A DNA stretch of 51,646 bases from Rhodoglobus sp. (lineage in GTDB: Bacteria; Actinomycetota; Actinomycetes; Actinomycetales; Microbacteriaceae): contig JAODLY010000010.1 of the NCBI GenBank assembly GCA_025464445.1, positions 1-51,646 of the forward strand, given 5' to 3'. Position 1 is the stretch's first letter. Each line of letters starts with the position of its first letter. The notes beneath the pieces were generated by a model. The model saw only the letters and a program-made list of their open reading frames with translations. It ran no database searches and was not told the origin of the DNA. The position numbers were made by a program, and so were the translations under genes. Shown here one piece after another: positions 1 through 51,646 of the stretch.

Positions 1-1449
1 GAGGAGGGTGCCCTCGGACGGCAGCTCGTCTCCGACCCTGCGGTCGACCGCGTCATCCTCACCGGTGCGTGGGAGACAGCGAAGCTGTTCCGCTCCTGGC
101 GCCCCGATCTTCCGCTGCTCGCTGAGACGAGTGGCAAGAACGCCATCGTCGTGACACCCAGCGCAGACCTCGACCTCGCGGTCGCCGACATCGTGAAGAG
201 TGCGTTCGGCCACGCGGGGCAGAAGTGCTCGGCGGCATCCCTCGTGATCCTCGTCGGTTCGGCGGGCAAGAGCGAGCGCTTCCTGCGCCAGCTCGGCGAC
301 GCCGTGCGCACCCTGCGCGTCGGGTACCCGCAGGATGCCGCGACCCAGATGGGCCCCATCGTCGAACCGGCCCACGGCAAGCTCCTCGATGCCCTCACCG
401 AACTCGGTGTCGGCGAGAGCTGGCTCGTGCGACCACGCCAGCTGGACGAGTCCGGCATGCTCTGGTCACCCGGCGTGCGCCTGGGCGTCGAGGCGGGCAG
501 CGCGTTCCACCTCACGGAGTACTTCGGACCCGTGCTCGGCATCATGACAGCCGCGTCGCTGGACGAGGCGATCGCGCTGCAGAACGCCGTGGACTACGGC
601 CTTACTGCGGGCATCCACTCGCTCGACGACGCGGAGGTAACCCGGTGGCTCGGGAACGTGCAGGCGGGCAACCTCTACGTCAACCGCGGAATCACCGGAG
701 CCATCGTGCGCCGCCAGCCGTTCGGCGGCTGGAAGCGGTCGTCGGTCGGCACGGGCGCCAAGGCGGGCGGGCCGGACTACCTGCTCACGCTCGGCTCATG
801 GCGGCCGGTCGAGCATGAGCCGGAGAGCGACATCCGGCTAGAGGGCCTGTCGCGTCGGGTGTCGTCAGTCATCAAGAGGGCGCAGTCGGGTATCGACTTC
901 CCGGAGTTCGACATGGTGCGCAGGGCCGCCCTGAGCGACAAGGCCGCCTGGGATGCGCAGTACGGCTCGAGTGTGGACATCTCGAATCTCGGGGTGGAGC
1001 GCAACGTGTTCCGCTACCGACCGGTGCCCGTCACGCTGCGCCTCTCAGAGGGGCAGTCGCTCGGTCACCTCGTGCGCCTCATCGCCGCCGGTAGCCTCGC
1101 GGATTCGGCGCTGACCATCAGCTCGGCGCTGCCGCTGCCGGTCGCGCTCGTGCAGTCCTTCGAGGATGCCCTGCCGACGGCCCGGGTGCGCTCCATCACC
1201 ATCGAGTCGGACGCCGCGTGGCTTGCGCGCGCGACGCAACTGCGCACCGCGCGCATCCGCCTGGTCGGCGGCGACCCACTTGCCCTGGCTGGTGCCCTCG
1301 GCAGCAACCCGGATGTCGCGGTCTGGTCCGGCCCCGTCACGACCTCGGGCCGCATCGAACTGCTGCCGTTCCTGCACGAGCAGGCGGTGAGCATTACCGC
1401 TCATCGTTTCGGTAACCCCGACAGCACGATGGCCGGGGTGCCCGTCTAG
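1..1449 (+). CDS. putA: Bifunctional proline dehydrogenase / P5C dehydrogenase, C-terminal part (5' truncated by window)
   Basis: The reading frame is open from base 1, so 482 C-terminal residues are visible. PutA-type P5C dehydrogenases are NAD-dependent and oxidise glutamate semialdehyde/P5C to glutamate, the second step of proline breakdown. The visible part has the aldehyde-dehydrogenase catalytic pair: Glu42 of LAETSGKNA and Cys76 of GQKCSAAS (numbered from the first visible codon). An NRG..GAIV..QPFGGWKRSS segment follows, typical of the P5CDH fold. Roughly 220 further residues without an obvious motif follow, as in actinobacterial PutA proteins. The N-terminal proline dehydrogenase half is not seen, so a stand-alone P5CDH remains possible. 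The neighbouring Lrp, ddaH and rocD genes support a role in arginine/ornithine/proline catabolism. Its TAG stop overlaps the stop of the convergent gene by 3 nt. Confidence 0.88.
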   Translation, partial: EEGALGRQLVSDPAVDRVILTGAWETAKLFRSWRPDLPLLAETSGKNAIVVTPSADLDLAVADIVKSAFGHAGQKCSAASLVILVGSAGKSERFLRQLGDAVRTLRVGYPQDAATQMGPIVEPAHGKLLDALTELGVGESWLVRPRQLDESGMLWSPGVRLGVEAGSAFHLTEYFGPVLGIMTAASLDEAIALQNAVDYGLTAGIHSLDDAEVTRWLGNVQAGNLYVNRGITGAIVRRQPFGGWKRSSVGTGAKAGGPDYLLTLGSWRPVEHEPESDIRLEGLSRRVSSVIKRAQSGIDFPEFDMVRRAALSDKAAWDAQYGSSVDISNLGVERNVFRYRPVPVTLRLSEGQSLGHLVRLIAAGSLADSALTISSALPLPVALVQSFEDALPTARVRSITIESDAAWLARATQLRTARIRLVGGDPLALAGALGSNPDVAVWSGPVTTSGRIELLPFLHEQAVSITAHRFGNPDSTMAGVPV

Positions 1450-1781
1450 GAGTTCGGGTCCTGCTTCAGGGCGGCGTTGAACGCGTCGGCCTTGAGCTTG
1501 TCCTGGCCCTTGGCGCTGAGTTGCGGGTCGTTCTTCACGTCGAAGCGCACCATGCCGCTCTTCGGGTCGACCTCGACCTTGACGACGGCGCCCTTGTCCG
1601 GCGGCCAGAAGTCGGTGACCCAGCGGGGCTCATCGATCTTCGCCCGCACCACCGTGCCGTCTGCCTTCCTCACGTCAGCGGCCCATTCGCGGGTGGGGGT
1701 GAGCCCGTCGCCCGACACGCGCTTGATGTTGACGAGCACGATGGTCGCCTCCGCCTTTTCCCACGACTTGCTGCCGAACAT
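1446..1781 (-). CDS. Small hypothetical protein, 111 aa
   Basis: I do not recognise the family. The protein starts MFGSKSWEKAEATIVLV and is soluble-looking, with no signal peptide or membrane segment. It alternates short beta-type stretches with charged residues (VVKVEVDPKSGMVRFDV), suggesting a small beta-rich domain, and ends in a helical, Lys-rich tail (SAKGQDKLKADAFNAALKQ). The ATG at 1781 was chosen because a GGGAGG ribosome site lies a few bases upstream; a much longer frame through this region would run across the two regulator genes and was rejected. It lies 59 nt downstream of the GntR-type regulator on the same strand, so co-transcription is plausible. No function can be assigned. 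Confidence 0.7.
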   Translation of the reverse strand: MFGSKSWEKAEATIVLVNIKRVSGDGLTPTREWAADVRKADGTVVRAKIDEPRWVTDFWPPDKGAVVKVEVDPKSGMVRFDVKNDPQLSAKGQDKLKADAFNAALKQDPNS

Positions 1782-1840
1782 GTGCTTGCCTCCCGAGGCG
1801 ACCCCGTGGCCGCTTGACGCAAGAGTAGCGTTCGAGCGGG

Positions 1841-2197
1841 CTATTGCCCGAGTGCTCTCCGCGCATAGCCGAGGGCATCGGCCGGGTCGATCCCCAGCTC
1901 CCGTGCCCGCTTCGCGTAGTCGCTCGCGGCTAGCTGGACCAGGCCCGCAGCGGTGTCGCCGGTCGCCTTGACGACTGTGCCATTGCGGCCGAGGGTCTCC
2001 ACGAATCCGTCGGCCTCCAGGGCTCGATAGACGCGGGCCACCGTGTAGGGCGCCACGGTCAGGTCTGCGGCGAGTTGCCGCACCGTGGGCAGTTTGGTGC
2101 CGGCGATGAGCTCGCCGCTGCTGACCTGCTCCCTGAACTGGGTCATGAGCTGCTCGTAGAGCGTGACGGCGGACGCGTGGTCGACGGTGAGCGCCAT
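1841..2197 (-). CDS. GntR-family transcriptional regulator, YtrA type (118 aa)
   Basis: This is a short DNA-binding protein with an N-terminal winged helix-turn-helix (about residues 10-75: LYEQLMTQFREQVSSGELIAGTKLPTVRQLAADL, then YTVARVYRALEADGFVE) and only a small helical C-terminal part. That length and layout match YtrA-subfamily GntR proteins, which lack a large effector domain and usually regulate membrane transport or stress genes. The start ATG at 2197 overlaps the Lrp gene stop by 1 nt (TGATG), so both regulators are probably made from one transcript. The target is unknown. The small hypothetical gene downstream is one candidate partner. Confidence 0.88.
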   Translation of the reverse strand: MALTVDHASAVTLYEQLMTQFREQVSSGELIAGTKLPTVRQLAADLTVAPYTVARVYRALEADGFVETLGRNGTVVKATGDTAAGLVQLAASDYAKRARELGIDPADALGYARRALGQ

Positions 2198-2634
2198 CAG
2201 TCGTGAGTCCTGTGAATGAGGCGCGAGAGCACGATTGCGCTGCGAGTGTGGTCGACGTTGGGGGCGAGCCGCACCTTCTCGAGTGCGACCTCGAGCGAGG
2301 AGATGTCGCGTGAGCGCATATGCACGATGGCATCCGCCGAACCCGTGACGGTGCCGGCGTCCACCACTTCGGGAACACCGGAGAGGATGCGCTTGAGTTC
2401 CTCAGGCGCGACAGTCCCGCGGCAGAACAGCTCGACGTACGCCTCTGTACCCATTCCATCGACTGCCGGGTCGACCTGGATGGTGAACGCTCGGATGACT
2501 CCGTCGAAGACCAGCCTGTCGACGCGGCGTTTCACGGCAGATGCGGAGAGACCGATCTTCTCCCCGATGTCGCCGTAGCCCGCTCGCGCGTTGAGCCGCA
2601 GCAAATCGATGATGCCGTAGTCGAGGTTGTCCAT
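2197..2634 (-). CDS. Lrp/AsnC-family transcriptional regulator (145 aa)
   Basis: The N-terminal helix-turn-helix (about residues 8-55: LLRLNARAGYGDIGEKIGLS, then SAVKRRVDRL) is followed by an AsnC/RAM effector domain (about 60-140) with the beta-alpha-beta pattern IQVDPAVDGMGTEAYVELF and the segment VTGSADAIVHM. Such proteins bind amino acids and control amino-acid metabolism. It is transcribed divergently from the ddaH-rocD-Gfo-kynU operon across a 103-nt gap. The usual reading is an arginine- or ornithine-responsive regulator of that operon and perhaps putA; the effector itself is inferred. The gap shows no clear operator palindrome to the eye. The length is typical of the family. Confidence 0.92.
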   Translation of the reverse strand: MDNLDYGIIDLLRLNARAGYGDIGEKIGLSASAVKRRVDRLVFDGVIRAFTIQVDPAVDGMGTEAYVELFCRGTVAPEELKRILSGVPEVVDAGTVTGSADAIVHMRSRDISSLEVALEKVRLAPNVDHTRSAIVLSRLIHRTHD

Positions 2635-2737
2635 CCGCTCACCCTATGGCGGAATCTTGCAGCGCGGCAACCTCGGACGCAGCTTCGGTGCGCTGCACGC
2701 TCTGACATTGCGGATAGGTGCGTGAAACACTGGGGAT

Positions 2738-3586
2738 ATGACGATGACCGACGCCATCCCCGCTCGGCCCGCGCGCACCGCGACGAAGCGCACGGTGCTG
2801 ATGTGCCGCCCCGACCATTTCACGGTGAGCTACCGGATCAACCCGTGGATGCACCCAGAGGACCCGACCGACACCTCCCTCGCTGTACGCCAATGGGAGA
2901 CGCTCTACGCGAAATACCGGGAGCTGGGCTACGAGGTGCACCTCATCGACGGGCTGCCCGGACTTCCGGACATGGTCTACGCGGCGAACGGCGGTTACGT
3001 GCTCGACGGGATCGCCTACGGCGCGCTCTTCGAGTACCCCGAGCGCCAGCCCGAGGGCCCCGCGTACATGGACTGGTTCCGCGCCAACGGCTTCGACGTG
3101 CGTGAGCCCGTCGCGACCAATGAGGGCGAGGGCGACATGCTCCTCGTCGGCGACACCATCTACGCGGGCACCGGTTTCCGCACCGATGCCGCGAGTCACG
3201 CCGAGCTACACGAGATCTACGACCGCGAGGTCGTCACCCTCCACCTCACCAACCCGAGTTTCTACCACCTGGACACCGCCTTCGCGGTGCTCGACTCCAA
3301 CGGCGGACCGGGCAGTGTTGCCTACCTCCCGAAGGCCTTCAGCCCCGAGTCGTTGGCGGTCCTCCAGGAGCGCTTTCCCGAGGCGATCCTCGTGAACGAC
3401 GAGGATGCCGCAGTGCTCGGCCTCAACAGCTTCAGCGACGGGCTGAACGTCATCATGGCCTCTCGAGCGACCGACTTCGAGCGCCAGTTGCGCGAGCGCG
3501 GCTTCGTGCCGCACGGCCTCGACCTGTCCGAGCTGCTGCTCGGCGGGGGAGGTGTGAAGTGCTGCACGCTGGAACTGCGCAGGTAG
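2738..3586 (+). CDS. ddaH: Dimethylarginine dimethylaminohydrolase-like / amidinotransferase-fold hydrolase
   Basis: A 282-aa protein of the guanidino-group modifying superfamily, which hydrolyses arginine-like guanidino compounds (dimethylargininase makes citrulline and dimethylamine). Visible marks are CRPDHFTVSY near the N-terminus, GEGDMLL about residue 130, the catalytic-His region FYHLDTAF (His177), and the C-terminal GGGGVKCCTLEL holding the nucleophile Cys275 (or Cys276). A second ATG six bases in (2744) has better spacing from the GGGG ribosome site, so the true start may be there. The gene overlaps rocD by 28 nt. Placement before ornithine aminotransferase suggests feeding of arginine-derived carbon into the ornithine-to-P5C route. 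Arginase- or deiminase-like specificity cannot be excluded from sequence alone. Confidence 0.85.
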   Translation: MTMTDAIPARPARTATKRTVLMCRPDHFTVSYRINPWMHPEDPTDTSLAVRQWETLYAKYRELGYEVHLIDGLPGLPDMVYAANGGYVLDGIAYGALFEYPERQPEGPAYMDWFRANGFDVREPVATNEGEGDMLLVGDTIYAGTGFRTDAASHAELHEIYDREVVTLHLTNPSFYHLDTAFAVLDSNGGPGSVAYLPKAFSPESLAVLQERFPEAILVNDEDAAVLGLNSFSDGLNVIMASRATDFERQLRERGFVPHGLDLSELLLGGGGVKCCTLELRR

Positions 3587-4791
3587 CTGCAGACCTGCTC
3601 GCCGTCGAAGACGAGCACCTCGCACACAACTATCACCCCCTCGAGGTCATCGTTGCCGAAGGCGATGGGGCGTGGGTCACCGACGTGACCGGGCGCCGCT
3701 ACCTCGACTGCCTCGCCGCGTACTCCGCGGTCAACTTCGGGCACGGGCATCCAGGGCTCATTGCCGCCGCGAAGCAACAGCTCGACCGAATCACGCTCAC
3801 CAGCAGGGCGTTCCACAACGACAGGCTCGGCCCGTTCGCCGAAGCGCTCGCCGCCCTGGCCCACAAAGACATGGTGCTGCCAATGAACACCGGCGCGGAG
3901 GCCGTCGAGTCGGCGATCAAGGTCGCGCGGGCGTGGGGCTACCGCGTGAAGGGCGTCGAGCAGGGCAGGGCGACGATCATCGTCATGGACGGCAACTTCC
4001 ATGGCCGCACCACGACGATCATCAGCTTTTCCAACGATGAGCAGGCGCGCGCCGACTTCGGCCCGTACACGCCGGGTTTCGTGAGCGTGCCGTACGGGGA
4101 TGCCGCGGCGCTCGAAGCCGCGATCGACGAGACCACCGTGGCCGTGCTCATCGAGCCCATCCAGGGGGAGGCCGGCATCGTCGTGCCCCCGCCGGGTTAC
4201 CTGCCGGCGGTGCGGGATATCACGTCCCGCAACAACGTGCTCATGATCGCGGACGAGATCCAGTCGGGGCTGGGGCGCACAGGGTCCACCTTCGCGTGCG
4301 ACCTTGTCGGCGTCGTGCCCGACCTATACCTGCTCGGAAAGGCGCTCGGCGGCGGGATCGTGCCGCTGTCCGCAGTCGTCGGCAATCGTGACATCCTCGG
4401 GGTGCTGCGGCCCGGCGAGCACGGCTCGACGTTCGGAGGCAACCCACTCGCCGCCTCGATCGGCCTCGCCGTTGTCGAGTTGCTCGCCAGCGGTGAACCG
4501 CAGGAGCGCGCGGCGCTGCTTGGCGCACGGCTGCGTACTTCCCTCGAGTTGCTCATCGGCCGCGGCGTCACCGAAGTGCGCGGCGCCGGCCTGTGGGCGG
4601 GAATCGACATCGACCCGGCGCTCGGCACCGGCCGCGAGGTGTGCGAACTGCTCATGCAGCGCGGCGTGCTCGCGAAAGACACCCACGGCTCGACGATCCG
4701 GTTCGCGCCACCCATAGTCGTCTCGCCCGAGGATCTCGACTGGGCGGTCGCCCAGCTGGACGCCGTGCTCGAGGAGTTGCGCGCGCGCTAG
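3559..4791 (+). CDS. rocD: Ornithine aminotransferase
   Basis: A 410-aa class-III PLP aminotransferase that transfers the delta-amino group of ornithine to 2-oxoglutarate, giving glutamate semialdehyde/P5C, the substrate of the putA product at the window start. Marks are HNYHPLEVIVAEGDGAWVTD at the N-terminus, NTGAEAVESAIK (PLP phosphate cup, about 110-121), the DEIQSGLGRTG segment (232-242) and the Schiff-base Lys261 in YLLGKALGGG. The GTG start at 3559 lies inside the end of ddaH and follows a GGGGGAGG ribosome site, pointing to translational coupling. The length is normal for RocD. Adjacent ddaH, Lrp and putA support the assignment over other class-III aminotransferases. Confidence 0.94.
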   Translation: MLHAGTAQVAADLLAVEDEHLAHNYHPLEVIVAEGDGAWVTDVTGRRYLDCLAAYSAVNFGHGHPGLIAAAKQQLDRITLTSRAFHNDRLGPFAEALAALAHKDMVLPMNTGAEAVESAIKVARAWGYRVKGVEQGRATIIVMDGNFHGRTTTIISFSNDEQARADFGPYTPGFVSVPYGDAAALEAAIDETTVAVLIEPIQGEAGIVVPPPGYLPAVRDITSRNNVLMIADEIQSGLGRTGSTFACDLVGVVPDLYLLGKALGGGIVPLSAVVGNRDILGVLRPGEHGSTFGGNPLAASIGLAVVELLASGEPQERAALLGARLRTSLELLIGRGVTEVRGAGLWAGIDIDPALGTGREVCELLMQRGVLAKDTHGSTIRFAPPIVVSPEDLDWAVAQLDAVLEELRAR

Positions 4792-4800
4792 ATTCGAGCA

Positions 4801-5829
4801 ATGAGTTCTTTTCCCACAACACTCCCCCCTGTCGATATCACCCCGCTGCGCGGCGGCGCTACCCTGCGCTGGGGGGTCCTGGCACCCGGCGGTATCGCGG
4901 GTTCCTGGGTCGCGAGCGCCCATTCGAATACCGACCAGCGGGTGCACGCCGTGGCATCCCGGTCCCTGGATCGGGCGCAGGTATTCGCGGCGAAGCACGG
5001 CATCGACCGGGCATACGGCAGCTACGAGGAGCTCGTCGGTGACCCGGGCATCGACATCGTCTATGTCGCCGCTCCGCACACCGAGCACCTGCGACTCGCG
5101 CTGCTCGCCATCGCCGCCGGCAAGCATGTGCTCGTCGAGAAGCCCATGGCCATGTCCCCCGCCGAGGCGCGGGAGCTGGCCGCCGCCGCACGAGCCGCAG
5201 GGGTATTCGCGATGGAGGCCATGTGGTCGCGCTTCCTTCCGCAGACCTCGATCGTCGCCCGGTTGCTCGCCGATGGCGTGCTCGGCGAGGTGAAGCAGGT
5301 GCTCGCCGACTTCGGTGCCGCGTTCCCCTATGACCCGGAGGGGCGCTGGTTCAACCCGGCGCTCGGCGGAGGAGCCCTGCTCGACATCGGCATCTACCCG
5401 GCCTGGTACTCGCACTTCGTGCTCGGCAAGCCGCAGTCCGTGACCGCTCGCGGATCATTCGCTCCCACCGGGGTGGACGCGCAGTCAGCGGTCGTGCTCG
5501 ACTACGCGTCGGGTGCGCAGGCCATCGTGACCATGACGATGTGGGCTGAGACCCCGGTCACCGCGTCGATCAGCGGAACGGCGGCCCGGCTCGATACCCT
5601 GGCGCCCTTCCTGGCTCCGAGCGGGATCCGCCTCGTGTCGGGCGCCCAATCCCTGGAGTGGATCGACAAGTCGGGGCTCACCTGGAACGAGGGCCTGTGC
5701 TACGAGGCGACAGCGGTTGCACAGCATGTGGCCGATGGCCTCACCGAGTCCCCGCTGCATACCCTCGACGACACGATCGAGGTGCTCGAGGTGCTCGAAG
5801 AGGCGCGCGCCCAACTCGGCACCGCGTGA
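4801..5829 (+). CDS. Gfo/Idh/MocA-family NAD(P)-dependent oxidoreductase (342 aa)
   Basis: The N-terminal Rossmann fold begins RWGVLAPGGIAGSWV; the family signature EKP is at residues 113-115 (VLVEKPMAMS) and is followed by the C-terminal alpha/beta dimerisation domain (LGGGALLDIGIYPAWYS about residues 190-205). Family members oxidise or reduce sugars, cyclitols and related polyols, or trans-dihydrodiols. It sits 9 nt after rocD and overlaps kynU by 4 nt (GTGA), so it belongs to an amino-acid operon, which is odd for a sugar-type dehydrogenase. It closely resembles the gene at 40246-41286, sharing the N-terminal extension, the DLGIYP/DIGIYP region and the C-terminal GLTESPLH segment. The substrate is unknown. 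Confidence 0.9.
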   Translation: MSSFPTTLPPVDITPLRGGATLRWGVLAPGGIAGSWVASAHSNTDQRVHAVASRSLDRAQVFAAKHGIDRAYGSYEELVGDPGIDIVYVAAPHTEHLRLALLAIAAGKHVLVEKPMAMSPAEARELAAAARAAGVFAMEAMWSRFLPQTSIVARLLADGVLGEVKQVLADFGAAFPYDPEGRWFNPALGGGALLDIGIYPAWYSHFVLGKPQSVTARGSFAPTGVDAQSAVVLDYASGAQAIVTMTMWAETPVTASISGTAARLDTLAPFLAPSGIRLVSGAQSLEWIDKSGLTWNEGLCYEATAVAQHVADGLTESPLHTLDDTIEVLEVLEEARAQLGTA

Positions 5830-7007
5830 GTCTCGACGGCGCCGACCCGCTTGCGGGGTACCGTGAGCGGTTCGTGGACTCGCCCGGCGTGCTCGCCTAC
5901 CTCGACGGCAATTCGCTCGGACGGCCGCTGAAGGCGTCCGTGGAGCGGGTCGAGAACTTCCTTCGCGATGGCTGGGGCGGCAGGCTGATCCGCGGCTGGG
6001 ATGAAGGATGGCTGGAGCTGCCCACGGTTGTCGGCGATGAGCTCGGGCGGGTGGCGCTGGGTGCGGCATCCGGGCAGGTGGTCGTCGGCGATTCGACGAC
6101 CGTGCTCATCTACAAGCTCGTGCGGGCGGCCCTCGACGCGCGGCCGGGGCGCACCGAGATCGTCATCGACCGCGACAACTTCCCGACGGACCGCTACGTG
6201 GTCGAGGGCATCGCCGCAGACCGCGCGCTCAACATCCGCTGGATCGACGTGGATGCAGCGGCAGGAGTCACCCCCGAGCTCGCGTCCGCGGCGATCACCG
6301 AGAACACCGCGCTCGCGGTCTTCAGCCACGTCGCCTATCGCTCCGGCTACATCGCAGACGTGGAGGCCATCACGGCAATCGCCCGCGATGCCGGCTCCCT
6401 CGTGCTGTGGGACCTGTGCCACTCGGTTGGCGTGGTCCCCACCGAACTCGACGACTGGGGTGTCGACCTCGCCGTGGGCTGCACCTACAAGTACCTGGGT
6501 GGCGGGCCGGGCTCCCCGGCCTTCGCATACGTGGCATCCTCACAACAGGCAGCGCTGCGGCAGCCGATCCAGGGCTGGCTCGGTAGCGCGCACCCCTTCG
6601 AGATGGGCCAGGGCTACGAGCCGGCGGAGGGCATGCTGCGGTTCCTGAGCGGCACCCCACCGGTCATCGGGATGCTGGCCATGCGCGACACGATTGCGCT
6701 CATCGACGAGGTCGGCATCGATGCCGTGCGGGCGAAGTCGGTGGCCCTCACCGAGTACGCCATAGCGCTCGCCGACGAGTTGCTGCCGACGGCGACCCTC
6801 TCGAGTCCGCGCGATCCCCTGCTGCGGGGAGGCCACATCACGCTCGACCACCCCGCGTTCGAGTCGCTCATGCCGGCGTTGCGCGCGCGCGGCGTGATCC
6901 CCGACTTTCGGCGCCCCACGGGCATCCGGCTCGGGATGTCGCCGCTCTCGACGAGTTTCGCCGAGGTCGAGCTTGGCGTGCGCGCGATCGCCGAGCTACT
7001 GCTCTAG
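5826..7007 (+). CDS. kynU: Kynureninase
   Basis: A 393-aa class-V PLP enzyme that cleaves kynurenine or 3-hydroxykynurenine to (hydroxy)anthranilate and alanine. Family marks are YLDGNSLGRP near residue 30, GDSTTVLIYKL about 88-98, RDNFPTDRY, LWDLCHSVGVVP (Asp196 contacts the pyridine nitrogen) and the Schiff-base Lys222 in GCTYKYLGGGPGSPAF. The GTG start at 5826, four bases before the end of the upstream Gfo gene, gives a protein of usual length; an upstream in-frame extension through that gene was rejected. No other tryptophan-degradation gene is in the window. The stop overlaps the convergent YdeI-like gene by 4 nt. Confidence 0.94.
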   Translation: MSLDGADPLAGYRERFVDSPGVLAYLDGNSLGRPLKASVERVENFLRDGWGGRLIRGWDEGWLELPTVVGDELGRVALGAASGQVVVGDSTTVLIYKLVRAALDARPGRTEIVIDRDNFPTDRYVVEGIAADRALNIRWIDVDAAAGVTPELASAAITENTALAVFSHVAYRSGYIADVEAITAIARDAGSLVLWDLCHSVGVVPTELDDWGVDLAVGCTYKYLGGGPGSPAFAYVASSQQAALRQPIQGWLGSAHPFEMGQGYEPAEGMLRFLSGTPPVIGMLAMRDTIALIDEVGIDAVRAKSVALTEYAIALADELLPTATLSSPRDPLLRGGHITLDHPAFESLMPALRARGVIPDFRRPTGIRLGMSPLSTSFAEVELGVRAIAELLL

Positions 7008-7594
7008 GTGGGGCTCGCAACCTTCTGCGGGTAAACGGTCTCGCCGCGTTCGAGCATCCCGACGAATTTCTCGATGTTCCTGGCGCGCGTCTCTGCTCGC
7101 TTGACGTTGCCGATGCGGAACAGGATGGCGTACCGGTTCTGGCTGGTCAGCTGCGGAAAGAAGGCGGCCGCCTTCGGGTTCGCCGCGATGGCGGCGGCGA
7201 GGTCGTCGGGCACCTCGATGGTGCGCGAGCCCGCGTATGCGGCATCCCATCGACCATCGGCTCTCGCGCGGTCGACCTCGGCCCGGCCGGCGGGTGCCAT
7301 GCGACCCTCCTCGGTCAGCCGGGCGACGTGGTCGCGATTGATCTGCGACCAGGTGCTGCTCTTCGTGCGCGGCCCGTAGGCCTGGCGGAAATGGGTGCCG
7401 TCGAGACTGTTGCGCTGCCCGTCGATCCAGCCGTAGCAGAGCGCGATATCCAGGGCATCGGTGATGTGGAGCCCTTCGACGCCCTTCTTTGCGATCACCA
7501 GGTCGATGGTGGGTGAGCTGGCGTGGTGCTCGAGCAGCCAGCCCTCGAATTCGTGCGCCGTTTCGAAGTGGTGCAGGTCACGTGTGGAGCTCAT
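7004..7594 (-). CDS. YdeI/OmpD-associated family protein (196 aa)
   Basis: A soluble protein of the YdeI / 'bacteriocin-protection' type. The central YGWIDGQRNSLD block (about residues 54-65), the FRQAYGPRTKSSTWSQINRDHV segment and the C-terminal RYAILFRIGNVKRAETRARNI are the conserved features I recognise. Family function is poorly known; a role in envelope stress or peptide resistance in enterobacteria has been suggested, and most actinobacterial members are annotated only by domain. The gene lies 21 nt downstream of the SGNH esterase on the same strand and may ride on the alpha-galactosidase transcript, without an obvious functional link. Confidence 0.85.
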   Translation of the reverse strand: MSSTRDLHHFETAHEFEGWLLEHHASSPTIDLVIAKKGVEGLHITDALDIALCYGWIDGQRNSLDGTHFRQAYGPRTKSSTWSQINRDHVARLTEEGRMAPAGRAEVDRARADGRWDAAYAGSRTIEVPDDLAAAIAANPKAAAFFPQLTSQNRYAILFRIGNVKRAETRARNIEKFVGMLERGETVYPQKVASPT

Positions 7595-7615
7595 GACTCG
7601 ATTCTGCCCGTGCGT

Positions 7616-8212
7616 TCAGACGGTGGCCAGGTAGCTTTCCAGCCAGAGGGCCGCGATGGCCTCGTGGCCGCGGGCGGTCGGGTGCACTCCGTCTGCCGCG
7701 AGCGATTCTGCACCCGCTGCGGCCGATTGCGCGGTGAGAGCCGAGTCTGTGGCAACGAGGGTTGCCCCGAACTCGGTGGCGAGTGAGCGGACGACGGCGA
7801 TCTTCGCGTCGAGATCATCCGTTCGCCAGTCAAGCTGGGCCGCAGTCACCGGCAGCAGGAACGGTTCCATGAGCACCAGGGTGCGCCCGGCGGCTACCGT
7901 CACCTCGAGCAGGAAACGGAGGTCCGCCTCGAACGCCTCGGCGCTCGTCGGGTCGTCTTCGTCGTAGCGCCGCCACGTGTCGTTGACGCCGATCAGCACC
8001 GACACCACGTCAGGTTTGTGATCGAGCACGTCCTCCTGCCAGCGCGCCTTGAGGTCCCGCACCCGGTTGCCGCTGATGCCGGTGTTGATCACCGTGTCGT
8101 CGGGGAGCGATGCCGCGATCGTGCGCACATAGCCATCGCCGAGCCCCGCAGGATCGTCGCGGCGACCGCAATCGGTCACACTGTCGCCGGTGAAAAGTAT
8201 CGTGCGCGCCAT
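7616..8212 (-). CDS. SGNH/GDSL-type esterase (198 aa)
   Basis: A compact single-domain hydrolase with all four SGNH blocks: block I FTGDSVTDCGR (nucleophile Ser12), block II INTGISGNRVRDL, block III VLIGVNDTWRR, and block V ADGVHPTARGHE with the catalytic Asp/His pair. No signal peptide is seen, so it is probably cytoplasmic. Its ATG overlaps the alpha-galactosidase stop by 1 nt (TGATG), so the two are co-translated. Within a glycan locus, removal of O-acetyl groups from imported, acetylated oligosaccharides is a reasonable inference, in parallel with the CE7 esterase on the divergent side. The family is broad and the exact ester is not predictable. Confidence 0.9.
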   Translation of the reverse strand: MARTILFTGDSVTDCGRRDDPAGLGDGYVRTIAASLPDDTVINTGISGNRVRDLKARWQEDVLDHKPDVVSVLIGVNDTWRRYDEDDPTSAEAFEADLRFLLEVTVAAGRTLVLMEPFLLPVTAAQLDWRTDDLDAKIAVVRSLATEFGATLVATDSALTAQSAAAGAESLAADGVHPTARGHEAIAALWLESYLATV

Positions 8213-10413
8213 CAGGCCTTTCTGAACTCGATGAGCATTGCCTGCTCCGGGTTGAGCGTGGGAAGCGGGAGACCCGCGATCGCGATCACGCTACCGGGAA
8301 TGGCTGTCCAGTCGTTGACCGCCGCGCTCACCCATGCGGGATCCGCACCCTCGTGGCGGGCTGCCGCGCCGAGTTCGTTGCGTACCCGCACTTCGTAGCG
8401 GGCCGTCGCATCGAGGCCGGGGAACGCGACCCGGCCGGTCTGGCCGAGTGGCGACGTAGCGAGCCGAATCCAGGCGAACAGCGCGTGCGAGCCGTCGTGC
8501 GCGACGACCCCCCGCAGCGAGCACTGCACGTCATCGAGGTCGGCGTTGACCACGCGACCGGTGTGCAGCAGCGGGCGGAACTCGCGGTACATGCCTGCCC
8601 AGGCGGTGAGCTGCTCAAGTTCCTGCTCGTCGCACAGGGTGAGGTCGCGCTCGATGCCGGAGTGCGCGAAGAGTGCGACGGCGAGGCGGAAGGACGCATC
8701 CGTCACCCGCCCTGTGGTGTGGGATCGTGCCGCACCGACGTGAGTTCCGATGAGCTCCGGCGGCAGCAGCATCGCGGTCCACCGGTCGATCTCGGCGCGC
8801 TCGACCGGATCGTTGCAGTCAGAGGCCCAGACCCTGTCGGTGCGCTCGAGGATTCCGAGATCGATGCGCCCGCCGCCGCCGGCACAGGTCTCGATTTCCA
8901 GGCCGGGATGCCGGGCACGCAGGTCATCGATGAGCGAATAGAGCGCAAGGGTCTGGGCGCGCACCGAGGGACGGTCGCCCAGCGGGGTGCGCGCCACCGC
9001 CTCATGCAGATCCCGGTTGTGATCCCACTTGATGTAGTCGATCGAATTTTCGTTCACGAGCGCGCCGATGCGCTCCAGCAGGTAGTCGTATGCCTCTGGA
9101 TTCGCGATGTTGAGCACGTACTGGTTGCGGGAGGTTGCACCCAGGCCGACGGACGGACCCAGGATCCAGTCTGGATGCCGCCGCGCAAGCTCCGAGTCGA
9201 GGTTGATCATCTCCGGCTCGAACCAGAGGCCGAATTGCATTGAGTGGGAGCGGATCCGCTCGACGATCGGCGAAAGACCGGCCGGCCATACCGTGGCGTC
9301 GACGAACCAGTCGCCGAGACCCGCTCCCGCGTCACGGCGTCCGGAGAACCACCCGTCATCGAGCACGACGCGCTCGACCCCGACCCTGGCCGCCGTATCG
9401 ACGAGGGATTCGAGTCGGCCGAGGTCGTGGTCGAAGTACACGGCTTCCCAGGTGTTGAGCACGAGTGGGCGCGGCTGCGCCGGGTGCGACGGGCGACGCC
9501 GCAGGGTGCGGTGGAATCGATCCGAGATGCCGTCCATGCCCGTATCGGACCAGGTGAAATACACGGTCGGAGCCGCGAAGAGGTCACCGTCGGCAAGCAG
9601 GATCTCCCCCGGCACGACGCTTCCGCCGCCGCCGATGATGGTCGACAGTGCGCCGGCTCCCTCCGGCAGGCGCTCGACGAGCGTGTGCTGGTTGCCGCTC
9701 CACGCGACATGCATGCCCCAAACTTCTCCCCTGCCGAAGCTGAACCCCGGGGTGCCCACAAGGGTCATGAAGGGCGAGTCGTGGCCGGGCTTGCCCCTGC
9801 GGGCGTCGCGTCGATGCGTGCCGAACCGTACCGGGGTGCGTTGGATGGACCGCTCGCGGCACCACTTGCCGCTGAAATCGACTATCTCGGATGCGCGTTC
9901 AGGCAGGGGCAGCATTGCGGTCAGCGTGACCAGTTCGTAGGGAACCTTTGCCAGGAGTGAAGGGGCCGGCGCATGCCGCTCGAGGGACATGTCGACCGCG
10001 ACGATGCCGTCCTCGCTGAGGCTGTACCGCAAAGTCGGCCGCGTCGTGCTCGTCTCGTCAACCAGCGTGAAGGTGACTGATCCGCCGACCCCGTTGGCCG
10101 GGATGTCGACCTCCACTGACTCGAGAACGGGGCGAGGAGTCGTGGCAACGCCGCCGGCGTGCCCGGTCTGCGCTGGGGTACCGGACCAGCCTTCGGATTC
10201 GGTGGGCCAGGCCGAGAAGGTGCGGGGCACATCCGGGGAGTTGTTCAGGATCGCGGGAATGGAAGTCAGTCGCAATGCCTCGAGCTCGTCGTCGCCGAGT
10301 TCGCCGAGATCCTTCCCCCAGTGCAGCACCCTGGGCACCGGGCGGCAGGGGTCTACGACAAACGAGACGCCTGCTGCACGCAGCGCGATGACGGCGCCGT
10401 CGGGGTAGGTCAT
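8212..10413 (-). CDS. Alpha-galactosidase, glycoside hydrolase family 36 (733 aa)
   Basis: GH36 enzymes retain configuration and release alpha-linked galactose (or related residues) from oligosaccharides. An N-terminal beta-sandwich (to about residue 330) precedes the TIM barrel with LNTWEAVYFDHD, LDDGWFSGRRD, FGLWFEPEMI and DYIKWDHNRD (nucleophile Asp near 463), then CAGGGGRIDLGIL and WASDCNDPVER (acid/base Asp near 531). The C-terminal beta domain ends LNPEQAMLIEF. There is no signal peptide, so the substrate must be imported. The ATG at 10413 was chosen because the protein begins where GH36 proteins normally begin; the 77-codon upstream extension crosses the divergent promoter. The first gene of a leftward operon with the SGNH esterase, divergent from the ABC/GH95 operon. 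Confidence 0.93.
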   Translation of the reverse strand: MTYPDGAVIALRAAGVSFVVDPCRPVPRVLHWGKDLGELGDDELEALRLTSIPAILNNSPDVPRTFSAWPTESEGWSGTPAQTGHAGGVATTPRPVLESVEVDIPANGVGGSVTFTLVDETSTTRPTLRYSLSEDGIVAVDMSLERHAPAPSLLAKVPYELVTLTAMLPLPERASEIVDFSGKWCRERSIQRTPVRFGTHRRDARRGKPGHDSPFMTLVGTPGFSFGRGEVWGMHVAWSGNQHTLVERLPEGAGALSTIIGGGGSVVPGEILLADGDLFAAPTVYFTWSDTGMDGISDRFHRTLRRRPSHPAQPRPLVLNTWEAVYFDHDLGRLESLVDTAARVGVERVVLDDGWFSGRRDAGAGLGDWFVDATVWPAGLSPIVERIRSHSMQFGLWFEPEMINLDSELARRHPDWILGPSVGLGATSRNQYVLNIANPEAYDYLLERIGALVNENSIDYIKWDHNRDLHEAVARTPLGDRPSVRAQTLALYSLIDDLRARHPGLEIETCAGGGGRIDLGILERTDRVWASDCNDPVERAEIDRWTAMLLPPELIGTHVGAARSHTTGRVTDASFRLAVALFAHSGIERDLTLCDEQELEQLTAWAGMYREFRPLLHTGRVVNADLDDVQCSLRGVVAHDGSHALFAWIRLATSPLGQTGRVAFPGLDATARYEVRVRNELGAAARHEGADPAWVSAAVNDWTAIPGSVIAIAGLPLPTLNPEQAMLIEFRKA

Positions 10414-10510
10414 GCTGAAACTTCCCTTGGTTGCAATTACTTGACATAGTGAATAAACCACTTCTAGGGTGTGCATGCAAGTGCAAGAACGAACTTGGAC
10501 AGGTGGATCG
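10414..10510. promoter_or_regulatory. Divergent promoter region between GH36 and ABC/GH95 operons
   Basis: A 97-nt gap holding a good rightward promoter: TTGACA at 10441-10446, 18-nt spacer, TAGGGT at 10465-10470, with an AGGTGG ribosome site before the ATG at 10511. Inside the spacer, half-sites AGTG (10448-10451) and CACT (10459-10462) flank AATAAAC, so a repressor bound there would block the promoter. A related TAGTG...CACTA pair precedes the ROK gene at 17117-17137. The region is clearly more AT-rich than the flanking genes. Confidence 0.65.
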
Positions 10511-11473
10511 ATGGCGATCGTCAGGATGCAGGCAGCACGGGGCTCAGCGCCTCGGGCCGGTCGTTCGCGAGCGAGCAGCCGCATGCCAAACCTGAACTCG
10601 CCGGCACACCGCGGGGATGGCAAGCTCGCCTGGATCCTCATCACCCCGGCGATTATCGGCTTCCTCGCCTTCTTCGCATACCCGACAATCCGCGGTATCT
10701 ACCTGAGTTTTACGGACTTCAAGGTCTTCACCCCTCCGGTCTGGGTGGGCCTCGACAACTTCGTCGAATTGATCGGTGACGACGTGTTCTGGAACTCGCT
10801 GCTCGTTACCCTCTACTACGTCGCACTCGTCGTCGTGTTCGGCACATTCCTGTCGCTCGTGACAGCGGTTGTGCTGCACCGCCTGACGGCATCGACGGTC
10901 ATCCGCGGCTTCATCATCCTGCCGTTCCTCATCTCCAACGTCGTCGCGGCGACGGTGTGGTCGTGGATGCTCGACGCCCAGCTCGGCATCGTGAACCAGC
11001 TCATCGAAGCACTCGGCGGCCACAACGTGCTGTTTCTCACGTCACGTGGTTGGGTGATCCCCGCCGTTGCGATGATCGGGGTCTGGAAAGCCCTGGGTTA
11101 CACCGCGATCATCATCTTCGCGGGGCTCCAGACGATCCCGTCGACGATCTACGAGGCCGGGCGCATCGACGGGGCGAACGAGCGGCAGATGTTCACCCGA
11201 CTCACACTCCCGCTCATGCGTCCCATCCTCGCGCTCGTGCTCGTGCTGAACGTGATCGGCGCCTTCCAGGTCTTCGACCTGATCCAGGTGACGACCAAGG
11301 GCGGGCCGGCGAACGCCTCGCTCGTGCTGCAGTCATACATCTTCAGCAAGGCGTTCGGGCAGTTCGACTTCGGCTACGGCTCCGCCATGGCGCTCACCCT
11401 GTTCATCATCCTGATCCTCATCACCTTCACCCAGATGCGACTTCTTCGCGCGAGCGAATCGGACACCAACTGA
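10511..11473 (+). CDS. Sugar ABC transporter permease, MalF/UgpA type (320 aa)
   Basis: An inner-membrane permease of the CUT1 class. After a basic N-terminal tail of about 40 residues (RAGRSRASSRMPNLNS) come six membrane segments, the first being LAWILITPAIIGFLAFFAYP. The ATPase-contact EAA loop is YEAGRIDGANERQMFTRLTLP near residues 216-236. The stop overlaps the next permease by 1 nt (TGATG). No ATPase gene lies in the operon, so a shared MsiK-type ATPase encoded elsewhere is expected. The neighbours (GH95, GH36, esterases) suggest import of fucose- or galactose-bearing oligosaccharides. The ATG at 10511 was chosen for its AGGTGG site; an in-frame start at 10469 would overlap the -10 box. 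Confidence 0.93.
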   Translation: MAIVRMQAARGSAPRAGRSRASSRMPNLNSPAHRGDGKLAWILITPAIIGFLAFFAYPTIRGIYLSFTDFKVFTPPVWVGLDNFVELIGDDVFWNSLLVTLYYVALVVVFGTFLSLVTAVVLHRLTASTVIRGFIILPFLISNVVAATVWSWMLDAQLGIVNQLIEALGGHNVLFLTSRGWVIPAVAMIGVWKALGYTAIIIFAGLQTIPSTIYEAGRIDGANERQMFTRLTLPLMRPILALVLVLNVIGAFQVFDLIQVTTKGGPANASLVLQSYIFSKAFGQFDFGYGSAMALTLFIILILITFTQMRLLRASESDTN

Positions 11474-12372
11474 TGGCCACTGCGCGCACCCGCTTACGCC
11501 GATTCAGCATTGGGCGCGCCGCGGCCTGGCTCTACATCGGCGTGATCATGCTCATCACCGTGTTCCCGTTCTACTGGATACTGCGCACGGCGCTCTCGAA
11601 CAACTACGAGCTCATCGCCCATCCCGCCTCGCTGCTACCCGTGGGCCTCACGCTCGGCGCCTTCCAGCGCGTGCTCGGCCTTGCCACGTCCGCGGAGTCG
11701 GTCGCCGAGGGCGGCTCCGGCGCCTCGATCGAGATCGGGCACTTCATCGTCAACTCGATGATTTACGCGACCCTTTCCACGGCGTGCATAGTGTTCTTCT
11801 CCGCCATTGCCGCTTACGCCTTTTCCCGCCTGCAGTGGCGTGGCCGCGAGTTCATGTTCGGCCTGCTGCTCTGTGCGCTCATGGTGCCACCGGTGCTCAC
11901 CTTCCTGCCGAACTTCGTGCTGATCAAAGATGTGGGGTTGCTCAACACGTTCGCCGGGATGATCCTGCCGGTCGCCCTGTTTTCCGCATTCAACATCTTC
12001 TTCCTCCGACAGTTCATGCTCGGACTTCCGGCAGAGCTGGAGGAGGCGGCGCTCATTGACGGTGCCGGCCGGGTGCGGGTCTTCTTCCAGGTGACCCTGC
12101 CGTCGGCATCCGGTCCCATCTTCACCCTGGCGATCCTCAGCTTCATCACCCAGTGGAACGACTACTTCTGGCCCCTGCTGGTGACGAGCGACGACAGCGT
12201 CCGGCCACTAACGCTTGCGCTCGCGGTGTTCAAACAGTCGTCGCCGCAGGACCAGCCAGACTGGGCCGGCCTCATGGCGGCGACGCTCGTGGCTGCCCTT
12301 CCGATGCTCGTGCTCTTTCTCGTGTTCGGAAAGCGCATTGTCAACTCCATCGGATTCACGGGTATCAAATGA
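11473..12372 (+). CDS. Sugar ABC transporter permease, MalG/UgpE type (299 aa)
   Basis: The second CUT1 permease, with six predicted membrane segments (first AWLYIGVIMLITVFPFYWIL). The EAA loop is EEAALIDGAGRVRVFFQVTLP near residues 194-214. A periplasm-facing stretch (SAESVAEGGSGASIEIGH, about 75-95) separates the first and second segments. The gene overlaps GH95 by 4 nt (ATGA), so transporter and hydrolase are translated together. It forms the membrane channel with the upstream permease; the binding lipoprotein is encoded three genes further down, an unusual order for this transporter class. Confidence 0.93.
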   Translation: MATARTRLRRFSIGRAAAWLYIGVIMLITVFPFYWILRTALSNNYELIAHPASLLPVGLTLGAFQRVLGLATSAESVAEGGSGASIEIGHFIVNSMIYATLSTACIVFFSAIAAYAFSRLQWRGREFMFGLLLCALMVPPVLTFLPNFVLIKDVGLLNTFAGMILPVALFSAFNIFFLRQFMLGLPAELEEAALIDGAGRVRVFFQVTLPSASGPIFTLAILSFITQWNDYFWPLLVTSDDSVRPLTLALAVFKQSSPQDQPDWAGLMAATLVAALPMLVLFLVFGKRIVNSIGFTGIK

Positions 12373-14780
12373 GCGACGAGACATTGCGGCTGGTCTGGCC
12401 GGATCCCGCCGCGGATTGGACTGCCGCGATTCCGCTGGGCAACGGGCGCATCGGCGCGATGGTGTTCGGCGGCGCGCAGGCGGCGCGATACCAGCTCAAT
12501 GACTCGACCGTCTGGTCGGGTGACCCGGACGGCCCCGCGCGCGCGCTCGCCGCCGTGGTCGAGGGCGGCGCGGGCCCCGAGCGCCTCGCCGCCGCCCGCG
12601 CGGCAATCGACAGCGGCGACTACAGGGCGGCGGAGGCGCTGCTCATGACGTTCGAGGGGGACTACTCGCAGGAGTTCCTGCCCCTCGCAGACCTCGTGAT
12701 GGACATCACGAGCTCGGGTGTTCGCGACTATGAGGGCCGCGAACTCGACCTAGATGACGCTGTCGCGACCGAGAAGTTCTCGGTCGGAGACATCCGGCTC
12801 ATCCGTCGCAGCTGGGTCTCGGCACTGGCAGGCACCTTGTGCATCGCGCTCGAGGCGCGAGGGGGAGCCGTCGACCTGACGCTCGCCCTGACGACACCGT
12901 TGCGAACCTTTTCGCAGGAGGAGCGCCTCGACGGCCTCCTTCTGGGCATTGACGTACCCATCGACGGCGCGCCGCTGCACGAGCCCGGTGTCGCAGATCC
13001 CCACGCGTACCGGGACCCTCCAATCACCGGCGGATTCGACCCGTACGCAGCCGTGCACCTCGCATTCGACACCGACGGTGTCGCAGAGATTCGAGGGCAC
13101 CACCTGGCCATCAGCGGCGTCACACGAATTCTCGTGACGATCGCCACGGCAACACGCGCCGAATCGTGGTGGAGCGGTGTACCGGCCGACCAGGTGCTCA
13201 CGAGCACCAGGCCGGACATCGCGGCGCGCGCTCGTGACCGCTCGGGGCAAGCTGCCCTGCGCGGTCACGAGTTGTTGCTTGCGGAACACATCGCCGACGT
13301 GCGCGGCTCGCGCGGAGCGACGCAGGTCGTGGTCGGCTCGCGGCGCGGCGGCGCCTGGGATGTGGCTCGCGACATCCTGCGCGGCGGCGACGACCAACTC
13401 GTCGCGACGGTCATGGCCGAGTTCGGGCGATATCTGCTCGGTTCGGCATCGAGAACCGGTAGCCCCCCCGCAAACCTCCAGGGCATCTGGAACGACGATC
13501 TGCGACCGGCCTGGTCGTCGAACTACACGCTCAACATCAACACCCAGATGAACTATTGGGCCGTCGATGTGGCCGGACTCACGGATTCGCACTCCCCCCT
13601 GGCCGAGCTGCTCGGCCGGCTGGCGCGCAACGGTGCCGACGTCGCCCGCGCGCTCTACGGCGCTCGCGGTTGGGTCGCCCATCACAACACCGACATGTGG
13701 GGTTGGGCCCTGCCGGTAGGCATGGGCCGCGGCAATCCGAGCTGGGCCATCTGGATGACGGGCGGCACCTGGCTCGCCCAACAGCTATGGGACCATTACG
13801 ACTTCACCCGCGACGAGAGCTACCTGCGAGACATCGCATGGCCGATCCTGCGGGGGGCGGCGGAGTTCGGCCTGGACTGGCTCGTCGATGACGGGGCGGG
13901 CGGCTTGCGCGTGCTCCCGTCAACGTCACCCGAGAACCTGTTCGTCGGTCCGGACGGCCACCCGGAGTCCCTCGGAGCGTCCACATCGATCGACATTGCC
14001 CTGATCACTTCGCTGTTCCAGAAGTGCCGTGCTGCGCTCGCGGTGCTCGGCGGGGAGTGGGCTCTCGACATGGAGCTCGCCGATGCGCTTGAGCGCCTGC
14101 CGGCACCGGGCTTCACGGCCGACGGTCGGCTGCGCGAGTGGCAGCAGGATGTGACCGAAGTCAACCCTCATCACCGGCACCTGTCGCCCCTTGTCGGATT
14201 GTTCCCCCTTGATCTCATCACTCTCGAACAGACGCCAGCCGCCGCCGAGGGCGCCCGGCGGTCTCTCGAAGCGCGTGGCCCAGGCGCAATGGGCTGGTCG
14301 TGGGCGTGGAAGATCGCGTTGCGAGCGCGGCTGGGCGAAGGGGACACGGCTCGCGCCCTCCTGATCGAGGCGACGCAACCGTACGAGCACGACCCGCACC
14401 TGAAGGCGCCGATCGACACCCTGGACTGGGGAGCCCTGCTTCCCAACCTGTTCAGCACCCACCCGCCGTTCCAGGCCGACGGCAACTTTGGCTTCACCGC
14501 AGCGATCATCGAGATGCTCGTGCAGAGCCATGGGGGCCGCATCCGCCTGCTTCCCGCCCTGCCCCGCGCCTGGGCGACGGGATCCGCGACGGGCATTGGT
14601 GCGCGGGGCGGCCTGCGCGTGGACATCTCCTGGTCATCAGGCGAACTGGAGCACGCGGTCATTCACAACGTGGGCGCATCACCGGTCACGATACCCGTCG
14701 ACTACCGCGGCCGGTCGCACGACCTCACCATCGCGCCGGGCGCGAGCGCAGGAGTACCAGGAGTTTCGCATGCTAGCTGA
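12369..14780 (+). CDS. Glycoside hydrolase family 95 (alpha-L-fucosidase / alpha-L-galactosidase), 803 aa
   Basis: GH95 enzymes invert configuration and remove alpha-1,2-linked L-fucose, or in some members alpha-L-galactose, from oligosaccharides. The N-terminal domain carries the characteristic AIPLGNGRIGAMVFGG and YQLNDSTVWSG. The catalytic (alpha/alpha)6 barrel carries NLQGIWNDDLRPAWSSNYTL, NINTQMNYWAVD (the Asn pair near residue 390 that activates water), PSTSPEN (candidate acid Glu near 522) and FQADGNFGFTAAI (Asp near 703). Family length is about 750-850 residues. No signal peptide is seen, so it acts on imported sugars. It overlaps the upstream permease by 4 nt and the CE7 gene by 11 nt. 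The fucose-versus-galactose choice cannot be settled here. Confidence 0.92.
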   Translation: MSDETLRLVWPDPAADWTAAIPLGNGRIGAMVFGGAQAARYQLNDSTVWSGDPDGPARALAAVVEGGAGPERLAAARAAIDSGDYRAAEALLMTFEGDYSQEFLPLADLVMDITSSGVRDYEGRELDLDDAVATEKFSVGDIRLIRRSWVSALAGTLCIALEARGGAVDLTLALTTPLRTFSQEERLDGLLLGIDVPIDGAPLHEPGVADPHAYRDPPITGGFDPYAAVHLAFDTDGVAEIRGHHLAISGVTRILVTIATATRAESWWSGVPADQVLTSTRPDIAARARDRSGQAALRGHELLLAEHIADVRGSRGATQVVVGSRRGGAWDVARDILRGGDDQLVATVMAEFGRYLLGSASRTGSPPANLQGIWNDDLRPAWSSNYTLNINTQMNYWAVDVAGLTDSHSPLAELLGRLARNGADVARALYGARGWVAHHNTDMWGWALPVGMGRGNPSWAIWMTGGTWLAQQLWDHYDFTRDESYLRDIAWPILRGAAEFGLDWLVDDGAGGLRVLPSTSPENLFVGPDGHPESLGASTSIDIALITSLFQKCRAALAVLGGEWALDMELADALERLPAPGFTADGRLREWQQDVTEVNPHHRHLSPLVGLFPLDLITLEQTPAAAEGARRSLEARGPGAMGWSWAWKIALRARLGEGDTARALLIEATQPYEHDPHLKAPIDTLDWGALLPNLFSTHPPFQADGNFGFTAAIIEMLVQSHGGRIRLLPALPRAWATGSATGIGARGGLRVDISWSSGELEHAVIHNVGASPVTIPVDYRGRSHDLTIAPGASAGVPGVSHAS

Positions 14781-15738
14781 TCTCTCCGAATCCGAACTGT
14801 GGGACTATCGCAGCGACCAGGTCGAGCCGTCCGATTTCGACGAGTTCTGGGCGCTCACGCTGGCTGAGGCCCGAAAGCACCCGAGCGCGATCGAGCTGGT
14901 GCCCACCACCACAGGGCTTGCGACAGTTGACGTGTTCGATGTCTCGTTTGCCGGCTTCGGCGGCGAACGGGTGAGCGCCTGGTTGAAACTGCCCGTCGGT
15001 CGCTCGGGTCCACTGCCGCTCGTCGTGCAGTTTCCGGGGTACGGCTCCGGTCGCGGGCACGCGCTGCGCGACTTGCTCTGGTCTGCCGCAGGCTATGCGC
15101 ACCTCTCGGTGGACGTGCGCGGACAGGGCAGCGCTGGCGTGCAGGGCTTCCTGACCGACGGCATCCAGTCCGAGTACGAGTACTACTACCGCAGGGCCTA
15201 CACCGACGGCGCGCGGGCGATCGACGCCGCACGCGGTCTCGATACCGTCGATCCGTCGCGCATCGTCATCGCGGGCCAGAGCCAGGGCGGCGGGCTTGCG
15301 ATAGCCGCGGCGGCACTGGTTCCGGATGTCGCGGCTCTCGTCGTGCAGGCCCCCTTCCTCAGCGACTTCCGCCGCGCCACACAGGTCACCGGCACCCAGC
15401 CATACGACGAGCTGCGCGGGTACCTGGCGGCGCGGAGGGACCTGGCCGAGCGCGCGCACCGCACCCTCTCGTACATGGACGCCGTGGTGTTCGCCAGCAG
15501 GGCGGTCGCACCGGCGCTCTTCTCCACGGGCCTCATGGATGACATCGCGCCGCCTTCGACAGTGTTCGGAGCATTCCACGCATATGCGGGCCCGAAGCGA
15601 ATGGTGACCTGGCCGTACAACGGCCACGAAGCCGGAGGACAGCTCGACGATGAGGCCGCCCTCGCCTTCGTCGCCGACGTGTGCTCAACAGACTCCACCC
15701 ACCGACCGAACCCATTCAATACGAAGAGGACCAAATGA
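14770..15738 (+). CDS. Acetyl xylan esterase / cephalosporin-C deacetylase family (CE7), 322 aa
   Basis: An alpha/beta hydrolase that removes acetyl groups from xylo- and other oligosaccharides inside the cell. CE7 signatures are the N-terminal DFDEFWALTLAEARKHP, the RGQGSAGVQGFLTDGI block (RGQ motif), the nucleophile elbow GQSQGGGLA (Ser near 179), the acid in FSTGLMDDIAPPST and the HE motif near the C-terminus (YNGHEAGG). The ATG at 14770 lies inside GH95 and follows an AGGAG site; the in-frame extension through GH95 was rejected. It overlaps the binding-protein gene by 4 nt (ATGA). It would deacetylate sugars brought in by this operon's transporter. Confidence 0.93.
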   Translation: MLADLSESELWDYRSDQVEPSDFDEFWALTLAEARKHPSAIELVPTTTGLATVDVFDVSFAGFGGERVSAWLKLPVGRSGPLPLVVQFPGYGSGRGHALRDLLWSAAGYAHLSVDVRGQGSAGVQGFLTDGIQSEYEYYYRRAYTDGARAIDAARGLDTVDPSRIVIAGQSQGGGLAIAAAALVPDVAALVVQAPFLSDFRRATQVTGTQPYDELRGYLAARRDLAERAHRTLSYMDAVVFASRAVAPALFSTGLMDDIAPPSTVFGAFHAYAGPKRMVTWPYNGHEAGGQLDDEAALAFVADVCSTDSTHRPNPFNTKRTK

Positions 15739-17066
15739 AAATACAGCGAATCATCGCCGGGGCGGCGTTTGCAGGGCTTGTTGCCACCATGACCGCCTGC
15801 TCGGCGGGTGGCGGCGCATCGAGTTCAGGCTCCGTCAACTGGTGGACCTGGGACGAGAAGCAGGCCGCATCCTATGAGAAGTGCCTGCCCGGCTTCGAGA
15901 AGGCGAACCCTGACATCAGCGTCACGATCTCGCAGTACGCCGTCGATGACTACTTCACCAAGCTCACCGCGGGGTTCGTGTCTGGCTCCGCGCCCGATGC
16001 GTTCCAGAACAGCGTGCCGCTGCTCGGTGCCTACGCCGGCCAGGGCCAGATCATGGCGCTCGACGATCTCATCGCCAAGAGTGGCTTCGACACGTCAGTG
16101 TTCAGCGTCGGCCTCGACTCCTGGAAGTACACCGACGGCAAGCAGTATGGCCTTCCACTGGACTGGGCAGCTGCGGCGTTCTACTTCAACCAGGATGACG
16201 TGACCGCTGCCGGATACACGGCAGACGACATCAAGAACATGACGTTCGATCCCGCTGACGGCGGCACGTTCGGCCAGATCGTCGCGCACCTCACCGTGGA
16301 TGCCAACGGCGTTCGGGGGGATGAGGCGGGGTTCGACAAGAACAACGTCGCGACCTACGGTGTCGGAAGCCTTGCATCGGGCGACTTCAACGGCCAGACC
16401 TCGTGGAATGGCCTCGTCTCCTCGACCGGCTGGCGGCTCGGAGACAAGGCAGCGTGGCCGACGAAGTTCAACTACGACGACCCCACTTTCATCCAGACGC
16501 TCGACTACGTGCGGGGGTTGGCAGACAAGGGCTACGCGCCCCAGTTCGGTGCGTTCACCGTTTCTGGTGCTGAGCAGCTGGGTTCTGGCAAGGTGGCGAT
16601 GGTCGAGGGTGGATCCTGGGATGTCACCACGATGGCCAAGGTCCCCGGCCTCACTGTCGGCGTTGCGTTCATGCCGAGCGGCAGCGACGGGCGTTCGGTG
16701 ATCAGCAACTCCAATGCGAACAACATCTTCGTGGGAACGAAGAACCTGGACGCGACCTGGAAATGGGTCACCTACATGGGCTCTGAGGCGTGCCAGTCGG
16801 CCGCGGGTGTTGACGGCACCTTCCTGCCGTCCATCGCCGCGTCGATGCAGGTCGCCGCCGATGCCCAGGCCGCGCAGGGCGTCGACCTCTCCCCGTTCAC
16901 CGACGCGCTCGCGAACGGCGAGCTCTATGCAGCACCCCCCACGGCGAACGGCCAGGAGATGTCGGACGCGATCACCCCCCTCTTCGAGGCGTACTTCTCG
17001 CATGAGCGCGACGATGACGTATTCGCAGAGATGACGGCGAAGACCGAAGAGATCTTCGCCAAGTAG
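15735..17066 (+). CDS. Sugar-binding lipoprotein of ABC transporter (443 aa)
   Basis: An extracytoplasmic family-1 solute-binding protein. A lipoprotein signal (KIQRIIAGAAFAGLVATMTAC, modified Cys near residue 22) is followed by a Gly/Ser linker and a MalE-type fold: VNWWTWDEKQA, FEKANPDISVTIS, GSAPDAFQN, and the C-terminal VAMVEGGSWDVTTM segment. The many aromatic residues (WWTW, WRLGDKAAW, WKWVTYMG) fit carbohydrate stacking. The ATG at 15735 gives the expected leader; longer frames were rejected. It is the last gene of the operon and is followed by a hairpin terminator, whereas such genes usually come first, so its level relative to the permeases must be set by post-transcriptional means or an internal promoter that I could not see. 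Confidence 0.93.
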   Translation: MKIQRIIAGAAFAGLVATMTACSAGGGASSSGSVNWWTWDEKQAASYEKCLPGFEKANPDISVTISQYAVDDYFTKLTAGFVSGSAPDAFQNSVPLLGAYAGQGQIMALDDLIAKSGFDTSVFSVGLDSWKYTDGKQYGLPLDWAAAAFYFNQDDVTAAGYTADDIKNMTFDPADGGTFGQIVAHLTVDANGVRGDEAGFDKNNVATYGVGSLASGDFNGQTSWNGLVSSTGWRLGDKAAWPTKFNYDDPTFIQTLDYVRGLADKGYAPQFGAFTVSGAEQLGSGKVAMVEGGSWDVTTMAKVPGLTVGVAFMPSGSDGRSVISNSNANNIFVGTKNLDATWKWVTYMGSEACQSAAGVDGTFLPSIAASMQVAADAQAAQGVDLSPFTDALANGELYAAPPTANGQEMSDAITPLFEAYFSHERDDDVFAEMTAKTEEIFAK

Positions 17067-17079
17067 CCAGTCGCAATGC

Positions 17080-17115
17080 GCGGGAGGACGTTGCGATCGC
17101 CGCGTCCTCCCCCGC
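17080..17115 (+). terminator. Stem-loop terminator after the ABC/GH95 operon
   Basis: GCGGGAGGACG (17080-17090) pairs with CGTCCTCCCCCGC (17103-17115), with a 12-nt loop and two unpaired C. A strong GC stem 13 nt past the binding-protein stop; no U-tract follows, as is common in actinobacteria. Confidence 0.7.
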
Positions 17116-17116
17116 A

Positions 17117-17137
17117 TAGTGGTCGCAGTCCGCACTA
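17117..17137. promoter_or_regulatory. Candidate ROK operator in front of the ROK gene
   Basis: TAGTG (17117-17121) and CACTA (17133-17137) form an inverted repeat 16 nt before the ROK start codon. The same half-sites appear in the promoter spacer at 10447-10462, but with a 7-nt gap instead of 11, which weakens the match. Autoregulation by the ROK protein is inferred. Confidence 0.35.
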
Positions 17138-17152
17138 CCGAGGGAACGGCAG

Positions 17153-18424
17153 ATGACAGGCGTGATAGCAGTGGATGACACGACGGGCGCGGGTGTCCGG
17201 CCGACGCTGGAGTTGCTGCGTGCGGCATCCCCAGCGGCGGTGGATGTGTTCACGTGCATTCTCACGCGGGGCCCGATCTCGCGGATAGACATCGCCCGCC
17301 ACACCGGCCTGTCCCAGGCGGCCGTGACCAAGGCGGTCGCGCCACTCATCGCGGCCGGGGTGGTCTCCGACAACCATGAGACGCACAACCAGGACACGCA
17401 CAGGGGCAGTTCCCCCGGCCGGCCAGCGAATCCGCTGCGAGTGGTGCCGGAATGCCTGTTCGCAATCGGCATCAAGGTCAGCACGACAGACGTCATCGGT
17501 GTCGCTACCGACATCTCCGCCGGGATTCTGGCGACCTCCCACCTGCCTATCTCGAGCACGGAGTATTCGTCGGTCATCGAGGCGATCACGACTGTCGAGG
17601 CTCGCCTGCGCAGCGAACTCGGCTCGCGCTGGGACAGGCTTGCGGGCATTGGCGTCTCCGTTTCTGGCGACGTCGACAGCGCGGGGGGAATTGTGCGGGC
17701 ATCCGCGCTTCTCGGCTGGACCGACAAACCGCTCGGCGCCGACCTGCATGCTCGCTTCGGACGGGACGTGCTGGTCGAGAATGACGTGCGCGCCCTCACC
17801 ATCGCCGAGCATTGGTTCGGGTTGGGGGTGGGAACTGCATCGTTCGCCATTGTCACCATCGGAAGCGGCATCGGGTGCGGCCTGCATGTCAACGGCGAAG
17901 TGGTGGAGGGCGCTTTCGGGGTCGCCGGCGAGATCGGTCACCTGCCTCTGACTTCACCAGACCACATCTGCACCTGCGGGCGTCGTGGCTGTGTCGAGGC
18001 CGTCGCATCGTCGAGTGCGATTGTGCGGGCGGCATCGGCGGGACTGGACCGCCCCGACTTCACACTGCAGGATGCCGTGCGACTCGCACATGAGGGCAAT
18101 CCCACGGCGGCCGCGGCATTCGACAGGGCCGGCACAGTCATCGGCAGGGCGATCGCGACGATGGTCAACCTGGCCGGCCCACAGCTGGTGCTCATCGCGG
18201 GTGAAGGTGTTGCGGAGTACGACCTGTACGACCAGAGGTTGCGCGAGGCATTCGCCGAGCACGCGTTCGGTGCGGCCGCGAACTGCTCCATAGTGATCCG
18301 ACCACACGCCTTCGAGGACTGGGCGCGCGGCGCGGCGACGGCTGTCATCCGTGCGCTCGTCACGCAGCGCTATCCGCTGCGGCCGCGAGTCGCCCGGACC
18401 CAGGGTGCCACGAGCTCCTCATAA
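17153..18424 (+). CDS. ROK-family transcriptional regulator (423 aa)
   Basis: The N-terminal helix-turn-helix (about residues 30-70: SRIDIARHTGLSQAAVTKAVAPL) is followed by an actin-like ROK sugar-binding domain: GIGVSVSGDVD, VLVENDVRALTIAEHWFG, TIGSGIGCGLHVNG, GVAGEIGHLPL and the zinc motif CTCGRRGC (near 272-280). Such repressors (NagC/XylR type) respond to a sugar or sugar phosphate. It follows the ABC/GH95 operon after a terminator, with its own GAGGGAA ribosome site, and very likely controls that operon and GH36. A stretch rich in His, Asn and Thr (DNHETHNQDTHRGSS, about 80-95) links the two domains. The C-terminus overlaps the convergent TIM-barrel gene by 55 nt, which is unusually long. 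Confidence 0.92.
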   Translation: MTGVIAVDDTTGAGVRPTLELLRAASPAAVDVFTCILTRGPISRIDIARHTGLSQAAVTKAVAPLIAAGVVSDNHETHNQDTHRGSSPGRPANPLRVVPECLFAIGIKVSTTDVIGVATDISAGILATSHLPISSTEYSSVIEAITTVEARLRSELGSRWDRLAGIGVSVSGDVDSAGGIVRASALLGWTDKPLGADLHARFGRDVLVENDVRALTIAEHWFGLGVGTASFAIVTIGSGIGCGLHVNGEVVEGAFGVAGEIGHLPLTSPDHICTCGRRGCVEAVASSSAIVRAASAGLDRPDFTLQDAVRLAHEGNPTAAAAFDRAGTVIGRAIATMVNLAGPQLVLIAGEGVAEYDLYDQRLREAFAEHAFGAAANCSIVIRPHAFEDWARGAATAVIRALVTQRYPLRPRVARTQGATSSS

Positions 18425-19224
18425 CGCGCCACGCAGGTGGCCGCGACCTCGTCGTATGGCGAATCCCAGATGTCCTGGTTGAAGATCTCACACTCCACGT
18501 CACCCGTGTAGCCGGCGGCCGCGACAGCTCTCGTTATCGACTCGAAGTCGATGTGCCCGTCACCGGGGTAGCCCCGGCTCAGCAGCGGGTCTGTCGCGAT
18601 CGGGGTCACCCAGTCGCACACCTGGTAGCTCGCGATGCGGCCGGTGGCTCCCGCGCGCGCGACGCTCTCGAGCACCTGGGGGTCCCAGAAGACGTGGAAG
18701 GTGTCGACGACTACCCCCACGGCGCGAGCGTCGAACTGCTCCGCTATGTCAAGCGCCTGGCCCAGCGTCGAGACGACCGCCCTGTCTGTGACATACATGG
18801 GATGCAACGGCTCGATGCCCAACATCACCCCCGCCGCCAGCGCGTCGCCTTCGAGCTCGGCGATCGCATCGCGCACCCGCTCGCGGGCCCCCGACAGGTC
18901 GCGGGATCCCTCGGGCAGCCCGCCCGCCACGAGCACGAGGGTCGGGGCACCGAGCGTGGCGGCTTCCTCGATAGCGCGGCGGTTGTCGTCGATAGCGTGG
19001 CGCCTCGCCGGGCCAGCAGGCGCCGTGAAGAATCCGCCGCGGCACAGGCTCGAGACGCGCAGCCCCGCCGCCCGCACGAGGGCAGCACTCGCGGCGAGGC
19101 CGCGTTCGGCCACGGGTTCGCGCCACAGGCCGATCGCGGGGATCGCGGCATCCACCGTCGTTCGCACAGCCTCTTCGAGGCTCGCGTACTTGATCGACGC
19201 CTGGTTCAGCGAGAAGCGGCTCAC
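18370..19224 (-). CDS. Sugar phosphate isomerase/epimerase-like TIM barrel (284 aa)
   Basis: A xylose-isomerase-like (AP-endonuclease family 2) barrel. Probable metal ligands are Glu in GIEPLHPMY (near 142), Asp in VVVDTFHVFWD (near 177), and Glu in ECEIFNQDIW near 250. Members include epimerases, isomerases, dehydratases and the beta-eliminating subunits of 3-keto-glycoside lyases. It overlaps the DUF993-type aldolase gene by 4 nt and is the third gene of the leftward cassette Gfo, aldolase, TIM barrel. Isomerisation or elimination on the oxidised product of the Gfo enzyme is the likely role; the substrate is unknown. Confidence 0.88.
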   Translation of the reverse strand: MSRFSLNQASIKYASLEEAVRTTVDAAIPAIGLWREPVAERGLAASAALVRAAGLRVSSLCRGGFFTAPAGPARRHAIDDNRRAIEEAATLGAPTLVLVAGGLPEGSRDLSGARERVRDAIAELEGDALAAGVMLGIEPLHPMYVTDRAVVSTLGQALDIAEQFDARAVGVVVDTFHVFWDPQVLESVARAGATGRIASYQVCDWVTPIATDPLLSRGYPGDGHIDFESITRAVAAAGYTGDVECEIFNQDIWDSPYDEVAATCVARYEELVAPWVRATRGRSG

Positions 19225-20327
19225 AGGCCGTTCACCGCCAGCAGGTCGTGCCAGCGCTGCGCGGCGAGCTCGGGTGCCTCGAGCGCGTCCGCTTCGTGGG
19301 CGAGCCTCACGATCTCGCTGAGGTGGGTGAGGCTGCGCGCCGACTGCAGGCCGCCGACCATCGTGAACGACTGCTGGTGGCCATTGAGCCAGGACAGGAA
19401 CGCGATGCCGGTCTTGTAGTACTGGGTGGGGCTTGCGAAGACGTGCCGCGAGAGTGCCTCGGTCGGGCCCAGGATTGCCCGGTAGGAGGCCAGGTCGCCG
19501 GAATCGAGCGCCTGGATGGCCGCAGAGGCCGCGGGGGCGACGGCGGCGAAGGCGCCGAGCAGGGCATCCGACCCGCTCTCGATGAGGCCCACATAGTTGA
19601 AGTCGTCGCCCGTGAACATCCGCACGCCGGCGGGGAGCCGCAGCCTCAGGTCGATCTCCGATTTGGCATCGAGCAGCGACATCTTGATGCCGGTGACCTT
19701 GTCGACATCGTCTTCGATGATGCGGATCACGGTGTCGCTCGCCGCCTTCACGTCGCGCGACCCGAAGTACCCGGCAAGGTTCGCGTCGAACGCGTCCCCG
19801 AGCCAGTGCAGGATGACAGGCGACTGCACCCGCTCGAGCACCTGCCGGTAGACCAGCTCATAGTCGTGGGGGCTGTCGGCGGCGCGCGCGAGGTGACGGG
19901 ACGCCATCAGCACGACGCCGGCCCCGGCATCCTCGGCGACTTCGAGCTGCTGCAGGTACGCGCTCGCCACGTCGGCCAGCGAGATCACGTCGTCGGCGAC
20001 GTGGTCGGTGTTGACGCCCACCACAAGCGCCCCACCGACCGCCGCCGCCTCCGCTGCCGTGCGCCGGATCAGCTCCGTGCACGCGGCCCAGTCGAGGCCC
20101 ATGTTGCGTTGCGCGGTGTCCATGGCGTCCGCGACGCCAAGCCCCCACGACCAGACGTGACGCCGGAAGGCGAGCGTGGCATCCCAGTCGATGTCTGCAG
20201 GTCGGCCGGGAGTATTGTCCGCGTCGACCTTCGGCACGATGTGGGCGGCGGCGTACGCGACGCGGCTGGAGAGGGGTGCCGTCGGCCGTGCGAAGGTCGG
20301 GGCGGGTCCCGGTTCGAGGCGGTACAT
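19221..20327 (-). CDS. Dihydrodipicolinate-synthase-like aldolase, DUF993 type (368 aa)
   Basis: A TIM-barrel protein of the DapA superfamily. The Schiff-base lysine is kept as Lys215 in KVTGIKMSLLDA. Other recognisable parts are HVWSWGLGVADAMDTAQRNMG (about 57-77), VVGVNTDHVAD, PVILHWLGDAFD and MFTGDDFNYVGLIESG. DapA relatives cleave or form C-C bonds in 2-keto (3-deoxy) acids or sugar-like keto compounds, so a retro-aldol or hydration step is expected, but I know of no defined substrate. The ATG at 20327 overlaps the upstream Gfo stop by 1 nt; a longer frame through that gene was rejected. It is longer than DapA (about 290) because of N- and C-terminal additions. Confidence 0.88.
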   Translation of the reverse strand: MYRLEPGPAPTFARPTAPLSSRVAYAAAHIVPKVDADNTPGRPADIDWDATLAFRRHVWSWGLGVADAMDTAQRNMGLDWAACTELIRRTAAEAAAVGGALVVGVNTDHVADDVISLADVASAYLQQLEVAEDAGAGVVLMASRHLARAADSPHDYELVYRQVLERVQSPVILHWLGDAFDANLAGYFGSRDVKAASDTVIRIIEDDVDKVTGIKMSLLDAKSEIDLRLRLPAGVRMFTGDDFNYVGLIESGSDALLGAFAAVAPAASAAIQALDSGDLASYRAILGPTEALSRHVFASPTQYYKTGIAFLSWLNGHQQSFTMVGGLQSARSLTHLSEIVRLAHEADALEAPELAAQRWHDLLAVNGL

Positions 20328-21493
20328 CAGAGGGTGACGGGGGGCAGGTCGATGCGGCGCCCCTCGGCAGAGCTGCGCAGCCCCTCCTCGCTCAGGCGCA
20401 CCCCGCGAGCGCCCGCGAGCAGGTCGAATTCGTAGGGGGCGTCTTCGAGCACATGCAGCAGAAACTGCTCCCACTGCACCTTGAAGCCGTTCTCGTAGAC
20501 ATCGTTGTCCGGCACCTCGATCCAGTCGGCGAAGTAGTCGTGCGTCTCCTTCAGGTCGGGATTCCAGACCGGCTTCGGGGTCGCGTTGCGGGGCTGGATG
20601 CGGCATCCGAAGAGCCCGACGACCGCAGAGCCGAGGGTGCCGTCCACCTGGAACTCCACGAGTTCCTTGCGGTTCACCCGCACCGCCCAACTCGAGTTGA
20701 GCTGCACGAGCACGCCGTTCTCGACCTCGAAGATGCCGTAGGCCGCGTCATCCGCCGTCGCCTCGTACTGCTTGCCGTTCTCGTCGACCCGGGTCGGGAT
20801 GTGCGTGACGGCCCGGGCGTACACGCTCTCGATGCGACCGAAGAGGTTCTCGATCACGTAGTTCCAGTGCGCGAACATGTCGGAGACGATGCCGCCACCA
20901 TCCTCGCTGCGATAGTTCCAGCTGGGGCGTTGGGCGGCCTGCCAGTCGCCCTCGAACACCCAGTAGCCGAACTCGCCGCGCACGCTCAGGATGCGCCCGA
21001 AGAATCCGGAGTCGATGAGCCGCCGCAGCTTCTGGAACCCCGGCAGGTAGAGCTTGTCGTGAACGACCCCGTTCTTGACGCCCTTGTCCCGCGCCAGCCG
21101 GGCGAGCTCGAGGGCATCCTCGAAACTCTCCGCCGTGGGCTTCTCCGTGTAGATGTGCTTACCGGCAGCGATGGCCCTGCGGATAGCGTCGACCCTGGCC
21201 GTGGTCACGAGAAAGTCGGCGTAGATCGGAAAGTCGGGGTTAGCCAGCGCCTCGTCGAGGTCGGCGGTGTAATGCTCGATGCCGTGCTTCTCGGCGAGCT
21301 CGCGAAGCTTCGGGATGCTGCGGCCGACGAGCATCGGAACGATCTGCACCCGGCTGCCGTCCGCCAACAGCACGCCGCCCTGTTCGCGAATCGCGAGGAT
21401 CGAGCGCAGCAGGTGCTGCCGGTAGCCCATGCGCCCGGAGACGCCATTCATGATGATGCCGATGCTGGGCGTTGACAGGCTCTGGGGGGCCAC
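20327..21493 (-). CDS. Gfo/Idh/MocA-family oxidoreductase (388 aa)
   Basis: The Rossmann domain starts SIGIIMNGVSGRMGYRQHL, with an unusually DapB-like nucleotide loop (GVSGRMG). The EKP motif lies in HIYTEKPTAES near residue 140. The C-terminal domain contains WNYRSEDGGGIVSDMFAHW and the basic segment RVNRKELVEFQVDG. Start choice: GTG at 21493, preceded by AAGGAG; the long in-frame extension beyond it crosses the operator region and was rejected. It is the first gene of the three-gene cassette, probably repressed by the LacI protein through the palindrome at 21524-21538. It presumably oxidises a sugar or cyclitol carbon before the aldolase and TIM barrel act. Confidence 0.9.
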   Translation of the reverse strand: MAPQSLSTPSIGIIMNGVSGRMGYRQHLLRSILAIREQGGVLLADGSRVQIVPMLVGRSIPKLRELAEKHGIEHYTADLDEALANPDFPIYADFLVTTARVDAIRRAIAAGKHIYTEKPTAESFEDALELARLARDKGVKNGVVHDKLYLPGFQKLRRLIDSGFFGRILSVRGEFGYWVFEGDWQAAQRPSWNYRSEDGGGIVSDMFAHWNYVIENLFGRIESVYARAVTHIPTRVDENGKQYEATADDAAYGIFEVENGVLVQLNSSWAVRVNRKELVEFQVDGTLGSAVVGLFGCRIQPRNATPKPVWNPDLKETHDYFADWIEVPDNDVYENGFKVQWEQFLLHVLEDAPYEFDLLAGARGVRLSEEGLRSSAEGRRIDLPPVTL

Positions 21494-21523
21494 GATGCTC
21501 CTTATTCCGCTTCGCCATTCGGC

Positions 21524-21538
21524 GGGAAAGCGCTTACC
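21524..21538. promoter_or_regulatory. LacI-type operator, AAGCGCTT core
   Basis: GGGAAAGCGCTTACC has the central AAGCGCTT palindrome (21528-21535) and symmetric outer GG/CC. This is the classic LacI/GalR/CcpA-family operator layout with a central CG. It lies 31 nt upstream of the Gfo start and 183 nt downstream of the lacI-type gene end, so the adjacent LacI protein is the natural binder. Confidence 0.7.
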
Positions 21539-21608
21539 AACTGTAACCCGTGATGCCTGCCGCCGCAACGCGGCCGCCGCCCTGGTTCGGTGCGCACCGG
21601 CCTTGGTG

Positions 21609-21690
21609 CGAAATGCAGGAGAAGGGACGCCCAGACGGGCCGTCGCGCCCGAGAACATGCGGGCAGGGTCGTCGCACCTCCTGCATTTCG
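21609..21690. repeat. 13-bp perfect inverted repeat with 56-nt loop
   Basis: CGAAATGCAGGAG (21609-21621) is repeated in inverse as CTCCTGCATTTCG (21678-21690). It sits in the 227-nt gap between the lacI-type gene and the Gfo cassette. The arms are more AT-rich than the loop. It could be a terminator for the LacI transcript, a long-range operator pair or a dispersed palindromic repeat. No other copy was seen in the window. Confidence 0.7.
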
Positions 21691-21720
21691 TACATCCCGG
21701 CGCAACTCGGGCACGCGCCG

Positions 21721-22722
21721 TCAGCGGCGGGGCGTGCTCCCGCGCAGCACGACGGTCGCTGGTACCACGGAGACGGGACCGCCCCGCGCCCCGAGAGCAA
21801 GAGCCACGGATGCCGCACCCGCCTCCTCGAGCGGAACCCGCACAGTCGTCAGCGCCGGCCACACGTCCCTGGCCGTTGACACATCGTCGAACCCCGCCAC
21901 TCCTACCCGGCCGGGCACATCGATCCCGCGATCCCGCAGGGCGGACAGCGCCCCGATCGCCATCACGTCGTTCACCGCGAACACGAGGTCGACGCCGTGC
22001 AACCCGCCGTCAATGAGTGAGTTCATGGCGTCGTACCCGCCGGTACGGGTGAACGCCCCGTGCACGACCGCCACCGGCGCGAGGCCTGCGGCGAACGCGG
22101 TGACCCTGTCGCGCGCCGTGACCAGGTTCTCCGGGCCGGCGAGTATCGCCGGCGCGAGGTAGCCGAGGCCGCTGAGGGCGTCGGCGAGCGCCCGAGCGCC
22201 GCCGGCATTGTCGACCTCGACCGTGTCGAAAGGCAGCTCGTGCTGGCTGATGAGCACCACGTGGCCTCCCGTTCGCGTGAAGGCTTCGAGCTCGGCGACG
22301 AGAGTATCCCTGGCGGTCTCGTCGGTGTACCTGCTGCCGGCGAGCACGATCACCCGCGGGCGCTGGCCACGCAGCATCCGCACGAGTTCTATCTCGCGGT
22401 CGGTATCGCGGTCGGTCACCGCCATGGTCACGGCGAGGCCGGCTTCAGCCGCCTGTTTCACCACGCCGGCGGCTATCGCCGAGAAGTATGGGTCGGCGAT
22501 GTCGCTCACGAGCAACGCGACCGTCGACGACGCCCCCCGCGCGACAGCCTGGGCCGACAGGTTTGGCGTGTAGCCGAGTTTCGCCGCCGCCGCGAGCACA
22601 CGGTCGCGGTACTGCCCGTTGACCGTGCGGCTGCTGCCATTGAGCGAACGGGACGCGGTGGCGAGGGACACACCGGCTTCTCGTGCGACGTCGTAAAGCG
22701 TCGCCGGCGTCTCGTCGCTCAT
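21721..22722 (-). CDS. LacI-family transcriptional regulator (333 aa)
   Basis: The N-terminal LacI helix-turn-helix is ATLYDVAREAGVSLATASRSLNG (about 7-29), with the hinge helix NLSAQAVARG near 54-63. The periplasmic-binding-like effector domain has ALLVSDIADPYFSAIAAGV, VFAVNDVMAIGALSALRDRGI and VAGFDDVSTARDVWPALTTV. Such repressors bind a sugar-derived effector and AAGCGCTT-type operators. It lies in front of the Gfo/DUF993/TIM-barrel cassette in the same direction, separated by 227 nt with an operator. ATG at 22722 was chosen because it starts the conserved domain; longer frames run back into the divergent acyl-CoA-dehydrogenase-like gene. Confidence 0.93.
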   Translation of the reverse strand: MSDETPATLYDVAREAGVSLATASRSLNGSSRTVNGQYRDRVLAAAAKLGYTPNLSAQAVARGASSTVALLVSDIADPYFSAIAAGVVKQAAEAGLAVTMAVTDRDTDREIELVRMLRGQRPRVIVLAGSRYTDETARDTLVAELEAFTRTGGHVVLISQHELPFDTVEVDNAGGARALADALSGLGYLAPAILAGPENLVTARDRVTAFAAGLAPVAVVHGAFTRTGGYDAMNSLIDGGLHGVDLVFAVNDVMAIGALSALRDRGIDVPGRVGVAGFDDVSTARDVWPALTTVRVPLEEAGAASVALALGARGGPVSVVPATVVLRGSTPRR

Positions 22723-22740
22723 GCCGACGAGCCTAGCTTT

Positions 22741-22780
22741 CGCCCACGCCCACGCCCACGCCCACGGCGACGGCGACGGC
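22741..22780. repeat. Short tandem hexamer repeats upstream of the lacI-type gene
   Basis: Four copies of CGCCCA (22741-22764) run directly into CGGCGA CGGCGA CGGCGG. They lie just upstream of the lacI-type start, in the divergent gap to the acyl-CoA-dehydrogenase-like gene, so unit-number change would alter promoter spacing rather than a reading frame. Confidence 0.8.
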
Positions 22781-22860
22781 GGGGATGGCGGTGATGCTAC
22801 TGACCCGGAGCGGTCGGGGCTGCGCGGTTTCCCGGGCACGAAGCGGCGTAGGTTGATCTG

Positions 22861-23946
22861 GTGACCGTGCTGACACCAGTGATGCTCGAGACCTTCCGCT
22901 CGCGTGCGGCGGGCTACGACAGGGACAACGCCTTCTTCGTCGAAGACCTCGACGACCTCAGGGCGGCAGGTTATCTCGCCCCGCGCAGCCTGCTCGAGAC
23001 GGCGAAAGACCAGCGTTTGCTCGCCGCCTACGCGCCCGCGACGGCCCTGGGCATCAACATGCACCTGGTCTGGACCGGCGTCGCCCGTGTGCTCGCCGAA
23101 CGCGGCGACCACAGCCTCGACTGGGTGCTGGCGGATGCCGCGGCCGGCGAACTCTTCGCGTTCGGCAACAGCGAGCAGGGCAACGATCTCGTGCTCTGGG
23201 ACTCGCTCACGCGAGCCGAGCCCGTCGAGGCCGGCTACGCGTTCACCGGCACGAAGATCTTCACCTCGCTCGCCCCGGCGTGGACCCGCCTGGGCATCTT
23301 CGGCCGCAACGCCGACCAGTTGGTCCATGGCTTCATCACGCGCGACACTCCCGGCTGGCACAGCAAGGACGACTGGGACACCCTCGGGATGCGCGCGACG
23401 CAGAGCCAGAGCACTGTGCTCGATGGCGCGATCGTGCTCACGGAGCGCATCGCCCGCATCCTGCCGGTCGGTCCAACCGCTGACCCGTTCATCTTCGGAA
23501 TCTTCTCGAACTTCCTGCTGCTGATCGGCTCGGTGTACGCAGGCATCGCCGACCGTGCGCTCGAGCTCGCGGTCGAGGCCGTGAAGCGCCGCACCTCGCT
23601 GCGCACGGGCTCGAGCTATGCGCAGGATCCCGACTTCCGCTGGCGGATCGCGGATGCCGCGCTCGCGCTCGATGCCATAGCGCCGCAGCTCGAGTCGCTG
23701 GCATCCGATGTCGATCGACTCGCGGACCACGGGGCGGCGTGGTTCCGCCTTCTCACGGGAGCCAAGCACCGCGCCACCGAGACCGCGCGCTACGTCGTTG
23801 ACCAGGCGATGCGCTCAGCGGGCGGCGGGGGATACAGCGCGACCGGTGAACTGGCGCGGCTGCAACGCGATGTGCTCGCGGGCATCTACCACCCGAGCGA
23901 CACCGAGTCCGTGCACAATACGGTCGCAACGAACCTGCTGGACTAG
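22861..23946 (+). CDS. Acyl-CoA-dehydrogenase-like flavoprotein (361 aa)
   Basis: An all-helical/beta-barrel/helical acyl-CoA dehydrogenase fold is suggested by the central GYAFTGTKIFTSLAPAWTRLGIFGRN (about 122-147), WDTLGMRATQSQSTVLDGAIV (beta domain, FAD contact) and the C-terminal AMRSAGGGGYSATGELARLQRDVLAGIYHPSDTES. The C-terminal part resembles the flavin-dependent monooxygenase branch of this superfamily (DszC or HpaB-like) as much as true acyl-CoA dehydrogenases, and I cannot place a catalytic base. A GTG at 22861 (or GTG at 22867) starts the protein. It is divergent from the lacI-type gene and has no obvious fatty-acid neighbours. Confidence 0.8.
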   Translation: MTVLTPVMLETFRSRAAGYDRDNAFFVEDLDDLRAAGYLAPRSLLETAKDQRLLAAYAPATALGINMHLVWTGVARVLAERGDHSLDWVLADAAAGELFAFGNSEQGNDLVLWDSLTRAEPVEAGYAFTGTKIFTSLAPAWTRLGIFGRNADQLVHGFITRDTPGWHSKDDWDTLGMRATQSQSTVLDGAIVLTERIARILPVGPTADPFIFGIFSNFLLLIGSVYAGIADRALELAVEAVKRRTSLRTGSSYAQDPDFRWRIADAALALDAIAPQLESLASDVDRLADHGAAWFRLLTGAKHRATETARYVVDQAMRSAGGGGYSATGELARLQRDVLAGIYHPSDTESVHNTVATNLLD

Positions 23947-24255
23947 TCCCCGCTGTCCAATTCAGTCAAATGGCTTGACAAATACTTTGTCATTACATTT
24001 TAATGAACGATCAAGCGAGCTGTCGTTTTTGACCAGCTTGTCAAGCGGAGAACAGGATGCCCGACGATGCGCCACCAGCACCGCCTGACTTCTGCCCTTC
24101 GTGGCATCCCGGCTCTCGGCGGTTCAATCGAACCGTCGCTCGGGTTGCTTGAGAACTCTCCAAACACTCACTGAGTGCGAGAGCGGCGAGCGCTGTGGTG
24201 GTCGACTCGCCGTCATACCGATGAGTAGCACCGAACACCTAGAGAAGGAAGAAAA
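23947..24255 (+). promoter_or_regulatory. Promoter, operator and long leader of the second ABC operon
   Basis: No gene is present in these 309 bases. A strong promoter has TTGACA (23975-23980), an 18-nt spacer and TTTAAT (23999-24004). Over its first half lies a perfect 7+3+7 palindrome, TGACAAA-TAC-TTTGTCA (23976-23992). TGTCATTACAT (23988-23998), shared with two other promoter regions in the window, overlaps its end. The remaining leader of about 245 nt has TTGAC-N6-GTCAA (24029-24044), a hairpin CGGTTC-AATC-GAACCG (24120-24135) and a 13-bp palindrome CACTCACTGAGTG (24165-24177). AGAGAAGGAAG precedes the TTG start. Nothing protein-like was seen in the leader. Confidence 0.72.
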
Positions 24256-25539
24256 TTGCGCAGATCACGAGGCAGCGTAGCCGTCGGACTCGCAGCGCTT
24301 ATGGCGCTGACGGGGCTCACGGCCTGCAGCACTGGCGGTAGCACGGACAATTCGAGTGGCCCTCCGCAGAGCAACGTGACCCTCACGGTGTCGCGCTGGT
24401 CCGGCCCACAGGCCGACGAGCAGAAGGTCCTGCTGGACCAATACACGAAGGAGACGGGCGTCAAGATCCAGTTCGACGCCATCGACTACGCGCAGCTCCA
24501 GCAGAAGCAGACGCTCAACATGAGCACCAAGACCGGTGGGTACGACCTCATCTACGTGCCGGAAGGGTGGGTCGGCTCTTACGTCAAGTCCGGTTACCTC
24601 ACCAAGCTCGATGACATGGTCAAAGACGCGACCCTGACCGGGGCCAACTGGGACTATGCGGACATCCAGCAGAGCGGCATCGACACGTATACCGTCGACG
24701 GCTCGCTCTACGGGCTGCCCTACTTCGTCCAGACGCCACTCCTGGTCTATGACAAGGACGCGCTCAAGACAGCTGGCCTCGCGGTGCCGAAGACCTGGGC
24801 CGACATCCTGAAGGCCGCGAAGTACTTCAAGGACCAGGGCACAGGGATCGCCCTTCCGTTCCGCCAGGGAACGGCCATCGGAAACCTGATGGCGGTGCTC
24901 CTCGCTGGTGACAGCACGAGCTTCTTCGACAAGAGCGGCAAGCTCGACCTCACCAACTCGAAGGTCGTCGACACGGTCCAGTTCATCCAGGACCTGAGCA
25001 AGTACGGACTCGAGGGCAGCAACGGATGGCACTGGGACGAGGTGAACAAGGCACTGCAGTTCGCGCAGGCTCCCATGGGCTTCACGACCTCCGGCCTGTT
25101 CTCCGCACTTGAAGACCCGAGCGCTTCGCAGGTCGCGGGCAAGCTCGGCTACGCGCCGATCCCCTATGCCGACAAGGCTGCAGGGCTCATCCAGTCCTGG
25201 TCGTGGGCCATTCCGGCCGACAGCAAGAACCAGCAGGAGGCATTCAAGCTCGGGGCCTGGCTCACGAGCAAGGAGCAGCAGAAGGCGATGGCTACGGTTG
25301 ACCCCGGCTTCATCAGCTTCCGCCAGTCGCTTGCCGATGACAAGGCGCTGGTGGCTAACGCCCCCTGGCTGCCTGCCATCAAGGAGGCGCTGTCCAACGG
25401 CGTGACCCTGCCGCTGCAGCCCGCCGCGACCGAGTTCATGACCGCGCTCGACGCTGGACTCTCCGGGGTGGTCACGAACGGTGACGACCCGAAGACGATG
25501 CTCCAAACCGTCCAGGCAAGCGAAGGATCGAAGTTCTAA
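24256..25539 (+). CDS. Sugar-binding lipoprotein of second ABC transporter (427 aa)
   Basis: A family-1 solute-binding protein with a lipoprotein signal: basic start, hydrophobic VAVGLAALMALTGLTAC with lipobox LTAC (Cys near 24), then a Gly/Ser/Asn linker. The mature part has VSRWSGPQADEQKVLLDQY, GYDLIYVPEGWVGSYVKSGYL and YGLPYFVQTPLLVYDKDAL, a typical CUT1 binding-protein pattern. The TTG start follows AGAGAAGGAAG; a weak start codon is unusual for a highly expressed protein. It is first in its operon, ahead of two permeases and the iol-like kinase, and separated from the permeases by a stable hairpin. The ligand may be a cyclitol or sugar given the downstream genes. Confidence 0.93.
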   Translation: MRRSRGSVAVGLAALMALTGLTACSTGGSTDNSSGPPQSNVTLTVSRWSGPQADEQKVLLDQYTKETGVKIQFDAIDYAQLQQKQTLNMSTKTGGYDLIYVPEGWVGSYVKSGYLTKLDDMVKDATLTGANWDYADIQQSGIDTYTVDGSLYGLPYFVQTPLLVYDKDALKTAGLAVPKTWADILKAAKYFKDQGTGIALPFRQGTAIGNLMAVLLAGDSTSFFDKSGKLDLTNSKVVDTVQFIQDLSKYGLEGSNGWHWDEVNKALQFAQAPMGFTTSGLFSALEDPSASQVAGKLGYAPIPYADKAAGLIQSWSWAIPADSKNQQEAFKLGAWLTSKEQQKAMATVDPGFISFRQSLADDKALVANAPWLPAIKEALSNGVTLPLQPAATEFMTALDAGLSGVVTNGDDPKTMLQTVQASEGSKF

Positions 25540-25551
25540 CAGGTCCATGAT

Positions 25552-25597
25552 GATCGGGTGCGGGTAGGCGCCGAGAGGCACCCACCCGCATCCGATC
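25552..25597 (+). other. Intercistronic stem-loop between binding protein and permease
   Basis: GATCGGGTGCGGGT (25552-25565) pairs with ACCCGCATCCGATC (25584-25597) over 14 positions with a single G-U pair and an 18-nt loop. Such hairpins after binding-protein genes protect the upstream mRNA or partly terminate, giving more binding protein than permease. Confidence 0.75.
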
Positions 25598-25639
25598 TCA
25601 TCTGCGCCATTGCCCCTTCACAGACGGAACTCGATTGAC

Positions 25640-26557
25640 ATGAGCACCACAACAGCACGACTCGCCCCGCTGCGATCCCGGCCGGGGTATGCGAAGAGGG
25701 AACTGCGCCTGGCGTACTTCCTCATCCTGCCCGCGGCGCTCGCGATCTTCCTCGTGATGATCCTGCCGCTCGGATTCGCGATCTATGCGAGCTTCTTCCA
25801 GTACAGCCTGGGCCAGCCCATGGTGTTCGTGTTCTTCGACAACTACATCGCGTTCTTCAAAGACGCCACGGCGCTCAGGTCGCTGCTCAACACCATCATC
25901 TTCACCGTGCTCTCGCTCAGCCTCTGCATCTCGATAGGGGTCGGGATGTCCGTGCTCCTGAAGAGCCTGAGCCCGCGCGTGGGCAACGTGCTGCGCGCGA
26001 TCTTCGCGATGCCGATCCTCATCTCGCCGATCATCGCGAGCCTGATCTGGCGCTACATGTACGACCCGACTTACGGGCTCATCTACTTCGTGTTGAATTC
26101 GATAGGGCTGCACGGCTTCGGCGGCCTCACGGCGTCGAGCACTGCGCTCATCTGCATAGTCATCACCGATGTCTGGCACGCGACCCCGTTCATCATCCTC
26201 GTCGCGTCGGCAGGCCTGACAGTCATTCCTGAGGAGCTGTACGAGGCTGCCCGGATCGACGGCGCGGGCGCGGCCCGCACGCTGTTCAACGTGACGCTCC
26301 CGCTACTGACCAAGACCCTCGTCATCCTGATTCTCATTCGCGGCACAGACGCCTTCAGGGTCTTCGACCTGATCTACGGTCTCACCGGTGGTGGCCCGGC
26401 CAACTCCACGACATCGCTGAGCATCTTCGCGTACCAGCAGGCTTACGAGAACAACCAGATGGGCTACGGCATGGCCGTGGCCGTGCTCACCCTCATCGCC
26501 CTGATCCTGCTGTTCGGTCCGCTAATGCGGAACTCCGCGCGGGGAAGGGCCGAGTGA
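25640..26557 (+). CDS. Sugar ABC transporter permease, MalF/UgpA type (305 aa)
   Basis: A CUT1 inner-membrane permease with six membrane segments (first LRLAYFLILPAALAIFLVMI) and the EAA loop YEAARIDGAGAARTLFNVTLP near residues 206-226. The ATG at 25640 was chosen over a TTG 30 nt upstream because the protein then starts with the usual short basic tail (RSRPGYAKRELR); the ribosome site is weak. The stop overlaps the next permease start (GTGATG). No ATPase gene is present in this operon either. Confidence 0.92.
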   Translation: MSTTTARLAPLRSRPGYAKRELRLAYFLILPAALAIFLVMILPLGFAIYASFFQYSLGQPMVFVFFDNYIAFFKDATALRSLLNTIIFTVLSLSLCISIGVGMSVLLKSLSPRVGNVLRAIFAMPILISPIIASLIWRYMYDPTYGLIYFVLNSIGLHGFGGLTASSTALICIVITDVWHATPFIILVASAGLTVIPEELYEAARIDGAGAARTLFNVTLPLLTKTLVILILIRGTDAFRVFDLIYGLTGGGPANSTTSLSIFAYQQAYENNQMGYGMAVAVLTLIALILLFGPLMRNSARGRAE

Positions 26558-27390
26558 TGCGCGCCACGCGAAAGGTCAGGCCGGCCTCTGTGGTCAAGTG
26601 GATCATCCTCGTGGTGTTCCTCATCTGGACAGTCGTGCCGATCGCGCTCGTCGTGATCAACTCGTTCAAGGTGCCGAAGGACATCTTCACCAAGGCACCG
26701 ACGCTCATTTTCCAGCCCACGATCCAGAACTACGTGAACGCGTTCACGAAGAGTGACTTCGGCAGCTACTTCCTCAACAGCACAATCGTGGCGCTCAGCT
26801 CGACGGTCATCGTGATCCTGATCGGCACCTTCGCCGCGTACGGCCTGACGAGTTTCCAGTTGCGTGCGGCGAACGGCATCGCCAACGGGTTCCTCGTGGG
26901 CAAGCTCGTGCCGGTGATCGCGTTACTGCTTCCGCTATTCGTCATCATCAATGCCATCGGGCTGCGCGGAACCCTCGCCGGCCCCGCTATCGCGCATGTC
27001 GCGTTGAACCTGCCCTTCGCGGTCTGGCTGCTCATGGGATTCATCCGTGATGTTCCCCAGGAACTGGAGCAGGCGGCGATGATCGACGGCTGCACGAAGA
27101 TGCAGGCGTTCTGGCGGGTGCTGCTGCCGGTGATCCTGCCCGGCGTCGCCGCTGTGTTCATCCTGAGCATGCAGTATTCGTGGAACGAACTGCTGTTCTC
27201 GCTGCAACTGACCACGATCGGCACATACACGCTGCCGGTCGGCATCGCGAGTTTCGTGGGTGCCGTCTCCGTCGACTGGGGCACGAGTAGCGCGGCCGCC
27301 ACCCTGACCATGGCCCCGATGATCGTGCTCGGCTTCTTCGTGCAGAAATACCTCGCAGAGGGCACTACAGGCGGGGCGGTGAAGGGATGA
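26557..27390 (+). CDS. Sugar ABC transporter permease, MalG/UgpE type (277 aa)
   Basis: The second CUT1 permease, with a first membrane segment WIILVVFLIWTVVPIALVVI, the typical NSFKVPKDIF stretch after it, and the EAA loop EQAAMIDGCTKMQAFWRVLLP near residues 168-188. The start could be GTG 26554 or ATG 26557; both follow GGGGAAGGG. It overlaps the kinase gene by 4 nt (ATGA), tying transport directly to sugar-acid or cyclitol phosphorylation. Confidence 0.93.
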   Translation: MRATRKVRPASVVKWIILVVFLIWTVVPIALVVINSFKVPKDIFTKAPTLIFQPTIQNYVNAFTKSDFGSYFLNSTIVALSSTVIVILIGTFAAYGLTSFQLRAANGIANGFLVGKLVPVIALLLPLFVIINAIGLRGTLAGPAIAHVALNLPFAVWLLMGFIRDVPQELEQAAMIDGCTKMQAFWRVLLPVILPGVAAVFILSMQYSWNELLFSLQLTTIGTYTLPVGIASFVGAVSVDWGTSSAAATLTMAPMIVLGFFVQKYLAEGTTGGAVKG

Positions 27391-28343
27391 CCGCGCCCGC
27401 ACTCGACGTGCTCACCATCGGCCGCGTGGGGGTCGACCTCTACCCGCTACAGGACAACGTCGGGCTCGAGGATGTCACGACCTTCGGCAAGTACCTCGGA
27501 GGCAGCGCCACGAATGTCGCGGTCGCGGCCGCGAGGCACGGGCGGGCGAGCGCCGTAATCACCCGCACCGGTGACGATCCTTTCGGCCGCTTCGTGGCGC
27601 GCGAGATCGCCAGGCTCGGCGTCGACGGCAGCTTCGTGGATGTCGTGCCCGGCCTGAACACGCCAGTGACCTTCTGCGAGATCTTCCCGCCAGACAACTT
27701 TCCGATCTACTTCTACCGCGAACCCATCGCACCCGACCTCATGATCACGGCCGAGTCGCTCGACCTCGATGCGATCCGTTCTGCAGGGGTGTACTGGTCG
27801 ACGGTGACCGGGCTCAGCCGCGAACCGAGCCGCAGCGCGCACGCCGCGGCCTGGGCAGCGCGGGCCAGGGCCGAGAACACCGTGCTCGATCTCGACTACC
27901 GTCCGATGTTCTGGGAAAGCGCGATCGAGGCGAGAACGCAGGTCGCAGCAGCGCTCGAGCACGTCACGGTGGCCGTCGGGAACCGCGAGGAGTGTGAGGT
28001 CGCCGTCGGCGAGACCGAACCACACCGCGCCGCCGACGCCCTGCTCGAGCGGGGCGTCTCGCTCGCGATCGTGAAGCAGGGGCCGAGGGGTGTGCTCGCC
28101 AAAACGCGCGAAGAGGTTGTCGAGGTGCCGGCGGTCGAGGTGAGAGTCGTCAACGGCCTCGGGGCTGGTGACGGCTTCGGTGGGGCCCTGTGCCATGGGT
28201 TGTTGAGCGGGTGGTCGCTCGAGCGCACCCTACGGTTCGCGAATGTGGCAGGCGCGATCGTCGCGAGCCGCCGCGAATGTGCAACGGCCATGCCGACGTC
28301 GGCAGAAGTCGAAGAGTTCATGGGGAGAGGTGGCGCCCGATGA
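27387..28343 (+). CDS. iolC: PfkB-family kinase, IolC-like (5-dehydro-2-deoxygluconokinase), 318 aa
   Basis: A ribokinase-fold sugar kinase. IolC phosphorylates 5-dehydro-2-deoxygluconate (DKG) in inositol breakdown. The N-terminus LTIGRVGVDLYPLQDNVGLE is the IolC-type signature; GGSATNVAVAAARHG (substrate loop), TPVTFCEIFPPDNFPIYFYR and the C-terminal anion-hole and catalytic base GLGAGDGFGGALCHGLL (Asp near 258) complete the fold. It overlaps the barrel aldolase by 4 nt. IolB and IolD, which normally make its substrate, are not in the window, so either they lie elsewhere or this kinase acts on a related deoxy-keto acid. Confidence 0.87.
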   Translation: MTAPALDVLTIGRVGVDLYPLQDNVGLEDVTTFGKYLGGSATNVAVAAARHGRASAVITRTGDDPFGRFVAREIARLGVDGSFVDVVPGLNTPVTFCEIFPPDNFPIYFYREPIAPDLMITAESLDLDAIRSAGVYWSTVTGLSREPSRSAHAAAWAARARAENTVLDLDYRPMFWESAIEARTQVAAALEHVTVAVGNREECEVAVGETEPHRAADALLERGVSLAIVKQGPRGVLAKTREEVVEVPAVEVRVVNGLGAGDGFGGALCHGLLSGWSLERTLRFANVAGAIVASRRECATAMPTSAEVEEFMGRGGAR

Positions 28344-29224
28344 CCGAGTCGGACTTCGAGGCAGTGCGCAATGCGAGGGCGGGCGATCCCGGCGCGATCG
28401 AGCGCGCACTCGCCGGACGCAAACGCAGGCCGCTGCTGGTCGGCGACAAGCGGCTGTTCATCCTGGCCGCGGATCATCCCGCCCGCGGGTCCCTCGGAGT
28501 GCGCGAGGACGGGATGGCGATGGCCGACAGGTACGACCTGCTCGAACGGCTCGCGGCGGCGCTGCAGAACCCCCTCGTCGACGGGTTCCTGGGCACGGCG
28601 GATCTCGTCGAGGACCTCGCCCTGATGGGCTCGCTCGAGAACAAGATCGTTGTGGGATCGATGAACCGCGGCGGGCTCAAATCCGCAGTTTTCGAGATGG
28701 ACGACCGGTTCACGGCATACGACCTGGACACGATCCGCAGCTACAACCTCGACTTCGCCAAGCTCCTCGTGCGTATCAACCTGGACGATGCCGGATCCGT
28801 GCACACCCTGCACACCGCCGCCGAGATCGTGACTCGCGCGGCCGAAGCCCACCTGCCGATAATGATCGAGCCGTTCATGAGCGAGTGGGTCGACGGGTCT
28901 ATTCGCAACGACCTCACCGCGGATGCCGTGATCAAGTCGATTGCGATCGCCTCTGCGCTCGGGGCGAGCTCGGCATACTCCTGGCTCAAGCTGCCCGTCG
29001 TGCCCGACATGGAGCGGGTAATGAAGGCGACGACCCTGCCGACCCTCCTGCTCGGCGGCGATCCGCTCATGCAGTCCCATGAGATCTATGAGTCGTGGGA
29101 GAACGCGCTCTCCCTTCCCGGGGTTCATGGACTCGTCGTCGGCCGCACCCTGCTCTATCCCCCTGACGGCGACGTCATGGGTGCCGTAGAGCGCGCAGCC
29201 CAGCTGGTCCATCACGCGCGCTGA
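28340..29224 (+). CDS. iol-associated (beta/alpha)8-barrel aldolase-like protein (Cgl0158 type), 294 aa
   Basis: A class-I aldolase-like barrel that in actinobacteria often follows iolC. Landmarks are RLFILAADHPARGSLGV (about 38-54), GTADLVEDLALMGSLENKIVVGSMNRGGL, FAKLLVRINLDDAGS, PIMIEPFMSEWVDG and AYSWLKLPVVPDME with a candidate Schiff-base Lys. It probably splits the phosphorylated deoxy-keto acid made by the upstream kinase into a triose phosphate and a semialdehyde, the job done by IolJ elsewhere. The ATG at 28340 overlaps the kinase stop (ATGA); the in-frame upstream extension was rejected. Confidence 0.85.
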   Translation: MTESDFEAVRNARAGDPGAIERALAGRKRRPLLVGDKRLFILAADHPARGSLGVREDGMAMADRYDLLERLAAALQNPLVDGFLGTADLVEDLALMGSLENKIVVGSMNRGGLKSAVFEMDDRFTAYDLDTIRSYNLDFAKLLVRINLDDAGSVHTLHTAAEIVTRAAEAHLPIMIEPFMSEWVDGSIRNDLTADAVIKSIAIASALGASSAYSWLKLPVVPDMERVMKATTLPTLLLGGDPLMQSHEIYESWENALSLPGVHGLVVGRTLLYPPDGDVMGAVERAAQLVHHAR

Positions 29225-29265
29225 GTGTCACCAGTTCCACCCCCACCAACGAAGGATCCCGCAGG

Positions 29266-30771
29266 ATGACCGCTATGACCATGCCCGCCGTGTCCCACTG
29301 GATCGACGGCAAGCCCCGACCGGGCACCGGCGGACGGTTCGGCCCGATCTTCGACCCGGCGCTGGGCCGGCAGGTGCGATCGGTGCCGCTCGCCGGCGAG
29401 GCCGAGATCGCGGAGGCCATCGCGTCGGCTGCTGCGGCTTTTCCCGCTTGGCGCGATGCGTCTATGGCGAAACGCCTGACCATCATGTTCGCCTTCCGTG
29501 AGCTGTTGAATGCGCGCAAGGCCGAGCTCGCCGAGCTCATCACCGAGGAGCACGGCAAGGTGCTCTCCGATGCCCTCGGGGAGATCGCGAGAGGCCAGGA
29601 GGTCGTCGAGTTCGCGCTGGGTTTTCCGCACCTCACGAAGGGCGAATACTCCGAGAACGTCTCCACGGGCGTCGATGTGTATTCGCTGCGCCAGCCGCTC
29701 GGCGTCGTCGGCGTGATCAGCCCGTTCAACTTTCCGGCGATGGTGCCGCTCTGGTTTGTTCCCGTCGCGATCGCGGCAGGCAACACCGTTGTGCTCAAGC
29801 CGAGCGAGAAGGACCCATCGGCCGCGATCTGGATCGCCGGACTGTTCGCCGAGGCCGGGCTGCCGCCGGGAGTGTTGACGGTGCTGCATGGAGACAAGCA
29901 GGCGGTGGACGGACTGCTGGAGCATCCCGATGTCGCATCGATAAGTTTCGTCGGCTCGACGCCGATCGCGAAGTACGTATATGAGACGGGAACACGCAAC
30001 GGCAAGCGGGTGCAGGCACTCGGCGGCGCCAAGAACCACATGCTCGTGCTTCCGGATGCCGACCTCGACCTCGTCGCAGACTCCGCCGTCAACGCGGGGT
30101 TCGGGTCGGCGGGAGAACGCTGCATGGCGATCTCGGTGATCGTGGCCGTCGAACCGGTGGCGGACGTGCTCATCGAGAAGATCGCGCAGCGGATGGCCAC
30201 ACTCCGGGTGGGCGATGGCCGGCGCGGGTGTGACATGGGCCCGCTCGTGACCGAGCAGCACAGGGACAAGGTCGCGTCGTACCTCGACATCGCGAGCCAG
30301 GACGGCGCGACGATCGTGGTCGATGGTCGGGGCATCCAGGTCGATGGTGACCCAAACGGGTTCTGGCTCGGGCCGACCCTCATCGACAACGTGCCCACGA
30401 CATCCCGGGTCTACACCGAGGAGATCTTCGGCCCAGTTCTCTCGATCGTGCGGGTCGCCAGCTATGAGCAGGGCGTCGCCCTGATCAACGGCAACCAGTA
30501 CGGCAATGGCACCGCGATCTTCACAAATGACGGGGGAGCGGCGCGACGATTCCAGAACGAGGTGACCGTGGGAATGATCGGTATCAACGTGCCGATCCCC
30601 GTGCCGGTCGCCTACTTCTCGTTCGGCGGCTGGAAGGACTCGCTATTCGGTGACGTCAAGGCGTACGGCGCCGCGGGCTTCCATTTCTTCACCCGCGAGA
30701 AGGCCGTCACGAGCCGCTGGCTCGACCCGTCGCACGGCGGGATCAATCTCGGATTCCCGCAGAACGCGTGA
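29266..30771 (+). CDS. mmsA: Methylmalonate-semialdehyde dehydrogenase, CoA-acylating (501 aa)
   Basis: An aldehyde dehydrogenase that turns malonate/methylmalonate semialdehyde plus CoA into acetyl-/propionyl-CoA and CO2; the last step of inositol breakdown as IolA. Family marks are SHWIDGKPRPG at the start, GVISPFNFPAMVPLWFVPVAIA, KPSEKDPSA, FVGSTPIAKYVYETG, and the catalytic Cys in GSAGERCMAIS (near 287). The CoA-acylating branch lacks the usual Glu general base, and AKNHMLVLPDADLD at that place agrees. Following the iolC-like kinase and aldolase, it would remove their semialdehyde product. Convergent with the GntR gene, 2 nt between stops. Confidence 0.93.
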   Translation: MTAMTMPAVSHWIDGKPRPGTGGRFGPIFDPALGRQVRSVPLAGEAEIAEAIASAAAAFPAWRDASMAKRLTIMFAFRELLNARKAELAELITEEHGKVLSDALGEIARGQEVVEFALGFPHLTKGEYSENVSTGVDVYSLRQPLGVVGVISPFNFPAMVPLWFVPVAIAAGNTVVLKPSEKDPSAAIWIAGLFAEAGLPPGVLTVLHGDKQAVDGLLEHPDVASISFVGSTPIAKYVYETGTRNGKRVQALGGAKNHMLVLPDADLDLVADSAVNAGFGSAGERCMAISVIVAVEPVADVLIEKIAQRMATLRVGDGRRGCDMGPLVTEQHRDKVASYLDIASQDGATIVVDGRGIQVDGDPNGFWLGPTLIDNVPTTSRVYTEEIFGPVLSIVRVASYEQGVALINGNQYGNGTAIFTNDGGAARRFQNEVTVGMIGINVPIPVPVAYFSFGGWKDSLFGDVKAYGAAGFHFFTREKAVTSRWLDPSHGGINLGFPQNA

Positions 30772-30773
30772 GC

Positions 30774-31523
30774 CTACTTCTCGACGAGCGTGACCTCGAA
30801 CGAGTAGAGGTCGGGGCGGTAGGAGTGTTCGCCGAACTCGACGGCGTGGCCGGACTGGTCGAAGAGGGTGCGCGACATCACGAGCACGGGCGAACCGGGC
30901 TTCTGGTCGAAGAGCTGCGCCTCCTCGGCCGTGCCCACCCGCGCCCCGATCGTCTGCCGCGCGACGCGCATCGTCGTGCCCCTGGCGCGCATGAGCTGGT
31001 ACAGCCCGTGCTTCTCGAACTGCTCAGCGGTGAGGGTGAGGAACTCCGGCGGGAGGTAGTTCTCGAGCAGCGCGAAAGGTACACCGTCGCTGAAGCGCAG
31101 TCGCTTGATGTGCAGCACTGTCGCGTCGGCAGGAAGGGTGAGCGACTCGAGGATCTCGGCGGACGGCCTCATCTCCTCATGCAGCAGAACCTTCGTCGTC
31201 GGGGAGCGGTTGGAGATGCTCAGGTCGTCGTAGAGGCTCGTGAGTTCGACGCTGCGGGTGAGGCGGCCGCGCACGACCTGGGTGCCGACGCCGCGCCTGC
31301 GGACGAGGAGGCCCTGGTCGACGAGCTCCTGGATCGCGCGGCGAATCGTCGGCCGGGAGATGGCGAGATGCTCGGCGAGCTTGAGCTCGTTCTCGATGCG
31401 CGAGCCGGGCGCGAGGTCTCCGCGCTCGATCGCCTCCTGCATCCGTCGCGCGATCTGGTAGTAGAGCGGAATCGGACCGGACCGGTCGAGATCCATGAAG
31501 AGTTCTTCGGTGGAAATCGTCAT
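30774..31523 (-). CDS. GntR-family regulator, HutC/UTRA type (249 aa)
   Basis: The winged helix (about 15-80: PLYYQIARRMQEAIERGDLAPGSRIENELKLAEHL, then SRPTIRRAIQEL and LLVRRRGVGTQV) is followed by a UTRA effector domain (about 95-245) with LLENYLPPEFLTL and SRTLFDQSGHAVEFGEHSYRPDLYSFEV. Such proteins bind sugar phosphates or related acids. ATG at 31523 starts the normal domain; the longer frame crosses the divergent promoter. In actinobacteria a GntR regulator commonly controls iol genes. I propose it binds the TGTCATTACAT element found at 23988, 34457 and 39461; a weaker relative, ATTACAT, lies at 31587-31593 in its own upstream region. Confidence 0.9.
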   Translation of the reverse strand: MTISTEELFMDLDRSGPIPLYYQIARRMQEAIERGDLAPGSRIENELKLAEHLAISRPTIRRAIQELVDQGLLVRRRGVGTQVVRGRLTRSVELTSLYDDLSISNRSPTTKVLLHEEMRPSAEILESLTLPADATVLHIKRLRFSDGVPFALLENYLPPEFLTLTAEQFEKHGLYQLMRARGTTMRVARQTIGARVGTAEEAQLFDQKPGSPVLVMSRTLFDQSGHAVEFGEHSYRPDLYSFEVTLVEK

Positions 31524-31680
31524 CAGGCTCTCTCGCAAAGGTGTCACGTGATTCACATCATAGGGACTGTGCGTCCCGTCCAACCGATTACATTCATGTA
31601 TTCCTAATGATAGGACAAAGGGACATGCACGCGAATAGAATTGCCGCAGCCGCAGACCGAACCAGCCAGGGAGAAACCGA
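31524..31680. promoter_or_regulatory. Divergent promoter region, GntR / Zn-alcohol dehydrogenase
   Basis: The 157-nt gap has several palindromes: TCACGTGA (31544-31551), GGGAC-N5-GTCCC (31563-31577), TACAT-TC-ATGTA (31589-31600) and TCCTA-N4-TAGGA (31602-31615). A possible rightward promoter is AGGACA (31612-31617), 18-nt spacer, TAGAAT (31636-31641). A shortened form of the shared operator (ATTACAT, 31587-31593) is present. Confidence 0.5.
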
Positions 31681-32691
31681 ATGAGCCCGTCAGCGACGAT
31701 GCAGGCGATAGTCAAGGCCGGCCCTGGTGCCGACCAGGTCGTGCTCAGGGACGTGCCCGAGCCGACGGCGGGAGCCGGCTTTGCCCGGGTGCGCGTCGTG
31801 GCGACGGGTATCTGCGGCACAGACATCCACGTGGCGCACGATGAATACGCCTATGAGGCGCCGGTCGTGATGGGCCACGAGATCCTCGGCGTGGTGGAGT
31901 CGGTGGGGGATGCCGCCGACGAGGCCTGGATCGGTGCGAGGGTCGCCTGCGAGACCTACTACTCGACCTGCGAGACCTGCGACTGGTGCAGGGCAGGTCG
32001 TCGTAACCTGTGCCCGAAGCGCCGCTCGCTTGGATCCTTCGAGAATGGCGGGTTCGCTCGTTTCGTCGTGATGCCGGTGATCAATCTGCACCGGCTGCCG
32101 GATTATCTCGGCGAGCTCGACGGGGTGCTCTCCGAACCGCTCGCCTGCGTCGCGCAATGCCTGCTCGATCCCCCTGTGGTGAACTCCGGCGACCGGGTGC
32201 TCGTCACGGGCCCTGGCGCGATGGGACAGCTTGCCGCGCAGGTCGCGAAGGCCCAAGGCGGCGATGTCGTGCTCGCGGGCCTGGAGAAGGACGCCGACCG
32301 CCTCGCGATCGCCGCGAGCCTCGGGATCGGCACCACCACGAGCGTGCCAGACCCGGACTCGTTCGATGTCGTGATCGAGTGCTCCGGCAGCGCGCCGGGC
32401 GCCGCGACGGCGCTGCGTGCAGCGCGCCGGGGTGCTCGTTACGTGCAGGTCGGCATTTTCGGCAGGGAGGTGACCCTGCCGTTCGACATGGTGCTCTACA
32501 AGGAGCTCGTGGTCACGAGCGGATTCGCCTCGACGGCGGTCTCCTGGCGCAGGGCCATGGCACTCATCGAGCAGCGGCTGGTGACCCTCGGCCCGCTCAT
32601 CACCCGGACGGTGCCGATCGCCGAGTTCAGCGCAGCGTTCGACGCGGCCGCGGCGGGCGAGGGCATCAAGACGGTCGTCATCCCGTCGTGA
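31681..32691 (+). CDS. Zinc-dependent alcohol dehydrogenase, sorbitol/threonine-dehydrogenase type (336 aa)
   Basis: A medium-chain dehydrogenase with both zinc sites: the catalytic-site GICGTDIH (Cys near 45) and GHEILGVVE (His/Glu near 67), and the structural-zinc loop CETCDWCRAGRRNLC (near 98-112). The Rossmann motif is VLVTGPGAMGQLAAQVA (about 179-195). The relatives oxidise polyols such as sorbitol, galactitol or inositol derivatives, or threonine. It is divergent from the GntR gene and may belong to its regulon. It overlaps the convergent epimerase-like gene by 14 nt. The substrate is not determinable. Confidence 0.9.
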   Translation: MSPSATMQAIVKAGPGADQVVLRDVPEPTAGAGFARVRVVATGICGTDIHVAHDEYAYEAPVVMGHEILGVVESVGDAADEAWIGARVACETYYSTCETCDWCRAGRRNLCPKRRSLGSFENGGFARFVVMPVINLHRLPDYLGELDGVLSEPLACVAQCLLDPPVVNSGDRVLVTGPGAMGQLAAQVAKAQGGDVVLAGLEKDADRLAIAASLGIGTTTSVPDPDSFDVVIECSGSAPGAATALRAARRGARYVQVGIFGREVTLPFDMVLYKELVVTSGFASTAVSWRRAMALIEQRLVTLGPLITRTVPIAEFSAAFDAAAAGEGIKTVVIPS

Positions 32692-33652
32692 CGACCCCTT
32701 CGCGCGTGATGCCCGTGACCGGGGCATCCGTGCCCGGGAACGCCGTGAGGGTGATCCAGCTCGAGACGCTCTCGCCCGGCTCCAGCGTGAAAGCCTGGCC
32801 GCGGTCGCGGGCCGGCGCGAGGCCGTCGAAAGGCCACGAGCGCTGGGGTTCCAGCCCGAGCATCCTCGCCCTGCCGTACCAGGGGAAGCCGGGGTCGGCG
32901 TTCTGCAGCCAGACCCAGAGGTGGGGAAACGCCTCGAGGTCCCAGGCCAGTCCGAGTGCCTGGCCCTCGTCGCCCGTTGGTGGTCGCAGGGCCACCCACC
33001 CCTCGGTGAGGCCGGTCTGGTAGGTCAGGCGCACCTGGTCGTCGGCGGGGACCAGCCGCAGGTCTTCCGTGCCGCCGTCGCGCCGTGCAACGTGTGGCCA
33101 GGTGCCGGCGACGGCCGCGAGTGGGCCCGTGCTGGCCGGCTCGACCTCGACTGCCGGCGCGCCGGGCAGGTCGATGCGCGACCCTGCCACTGCCGGGAAC
33201 GTGGGATGGTGGCCCCAGATGAACTGGACGGGCCGCGCTCCCACGCACGTGACGGTCTCCTCCACGTACAACGCGGCGCGGTCGGTTGCCAGGCGCACGG
33301 TGCGGGTGAGCTCGAGGGGCAGGCGCGCGACGGCGCGCAGCGTGCACGAGGCATCCTCGACCGACAGCACGGTGAGGCGGGCCAGGGATGTCTCGCCGTG
33401 GAATGCGACCGGCACCCCGTCGATGACGCTCTCCGCGCCGGCGTTGGGGAAGAGTACCTGCCACCCGGCGTGGTAGCGCGAGAGCCAGTCGAGTTCTGTC
33501 GAGCCATAGCGCGGTCCGTCGTCGACGGACAGCGGGGAGTCCCACTCGTGCCAGGCGAGCAGGTTGGCACCGCCGGCGCTGATCGAGCGGAACTCGCCGC
33601 CCCGGTCAGGATCGAGTTCGACGCGGAGGAAGGGGGAGTGCAGATTGATCAT
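32678..33652 (-). CDS. Aldose 1-epimerase-like (galactose-mutarotase fold) protein, 324 aa
   Basis: A beta-sandwich of the aldose-epimerase/DUF4432 superfamily. It begins LHSPFLRVELDPDRGGEFRSIS, has GWQVLFPNAGAESVIDG, the paired-His segment QFIWGHHPTFP (near 168-178) and the C-terminal LWVWLQNADPGFPWYGRARMLGLEPQ, where the conserved Glu of LEPQ corresponds to a catalytic acid/base in this fold. Such proteins interconvert anomers of sugars or remain uncharacterised. It is translationally coupled to the SDR (1-nt overlap), so it likely prepares or receives that enzyme's substrate. Confidence 0.85.
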   Translation of the reverse strand: MINLHSPFLRVELDPDRGGEFRSISAGGANLLAWHEWDSPLSVDDGPRYGSTELDWLSRYHAGWQVLFPNAGAESVIDGVPVAFHGETSLARLTVLSVEDASCTLRAVARLPLELTRTVRLATDRAALYVEETVTCVGARPVQFIWGHHPTFPAVAGSRIDLPGAPAVEVEPASTGPLAAVAGTWPHVARRDGGTEDLRLVPADDQVRLTYQTGLTEGWVALRPPTGDEGQALGLAWDLEAFPHLWVWLQNADPGFPWYGRARMLGLEPQRSWPFDGLAPARDRGQAFTLEPGESVSSWITLTAFPGTDAPVTGITREGVVTTG

Positions 33653-34437
33653 CAGCTGTGCTTGTGGCCCACGGAGCCATTGAGGCTCAGGCCACCATCG
33701 ACGAGAAGCATCTGGCCCGTGACGTAGCGCGCGGCGGGCGATCCGAGCATGACTATCGTGTCCGCGATCTCCTCGGGCGAGGCGATGCGGGCCAGGGGGA
33801 TGCGCTCGCGGTAGGTCGCCCTGACCTCATCGGTGTAGCTCTCGGCGTTCAGCGGCGTCTCTGTCGCGCCTGGCGCTATCGAGTTGACGGTGACGCCCAT
33901 CGGGCCGAGCTCGACGGCGAGCGAGCGTGTGAGGCCGCCGATTCCGCCCTTCGCGGTGACGTAGGCGGTCATGTCGGTCGGGGGCAATGGGTCGACGGCC
34001 GAGCTGATGTTGATGATGGTGCCCGTGCCCGCTGGCACCATGTGGCGTGCTGCCGCGCGTGCGCCGCGGATGTAGCCGAACAGGTTGGTCTCGAGTAGGT
34101 CGTGCCACTCGTCGTCGTCCATCGACAGGAACGGCGTGACGAGCAGCCGGGCGGCGTTGTTCACCCAGACGTCTATGCCGCCCCAGAGTCGCACCGTCTC
34201 GTCGGCGAGGGCGTCGACGTCCGCGGTGGATGCTGTGTCCCCGACCGCGATGTGTGCCTCACCGCCCCGCTCCCGGATAGCCCGCGAGAGCTCCTCGGAG
34301 ACCGCGGGGTCGGTGCCACGGTGCAGTCCCGCGACGTTGTAGCCGGCCTCAGCGAAGGCCAGCGCCGCCGCCCGGCCGATCCCGCGCGAGATTCCGGTGA
34401 TGACGACTGTGCGCCTGGCTGGGTGGGGATTGGCCAC
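33652..34437 (-). CDS. Short-chain dehydrogenase/reductase (261 aa)
   Basis: A classical SDR with the cofactor motif TGISRGIG (about 14-21), VNNAA near 90, the catalytic Ser in INISSAVDP, the YVTAK active site (Tyr-x3-Lys near 155-159) and the C-terminal VTGQMLLVDGG. The GTG at 34437 follows AGGAGG by six bases and gives normal length; the longer in-frame extension runs past the divergent promoter and was rejected. It could oxidise a sugar, sugar acid or cyclitol; a 2-keto-3-deoxy-fuconate dehydrogenase role is one option given the L-fuconate dehydratase further right. The upstream gap carries the shared TGTCATTACAT element. Confidence 0.9.
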   Translation of the reverse strand: MANPHPARRTVVITGISRGIGRAAALAFAEAGYNVAGLHRGTDPAVSEELSRAIRERGGEAHIAVGDTASTADVDALADETVRLWGGIDVWVNNAARLLVTPFLSMDDDEWHDLLETNLFGYIRGARAAARHMVPAGTGTIINISSAVDPLPPTDMTAYVTAKGGIGGLTRSLAVELGPMGVTVNSIAPGATETPLNAESYTDEVRATYRERIPLARIASPEEIADTIVMLGSPAARYVTGQMLLVDGGLSLNGSVGHKHS

Positions 34438-34456
34438 GAAGTCCTCCTGGGCTAAT

Positions 34457-34467
34457 ATGTAATGACA
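34457..34467 (-). promoter_or_regulatory. Shared 11-bp element TGTCATTACAT, copy 2
   Basis: It reads ATGTAATGACA on the plus strand, within the 78-nt divergent gap between the SDR and the Gfo gene at 34516. Together with the next base it forms ATGT-AATG-ACAT. Identical to the copies at 23988-23998 and 39461-39471. Resembles the C. glutamicum IolR consensus KGWCHTRACA at 9 of 10 positions as I recall that consensus. Confidence 0.65.
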
Positions 34468-34515
34468 TTCTGACCGCACGACCTTCCGAAGTCCAGCCGA
34501 GAGAAACGGACATTC

Positions 34516-35664
34516 ATGACGCCGAGCCCCAAGCCCCGCGCCGCCCTGGTCGGGACGGGGTTCATCGGTGCTGTCCATCTCGAAGCGCTGCGCCGGCTCG
34601 CCATTCCGATAGTGGGCGTCGTTGCGTCCACTGCAGCAAAAGCTGCCCAAAAGGCGGCCGAATGGGAAATCGAACGCGGCTATGCGAGCTACGAGGAAAT
34701 GCTCGGTGATGACCGGGTGGACGTCGTGCACATCACCTCGCCTAACGACGAGCACTTCGCCCAGGCGAAGGCGGCCCTGCTCGCCGGCAAGCACGTCGTG
34801 TGCGAGAAGCCCCTCGCGATGAGCTCAGTCGAGACCGGCGAATTGGCGGAGCTTGCGGCATCCACCGGGCTGGTCGCCGCGGTGAACTTCAACGTGCGGT
34901 TCTACCCGCAGGTGCACGACATGCGCGAGCGCGTGACGAGTGGCTCCGTCGGCGCGCCCTACCTCGTTATCGGCTCGTACCTGCAGGACTGGCTGTTGCA
35001 CGACACCGACTGGAACTGGCGGGTGGAGAGCGAGCGCGGCGGGGCGCTGCGTGTCGTCGGGGACGTGGCATCCCATTGGTTCGACCTTGCGAGCTTCGTG
35101 ACGGGGCAACAGATCGTCGAGGTCATGGCCGACCTCACCAACTTCGTGCCGGTGCGCAGGCGCCCGGTCGGCGAGGTCGCCACGTTCTCCGCCGCGAGCG
35201 GGGAGACCGTCGACTTCGCCGTGACATCGGAGGATGCCGCGAGCATCCTGCTGCGCTTCGACGGCGGTGCGCGTGGTGTCGTCACGGCATCCCAGGTCAG
35301 CGCGGGGCGCAAGAACGCGATATCGATCGAGGTGAATGCCGCAGAGTCATCCCTCGCCTGGGCGGGCGAGCGACCGGATGAGTTGTGGATCGGTCACCGC
35401 TCCACGCCCAACGAGCTCTCGCTGCGTGACCCGTCGCTGCTGACCGCATCGGCCGCCGCGATCGCCGGCCTGCCGGGCGGGCACGCCGAGGGTTTCGAGA
35501 ACGCGTTCAAGGCGCTGTACGCCTCGATCTACGCGGACGTCGCCGCGGGAGGCCCCTCGGCCGATTCGCTTTACGCGACATTCGCCGACGGCCATCATGA
35601 GGCCCTCATCGTCGAAGCGGTCGCGGAGAGCGCCCGCACGGGCACCTGGGCAACCGTCGCCTGA
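34516..35664 (+). CDS. Gfo/Idh/MocA-family oxidoreductase (382 aa)
   Basis: The Rossmann start is AALVGTGFIGAVHLEALRRL, the EKP motif is residues 97-99 (VVCEKPLAMS), and the C-terminal domain has NFNVRFYPQVHDMRERV, DTDWNWRVESERGGALRVVGDVASHW with the conserved Asp/His pair expected in sugar-oxidising members. The GAMVSG-type tail is replaced by HHEALIVEAVAESARTGTW, typical of the MviM/YcjS group. It heads a rightward run (34516-37542) with the TIM-barrel isomerase and another Gfo gene, downstream of a shared operator, so it probably belongs to the GntR regulon. It likely oxidises a cyclitol or sugar hydroxyl to a ketone. Confidence 0.91.
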   Translation: MTPSPKPRAALVGTGFIGAVHLEALRRLAIPIVGVVASTAAKAAQKAAEWEIERGYASYEEMLGDDRVDVVHITSPNDEHFAQAKAALLAGKHVVCEKPLAMSSVETGELAELAASTGLVAAVNFNVRFYPQVHDMRERVTSGSVGAPYLVIGSYLQDWLLHDTDWNWRVESERGGALRVVGDVASHWFDLASFVTGQQIVEVMADLTNFVPVRRRPVGEVATFSAASGETVDFAVTSEDAASILLRFDGGARGVVTASQVSAGRKNAISIEVNAAESSLAWAGERPDELWIGHRSTPNELSLRDPSLLTASAAAIAGLPGGHAEGFENAFKALYASIYADVAAGGPSADSLYATFADGHHEALIVEAVAESARTGTWATVA

Positions 35665-35704
35665 CAACTGGCGCTGTCGCTAACAACTCACGAAGGAGAA
35701 CGCA

Positions 35705-36622
35705 ATGAAGCTGGGACTCTTGACCGCGGCATTCCCCACCCTCACGCTCGACCAGGTGTCGACCTGGGCGGCTGCCAACGGGTTCGAGGCGATCGAGGTG
35801 GCGGTCTGGCCGTCAGGCGGCGGCAAAGCACGCAGGTACGCGGGCACTGCGCACATCGACGTGCTCGCCCTCGATCGCTCCGGCGCAGACCAGATCGTCT
35901 CTGATCTCGCCGCGAAGGGCCTGTCGATCTCCGCCCTCGCCTACTATCCCAACCCGCTCTCCGCCGACCCCGAAGAGGCCGTCGCGGCATTCGAGCACCT
36001 CAAGGCAGTCGTGCGCGCGGCGAAGATGCTCGGCGTTCCCACGGTGGGAACGTTCGCCGGGCGGGACAAGACCACATCCCTCGACGAGAACTTCGACACC
36101 TTCGCACGGGTGTGGCCCCAGATGGTGCACTACGCCGGCGACCAGGGCGTGCGCATCGCCATAGAGAACTGCCCGATGATCTTCAGCGGGGATGAGTGGC
36201 CGGGTGGCACGAACATCGCCTACAGCCCCGCGAACTGGCGGCGGATGTTCGAGATCATCCCGGACGAGAACTTCGGCCTGAACTTCGACCCTTCGCACCT
36301 TGTCTGGCAGTTCATCGACATCCCCAGGGCGGTGCACGAGTTCGGTGAGCGCATCTTCCACGTACACGCCAAAGACCTCGAGGTGCGCAGGGATGGCCTG
36401 TACGACCACGGCGTGATGAGCGCGGGCGTCGGCTGGCAGGTGCCACGGCTGTGCGGCCTCGGCGAGGTGAACTGGGGCGCGTTTTTCGGTGCGCTCTACG
36501 CGGTCGGTTACGACTACGTCGCATCCGTAGAGCACGAGGACCGCGCGTTCGAGGGCTCCGTGGAGATCGTGCAGCGCGGGTTCACCATTGCCAGGGACAA
36601 CCTGCGCCCCTTCGTGCACTGA
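35705..36622 (+). CDS. Sugar phosphate isomerase/epimerase-like TIM barrel (305 aa)
   Basis: A xylose-isomerase-like barrel with clear metal ligands: Glu in IAIENCPMIF (near 155), Asp/His in NFDPSHLVWQ (near 195), His in IFHVHAKDLEV (near 220) and Glu in ASVEHEDRAF (near 279). A long WPGGTNIAYSPANWRRMFEII loop is characteristic of its subgroup. Relatives include IolE/IolH-type inositol enzymes and subunits that eliminate the aglycone from 3-keto-glycosides. GAAGGAG precedes the ATG. It sits between two Gfo genes, overlapping the second by 1 nt, which favours action on a Gfo-made keto sugar. Confidence 0.9.
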   Translation: MKLGLLTAAFPTLTLDQVSTWAAANGFEAIEVAVWPSGGGKARRYAGTAHIDVLALDRSGADQIVSDLAAKGLSISALAYYPNPLSADPEEAVAAFEHLKAVVRAAKMLGVPTVGTFAGRDKTTSLDENFDTFARVWPQMVHYAGDQGVRIAIENCPMIFSGDEWPGGTNIAYSPANWRRMFEIIPDENFGLNFDPSHLVWQFIDIPRAVHEFGERIFHVHAKDLEVRRDGLYDHGVMSAGVGWQVPRLCGLGEVNWGAFFGALYAVGYDYVASVEHEDRAFEGSVEIVQRGFTIARDNLRPFVH

Positions 36623-37542
36623 TGGCGGCGCTGCGCTTCGGCGTCGTCGGAACCGGCACCTGGGCGCAGCGGGTGCACGTGCCCGCGGCGCTCGCGAGCG
36701 ACCGAGCACCCCTGGTGGCCGTGCTGGGCCGGGATGCCGCACGCACCGCCGCGCTCGTTGAGGGCACCCCAGCACTCGCCTACACTGACGCCGGGTCATT
36801 TCTCGACGCCGTCGATATCGTGGGATTCGCCGTGCCACCGGACGTGCAGTCCGGGCTCGCGGCCACAGCGATCGAGGCGGGCAAGCACCTGCTGCTCGAG
36901 AAGCCGGTGTCGATGGATGCCGCTGTCGCCCGTACGCTGGCCGCCCGGGCGGCTGAGCGCGGCATCCATTCGACCGTATTCTTCCCGCACCTGCTGGTGC
37001 CGGTGTTCGCCGAGTGGGCGGCCGGGATGCGTGAGCGGGATGGCTGGCGCCTCGGGCGGGTCGAGTCGTACTCCTCGGTGCTCGCCGACCCGGCGAACCC
37101 CTTCCACGACTCGCCATGGCGGCACGAGCACGGTGCGCTCTGGGACGTCGGTCCGCACGCCATCGCCCAGCTCTGCGCGGTTCTCGGACCGGTCACGAGT
37201 GTGGTCGGAAGGCGCGGGCCGGGCGACCTGGTCTCGCTGTTGCTCGAGCACCGGGCGGGCGCCCAGGGCGCGGTGTCGATGGCGGCGGACTTCCCCCCGC
37301 CCGCCCCGGCCGGCGGAGGAACCTACTTCATCGGGGTGCACGGCAGGGCACAGCAGCCCTCCGTACCCGATTGGGATGCCGCGGCCAGGGATGCCTATCT
37401 GGCCGCGATCGCCCACCTGGCCGACCAGGTCGAGCATGGCGCACCGCAGCACAGGAGCGACCTCGGCTTCGGCGCGCACGTCACGGCGGTGCTCGCCGCG
37501 GCCGAACAATCGATGAGCTCCGGCCGCGCGGAGACCGTCTAG
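36622..37542 (+). CDS. Gfo/Idh/MocA-family oxidoreductase, short form (306 aa)
   Basis: The Rossmann motif is RFGVVGTGTWAQRVHVPAAL, the EKP motif lies near residue 91 (LLLEKPVSMD), and DSPWRHEHGALWDVGPHAIAQL carries the conserved Asp/His region. At 306 residues it is about 30-80 shorter than the other Gfo proteins here; the C-terminal sheet is reduced. ATG at 36622 overlaps the isomerase stop by 1 nt (TGATG); the longer in-frame extension was rejected. Its partner role may be the reverse reduction step that regenerates the bound cofactor cycle. It converges with the amidohydrolase gene with a 4-nt overlap. Confidence 0.9.
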   Translation: MAALRFGVVGTGTWAQRVHVPAALASDRAPLVAVLGRDAARTAALVEGTPALAYTDAGSFLDAVDIVGFAVPPDVQSGLAATAIEAGKHLLLEKPVSMDAAVARTLAARAAERGIHSTVFFPHLLVPVFAEWAAGMRERDGWRLGRVESYSSVLADPANPFHDSPWRHEHGALWDVGPHAIAQLCAVLGPVTSVVGRRGPGDLVSLLLEHRAGAQGAVSMAADFPPPAPAGGGTYFIGVHGRAQQPSVPDWDAAARDAYLAAIAHLADQVEHGAPQHRSDLGFGAHVTAVLAAAEQSMSSGRAETV

Positions 37543-38306
37543 AGCGAGGCGATGAGAGCCGCGGCATTGCCCGCGAAGATCGCCTCACGGTCGGCCTCGG
37601 TGATGTCGGCCTCCTCGATGGAGCGGATGACGTCAGCCGGAGCGAAGAACGGCGCATCGCTGCCGAAGAACACCCGGCCGGAACCGATCTCGCGCACGAA
37701 GAATTCCGTGGTCGACGCCTCGGCCTGGTACGCGACGTCGAGGTGCACGTTGGGGTGGGCGAGCACAGCGGCCACGGCATCCGCCCGCTGGCCTTCTGTG
37801 AACACCGGATGCCCCATCACGAAGACCAGGTTCGGGTAGCGCCCTGCGACCGTCGCGATGGCCGAGGGGCTCGCCTTGGCGTCTGGCGTGGAATGCAGCA
37901 GCACGAGAGCGCGGTGATCCCCCACGGCTGCGAGCACGGCGTCGAATGCCGGCGAGTCGACCGAGAAGCCCTCGAACGTGGCGTGGAAGGCGAGCCCCTT
38001 CAGCCCGAGTTCGTCGAACGCCCTGCCCACTTCGGCGACGCTGGCAGCGCCGTGCCGCACCTCGATGCTCGCGAGCCCGAGCGGGAATAGCTCGGGATGC
38101 GCGGCTACGGCCGCAGCGATGCCGTCGTTCGCGCGCCGGGTGTCCTCGATGCCGCCGGACTGGAGCCCCCCGGCGGCCACGGAGAGGATCGCCTGGTGCA
38201 CGCCGCTGGTGCGCATGAGCGCCGTCCAGTCGTCGACGTTCTGCCCCACGCCCGAGGTGATGGTGTGGCCGATGTGCGAGTGCACATCGATGATCGTGCG
38301 AGCCAC
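37539..38306 (-). CDS. Amidohydrolase-family metal-dependent hydrolase (255 aa)
   Basis: A TIM-barrel hydrolase with the N-terminal metal motif IIDVHSHIGH (His near 9 and 11), VFVMGHPVFTEG (metal His near 160), and the C-terminal Asp in RVFFGSDAPFF (near 215). The amidohydrolase-2 group includes sugar lactonases (for example L-fucono- and L-rhamnono-lactonase) and decarboxylases. It is the second gene after the Gfo at 38310 (3-nt gap, GTG start). A lactonase acting on a product of one of the neighbouring sugar dehydrogenases is the most natural guess, and an L-fuconolactonase would fill the one missing early step of the fucose route. Confidence 0.85.
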   Translation of the reverse strand: MARTIIDVHSHIGHTITSGVGQNVDDWTALMRTSGVHQAILSVAAGGLQSGGIEDTRRANDGIAAAVAAHPELFPLGLASIEVRHGAASVAEVGRAFDELGLKGLAFHATFEGFSVDSPAFDAVLAAVGDHRALVLLHSTPDAKASPSAIATVAGRYPNLVFVMGHPVFTEGQRADAVAAVLAHPNVHLDVAYQAEASTTEFFVREIGSGRVFFGSDAPFFAPADVIRSIEEADITEADREAIFAGNAAALIASL

Positions 38307-38309
38307 CTG

Positions 38310-39401
38310 CTACTCCGCGTCGGCGAGGGTGAGCTTGCGCCCCTCGCGGCCGGAGCGGTACGCGGCCTCGAGGATGAGCTGCGTCTTCAGGCCGAAGTTG
38401 CCGTCGCTGCGCACCGGGGTGTCGTTGAGGCAGGCGTCGACGAAGTGCTGATGCTCCGGCACCCACGGGCTTTCTTCACCGTTGATGTGCATGGAGAATT
38501 CGCGGTGGTCGGCGGCCATGACCGGGAGCTTGGGGCTTATCCAGCCGTCGGCCAGCAGTTTGTCGGTCGCGGAGGGTTCGCTCGTGTAGACGCGGAAGGT
38601 GGGGCGAGCCGCGGCATCCCACTGCACTGTGCCCTTGGTGCCGTAGACCGCCCACTGGTCCTTGAACGCCATTGTCGCGCCGCCGGGCTCCTGCAGGCGG
38701 TTGGAGCCGGAGATCTCGAGGATCGCCTTGTCGGTGCGAATGACGATGACCGCGGTGTCTTCGACCTGGATATCGGCGGTGAGTGCCCCGTACTCGGCGT
38801 AGACCGACTGGATCTGCGGGTCACCGAGCAGGTACATCGCGTTGGAGACGTGGTGCACATTGCCATCGAGGATGATGCCGCCGCCGGCGAGGGCTGGATC
38901 GAAACGCCAGCCCGCAGTCACGTCCGGGGTGTGCCAGGCCATGATCGCCTTGAACAGGAACGGCTCGCCAATGAGCCCGGCCTCGATGATCTCGCGTGCG
39001 CGCTCGACCGGGGGCAGGAAGAGTTCGAAGAAGGAGACCATGAGTTTGAGCCCGGTCTTCTCGGCAAGAGCCAGGGCCTCACGTGACTCCGCGACCGACG
39101 CGGTCATGGGCTTCTGCACGAGCACGTGCTTGCCGGCCTCGAGGGCCTTGATGATCAGCGGCCCGTGTGACTTCGATGACGTGGTGATCACGAGGGCGTG
39201 CACATCTTCTCGCGCGAGCACGGCGTCGAGGTCACTGGACCAGGTCTCGAAGCCGAAACGCTTCTGGAATCGCTGAGCGGCCTCTTCGTCGATGTCGACG
39301 GCCGCGATCAACTTGGCGTTCTCCACCTTGGAGAGAGCGAATGCGTGGCTGCGGGCGATACCGCCGCAGCCGACCATGGCGATGCCTAGCGTTTCGGGCA
39401 T
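38310..39401 (-). CDS. Gfo/Idh/MocA-family oxidoreductase with QKP motif (363 aa)
   Basis: The Rossmann start is IAMVGCGGIARSHAFALSKV. The usual EKP reads QKP at residues 96-98 (VLVQKPMTAS), keeping the catalytic-site Lys but losing the Glu. The C-terminal domain has AGWRFDPALAGGGIILDGNVHHVSNAMYLL. AAAGGAC precedes the ATG at 39401. It is the first gene of a leftward pair with the amidohydrolase and lies under the shared TGTCATTACAT element (39461-39471). The substrate is unknown; the EKP change may shift substrate or cofactor use. Confidence 0.9.
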   Translation of the reverse strand: MPETLGIAMVGCGGIARSHAFALSKVENAKLIAAVDIDEEAAQRFQKRFGFETWSSDLDAVLAREDVHALVITTSSKSHGPLIIKALEAGKHVLVQKPMTASVAESREALALAEKTGLKLMVSFFELFLPPVERAREIIEAGLIGEPFLFKAIMAWHTPDVTAGWRFDPALAGGGIILDGNVHHVSNAMYLLGDPQIQSVYAEYGALTADIQVEDTAVIVIRTDKAILEISGSNRLQEPGGATMAFKDQWAVYGTKGTVQWDAAARPTFRVYTSEPSATDKLLADGWISPKLPVMAADHREFSMHINGEESPWVPEHQHFVDACLNDTPVRSDGNFGLKTQLILEAAYRSGREGRKLTLADAE

Positions 39402-39446
39402 AAGTGCGTCCTTTCGACGACGATGTCTGGGGCCGGGAAAGAGAAA

Positions 39447-39475
39447 TTGTCCCGAGACCGATGTAATGACAGAAT
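39447..39475. promoter_or_regulatory. Shared 11-bp element TGTCATTACAT, copy 3, with candidate promoter
   Basis: ATGTAATGACA (plus strand, 39461-39471) lies in the divergent gap between the QKP-type Gfo and the HAD gene. A weak rightward promoter TTGTCC (39447-39452), 17-nt spacer, CAGAAT (39470-39475) would be covered by the element. The leftward promoter is not clear. Confidence 0.6.
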
Positions 39476-39544
39476 GTTCGCACATAGTCGATGCAGCGTC
39501 AAACTATCGGACGCGCATCCCGGGCAGCCAGAGAGAACAGCGCA

Positions 39545-40249
39545 ATGAGAGCAGCGACGCCGATGCGGGTGACCACGGTATTGTTCGATCTCGACGGCAC
39601 GCTGATCGACTCGGCCCCCGGCATCACGAGTTGCCTCGCCGAGACGATCAGGCGATTCGGCGGTCCCGCGCTCAAACCCGCGACCCTGCGCGCCTTCGTG
39701 GGCCCGCCGGTGGCCGACACGTTGCGCACGCTGACCGATGTGCCGCAGTCCGGCCTCAGCGAGGTTATCGAGCACTATCGCGCCCTCTACCTCGAGCGCG
39801 GGATCGCGGAGAGCAGCGTCTTTCCCGGCATCCGCGAACTGCTTGGGATGCTGCGCGAACGTGGCCTGCCGCTGGCGGTAGCGACGTCGAAACGGCAGAG
39901 CCACGCTCGCGCCATCCTCGAACTGCACGGCCTGGACTCGAGCTTTGCAGCGGTGAGCGGGGCGGCCGAAGACGAATCGGCGAGTGCGAAGGATGTGGTG
40001 ATCCGCGCGGCGCTCGAACTGCTGGCCGGCGGCGGTGCCGACACCGCGGGCCCGATGCTCATCGGCGACCGCTCCTTCGACATCCGTGGCGCGGCAGCCG
40101 CGGGAGTCCCCTCCATGTTCGCGGCCTGGGGGTACGGCACGACAAGCGAGGCCGAGGGCGCCGCCCTCGTCGCGACAGATCCATTCGAGGCGGGCGTGCT
40201 GCTGCAAGCGCTCGGCGCTCCCGGCAGCAAGGTAGGTTCACCGGCATGA
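39545..40249 (+). CDS. HAD-family phosphatase, phosphoglycolate-phosphatase-like (234 aa)
   Basis: A HAD hydrolase with all motifs: motif I VLFDLDGTLIDS (nucleophile Asp near 12), motif II VATSKR, the lysine in ESASAKDVVIR, and motif IV MLIGDRSFDIRGAAAAG. The helical cap sits between residues 20 and 85. ATG 39545 or ATG 39563 can be the start. It could dephosphorylate a sugar phosphate or repair side products. It overlaps the Gfo at 40246 by 4 nt and begins the rightward operon that runs on into the uronate genes. Confidence 0.9.
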   Translation: MRAATPMRVTTVLFDLDGTLIDSAPGITSCLAETIRRFGGPALKPATLRAFVGPPVADTLRTLTDVPQSGLSEVIEHYRALYLERGIAESSVFPGIRELLGMLRERGLPLAVATSKRQSHARAILELHGLDSSFAAVSGAAEDESASAKDVVIRAALELLAGGGADTAGPMLIGDRSFDIRGAAAAGVPSMFAAWGYGTTSEAEGAALVATDPFEAGVLLQALGAPGSKVGSPA

Positions 40250-41286
40250 CCACATTCCCGACGACATTTCCAGCGGCGAAGACCTTCCCGCTGCGCGGCG
40301 GCCCCGTGCTGCGCTGGGGCATTCTCGCCCCCGGTGACATCGCCAAGGATTTCGTTCACGCCGTGCACACCCATACCGACCAGAGGGTCGAGGCCGTGGC
40401 ATCCCGGTCCCTGGGGCGCGCACAGCAATTCGCGGCGAAGCATGGCATTCCACGCGCATATGGCGACCACGCCCAACTCGTCGCCGACCCAGGAATCGAC
40501 ATCGTGTACGTGGCGTCCCCGCACAGCGAGCACAAGCGGCTCGCGCTGCTGGCGATCGCCGCCGGCAAGCACGTGCTCGTCGAGAAACCGATCGGCGTGA
40601 CCGCAGACGATGCTCGGGAGATCCAGGCCGCGGCTACCGCAGCCGGGGTCTTCGCGATGGAGGGGATGTGGACGCGCTACCTTCCCCAGACCGACGTGAT
40701 GCTGCAACTGGTGCGCGACGGAGCGCTCGGCGACATCCGGCTCGTCGCCGCCGACTTCGCCACCATCGCACCCACGGACCCGCTCGGCCGCAACTACAAC
40801 CCGGCCCTCGCCGGTGGCTCCCTGCTCGACCTGGGCATCTACCCGATCTGGATAAGCCAGCTGTTTCTGGGCGCGCCCGCCAGGGTCAACACCTTCGGCA
40901 GCCTGACGTCGACCGGCGTGGACGCGCAGACCGCCATCGTGCTCGAGTTCGGTTCAGGAGCCCAGTCGGTGCTCACCACGAGCCTGCTGCACTTCAGCCC
41001 GGAGCGCGCGAGCATCAACGGCACCGACGCCCGCATCGAGATCAACTCCTGGTTCGTGGTGCCGGCCGGTTTCGAGCTCATCGCCCCGGGCAAGGGCAAC
41101 ACGCGGCTGTCATACGCCAACGAGACGGGCCTCGAGTTCCGCGACGGGATCGCATGGGAGGCGGCGGGTGTCGCGCAGCACATCGCCGACGGTCTCACCG
41201 AGTCGCCGCTTCATCCGCTGGCGTTCTCGATCGAAGTCATGGAGACCATGGATGCCGTGCGGCGCGGGGTGGGTACGCTCGCGTGA
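40246..41286 (+). CDS. Gfo/Idh/MocA-family oxidoreductase (346 aa), paralogue of 4801-5829
   Basis: The Rossmann start is RWGILAPGDIAKDFVHAVH and the EKP motif lies near residue 114 (VLVEKPIGVT). It shares long stretches with the gene at 4801: FPLRGG/ITPLRGG at the start, QRVEAVASRSL, GIDIVYVASPHSEH, FAMEGMWTRYLPQ and GLTESPLHPL. ATG at 40246 overlaps the HAD stop (ATGA), and its own stop overlaps the uxaC start by 1 nt. Lying between HAD and the uronate genes, it may oxidise a glycoside or uronate-linked sugar; the substrate is unknown. Confidence 0.91.
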   Translation: MTTFPTTFPAAKTFPLRGGPVLRWGILAPGDIAKDFVHAVHTHTDQRVEAVASRSLGRAQQFAAKHGIPRAYGDHAQLVADPGIDIVYVASPHSEHKRLALLAIAAGKHVLVEKPIGVTADDAREIQAAATAAGVFAMEGMWTRYLPQTDVMLQLVRDGALGDIRLVAADFATIAPTDPLGRNYNPALAGGSLLDLGIYPIWISQLFLGAPARVNTFGSLTSTGVDAQTAIVLEFGSGAQSVLTTSLLHFSPERASINGTDARIEINSWFVVPAGFELIAPGKGNTRLSYANETGLEFRDGIAWEAAGVAQHIADGLTESPLHPLAFSIEVMETMDAVRRGVGTLA

Positions 41287-42644
41287 TGGAGCATGTGTCC
41301 CTCGACCCGGACCGGCTGTTCCCCGCGGAGCAGCGCACCCGCGCCGTAGCGCGCGAACTCTTCGCCCTCGTCGAGGGCGTGCCGATCATCTCCCCGCACG
41401 GCCACGTCGACCCGCGAATCCTGCTCGACGACGTGCCGTACTCCGATCCCGCCACTCTCCTGGTCTCGTCGGATCACTACGTGACGCGGTTGCTGCACGC
41501 CGACGGCGTGCCGCTCGACAAGCTGCTCGGCGCCGACCCGCGGGATGTCTGGCAACTGTTCTGCGAGCGCTGGCACCTCTTCGCCGGTACGGCATCGGGC
41601 TTCTGGCTGCGCGAGACGCTCGCGTCGGTCTTCGGTGTCGACGCCACGCCCACGCCGGAGTTGTATGACGTGCTCGCCGGCAAGCTCGCCGAACCGGCTT
41701 TCCGCCCGCGCGCCCTGTTCGACTCGTTCGGTATCGGGGTGCTCGCCACCACGGATGATCCCCTCGACGACCTCGCCCCCCACGTCGCCCTGCTCGATGA
41801 TGCCGGGTTCGGCGGCCGGGTCATCCCGACATTCCGGCCCGACGCCTACCTCGACCCCGCGGCGCCCGGATGGCAGGCGCGGATGCAGCGGCTCGGGGCT
41901 TCGACTTACGACGGGTACATCGAGGCCATCGAGGGCCGGCGCGCGTACTTCATCGCCCGCGGGGCGGTTTCTGCTGACCACGGGGTCGCGCACGCCGTGA
42001 CCGTGGATCTCGACCGCGGTGACGCGGTCGCGCTGTTCGATCGCGCAATGACGGGGCGGGCCACGCCGGCGGAGGCCGCGGCCTTCCGGGCCCACATGCT
42101 TGTCGAGTCCGCCCGCATGTCGGTCGACGACGGGTTGGTGATGACTGTGCACGCGGGGGTGCTGCGCAACCACCACACCGCCACCCGCGACGCGTTCGGC
42201 ACTGACACCGGCCATGACATCCCGGTGGCCACGTCGTTCACCGAGAACCTGCGGCCTCTGCTGCAGCGCTTCGGCACGAGCGAGGGATTCCATCTCATCC
42301 TGTTCGCGGTCGACGAGTCCGTGTGGTCGCGGGAGCTGGCGCCGCTTGCCGGCTTCTACCCCTCCGTCTATGTCGGGGCGCCCTGGTGGTTCCTCGACGC
42401 GCCAGACGCGATCCTTCGTTTCCGCGCTGCCACGACGGAGACCGCGGGTTTTTACCGCGGCTCAGGTTTCATCGACGACACGAGGGCGTTCATGTCGATC
42501 GCCGCGCGGCATGCCACAGCCAGGCGCCTGGACTCCGGCTACCTCGCACGGCTCGTTGTCGAAGGACGGCTCGGGATGCCCGAAGCTGAGCGCATCGCAG
42601 TGGACCTGGTCGGCGACATCCCGAGGCGGGCGTTCAAGCTGTGA
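41286..42644 (+). CDS. uxaC: Glucuronate (uronate) isomerase
   Basis: A 452-aa amidohydrolase-superfamily isomerase that turns D-glucuronate to D-fructuronate (and galacturonate to tagaturonate). The metal motif SPHGHVDPRILL (His38, His40) is at the N-terminus; FERWHLFAG-like CERWHLFAGTASGFWL, TTDDPLDDL, VIPTFRPDAYLDP and TVHAGVLRNHHTATRDAFGTDTGHD are UxaC signatures, and the C-terminal GFIDDTRAFMSIAARHATARR closes the fold. The length matches the family (about 450-470). It overlaps the Gfo stop by 1 nt and uxuB by 4 nt. First step of the Ashwell pathway. Confidence 0.95.
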   Translation: MEHVSLDPDRLFPAEQRTRAVARELFALVEGVPIISPHGHVDPRILLDDVPYSDPATLLVSSDHYVTRLLHADGVPLDKLLGADPRDVWQLFCERWHLFAGTASGFWLRETLASVFGVDATPTPELYDVLAGKLAEPAFRPRALFDSFGIGVLATTDDPLDDLAPHVALLDDAGFGGRVIPTFRPDAYLDPAAPGWQARMQRLGASTYDGYIEAIEGRRAYFIARGAVSADHGVAHAVTVDLDRGDAVALFDRAMTGRATPAEAAAFRAHMLVESARMSVDDGLVMTVHAGVLRNHHTATRDAFGTDTGHDIPVATSFTENLRPLLQRFGTSEGFHLILFAVDESVWSRELAPLAGFYPSVYVGAPWWFLDAPDAILRFRAATTETAGFYRGSGFIDDTRAFMSIAARHATARRLDSGYLARLVVEGRLGMPEAERIAVDLVGDIPRRAFKL

Positions 42645-43852
42645 CCGCGCTGCTCACCCGGGATGCCGCGGGGTTGCCGGCCGCCCCGGTGCGGCTCGTG
42701 CATCTCGGGCTGGGGGCGTTCCACCGCGCACACCAGGCGTGGTGGACGGCGGCTGTCGACCCGGACAACGAATGGGGTATCGCGGCCTTCAGCGGGCGCA
42801 ACCCCGGGGCCGCAGAGGTGCTCGCTCGCCAGGACGGGCTGTTCACTCTCGTCGAGCGCGGGCCCCAGCGGGACCTGCCGCAGGTGGTGCCGAGCATTGT
42901 TCAGGCGATCGAGGGTGCGAGGGTCGACAGGCTGGCGGAGCTCGTTGCCGCGGAGACCACTGTCGCCGTGACCATGACAGTGACCGAGGCCGGCTATGGG
43001 CTGCAGCCGGGCTCACCCCTCGCTCGGCTCGTGGCGGCGCTGCGCGCGAGGTACCGGGCCGGCGGTGCGCCGATTGCGATAGTGCCGTGCGACAACCTGC
43101 CGGGCAACGGGGCAGTGGTTCGCGCGGCGCTGCTGGAGCTGGCGGATGCCGACCTGGAGCAATGGATCGAGGGCTCGGTGAGTTTCGTGTCGACGAGCGT
43201 CGACAGGATCACCCCGCGTCTCGCCGACGCCGACCTGGACATCGCCGAACGCCTCGGTGGGCTGGCTGATCGGGCGCCGGTGATCACTGAGCCGTTTCGG
43301 GACTGGACGCTCAGCGGCGCATTCCCAGCGGGGCGACCGCCCTGGGAGCTCGCGGGCGCGAAGTTCGTCGACGACATCGCGCCATACGAGAAACGCAAGC
43401 TGTGGCTTCTCAATGGCGCGCACTCGCTGCTTGCTGCCCTCGGACAACTGCGCGGACACGAGCTGGTCGCGCAGGCGATCATCGATCCGGTCTGCCGGGA
43501 GGGCGTTATCGAGTTCTGGGCCGAGGCACGCCGCGCCATCGACGACGAGAGCCTGGGGCTTGATGCATATTGCGCCGCGCTGCTCGAGCGGTTCGAGAAT
43601 CCCCGGATCCGGCATGAACTCGCCCAGATCGCGCTCGACGCCGAGACCAAGCTGCGGTTGAGGATCGTTCCAGTGGCGCGCGCCGAGCGCGCCGCTGGGC
43701 GGGGCGCCGACGGTTGCGCGCGGGCGATCGCAGCATGGTGCGCGCTCGTCGGCGGGCGCGTCGAGGGGCTCGACCGCGACCTCGCAGCAGACACCGGATT
43801 CATGAGTACCGTGAGCGCAGAGCTCGCCGTGATGCAAAGGAGCAGGGCATGA
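42641..43852 (+). CDS. uxuB: Fructuronate reductase / mannitol dehydrogenase family (403 aa)
   Basis: A polyol-specific long-chain dehydrogenase. It begins [19 protein letters not shown] (cofactor site) and carries the active-site signature [13 protein letters not shown] (Lys near 253), with [11 protein letters not shown] upstream. Between uxaC and a mannonate dehydratase it must reduce D-fructuronate to D-mannonate with NADH. GTG at 42641 overlaps the uxaC stop (GTGA). At 403 residues it is somewhat shorter than E. coli UxuB (about 486), as common in actinobacteria. Confidence 0.93.
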
Positions 43853-45087
43853 TCATCCAGAAGGCCGACGTCATCGTCACGAGCCCGGACCGCAATTTCG
43901 TGACGTTGCGCCTCGAGACCGACGAGGGTCATGTGGGGCTCGGGGATGCCACCGTCAACGGTCGGGAACTCGCCGTGGTGAGCTACCTGCGCGACCATGT
44001 GGTGCAGCTACTCGTGGGCAGGGATGCCGCGAAGATCGAGGACACCTGGCAGTTCCTCTACCGCAGCGCGTACTGGCGCCGTGGGCCGATCACGATGGCG
44101 GCCATCGCCGCCGTGGACATGGCGCTCTGGGACATCAAGGGCAAGGCCGCCGGGATGCCCGTTTACCAGCTGCTCGGCGGTGCCAGCCGCACCGGGCTGC
44201 TGTGCTACGGCCACGCGAGCGGAAAGGACAACGAGGAACTCTTCGACAGCGTGCGCCACCACCAGGAGGAGGGTTACAAGGCGATCCGCATCCAGTCGGC
44301 GGTCCCCGGGCTGAAGTCGATCTACGGCATCGCCTCCAACGCCACCTTCGAGGCGAACAAGGGCGTGCGTTACGACCACGAGCCGGCCCAGCGTGGAGCG
44401 TTCCCGGCCGAGGAGGACTGGGACACCCGCTCCTACCTGCGCCACATCCCGACGGTGTTCGAGGCTGTGCGCAACGAGTTCGGGCCCGAGGTGCCGCTGC
44501 TGCACGACGGCCACCACCGCATGACGCCCATCCAGGCCGCCCAGCTGGGAAAATCGCTTGAGCCATACGACCTGTTCTGGCTCGAGGATGTCACGCCCGC
44601 CGAGAACCCCGAAGCGCTCAGGCTCGTGCGCCAGCACACCACTACCCCGCTGGCCATCGGCGAGATCTTCAATACCGTCTGGGACTTCCAGCAGATCATC
44701 CGTGAACAGCTCATCGACTACGTGCGCGGTGCCGTCACGCATATGGGCGGCATCAGCCACCTGAAGAAGACCCTCGAATACGCGGCCCAGTACCAGATCA
44801 AGTCCGGGATGCACGGCCCGACAGACATCTCGCCGGTCGGCATGGCCGCGGCCATGCACCTGGGGCTGGCCATCCACAACTTCGGCATCCAGGAATACAT
44901 GAAGCACGGCGCGAAGACCGATGCCACATTCGAGCAGTCGTACACCTTCCTCGACGGCATGCTGCACCCCGGCGACAAGCCGGGGCTCGGTGTCGAACTC
45001 AACCTCGACGAGGCGGGCAAATACCCATACGAACAGGCATACCTGCCCTACAACCGCCTCGCCGACGGAACCGTGCACGACTGGTGA
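43849..45087 (+). CDS. manD: D-mannonate dehydratase, enolase-superfamily ManD type (412 aa)
   Basis: An enolase-superfamily acid-sugar dehydratase making 2-keto-3-deoxy-D-gluconate from D-mannonate. ManD marks are [24 protein letters not shown] at the start, the [20 protein letters not shown] capping segment, the long [23 protein letters not shown] region, metal ligands in [11 protein letters not shown] (near 219), [12 protein letters not shown] and [12 protein letters not shown], and the C-terminal [13 protein letters not shown] with the active-site His. The order uxaC-uxuB-manD completes glucuronate to KDG. KDG kinase and aldolase are not in the window. The earlier name RspA also belongs to this family. 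Confidence 0.94.
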
Positions 45088-45090
45088 GCG

Positions 45091-46047
45091 CTACGGGATG
45101 AGGCCCGCCGCCGCCAACTCGGTCCAGAGTTCTTCGGGCACGGGCTCGGCCGCGCGGCTCGCGGTCTGGGCGACCTGCTCCGGCTTGGCGCTGCCGAACA
45201 CCACGGACACCACCGGCTTGATGCGCAGCGTGTACTGCAGGGCAGCGACCGGCAGCTCGACGCCGTGCTTCGCGCAGATCGCCGCGATCTGTTGCACGTG
45301 GGCGAGCAGGGCGGGCGGAACCCCGCCGTACTCGTATCGGCCATCGGCACTCGGCGCGTTGGTGGCGAGCAGCCCGGAGTTGTACACGCCCGCCGCGACA
45401 ATGCGGATGCCGTTGTCCAGCGCCGCCGGCACGACCTGCGCCGCGGCCGGCTGCTCCGCGAGCGTGAGCCTGCCTGCCACCATGAGCAGGTCGAGCCCTT
45501 CGGTGCGGGCTGCCCGGGTGAGGGCATCCACGGACATCGAGCCCGCGCCGACCGCGTCGACACGTCCCTCGTCACGCAGCGCGATCATCGCGGGATAGGC
45601 CTCGCGGTCGGCGGCGTCGAGATCGTGCTTGTCGGGGTCGTGCAGATAGAGCACGTCCACCCGGTCGAGTCCCAGCCGCTGCAGCGACTCGTCGAGGCTG
45701 GTCCTGATGCCTTCCGCGGTGAAGTCCCACACCCGCTTCACGTCGGCCGGCACCGCGAAGTCGTTCGCCAGGTCGAGTTCGCCGCCGTGGCCGGGGTTGG
45801 GCCGCAGCAGGCGCCCGACCTTCGTGGAGAGCACGAACTCGGCGCGCGGTTTCGTCGCGAGGAACGCGCCGAGCCTGCGCTCCGACAGCCCCAGGCCATA
45901 GTGCGGCGCCGTGTCGTAGTAGCGGATGCCCGCAGCCCAGGCCGCGTCGAGCGCTGCCCATGCCTGCTCGTCGCTGACCTCGCGGTACAGGTTGCCCAGG
46001 TTCGCGGCGCCGAAGCCAAGGGTGCCCAGCGCGGCCAGTTCAGGCAT
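45091..46047 (-). CDS. Aldo/keto reductase, L-fucose/D-threo-aldose dehydrogenase type (318 aa)
   Basis: A TIM-barrel oxidoreductase: [19 protein letters not shown] at the start, [21 protein letters not shown] (catalytic Asp/Tyr), [13 protein letters not shown] (Lys), and [15 protein letters not shown]. The NLYREVS and YGGVPPALL segments resemble the aldose-dehydrogenase branch rather than simple aldehyde reductases. It overlaps the L-fuconate-dehydratase gene by 8 nt and follows it on the same strand, so L-fucose to L-fuconolactone is the likely step. D-arabinose or L-galactose oxidation is an alternative. Confidence 0.88.
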
Positions 46048-47332
46048 TTGCGCGATCGGCGAACGTGAACTCGCGGATCGACGCGTCGTGCATCTCGCTG
46101 CCAGCGCCGGGTGCCGTTGGGGGCCAGTAGCGGCCGTCGTGAACGTCGACGGGCGTCACGAAGTGTTCGTGCAGGTGGTCGACGAACTCGATCATCCTGC
46201 CGTCCTTCTTGCCGGATACCGCAACCAGGTCGAACATCGAGAGGTGCTGCACGATCTCGCACAGCCCGACGCCGCCCGCGTGGGGGCACACGGGAACTCC
46301 GAATTTCGCGGCGAGCAGCAGGATCGCGAGGTTCTCGTTGACCCCGGCGACGCGGGTCGCGTCGATTTGCAGCACCTGCAGCGCGTCGGCCTGCAGGAAC
46401 TGCTTGAACATCACGCGCCCCCCGCCGTGTTCGCCCGTCGCTACCGGGATCGGGGCCACGCCGCGCGAGATCGCCGCGTGCGAGAGGATGTCGTCCGGGT
46501 TCGTCGGCTCCTCGAGCCAGGCGATGTCGAATGGGGCGAGGTCGCGCATCCAGTCGATCGCCTCGTCACGGTCCCAGCGCTGGTTGGCGTCCACGGCGAT
46601 GCGGATGCCGGGGCCGACGGCACCACGTGCGATGCCGAGTCGGCGCACATCGTCGTCCCGGCTCGAGCCCACCTTGAGCTTGATCTGCAGGAACCCGTCG
46701 GCGACCGCCTCGCGGCAGAGGCGTTCGAGCTTCTCATCGGAGTAGCCCAGCCAGCCGGGCGTCGTCGTGTACGCGGCGTAGCCGGAGGCTACGAGGTCGG
46801 CCTCCCGCGCGGCGCGTCCGGGCACAGCGGCCGCCAGGATGGCGAGCGCATCTTCGCGGGTGAGGGCGTCGGAGAGGTACCTGAAGTCGACGAGGTCGAC
46901 GAGTTGCTCCGGCGTCATGCTCGAGAGCAACTGCCACAACGGCAGCCCAGCCCGCTTGGCCTTGAGATCCCACAGGGCGTTGACCACGGCCCCGATGGCC
47001 ATGTGCATGACACCCTTCTCCGGTCCCAGCCAGCGCAGCTGCGAGTCGTAGACAAGCTCGCGCCACAGGCCACCCATGTCGTCCAGCATCGGTTCGAGGT
47101 CGCGGTCGAGTACGTACGGCGCGAGCGCACGGATCGCCGCGACCTCGACATCCGTTCCCCTGCCGATGGTGAACACGAACCCGTGACCCTCGAGGCCATC
47201 GGCGGAATCGGTCGCCAGGCGCAGATAGGCCGCCGAATAGTCGGGGTCGAGGTTCATCGCGTCTGAGCCGTCGAGCGTGCTCGAGGTAGGAAAACGCACG
47301 TCGCTCGCCTCGAATGAGACGATTCTGCTCAC
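46040..47332 (-). CDS. fucD: L-fuconate dehydratase-like enolase-superfamily enzyme (430 aa)
   Basis: An acid-sugar dehydratase of the mandelate-racemase subgroup. It begins [33 protein letters not shown], a pattern I associate with L-fuconate dehydratase. [17 protein letters not shown] supplies the Lys pair (about 216-218), followed by metal ligands in [19 protein letters not shown] and ATGEHGGG, and the His in [13 protein letters not shown]. The GTG at 47332 follows GGGAGG and gives normal family length; the longer in-frame extension was rejected. The upstream promoter is TTGACA (47388-47383), 18-nt spacer, TAGGCT (47364-47359) on the minus strand. Product: 2-keto-3-deoxy-L-fuconate. Confidence 0.9.
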
Positions 47333-47601
47333 TGGGTCCTCCCGGTAGTGTTGAGCCGAGCCTAAAGATCGGATGTCTGTGCTGTCAAATTCGCACGCCC
47401 GGGAAGGAGGCGCGAGCGCGGGAAACGCCCAGGACTCGGCGAGCAAATGGGGTCTTAGCGCGCTCGCCGCCGGCGCTCTGCCAAACATTCGCGCGAGCGG
47501 TTAGTCCGTGGGCTGCGTCCTTTGACATCCGACGTCTGCCGGTGTGAGCGCTTCGGGACGCGCCGGAACCGGCGAGCGCGGGAACAGCGCCGCGGGTGGA
47601 T
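47333..47601. promoter_or_regulatory. Gap upstream of fucD: promoter and inverted TCGGATGTC pair
   Basis: 269 nt with no convincing gene. The fucD promoter (TTGACA/TAGGCT, minus strand) spans 47359-47388. TCGGATGTC at 47369-47377 lies in its spacer and recurs inverted as GACATCCGA at 47524-47532, next to the lldD end. A GCCGGAACCGGC palindrome (47562-47573) lies just past the lldD stop but has too small a loop to be a sure terminator. Confidence 0.5.
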
Positions 47602-48891
47602 TCAGGGCCGTGGAGGGGTGCGCCTGGGTGTCGGCACTGCTGCCGCGAGCCGGGGGGACACCGCACGCGGAACCAGACGCTCCAGCTGGGTGACGTGGCG
47701 TGGGGTGAGCTCCTCGACGCTGGCCACCTCGAGTAGCTTCATCGTGCGGATCACCTGGTCGGACAGGATCTGGATCGCGCGGTCGACGCCGGCGCGCCCG
47801 CCGGCCATGAGGCCGTAGAGGTAGGCGCGACCCACGAGCGTGAACTTCGCCCCGAGTGCAAGGGACGCGACGATGTCGGCGCCGTTCATGATGCCGGTGT
47901 CGACCATGATCTCCACGTCGTTGCCGACCTCGCGGACGACTTCGGGCAGGAGGTGAAACGGGATCGGCGCCCGGTCGAGCTGCCGCCCGCCGTGGTTGGA
48001 CAGCAGGATGCCGTCGACCCCTAGGTCTGCCAGCCGCCGGGAATCCTCGACGTTCTGCACGCCCTTGATGACGATCCTTCCCGGCCACATGCCGCGGATG
48101 ATCTCGAGGTCGGCGAAGTTGATGGACGGGTCCATCGCCGAGTCGAGCAACTCGCCGACGGTACCCCCTGTCGACTGCAGGGACGCGAACTCGAGCGGGG
48201 GCGTGGTCAGGAAGTCCCACCACCACCACGGGCGCGGGATGGCGTTGATGATCGTGCCCAGGGTCAGTTGTGGGGGGATCGAGAACCCGTTGCGCTTGTC
48301 ACGCAGTCGTGCCCCGGCGATCGGGGTATCCACAGTGAACATGAGCGTGTCGAAGCCAGCGGCCGCAGCGCGCTCGACGAGACCGTAGGAGATCTCCCGC
48401 TGGCGCATGACGTAGAGCTGGAACCAGTTGCGGCCATCCGGGTTCGCGGCCTTCACAGCCTCGATCGACGAGGTGCCGAGGGTGGAGAGCGTGAACGGGA
48501 TGCCGGCTGCCGCGGCGGCACCCGCCCCGGCGATCTCGCCCTCGGTCTGCATCAGGCGGGTGAACCCGGTCGGCGCGATGCCGAACGGCATGGCCGAGGT
48601 GCCGCCCAGGATCTTCGTAGTGGTGTCCACAGTCGAGACATCGCGCAGGATCGAGGGGTGGAACTCGATGTCCTCGAATGCCTGCCTCGCACGGGCCAGC
48701 GACAGCTCGCCCTCTGCCGCGCCATCCGTGTAGTCGAACGCCGCCCTGGGCGTGCGGCGCTTCGCGATCGCCTTGAGGTCGTAGATCGTCAGTGCGCTCG
48801 CCAGGCGGCGCTTCTTGCCGTTCAACTCCGGCTTCTTGAACTGCATGAGCGCGAACAGGTCTTTGGGGTTGGGAAACTGGCGCTTAACCAT
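47602..48891 (-). CDS. lldD: FMN-dependent alpha-hydroxy-acid dehydrogenase, L-lactate type (429 aa)
   Basis: An FMN TIM barrel oxidising L-2-hydroxy acids, here most likely L-lactate to pyruvate. Marks are [18 protein letters not shown] near 50, [64 protein letters not shown] (Lys), and the active-site [11 protein letters not shown] (His near 302). The C-terminal tail ([18 protein letters not shown]) is low-complexity. GTG/ATG region: ATG 48891 overlaps the GntR stop by 8 nt. A glycolate- or mandelate-type oxidase is the alternative. In the oxidative L-fucose route lactate is a final product, which would explain its place beside fucD. Confidence 0.92.
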
Positions 48892-49516
48892 TTGTGTTCC
48901 TGTCTACGTGGGCGAGAAGCGCGTCACGTGAGTAGGCGATGTGGTCCCCCGTGAGGGCTGCGGCCTTTGCGCCGTCACCGACGGTGATGGCATCGAGGAT
49001 GCCCTGGTGCTGGGCGGCAACCTCGGTCGCGGTGAGCAGGTGGGCGGCCTGCACCTGCCCGATGCACAGTTCGATCTCGCCCATGAGCAGCTCGTGCATG
49101 CGCGTGAGGCGTGGACTGGGCTGCCCGGCTACGAGGGCGCGGTGGAACAGGATGTCGAACTCGGCGAAATCATCGTTCGCGAGGATGGCGCGATGCGCCG
49201 CGAGTGCCGCCGCCGGGATCGAGACCAGCGCGCCGATCGCCGCCGACTCCACTATCGCGCGGTTGTCGAACAGGTCGACGATGTCTTCGCGGCTGAGTTC
49301 GGGCACACGCGCGGCGTGATGGGCTTCCCGCCGCAAGAGGCCGTCGGCGACGAGGCGCTCGATCGCGATGCGGGCCGTGGGGCGGGCGACTCCGAAACGC
49401 AGGGCTACCGCCGACTCCGTGATCGCCGAGCCGGGGGCATCCTGCTGGGAGATGATGCTCGCCCGCAGGCGATCGGCGATGGATTCGGGAAGCACCGAGG
49501 ACTGGTCGACGGTCAC
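48884..49516 (-). CDS. GntR-family regulator, FadR/FCD type (210 aa)
   Basis: The winged helix (about 8-70: [49 protein letters not shown]) is followed by an all-helical FCD domain (about 75-205) that binds small acids, often through a metal; [16 protein letters not shown] and the [27 protein letters not shown] segment are typical. GTG at 49516 is the start. It is first in the operon with lldD. Upstream of it are two identical 15-bp palindromes, which I take as its operators. The effector is probably a sugar acid or lactate. Confidence 0.91.
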
Positions 49517-49538
49517 GGTGCTCCTGCCTCGCTGGTTG

Positions 49539-49593
49539 GATTGTCTGACAATCTAACAGACTGCCAGACAATGTGGCAGATTGTCTGACAATC
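49539..49593. promoter_or_regulatory. Two identical 15-bp palindromic operators of the FCD-GntR regulator
   Basis: GATTGTC-T-GACAATC occurs at 49539-49553 and again at 49579-49593, exactly 40 nt apart. Between them CTGCCA-N7-TGGCAG (49561-49579) contains a further half-site CAGACAAT. The arrangement sits in the 127-nt gap between the regulator and the mandelate-racemase-family gene, so both directions could be controlled. The TTGTCTGACAA core fits FadR-subfamily operators. Confidence 0.8.
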
Positions 49594-49643
49594 GCGGCAC
49601 ACGTGTCAGACTGGTCGCCACATTCGAATAGGAAAGGCAAAAC

Positions 49644-50732
49644 ATGCCCGCCATCACCGGCGCTCGCGCTTACCTCGTGGATCTCGAGGTTGAAACGGTC
49701 AGGACGGATGCCGTCCAGAGCTTCATCAAGCAGGAGACGGTATTCGTCGAGGTCGACACGAACGACGGACTGACGGGCATCGGTTACGCCTACACGATCG
49801 GAACGGGTGGTCGCGCGGTTCTTTCCATGCTGCGTGACCACCTGGTCCCTCGCCTTGCCGGCCAGGATGCCGCTCACATCGAGGGAATCTGGACGGATCT
49901 CTTCGCTTCGACCAGGGCGACAACCGTCGGCGCGATCACCTCGCTCGCCCTCGCGGCGGTGGACACCGCCCTCTGGGACCTGAAGGCCAAGCGCGCGGCG
50001 TCTCCCCTCTGGGAGGTTGCGGGCGGATTCCGGCAGGATGTTCCGCTATACGACACCGAGGGCGGCTGGCTGCACCTCACCACGGACGAGCTCGTGGCCG
50101 GGGCCGTGGCATCCCACGATGCGGGCTGGGGCGGCCTCAAACTCAAGGTCGGCAAGCCCAGCCACCGCGAGGACCTCGAACGGCTCGCCGCCGTGCGTGC
50201 CGCGGTGGGCGACCGCATGGACATCATGGTCGACGCGAACCAGTCGATGACGTCAGCCGAGGCGATCCGGCGGGCGAAGGCCTTCGAGGCGGTCGACCTG
50301 TTCTGGCTCGAGGAGCCCCTACCCGCCGACGACGTGACCGGCCACGTGCGACTGGCTCGGGCCACGAGCATCCCGATCGCGGTCGGCGAGTCGATGTACT
50401 CGATCGCCCAGTTTCGGGAATATCTCGAGCGAGGTGCCGCGAGCATCGTGCAGGTCGACGTCGCGCGGGTTGGCGGGATCACGCCCTGGCTCAAGGTGGC
50501 ACACCTGGCCGAGGCGTTCAACGTGGCGGTATGCCCCCACTTCCTCATGGAGCTCCACGTCAGCCTCGCCGCTGCCGTGCCGAACGGTCGCTACGTTGAA
50601 CACATCCCCCAGTTGCGCGCCATCACCCGCAGCGAGATGGTGATCAGGGACGGTCGCGCGTTCGCCCCTGAGACACCAGGGCTTGGCATCGACTGGGATC
50701 TCGATGCGATAGAGGACAGGAGAGTCGGCTAG
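49644..50732 (+). CDS. Mandelate-racemase/muconate-lactonising-family enzyme (362 aa)
   Basis: An enolase-superfamily protein of the mandelate-racemase subgroup, probably a sugar-acid dehydratase or cycloisomerase. Catalytic residues are Lys166 and Lys168 in GLKLKVGKP, metal ligands Asp197 (VDANQ), Glu223 (WLEEP) and Glu249 (VGES), and the general base His299 in CPHFLMELH. The N-terminal capping domain holds TDAVQSFIKQETVFVEVDTNDGLTG. The pair Lys/His fits dehydratases such as galactarate/talarate or galactonate types. AGGAAAGG precedes the ATG. It is divergent from the FCD-GntR/lldD operon and under the twin operators. Convergent with the iclR gene (4-nt overlap). Confidence 0.9.
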   Translation: MPAITGARAYLVDLEVETVRTDAVQSFIKQETVFVEVDTNDGLTGIGYAYTIGTGGRAVLSMLRDHLVPRLAGQDAAHIEGIWTDLFASTRATTVGAITSLALAAVDTALWDLKAKRAASPLWEVAGGFRQDVPLYDTEGGWLHLTTDELVAGAVASHDAGWGGLKLKVGKPSHREDLERLAAVRAAVGDRMDIMVDANQSMTSAEAIRRAKAFEAVDLFWLEEPLPADDVTGHVRLARATSIPIAVGESMYSIAQFREYLERGAASIVQVDVARVGGITPWLKVAHLAEAFNVAVCPHFLMELHVSLAAAVPNGRYVEHIPQLRAITRSEMVIRDGRAFAPETPGLGIDWDLDAIEDRRVG

Positions 50733-51505
50733 CGGACGGGTCCGGAGCTTCCCGCCCCGAGATGTCGCTCGATCGCTGCACGAATCGCGGGGACCGCCGT
50801 GGCAAGCGAGTCGAGGTCACGGCGATAGCTCAGTCCGCTCACGCTCACCGCGCCGAGCCGGCCGCCGCCCAGGAACACCGGCAGGGCGACGCAGTTCACC
50901 CCCAACTCGTTCTCCTGGTTGTCGGTGCCATACCCGCGAACCCGGGTGCGCTCAAGCTCGCCCAGCAGCGCATCCCGATCGGTGATGGTGTACTCGGTGC
51001 GTTGGGGGAGCGGGGCCGGCCCGAGCCAGGCATCCAGCTCCCGCCGGGTTGAGACCTCCGCGCTCATGAGCAGCTTGCCGACCGCGGTCGAGTACGCCGG
51101 GTTGCGACCGCCAATCGTCGAGGTGAGCCGCATCGCACCGCTGGGCGGATCGGCTTTTGCCCGGTAGACGATCTGCGGGCGGTCGAGGATCGCATAGTGC
51201 GCCGTCTCGCCGTACTCGCTGGCAAGTTCCCCGAGCAGGGGCTCGATGCCGACGGTCTCCGGCCGGGCATCCTGGTGCCGGAAGGCGAGCCGCATGAACT
51301 CGTCGCCCAGCTCGTAGACGCCCCGACTCGACTGGTTGGCGAGCCCTGCCCTTCGCAGCGACGCGAGGGCGCGGTGGAGGGTCGGCTTCGTGCTGCCCAT
51401 GCGCTTGGCCAGCTCATCGAGCGAGATGCCGCTCGGATGCTCGGCGAGCTCGAGCAGCACCGCGAGCACGCGATCAGAGCCGACGAGTTTCGCGGGATCG
51501 GTCAC
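50729..51505 (-). CDS. IclR-family transcriptional regulator (258 aa)
   Basis: The N-terminal winged helix is VLLELAEHPSGISLDELAKRMGS, then KPTLHRALASLRRAGL (about 14-55). The IclR effector domain follows, with GETAHYAILDRPQIVYRAKADP, YSTAVGKLLMS (YSTAVGK is a typical IclR box), ENELGVNCVALPVFLGGGRLGAVSVSG and the closing AIRAAIERHLG. Such regulators control sugar-acid and aromatic-acid genes. The GTG at 51505 overlaps the stop of the upstream dehydrogenase-like gene (GTGA), so both are co-transcribed and the regulator probably controls that unit. Confidence 0.92.
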   Translation of the reverse strand: MTDPAKLVGSDRVLAVLLELAEHPSGISLDELAKRMGSTKPTLHRALASLRRAGLANQSSRGVYELGDEFMRLAFRHQDARPETVGIEPLLGELASEYGETAHYAILDRPQIVYRAKADPPSGAMRLTSTIGGRNPAYSTAVGKLLMSAEVSTRRELDAWLGPAPLPQRTEYTITDRDALLGELERTRVRGYGTDNQENELGVNCVALPVFLGGGRLGAVSVSGLSYRRDLDSLATAVPAIRAAIERHLGAGSSGPVR

Positions 51506-51646
51506 GGCAGCCTCGGATCCACGTGCACCTTCGGCCCCGGCCCGGCGTGCTGCCCGCGCCGGCCCTCCAGCCGGTCGGCCACGTCGGACAGTCCGATGAC
51601 CTCACTGACGATGGCGTCAGATACCACGGCCCCGGAGGCGAAGAGC
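51502..51646 (-). CDS. Probable Zn-dependent (medium-chain) dehydrogenase, C-terminal fragment (cut by window end)
   Basis: Only the last 47 residues are visible, from LFASGAVVSDAIVSEVIGLSDVADRLEG to the end KVHVDPRLP. The pattern 'ASG.....I.SEVIGL..VADRLE' and the closing KVHVDP are typical of the C-terminal end of MDR-type alcohol dehydrogenases, where a helix covering the substrate pocket is followed by the last beta strand. The reading frame runs off the window. It is translated before the iclR gene with overlapping stop and start. A sugar-acid or sugar-alcohol dehydrogenase paired with the mandelate-racemase-family enzyme is likely. Confidence 0.65.
   Translation of the reverse strand, partial: LFASGAVVSDAIVSEVIGLSDVADRLEGRRGQHAGPGPKVHVDPRLP

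Follow-up and report, generated by a model that had tools for sequence, protein, structure and literature searches.

Background

In Corynebacterium glutamicum the genes iolC, Cgl0159 and mmsA presumably lie near iolR, the product of which recognizes an operator with a consensus that we take to be KGWCHTRACA. The inositol genes are described as being under a GntR-type repressor (PMC9603128), which leaves the iolT1 promoter upon binding myo-inositol (PMC8634428). The core of a canonical inositol cluster consists of IolB, IolC, IolD and IolE (PMC9430895). The window analysed here, a stretch of 51,646 nucleotides from Rhodoglobus sp., most likely contains a roughly 20-gene sugar-catabolism cluster under a single inositol-type repressor, with the lower inositol pathway only.

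Gene content of the cluster

The cluster starts on the plus strand with an ABC sugar-binding protein (Pfam SBP_bac_1; 24256-25539) and two ABC sugar permeases (25640-26557 and 26554-27390; relatives of the NCBIfam models UgpA/GlcT and GlcU/MalG, below the cut-offs). They are followed on the same strand by IolC, 5-dehydro-2-deoxygluconokinase (27387-28343; TIGR04382, 376.5 bits, cut-off 300), a Cgl0159-like (β/α)8 protein (28340-29224; PF22649, 401 bits; PDB entry 3fok, E = 4.4e-106) and MmsA/IolA, a (methyl)malonate-semialdehyde dehydrogenase (29266-30771; TIGR01722, 670 bits, cut-off 448.5). The best IolC match per genome is 57–79% identical in 51 other genomes of the family, and a Cgl0159-like gene adjoins iolC in most of the fetched iolC loci. 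The Cgl0159-like protein is a probable 5-dehydro-2-deoxyphosphogluconate aldolase.

The gene of a GntR/UTRA protein (30774-31523, minus strand) diverges from that of a Zn-dependent alcohol dehydrogenase (ADH) of the Tdh/IolM-like superfamily (31681-32691, plus strand; NCBIfam Tdh 181.8 bits, cut-off 380). A DUF4432 (aldose-epimerase-like) protein (32678-33652; PF14486, 37.3 bits, cut-off 32.5) and an SDR oxidoreductase (33652-34437; NCBIfam, at family level only) are encoded on the minus strand, and the oxidoreductase Gfo1 (34516-35664), a xylose-isomerase-like TIM barrel (35705-36622) and Gfo2 (36622-37542) on the plus strand. Gfo3 (38310-39401) is the first of a two-gene run on the minus strand, with an amidohydrolase_2 protein (37539-38306) after it. 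On the plus strand, a HAD phosphatase, Gfo4, UxaC, a UxuB-like reductase and ManD occupy positions 39491-45087; the glucuronate isomerase UxaC (473 bits, cut-off 387) and the mannonate dehydratase ManD (674 bits, cut-off 550) exceed their cut-offs; the UxuB-like protein is below its own. No Rfam family was found in the window at the gathering threshold.

Beyond IolC, the Cgl0159-type aldolase and MmsA, the diagnostic inositol enzymes are missing. In its own genome IolB has zero matches, the best IolD match reaches 236 of 715 bits, below the cut-off, and the best IolE match, searched in this genome only, 43 of 290 bits (26.6 for the TIM barrel of the cluster); among the window proteins scanned, IolG reaches at best 145 of 355 bits. 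IolB is also without a match, and IolD stays below its cut-off, in four relatives as far as they were fetched (G068, G062 and the genomes of loci L021 and L022); G068 and the L021 and L022 genomes have the same cluster as the window. The gene set does not amount to a plain inositol pathway. The initial annotation's sharing of one element by several transcription units is supported, but its 'one pathway' is unsupported, since IolB, IolD and IolE of the inositol core are lacking.

It is unlikely that an ordinary myo-inositol pathway has been overlooked, its IolB, IolD and IolE being too diverged or located in assembly gaps. The genome is indeed a draft in 57 contigs, in which IolE-superfamily and ThDP enzymes are present below cut-off. 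Nevertheless, it is 99.6% complete and IolB is without any match, and G068 (2 contigs, 99% complete) and the L021 and L022 genomes likewise lack an IolB match or an IolD over the cut-off, whereas canonical IolB and IolD clearly exceed the cut-offs in a sister locus from Microbacterium oleivorans (L046). A description of an inositol pathway without IolB was not found in the literature searched; a DUF2090 aldolase is treated in PMC9007349. G062 contains a second, differently built IolB-less cluster with IolC, MmsA, a stand-alone DUF2090 aldolase, DUF4432, ADH, SDR, TIM barrel, Gfo and GntR proteins.

An 11-bp element at three promoter regions

The initial annotation had reported one identical 11-mer, TGTCATTACAT, at three non-coding sites, and an exact scan of the window confirms its coordinates and strands (23988-23998, plus; 34457-34467 and 39461-39471, minus). 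All three copies are located in gaps between genes (23947-24255, 34438-34515 and 39402-39490), the limits of which depend on a choice among possible gene starts. A search of the whole genome (2,836,859 bases, 57 contigs), as the annotation had proposed, returns exactly these three matches, none of which is inside a gene and all of which fall within one 15.5-kb stretch of the window. The same pattern read backwards gives 0 matches genome-wide, and shuffles of the window contain on average 0.09 matches with one mismatch allowed, 0 of 100 reaching three. Looser patterns show no excess: TGTCNTDACA is matched 10 times genome-wide, of which 3 times in the window, against 14 for its backwards control; TGTCATTACA is matched 18 times when at most one mismatch is allowed, at 17 places of which 3 are in the window, against 19 for its backwards control.

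The individual sites were compared by a footprint of four genomes (the window, L021, L022 and G068) and scored with a matrix trained on sites of other Microbacteriaceae, from which these four were left out. The first copy is part of putative operator O1, TTTGTCATTACATTT (23986-24000, plus strand), which includes the exact 11-mer and scores 23.1 with the matrix, the second-best value of the window. It lies inside the spacer of what is likely the sigma-70 promoter that serves the ABC-iolC operon (23975-24004, plus strand), composed of TTGACA (23975-23980), an 18-bp spacer and TTTAAT (23999-24004) ahead of the sugar-binding protein gene. The −35 hexamer, operator and −10 hexamer align in all four genomes, and the position of O1 is kept in 4 of 4 as TTTGTnAnTACATTT. 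A promoter scanner, the second hexamer of which requires A at position 2, did not return this promoter. O1 overlaps the promoter hexamers, and its conservation could reflect RNA polymerase alone.

The second copy lies within putative operator O3, AATGTCATTACATAT (34455-34469, minus strand), in the divergent SDR/Gfo1 gap; its matrix score of 23.5 is the best of the window, and it is kept in 4 of 4 genomes. Putative operator O2, TTTGTCCTATCATTA (31605-31619, minus strand), in the divergent gntR/ADH gap, ranks as the third distinct place with a score of 18.9 and is present as CTTTGTCYTATCATT in all four genomes; it is absent from the matches that a site-profile search listed for the window. In this gap the initial annotation had pointed to a shortened ATTACAT in front of gntR. 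The heptamer is indeed present at 31587-31593 (plus strand), but as the gntR operator it was rejected, not being conserved in L021 or L022; a better site, TGTCCTATCA (31608-31617, minus strand, within O2), lies 14 bp beyond it and is shared by all four genomes of the comparison.

The third copy (39461-39471, minus strand), a possible secondary site, is likewise exact in the window genome but only half conserved, the ACAT half being lost in three relatives. It has a matrix score of 10.4 in the direction originally given and of 13.1 on the plus strand (39460-39474). The fully conserved element of this gap is instead TGTGCGAACA, 13 bp upstream of the copy. A candidate operator O4, TATGTGCGAACATTC (39472-39486, minus strand), covers the spacer and −10 region of the Gfo3 promoter and is conserved in 4 of 4 genomes; its score of 13.3 is weak when taken alone, as a value of 13 is attained in 7% of trials with random gap text. 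Like O1, O4 overlaps candidate −10/−35 hexamers.

These overlaps and the poor conservation of the third copy are what would be expected if the copies were promoter or chance sequences without a regulator, namely look-alike AT-rich −10 surroundings. Such an origin is scarcely credible, however, given that 3 of 3 exact 11-mers are in one cluster, that two of them come out on top with an independently trained matrix, and that the reversed and shuffled controls are near zero.

Conservation of the motif in Microbacteriaceae

In other Microbacteriaceae, TGTCNTRACA-type sites occur within 300 bp upstream of 31 of 37 iolC genes and 39 of 41 gntR genes, a shared divergent gap being counted for both; no site is found at the remaining 6 and 2 promoters, respectively. 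The reversed motif is found at 3/37 and 1/41, and shuffled motifs at 0.82 and 0.54 per set. Six columns of the matrix are fixed by choice, because the training sites, many of them from closely related loci, were selected with the loose pattern TGTNN[TA]NACA. With this matrix the top three places in the window are O3, O1 and O2, and Markov text of window length contains on average 0.03 sites with a score of at least 18. Matrix scoring in the own genome covered the window and 25 short loci (78,036 bases), which came from the looser motif and the IolD/IolE searches and one of which, L071, lies inside the window; they contain one site of at least 18 (L064, 18.8), inside a coding-frame end. A site profile of 16 positions carries too little information for whole-genome significance to be reachable: it gives no match in the genome at E-values up to 10, and best E-values of 0.22 and 0.32 in the window.

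The GntR/UTRA regulator

The protein encoded at 30774-31523 has a GntR DNA-binding domain (PF00392, 55.3 bits) and a UTRA ligand domain (PF07702, 126.3 bits) and is a predicted repressor of the IolR type. It matches seven regulators from outside this cluster type at 53–62%, and PDB entry 2p19, presumably a C. glutamicum protein, at 130.6 bits. The DNA-binding segment is near-invariant across 11 aligned GntR proteins, one of which (L046) adjoins IolC, aldolase, MmsA, IolB, IolD and IolG; at one other (G062, locus L105) no site scoring above 12 is found at its own gene. In 8 of 8 chosen Microbacterium and Subtercola loci gntR occurs together with iolC, the aldolase gene and mmsA, this set excluding L048, where iolC and the aldolase gene are present but the fetched stretch does not contain mmsA, and L060, which lacks iolC. 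IolD exceeds its cut-off also in L023. By homology, then, the regulator of the cluster is IolR-type, and the 11-mer is very likely its operator. The earlier guess of an IolR-like site fits too, close GntR homologs being neighbours of inositol operons that carry an operator of this type.

Other regulators are encoded nearby, among them a LacI protein (ORF 21721-23769) and a ROK protein (17153-18424), and short near-palindromes are a shape used by many regulators. That the 11-mer belongs to one of these, its proximity to gntR being coincidental, is nevertheless very improbable: the motif tracks the GntR family through differing neighbourhoods, including 28 Curtobacterium-type loci without a match to the LacI or ROK protein of the window in the fetched stretches (up to 10 kb on each side), and a site is present at gntR itself in 39 of 41 cases.

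Proposed regulon

With considerable confidence we propose that the GntR/UTRA repressor controls the cluster via O1, O2 and O3, and probably via O4 and the third copy. The idea of one element and one GntR regulator serving several transcription units is supported by the sites and their conservation. The operator would occupy the promoters, divergent or at the head of an operon, of three gaps or more (O1, O2, O3), and probably also a fourth gap (O4 and the third copy). Because the HAD-Gfo4-UxaC-UxuB-ManD run reads from this same gap, the regulon probably extends past 39.5 kb. In the scheme that we infer for binding, repression, ligand and reactions, the repressor would cover the promoter regions when no inducer is present and block four gene sets: ABC transporter-iolC-aldolase-mmsA; gntR/ADH; SDR-DUF4432 and Gfo1-TIM barrel-Gfo2; and Gfo3-amidohydrolase together with the HAD-to-ManD run. 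A sugar-derived ligand at the UTRA domain would then release the repressor. Kinase, aldolase and MmsA would carry out the lower steps, yielding dihydroxyacetone phosphate and acetyl-CoA, and the upper steps would differ from the known IolE-IolD-IolB steps.

Tentatively, the cluster may encode an undescribed route which joins the inositol pathway only at 5-dehydro-2-deoxygluconate, with the IolR-type repressor kept and ring opening and isomerisation performed by other enzymes of the cluster, a possibility that we regard as rather doubtful. Candidate stand-ins would include the TIM barrel of the IolE superfamily and the amidohydrolase, with the glucuronate isomerase UxaC substituting for IolB. 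The aldose-ketose reaction of UxaC on glucuronate is of the same kind as that of IolB on 5-deoxyglucuronate. If such a route exists, the G062 cluster would be an independent case.

Our results develop the three-site pattern into a regulon that can be tested at defined putative operators, within a known regulator family across Microbacteriaceae, and make the substrate and the upper pathway direct experimental questions. They suggest that an IolR-type operator can persist after loss of the diagnostic inositol enzymes, and hence 'IolC plus IolR' alone does not imply inositol use.

Comparison with known systems

The levoglucosan/3-keto-glycoside (LgdA-type) operon reportedly combines a Gfo protein, a xylose-isomerase-like protein and a second Gfo protein, and Gfo1, the xylose-isomerase-like protein and Gfo2 of the window are similarly found in one gene run. 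A levoglucosan-type pathway is not supported, Gfo1 reaching 156 of 650 bits with the levoglucosan dehydrogenase model. The Thermotoga-type inositol pathway is said to proceed via IolG-IolM-IolN-IolO to tagaturonate, and a Zn-dependent ADH, a TIM-barrel epimerase and uronate enzymes are likewise present in the window neighbourhood. This pathway is not supported either: among the window proteins the best IolM score is 109.4 (cut-off 450) and the best IolO score 53 (cut-off 300), both far too low. According to PMC3750489, the Thermotoga IolR is a ROK protein, unlike the GntR/UTRA regulator of the window.

In M. oleivorans (L046) the gene of a homologous GntR protein (58%) and iolC diverge from a gap that holds the operator, and IolC, aldolase and MmsA are homologous to those of the window. 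L046 has IolB (251.7 bits), IolD (826) and IolG (357) over the cut-offs, IolE not being identified there; IolB and IolD fail in the whole genome of the window, and IolG among the window proteins scanned. The likeness to the C. glutamicum consensus remarked upon in the initial annotation amounts to 9 of 10 positions, as TGTCATTACA differs from KGWCHTRACA at a single one. Unlike its C. glutamicum counterpart, the window regulator is accompanied by ABC transporter, hexuronate and oxidoreductase genes, without IolB, IolD and IolE; it shares with C. glutamicum IolR the GntR/UTRA family and the iolC-Cgl0159-mmsA genes alongside.

Predicted operators in the cluster promoters

The 11-mer TGTCATTACAT is found as an exact match at 23988-23998 (+), 34457-34467 (-) and 39461-39471 (-). 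These copies, which the initial annotation placed at three promoter gaps, have the coordinates and strands it reported, and all three are intergenic. A search of the complete genome (2,836,859 bases) reveals only these three copies, all in the window and none inside a gene, and 0 occurrences of the pattern read backwards; the three-copy observation is confirmed as far above chance. A 10-mer search with at most one mismatch shows no excess (18 genome matches versus 19 for the backwards control), so that the signal lies in the exact copies and their positions.

Promoters were aligned for the window, two loci from relatives (L021, a Subtercola MAG, and L022, a Rhodoglobus MAG) and the family genome G068. 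The aligned promoter of the ABC operon consists of TTGACA, a spacer with TTTGTnAnTACATTT, and the -10 box; CTTTGTCYTATCATT in the gntR/ADH gap, AGAATGTMWTKACAWA in the SDR/Gfo1 gap and TATGTGCRAACATTCTSTCAT in the Gfo3/HAD gap are present in all four genomes. On these footprints, two of the three copies are conserved predicted operators. The third, which loses its ACAT half in L021, L022 and G068, is half conserved and lies beside another candidate, TATGTGCRAACATTCTSTCAT. The gntR gap contains a further conserved predicted operator, CTTTGTCYTATCATT; a site before gntR had been proposed, but the suggested ATTACAT (31587-31593) is not that element. In L021, a site scoring 23.4 with the matrix described below (719-733) lies between a Gfo4 homologue (match 4-657, -) and a Gfo-like frame (807-1922, -), near the likely Gfo4 start, supporting Gfo4 as a regulon member in the Subtercola MAG.

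For independent scoring, a 15-position matrix was derived from 33 distinct sites at relatives' loci, excluding the window, L021, L022 and G068 (training median 23.2; leave-one-out minimum 12.5). The best window sites are 34455-34469 (23.5; opposite strand 20.3), 23986-24000 (23.1; opposite strand 20.9) and 31605-31619 (18.9), followed by 23969-23983 (16.7), 39472-39486 (13.3) and the third 11-mer copy (13.1 on the + strand, 10.4 in the annotated direction). Markov text of window length (60 trials) contains on average 0.03 sites of at least 18 and 0.62 of at least 13. Random text modelled on the four gaps reaches 13 in 7% of 2000 trials, which makes both sites of the Gfo3/HAD gap weak by score alone. 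The match at 23969-23983 lies 17 bp from the predicted operator O1 (23986-24000) and covers part of the ABC operon's -35 box, with similar matches in L022 (16.4) and G068 (15.7); it may be a second operator or just the -35 box. A 34-site profile finds nothing genome-wide with E-values up to 10; searched against the window it gives E-values of 0.22, 0.32, 0.75, 1.4 and 8.6, all at the three 11-mer places and none at the gntR-gap site, a result that we attribute to the low information content of a 16-position model.

Regulator and operator in related genomes

Scanning genomes with the GntR protein as query gives 40 loci, all titled Microbacteriaceae or genera of that family. The window's cluster, as far as fetched, is present in two of these, L021 and L022. 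Upstream regions of 300 bp were surveyed for iolC and gntR at the other 38 loci and at 28 further iolC loci (L074-L101) from other genomes of the family. The pattern TGTNN[TA]NACA occurs in 31 of 37 iolC regions (absent from L048, L083, L090, L091, L094 and L095) and 39 of 41 gntR regions (absent from L060 and L090), counts that are not independent because many loci are close kin (28 Curtobacterium-type) and each divergent gap counts for two genes. The reversed pattern gives 3/37 and 1/41, and shuffled sequences 0.82 and 0.54 per set, respectively; the stricter TGTCNTNACA is found in 23/37 and 38/41, versus 1 and 1 in controls. Among 47 distinct sites, the columns left free by the pattern show C in 39 and A/T on both flanks in all 47, and the T/A-choice column is T in 45. 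Eleven aligned regulators share the DNA-binding segment SRPT(I/V)RRAIQ(E/D)LV.

At the Microbacterium oleivorans locus (L046), gntR adjoins iolC, followed by the aldolase, mmsA, IolB, IolD and IolG genes; IolB, IolD and IolG are all over cut-off, and IolE was not identified at this locus. In the six other genomes checked (G003, G030, G058, G065, G117, G121) IolB lies 1.9-3.6 kb from iolC.

A cluster lacking diagnostic inositol enzymes

In the ABC operon (24256-30771), genes for a sugar-binding protein and two permeases are joined by those for IolC (376.5 bits against a cut-off of 300), a Cgl0159-like barrel and MmsA (670 bits against 448.5). The regulator (30774-31523, -) combines GntR and UTRA domains. 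Further cluster genes encode a Zn-ADH, a DUF4432 protein, an SDR, Gfo1, a xylose-isomerase-like barrel, Gfo2, Gfo3, an amidohydrolase, a HAD protein, Gfo4, UxaC (473 bits, cut-off 387), a UxuB-like reductase and ManD (674 bits, cut-off 550). Among the matches listed, no Gfo, SDR or ADH protein exceeds any NCBIfam cut-off.

In the window's genome (99.6% complete) IolB has zero matches, and neither IolD (best 236 versus 715 bits) nor IolE (best 43 versus 290 bits; searched in this genome only) exceeds its cut-off. An IolC relative (E up to 1e-60) is present in 52 of 149 family genomes, 48 of which have IolB over cut-off; the exceptions are the window's genome, G062, the fragmented G035 and G068. 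The window's cluster, as far as fetched, recurs in G068 and in the genomes of L021 and L022 (completeness of the latter two not given); all three give no match to IolB, and no IolD reaches its cut-off in them. In these three mmsA does not adjoin the aldolase gene; MmsA is over cut-off somewhere in all four genomes, twice in the window's. The IolC tree groups the window with L022 and G068 (96/83) among canonical IolCs, with L021 separate and deep forks open. Since the window IolC is up to 78% identical to IolCs from IolB-bearing genomes, it likely acts on the same substrate. Neither of the same-genus genomes sampled, G075 and G133, has an IolC relative (E up to 1e-60), and the cluster is thus unevenly distributed in the genus, by gain here or loss there.

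The G062 cluster (L104 9178-19901, L105 1-3717) is arranged differently, with IolC and MmsA divergent from ABC, SDR, DUF2090, DUF4432, ADH, TIM barrel, Gfo, SDR, lactonase and GntR genes. IolB again has no match in this genome, and no IolD reaches its cut-off. ADH and GntR are 51% and 60% identical to those of the window; the DUF4432 likeness is at the Pfam level only, as BLAST gives no match at E 1e-3. A matrix site (17.9) is present at iolC, with none over 12 at gntR. The DUF2090 aldolase is stand-alone; DUF2090 has been proposed as 5-dehydro-2-deoxyphosphogluconate aldolase from fitness data (PMC9007349).

Two further features occur in the window. The palindrome GATTGTCTGACAATC is present in two identical copies 40 bp apart (49539-49553 and 49579-49593), with a degenerate third copy midway (49559-49573, 3 mismatches), in the stretch that separates the gene of a GntR/FCD regulator (48884-49516, -) from that of a mandelate-racemase-like enolase (49644-50732, +); these are likely a separate operator set for the GntR/FCD regulator. 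Beside the cluster, at 18370-21862 (-), are genes for a TIM barrel resembling IolO (below cut-off), a DUF993 protein (537 bits) and another Gfo oxidoreductase next to a LacI regulator, perhaps a second sugar pathway.

Proposed mode of regulation

IolR of C. glutamicum is described as repressing inositol genes when inositol is absent (PMC8634428, PMC9603128). Carrying this over by analogy, we infer that the window GntR/UTRA protein is most likely an IolR-type repressor. It would occupy the promoter, most clearly at O1, which is placed between the -35 (23975-23980) and -10 (23999-24004) boxes, and would depart once its ligand binds. Regulator and predicted operator belong to an already known type. 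Their combination with a cluster from which the diagnostic inositol enzymes are missing is a variant for which searches of open-licence papers gave no description.
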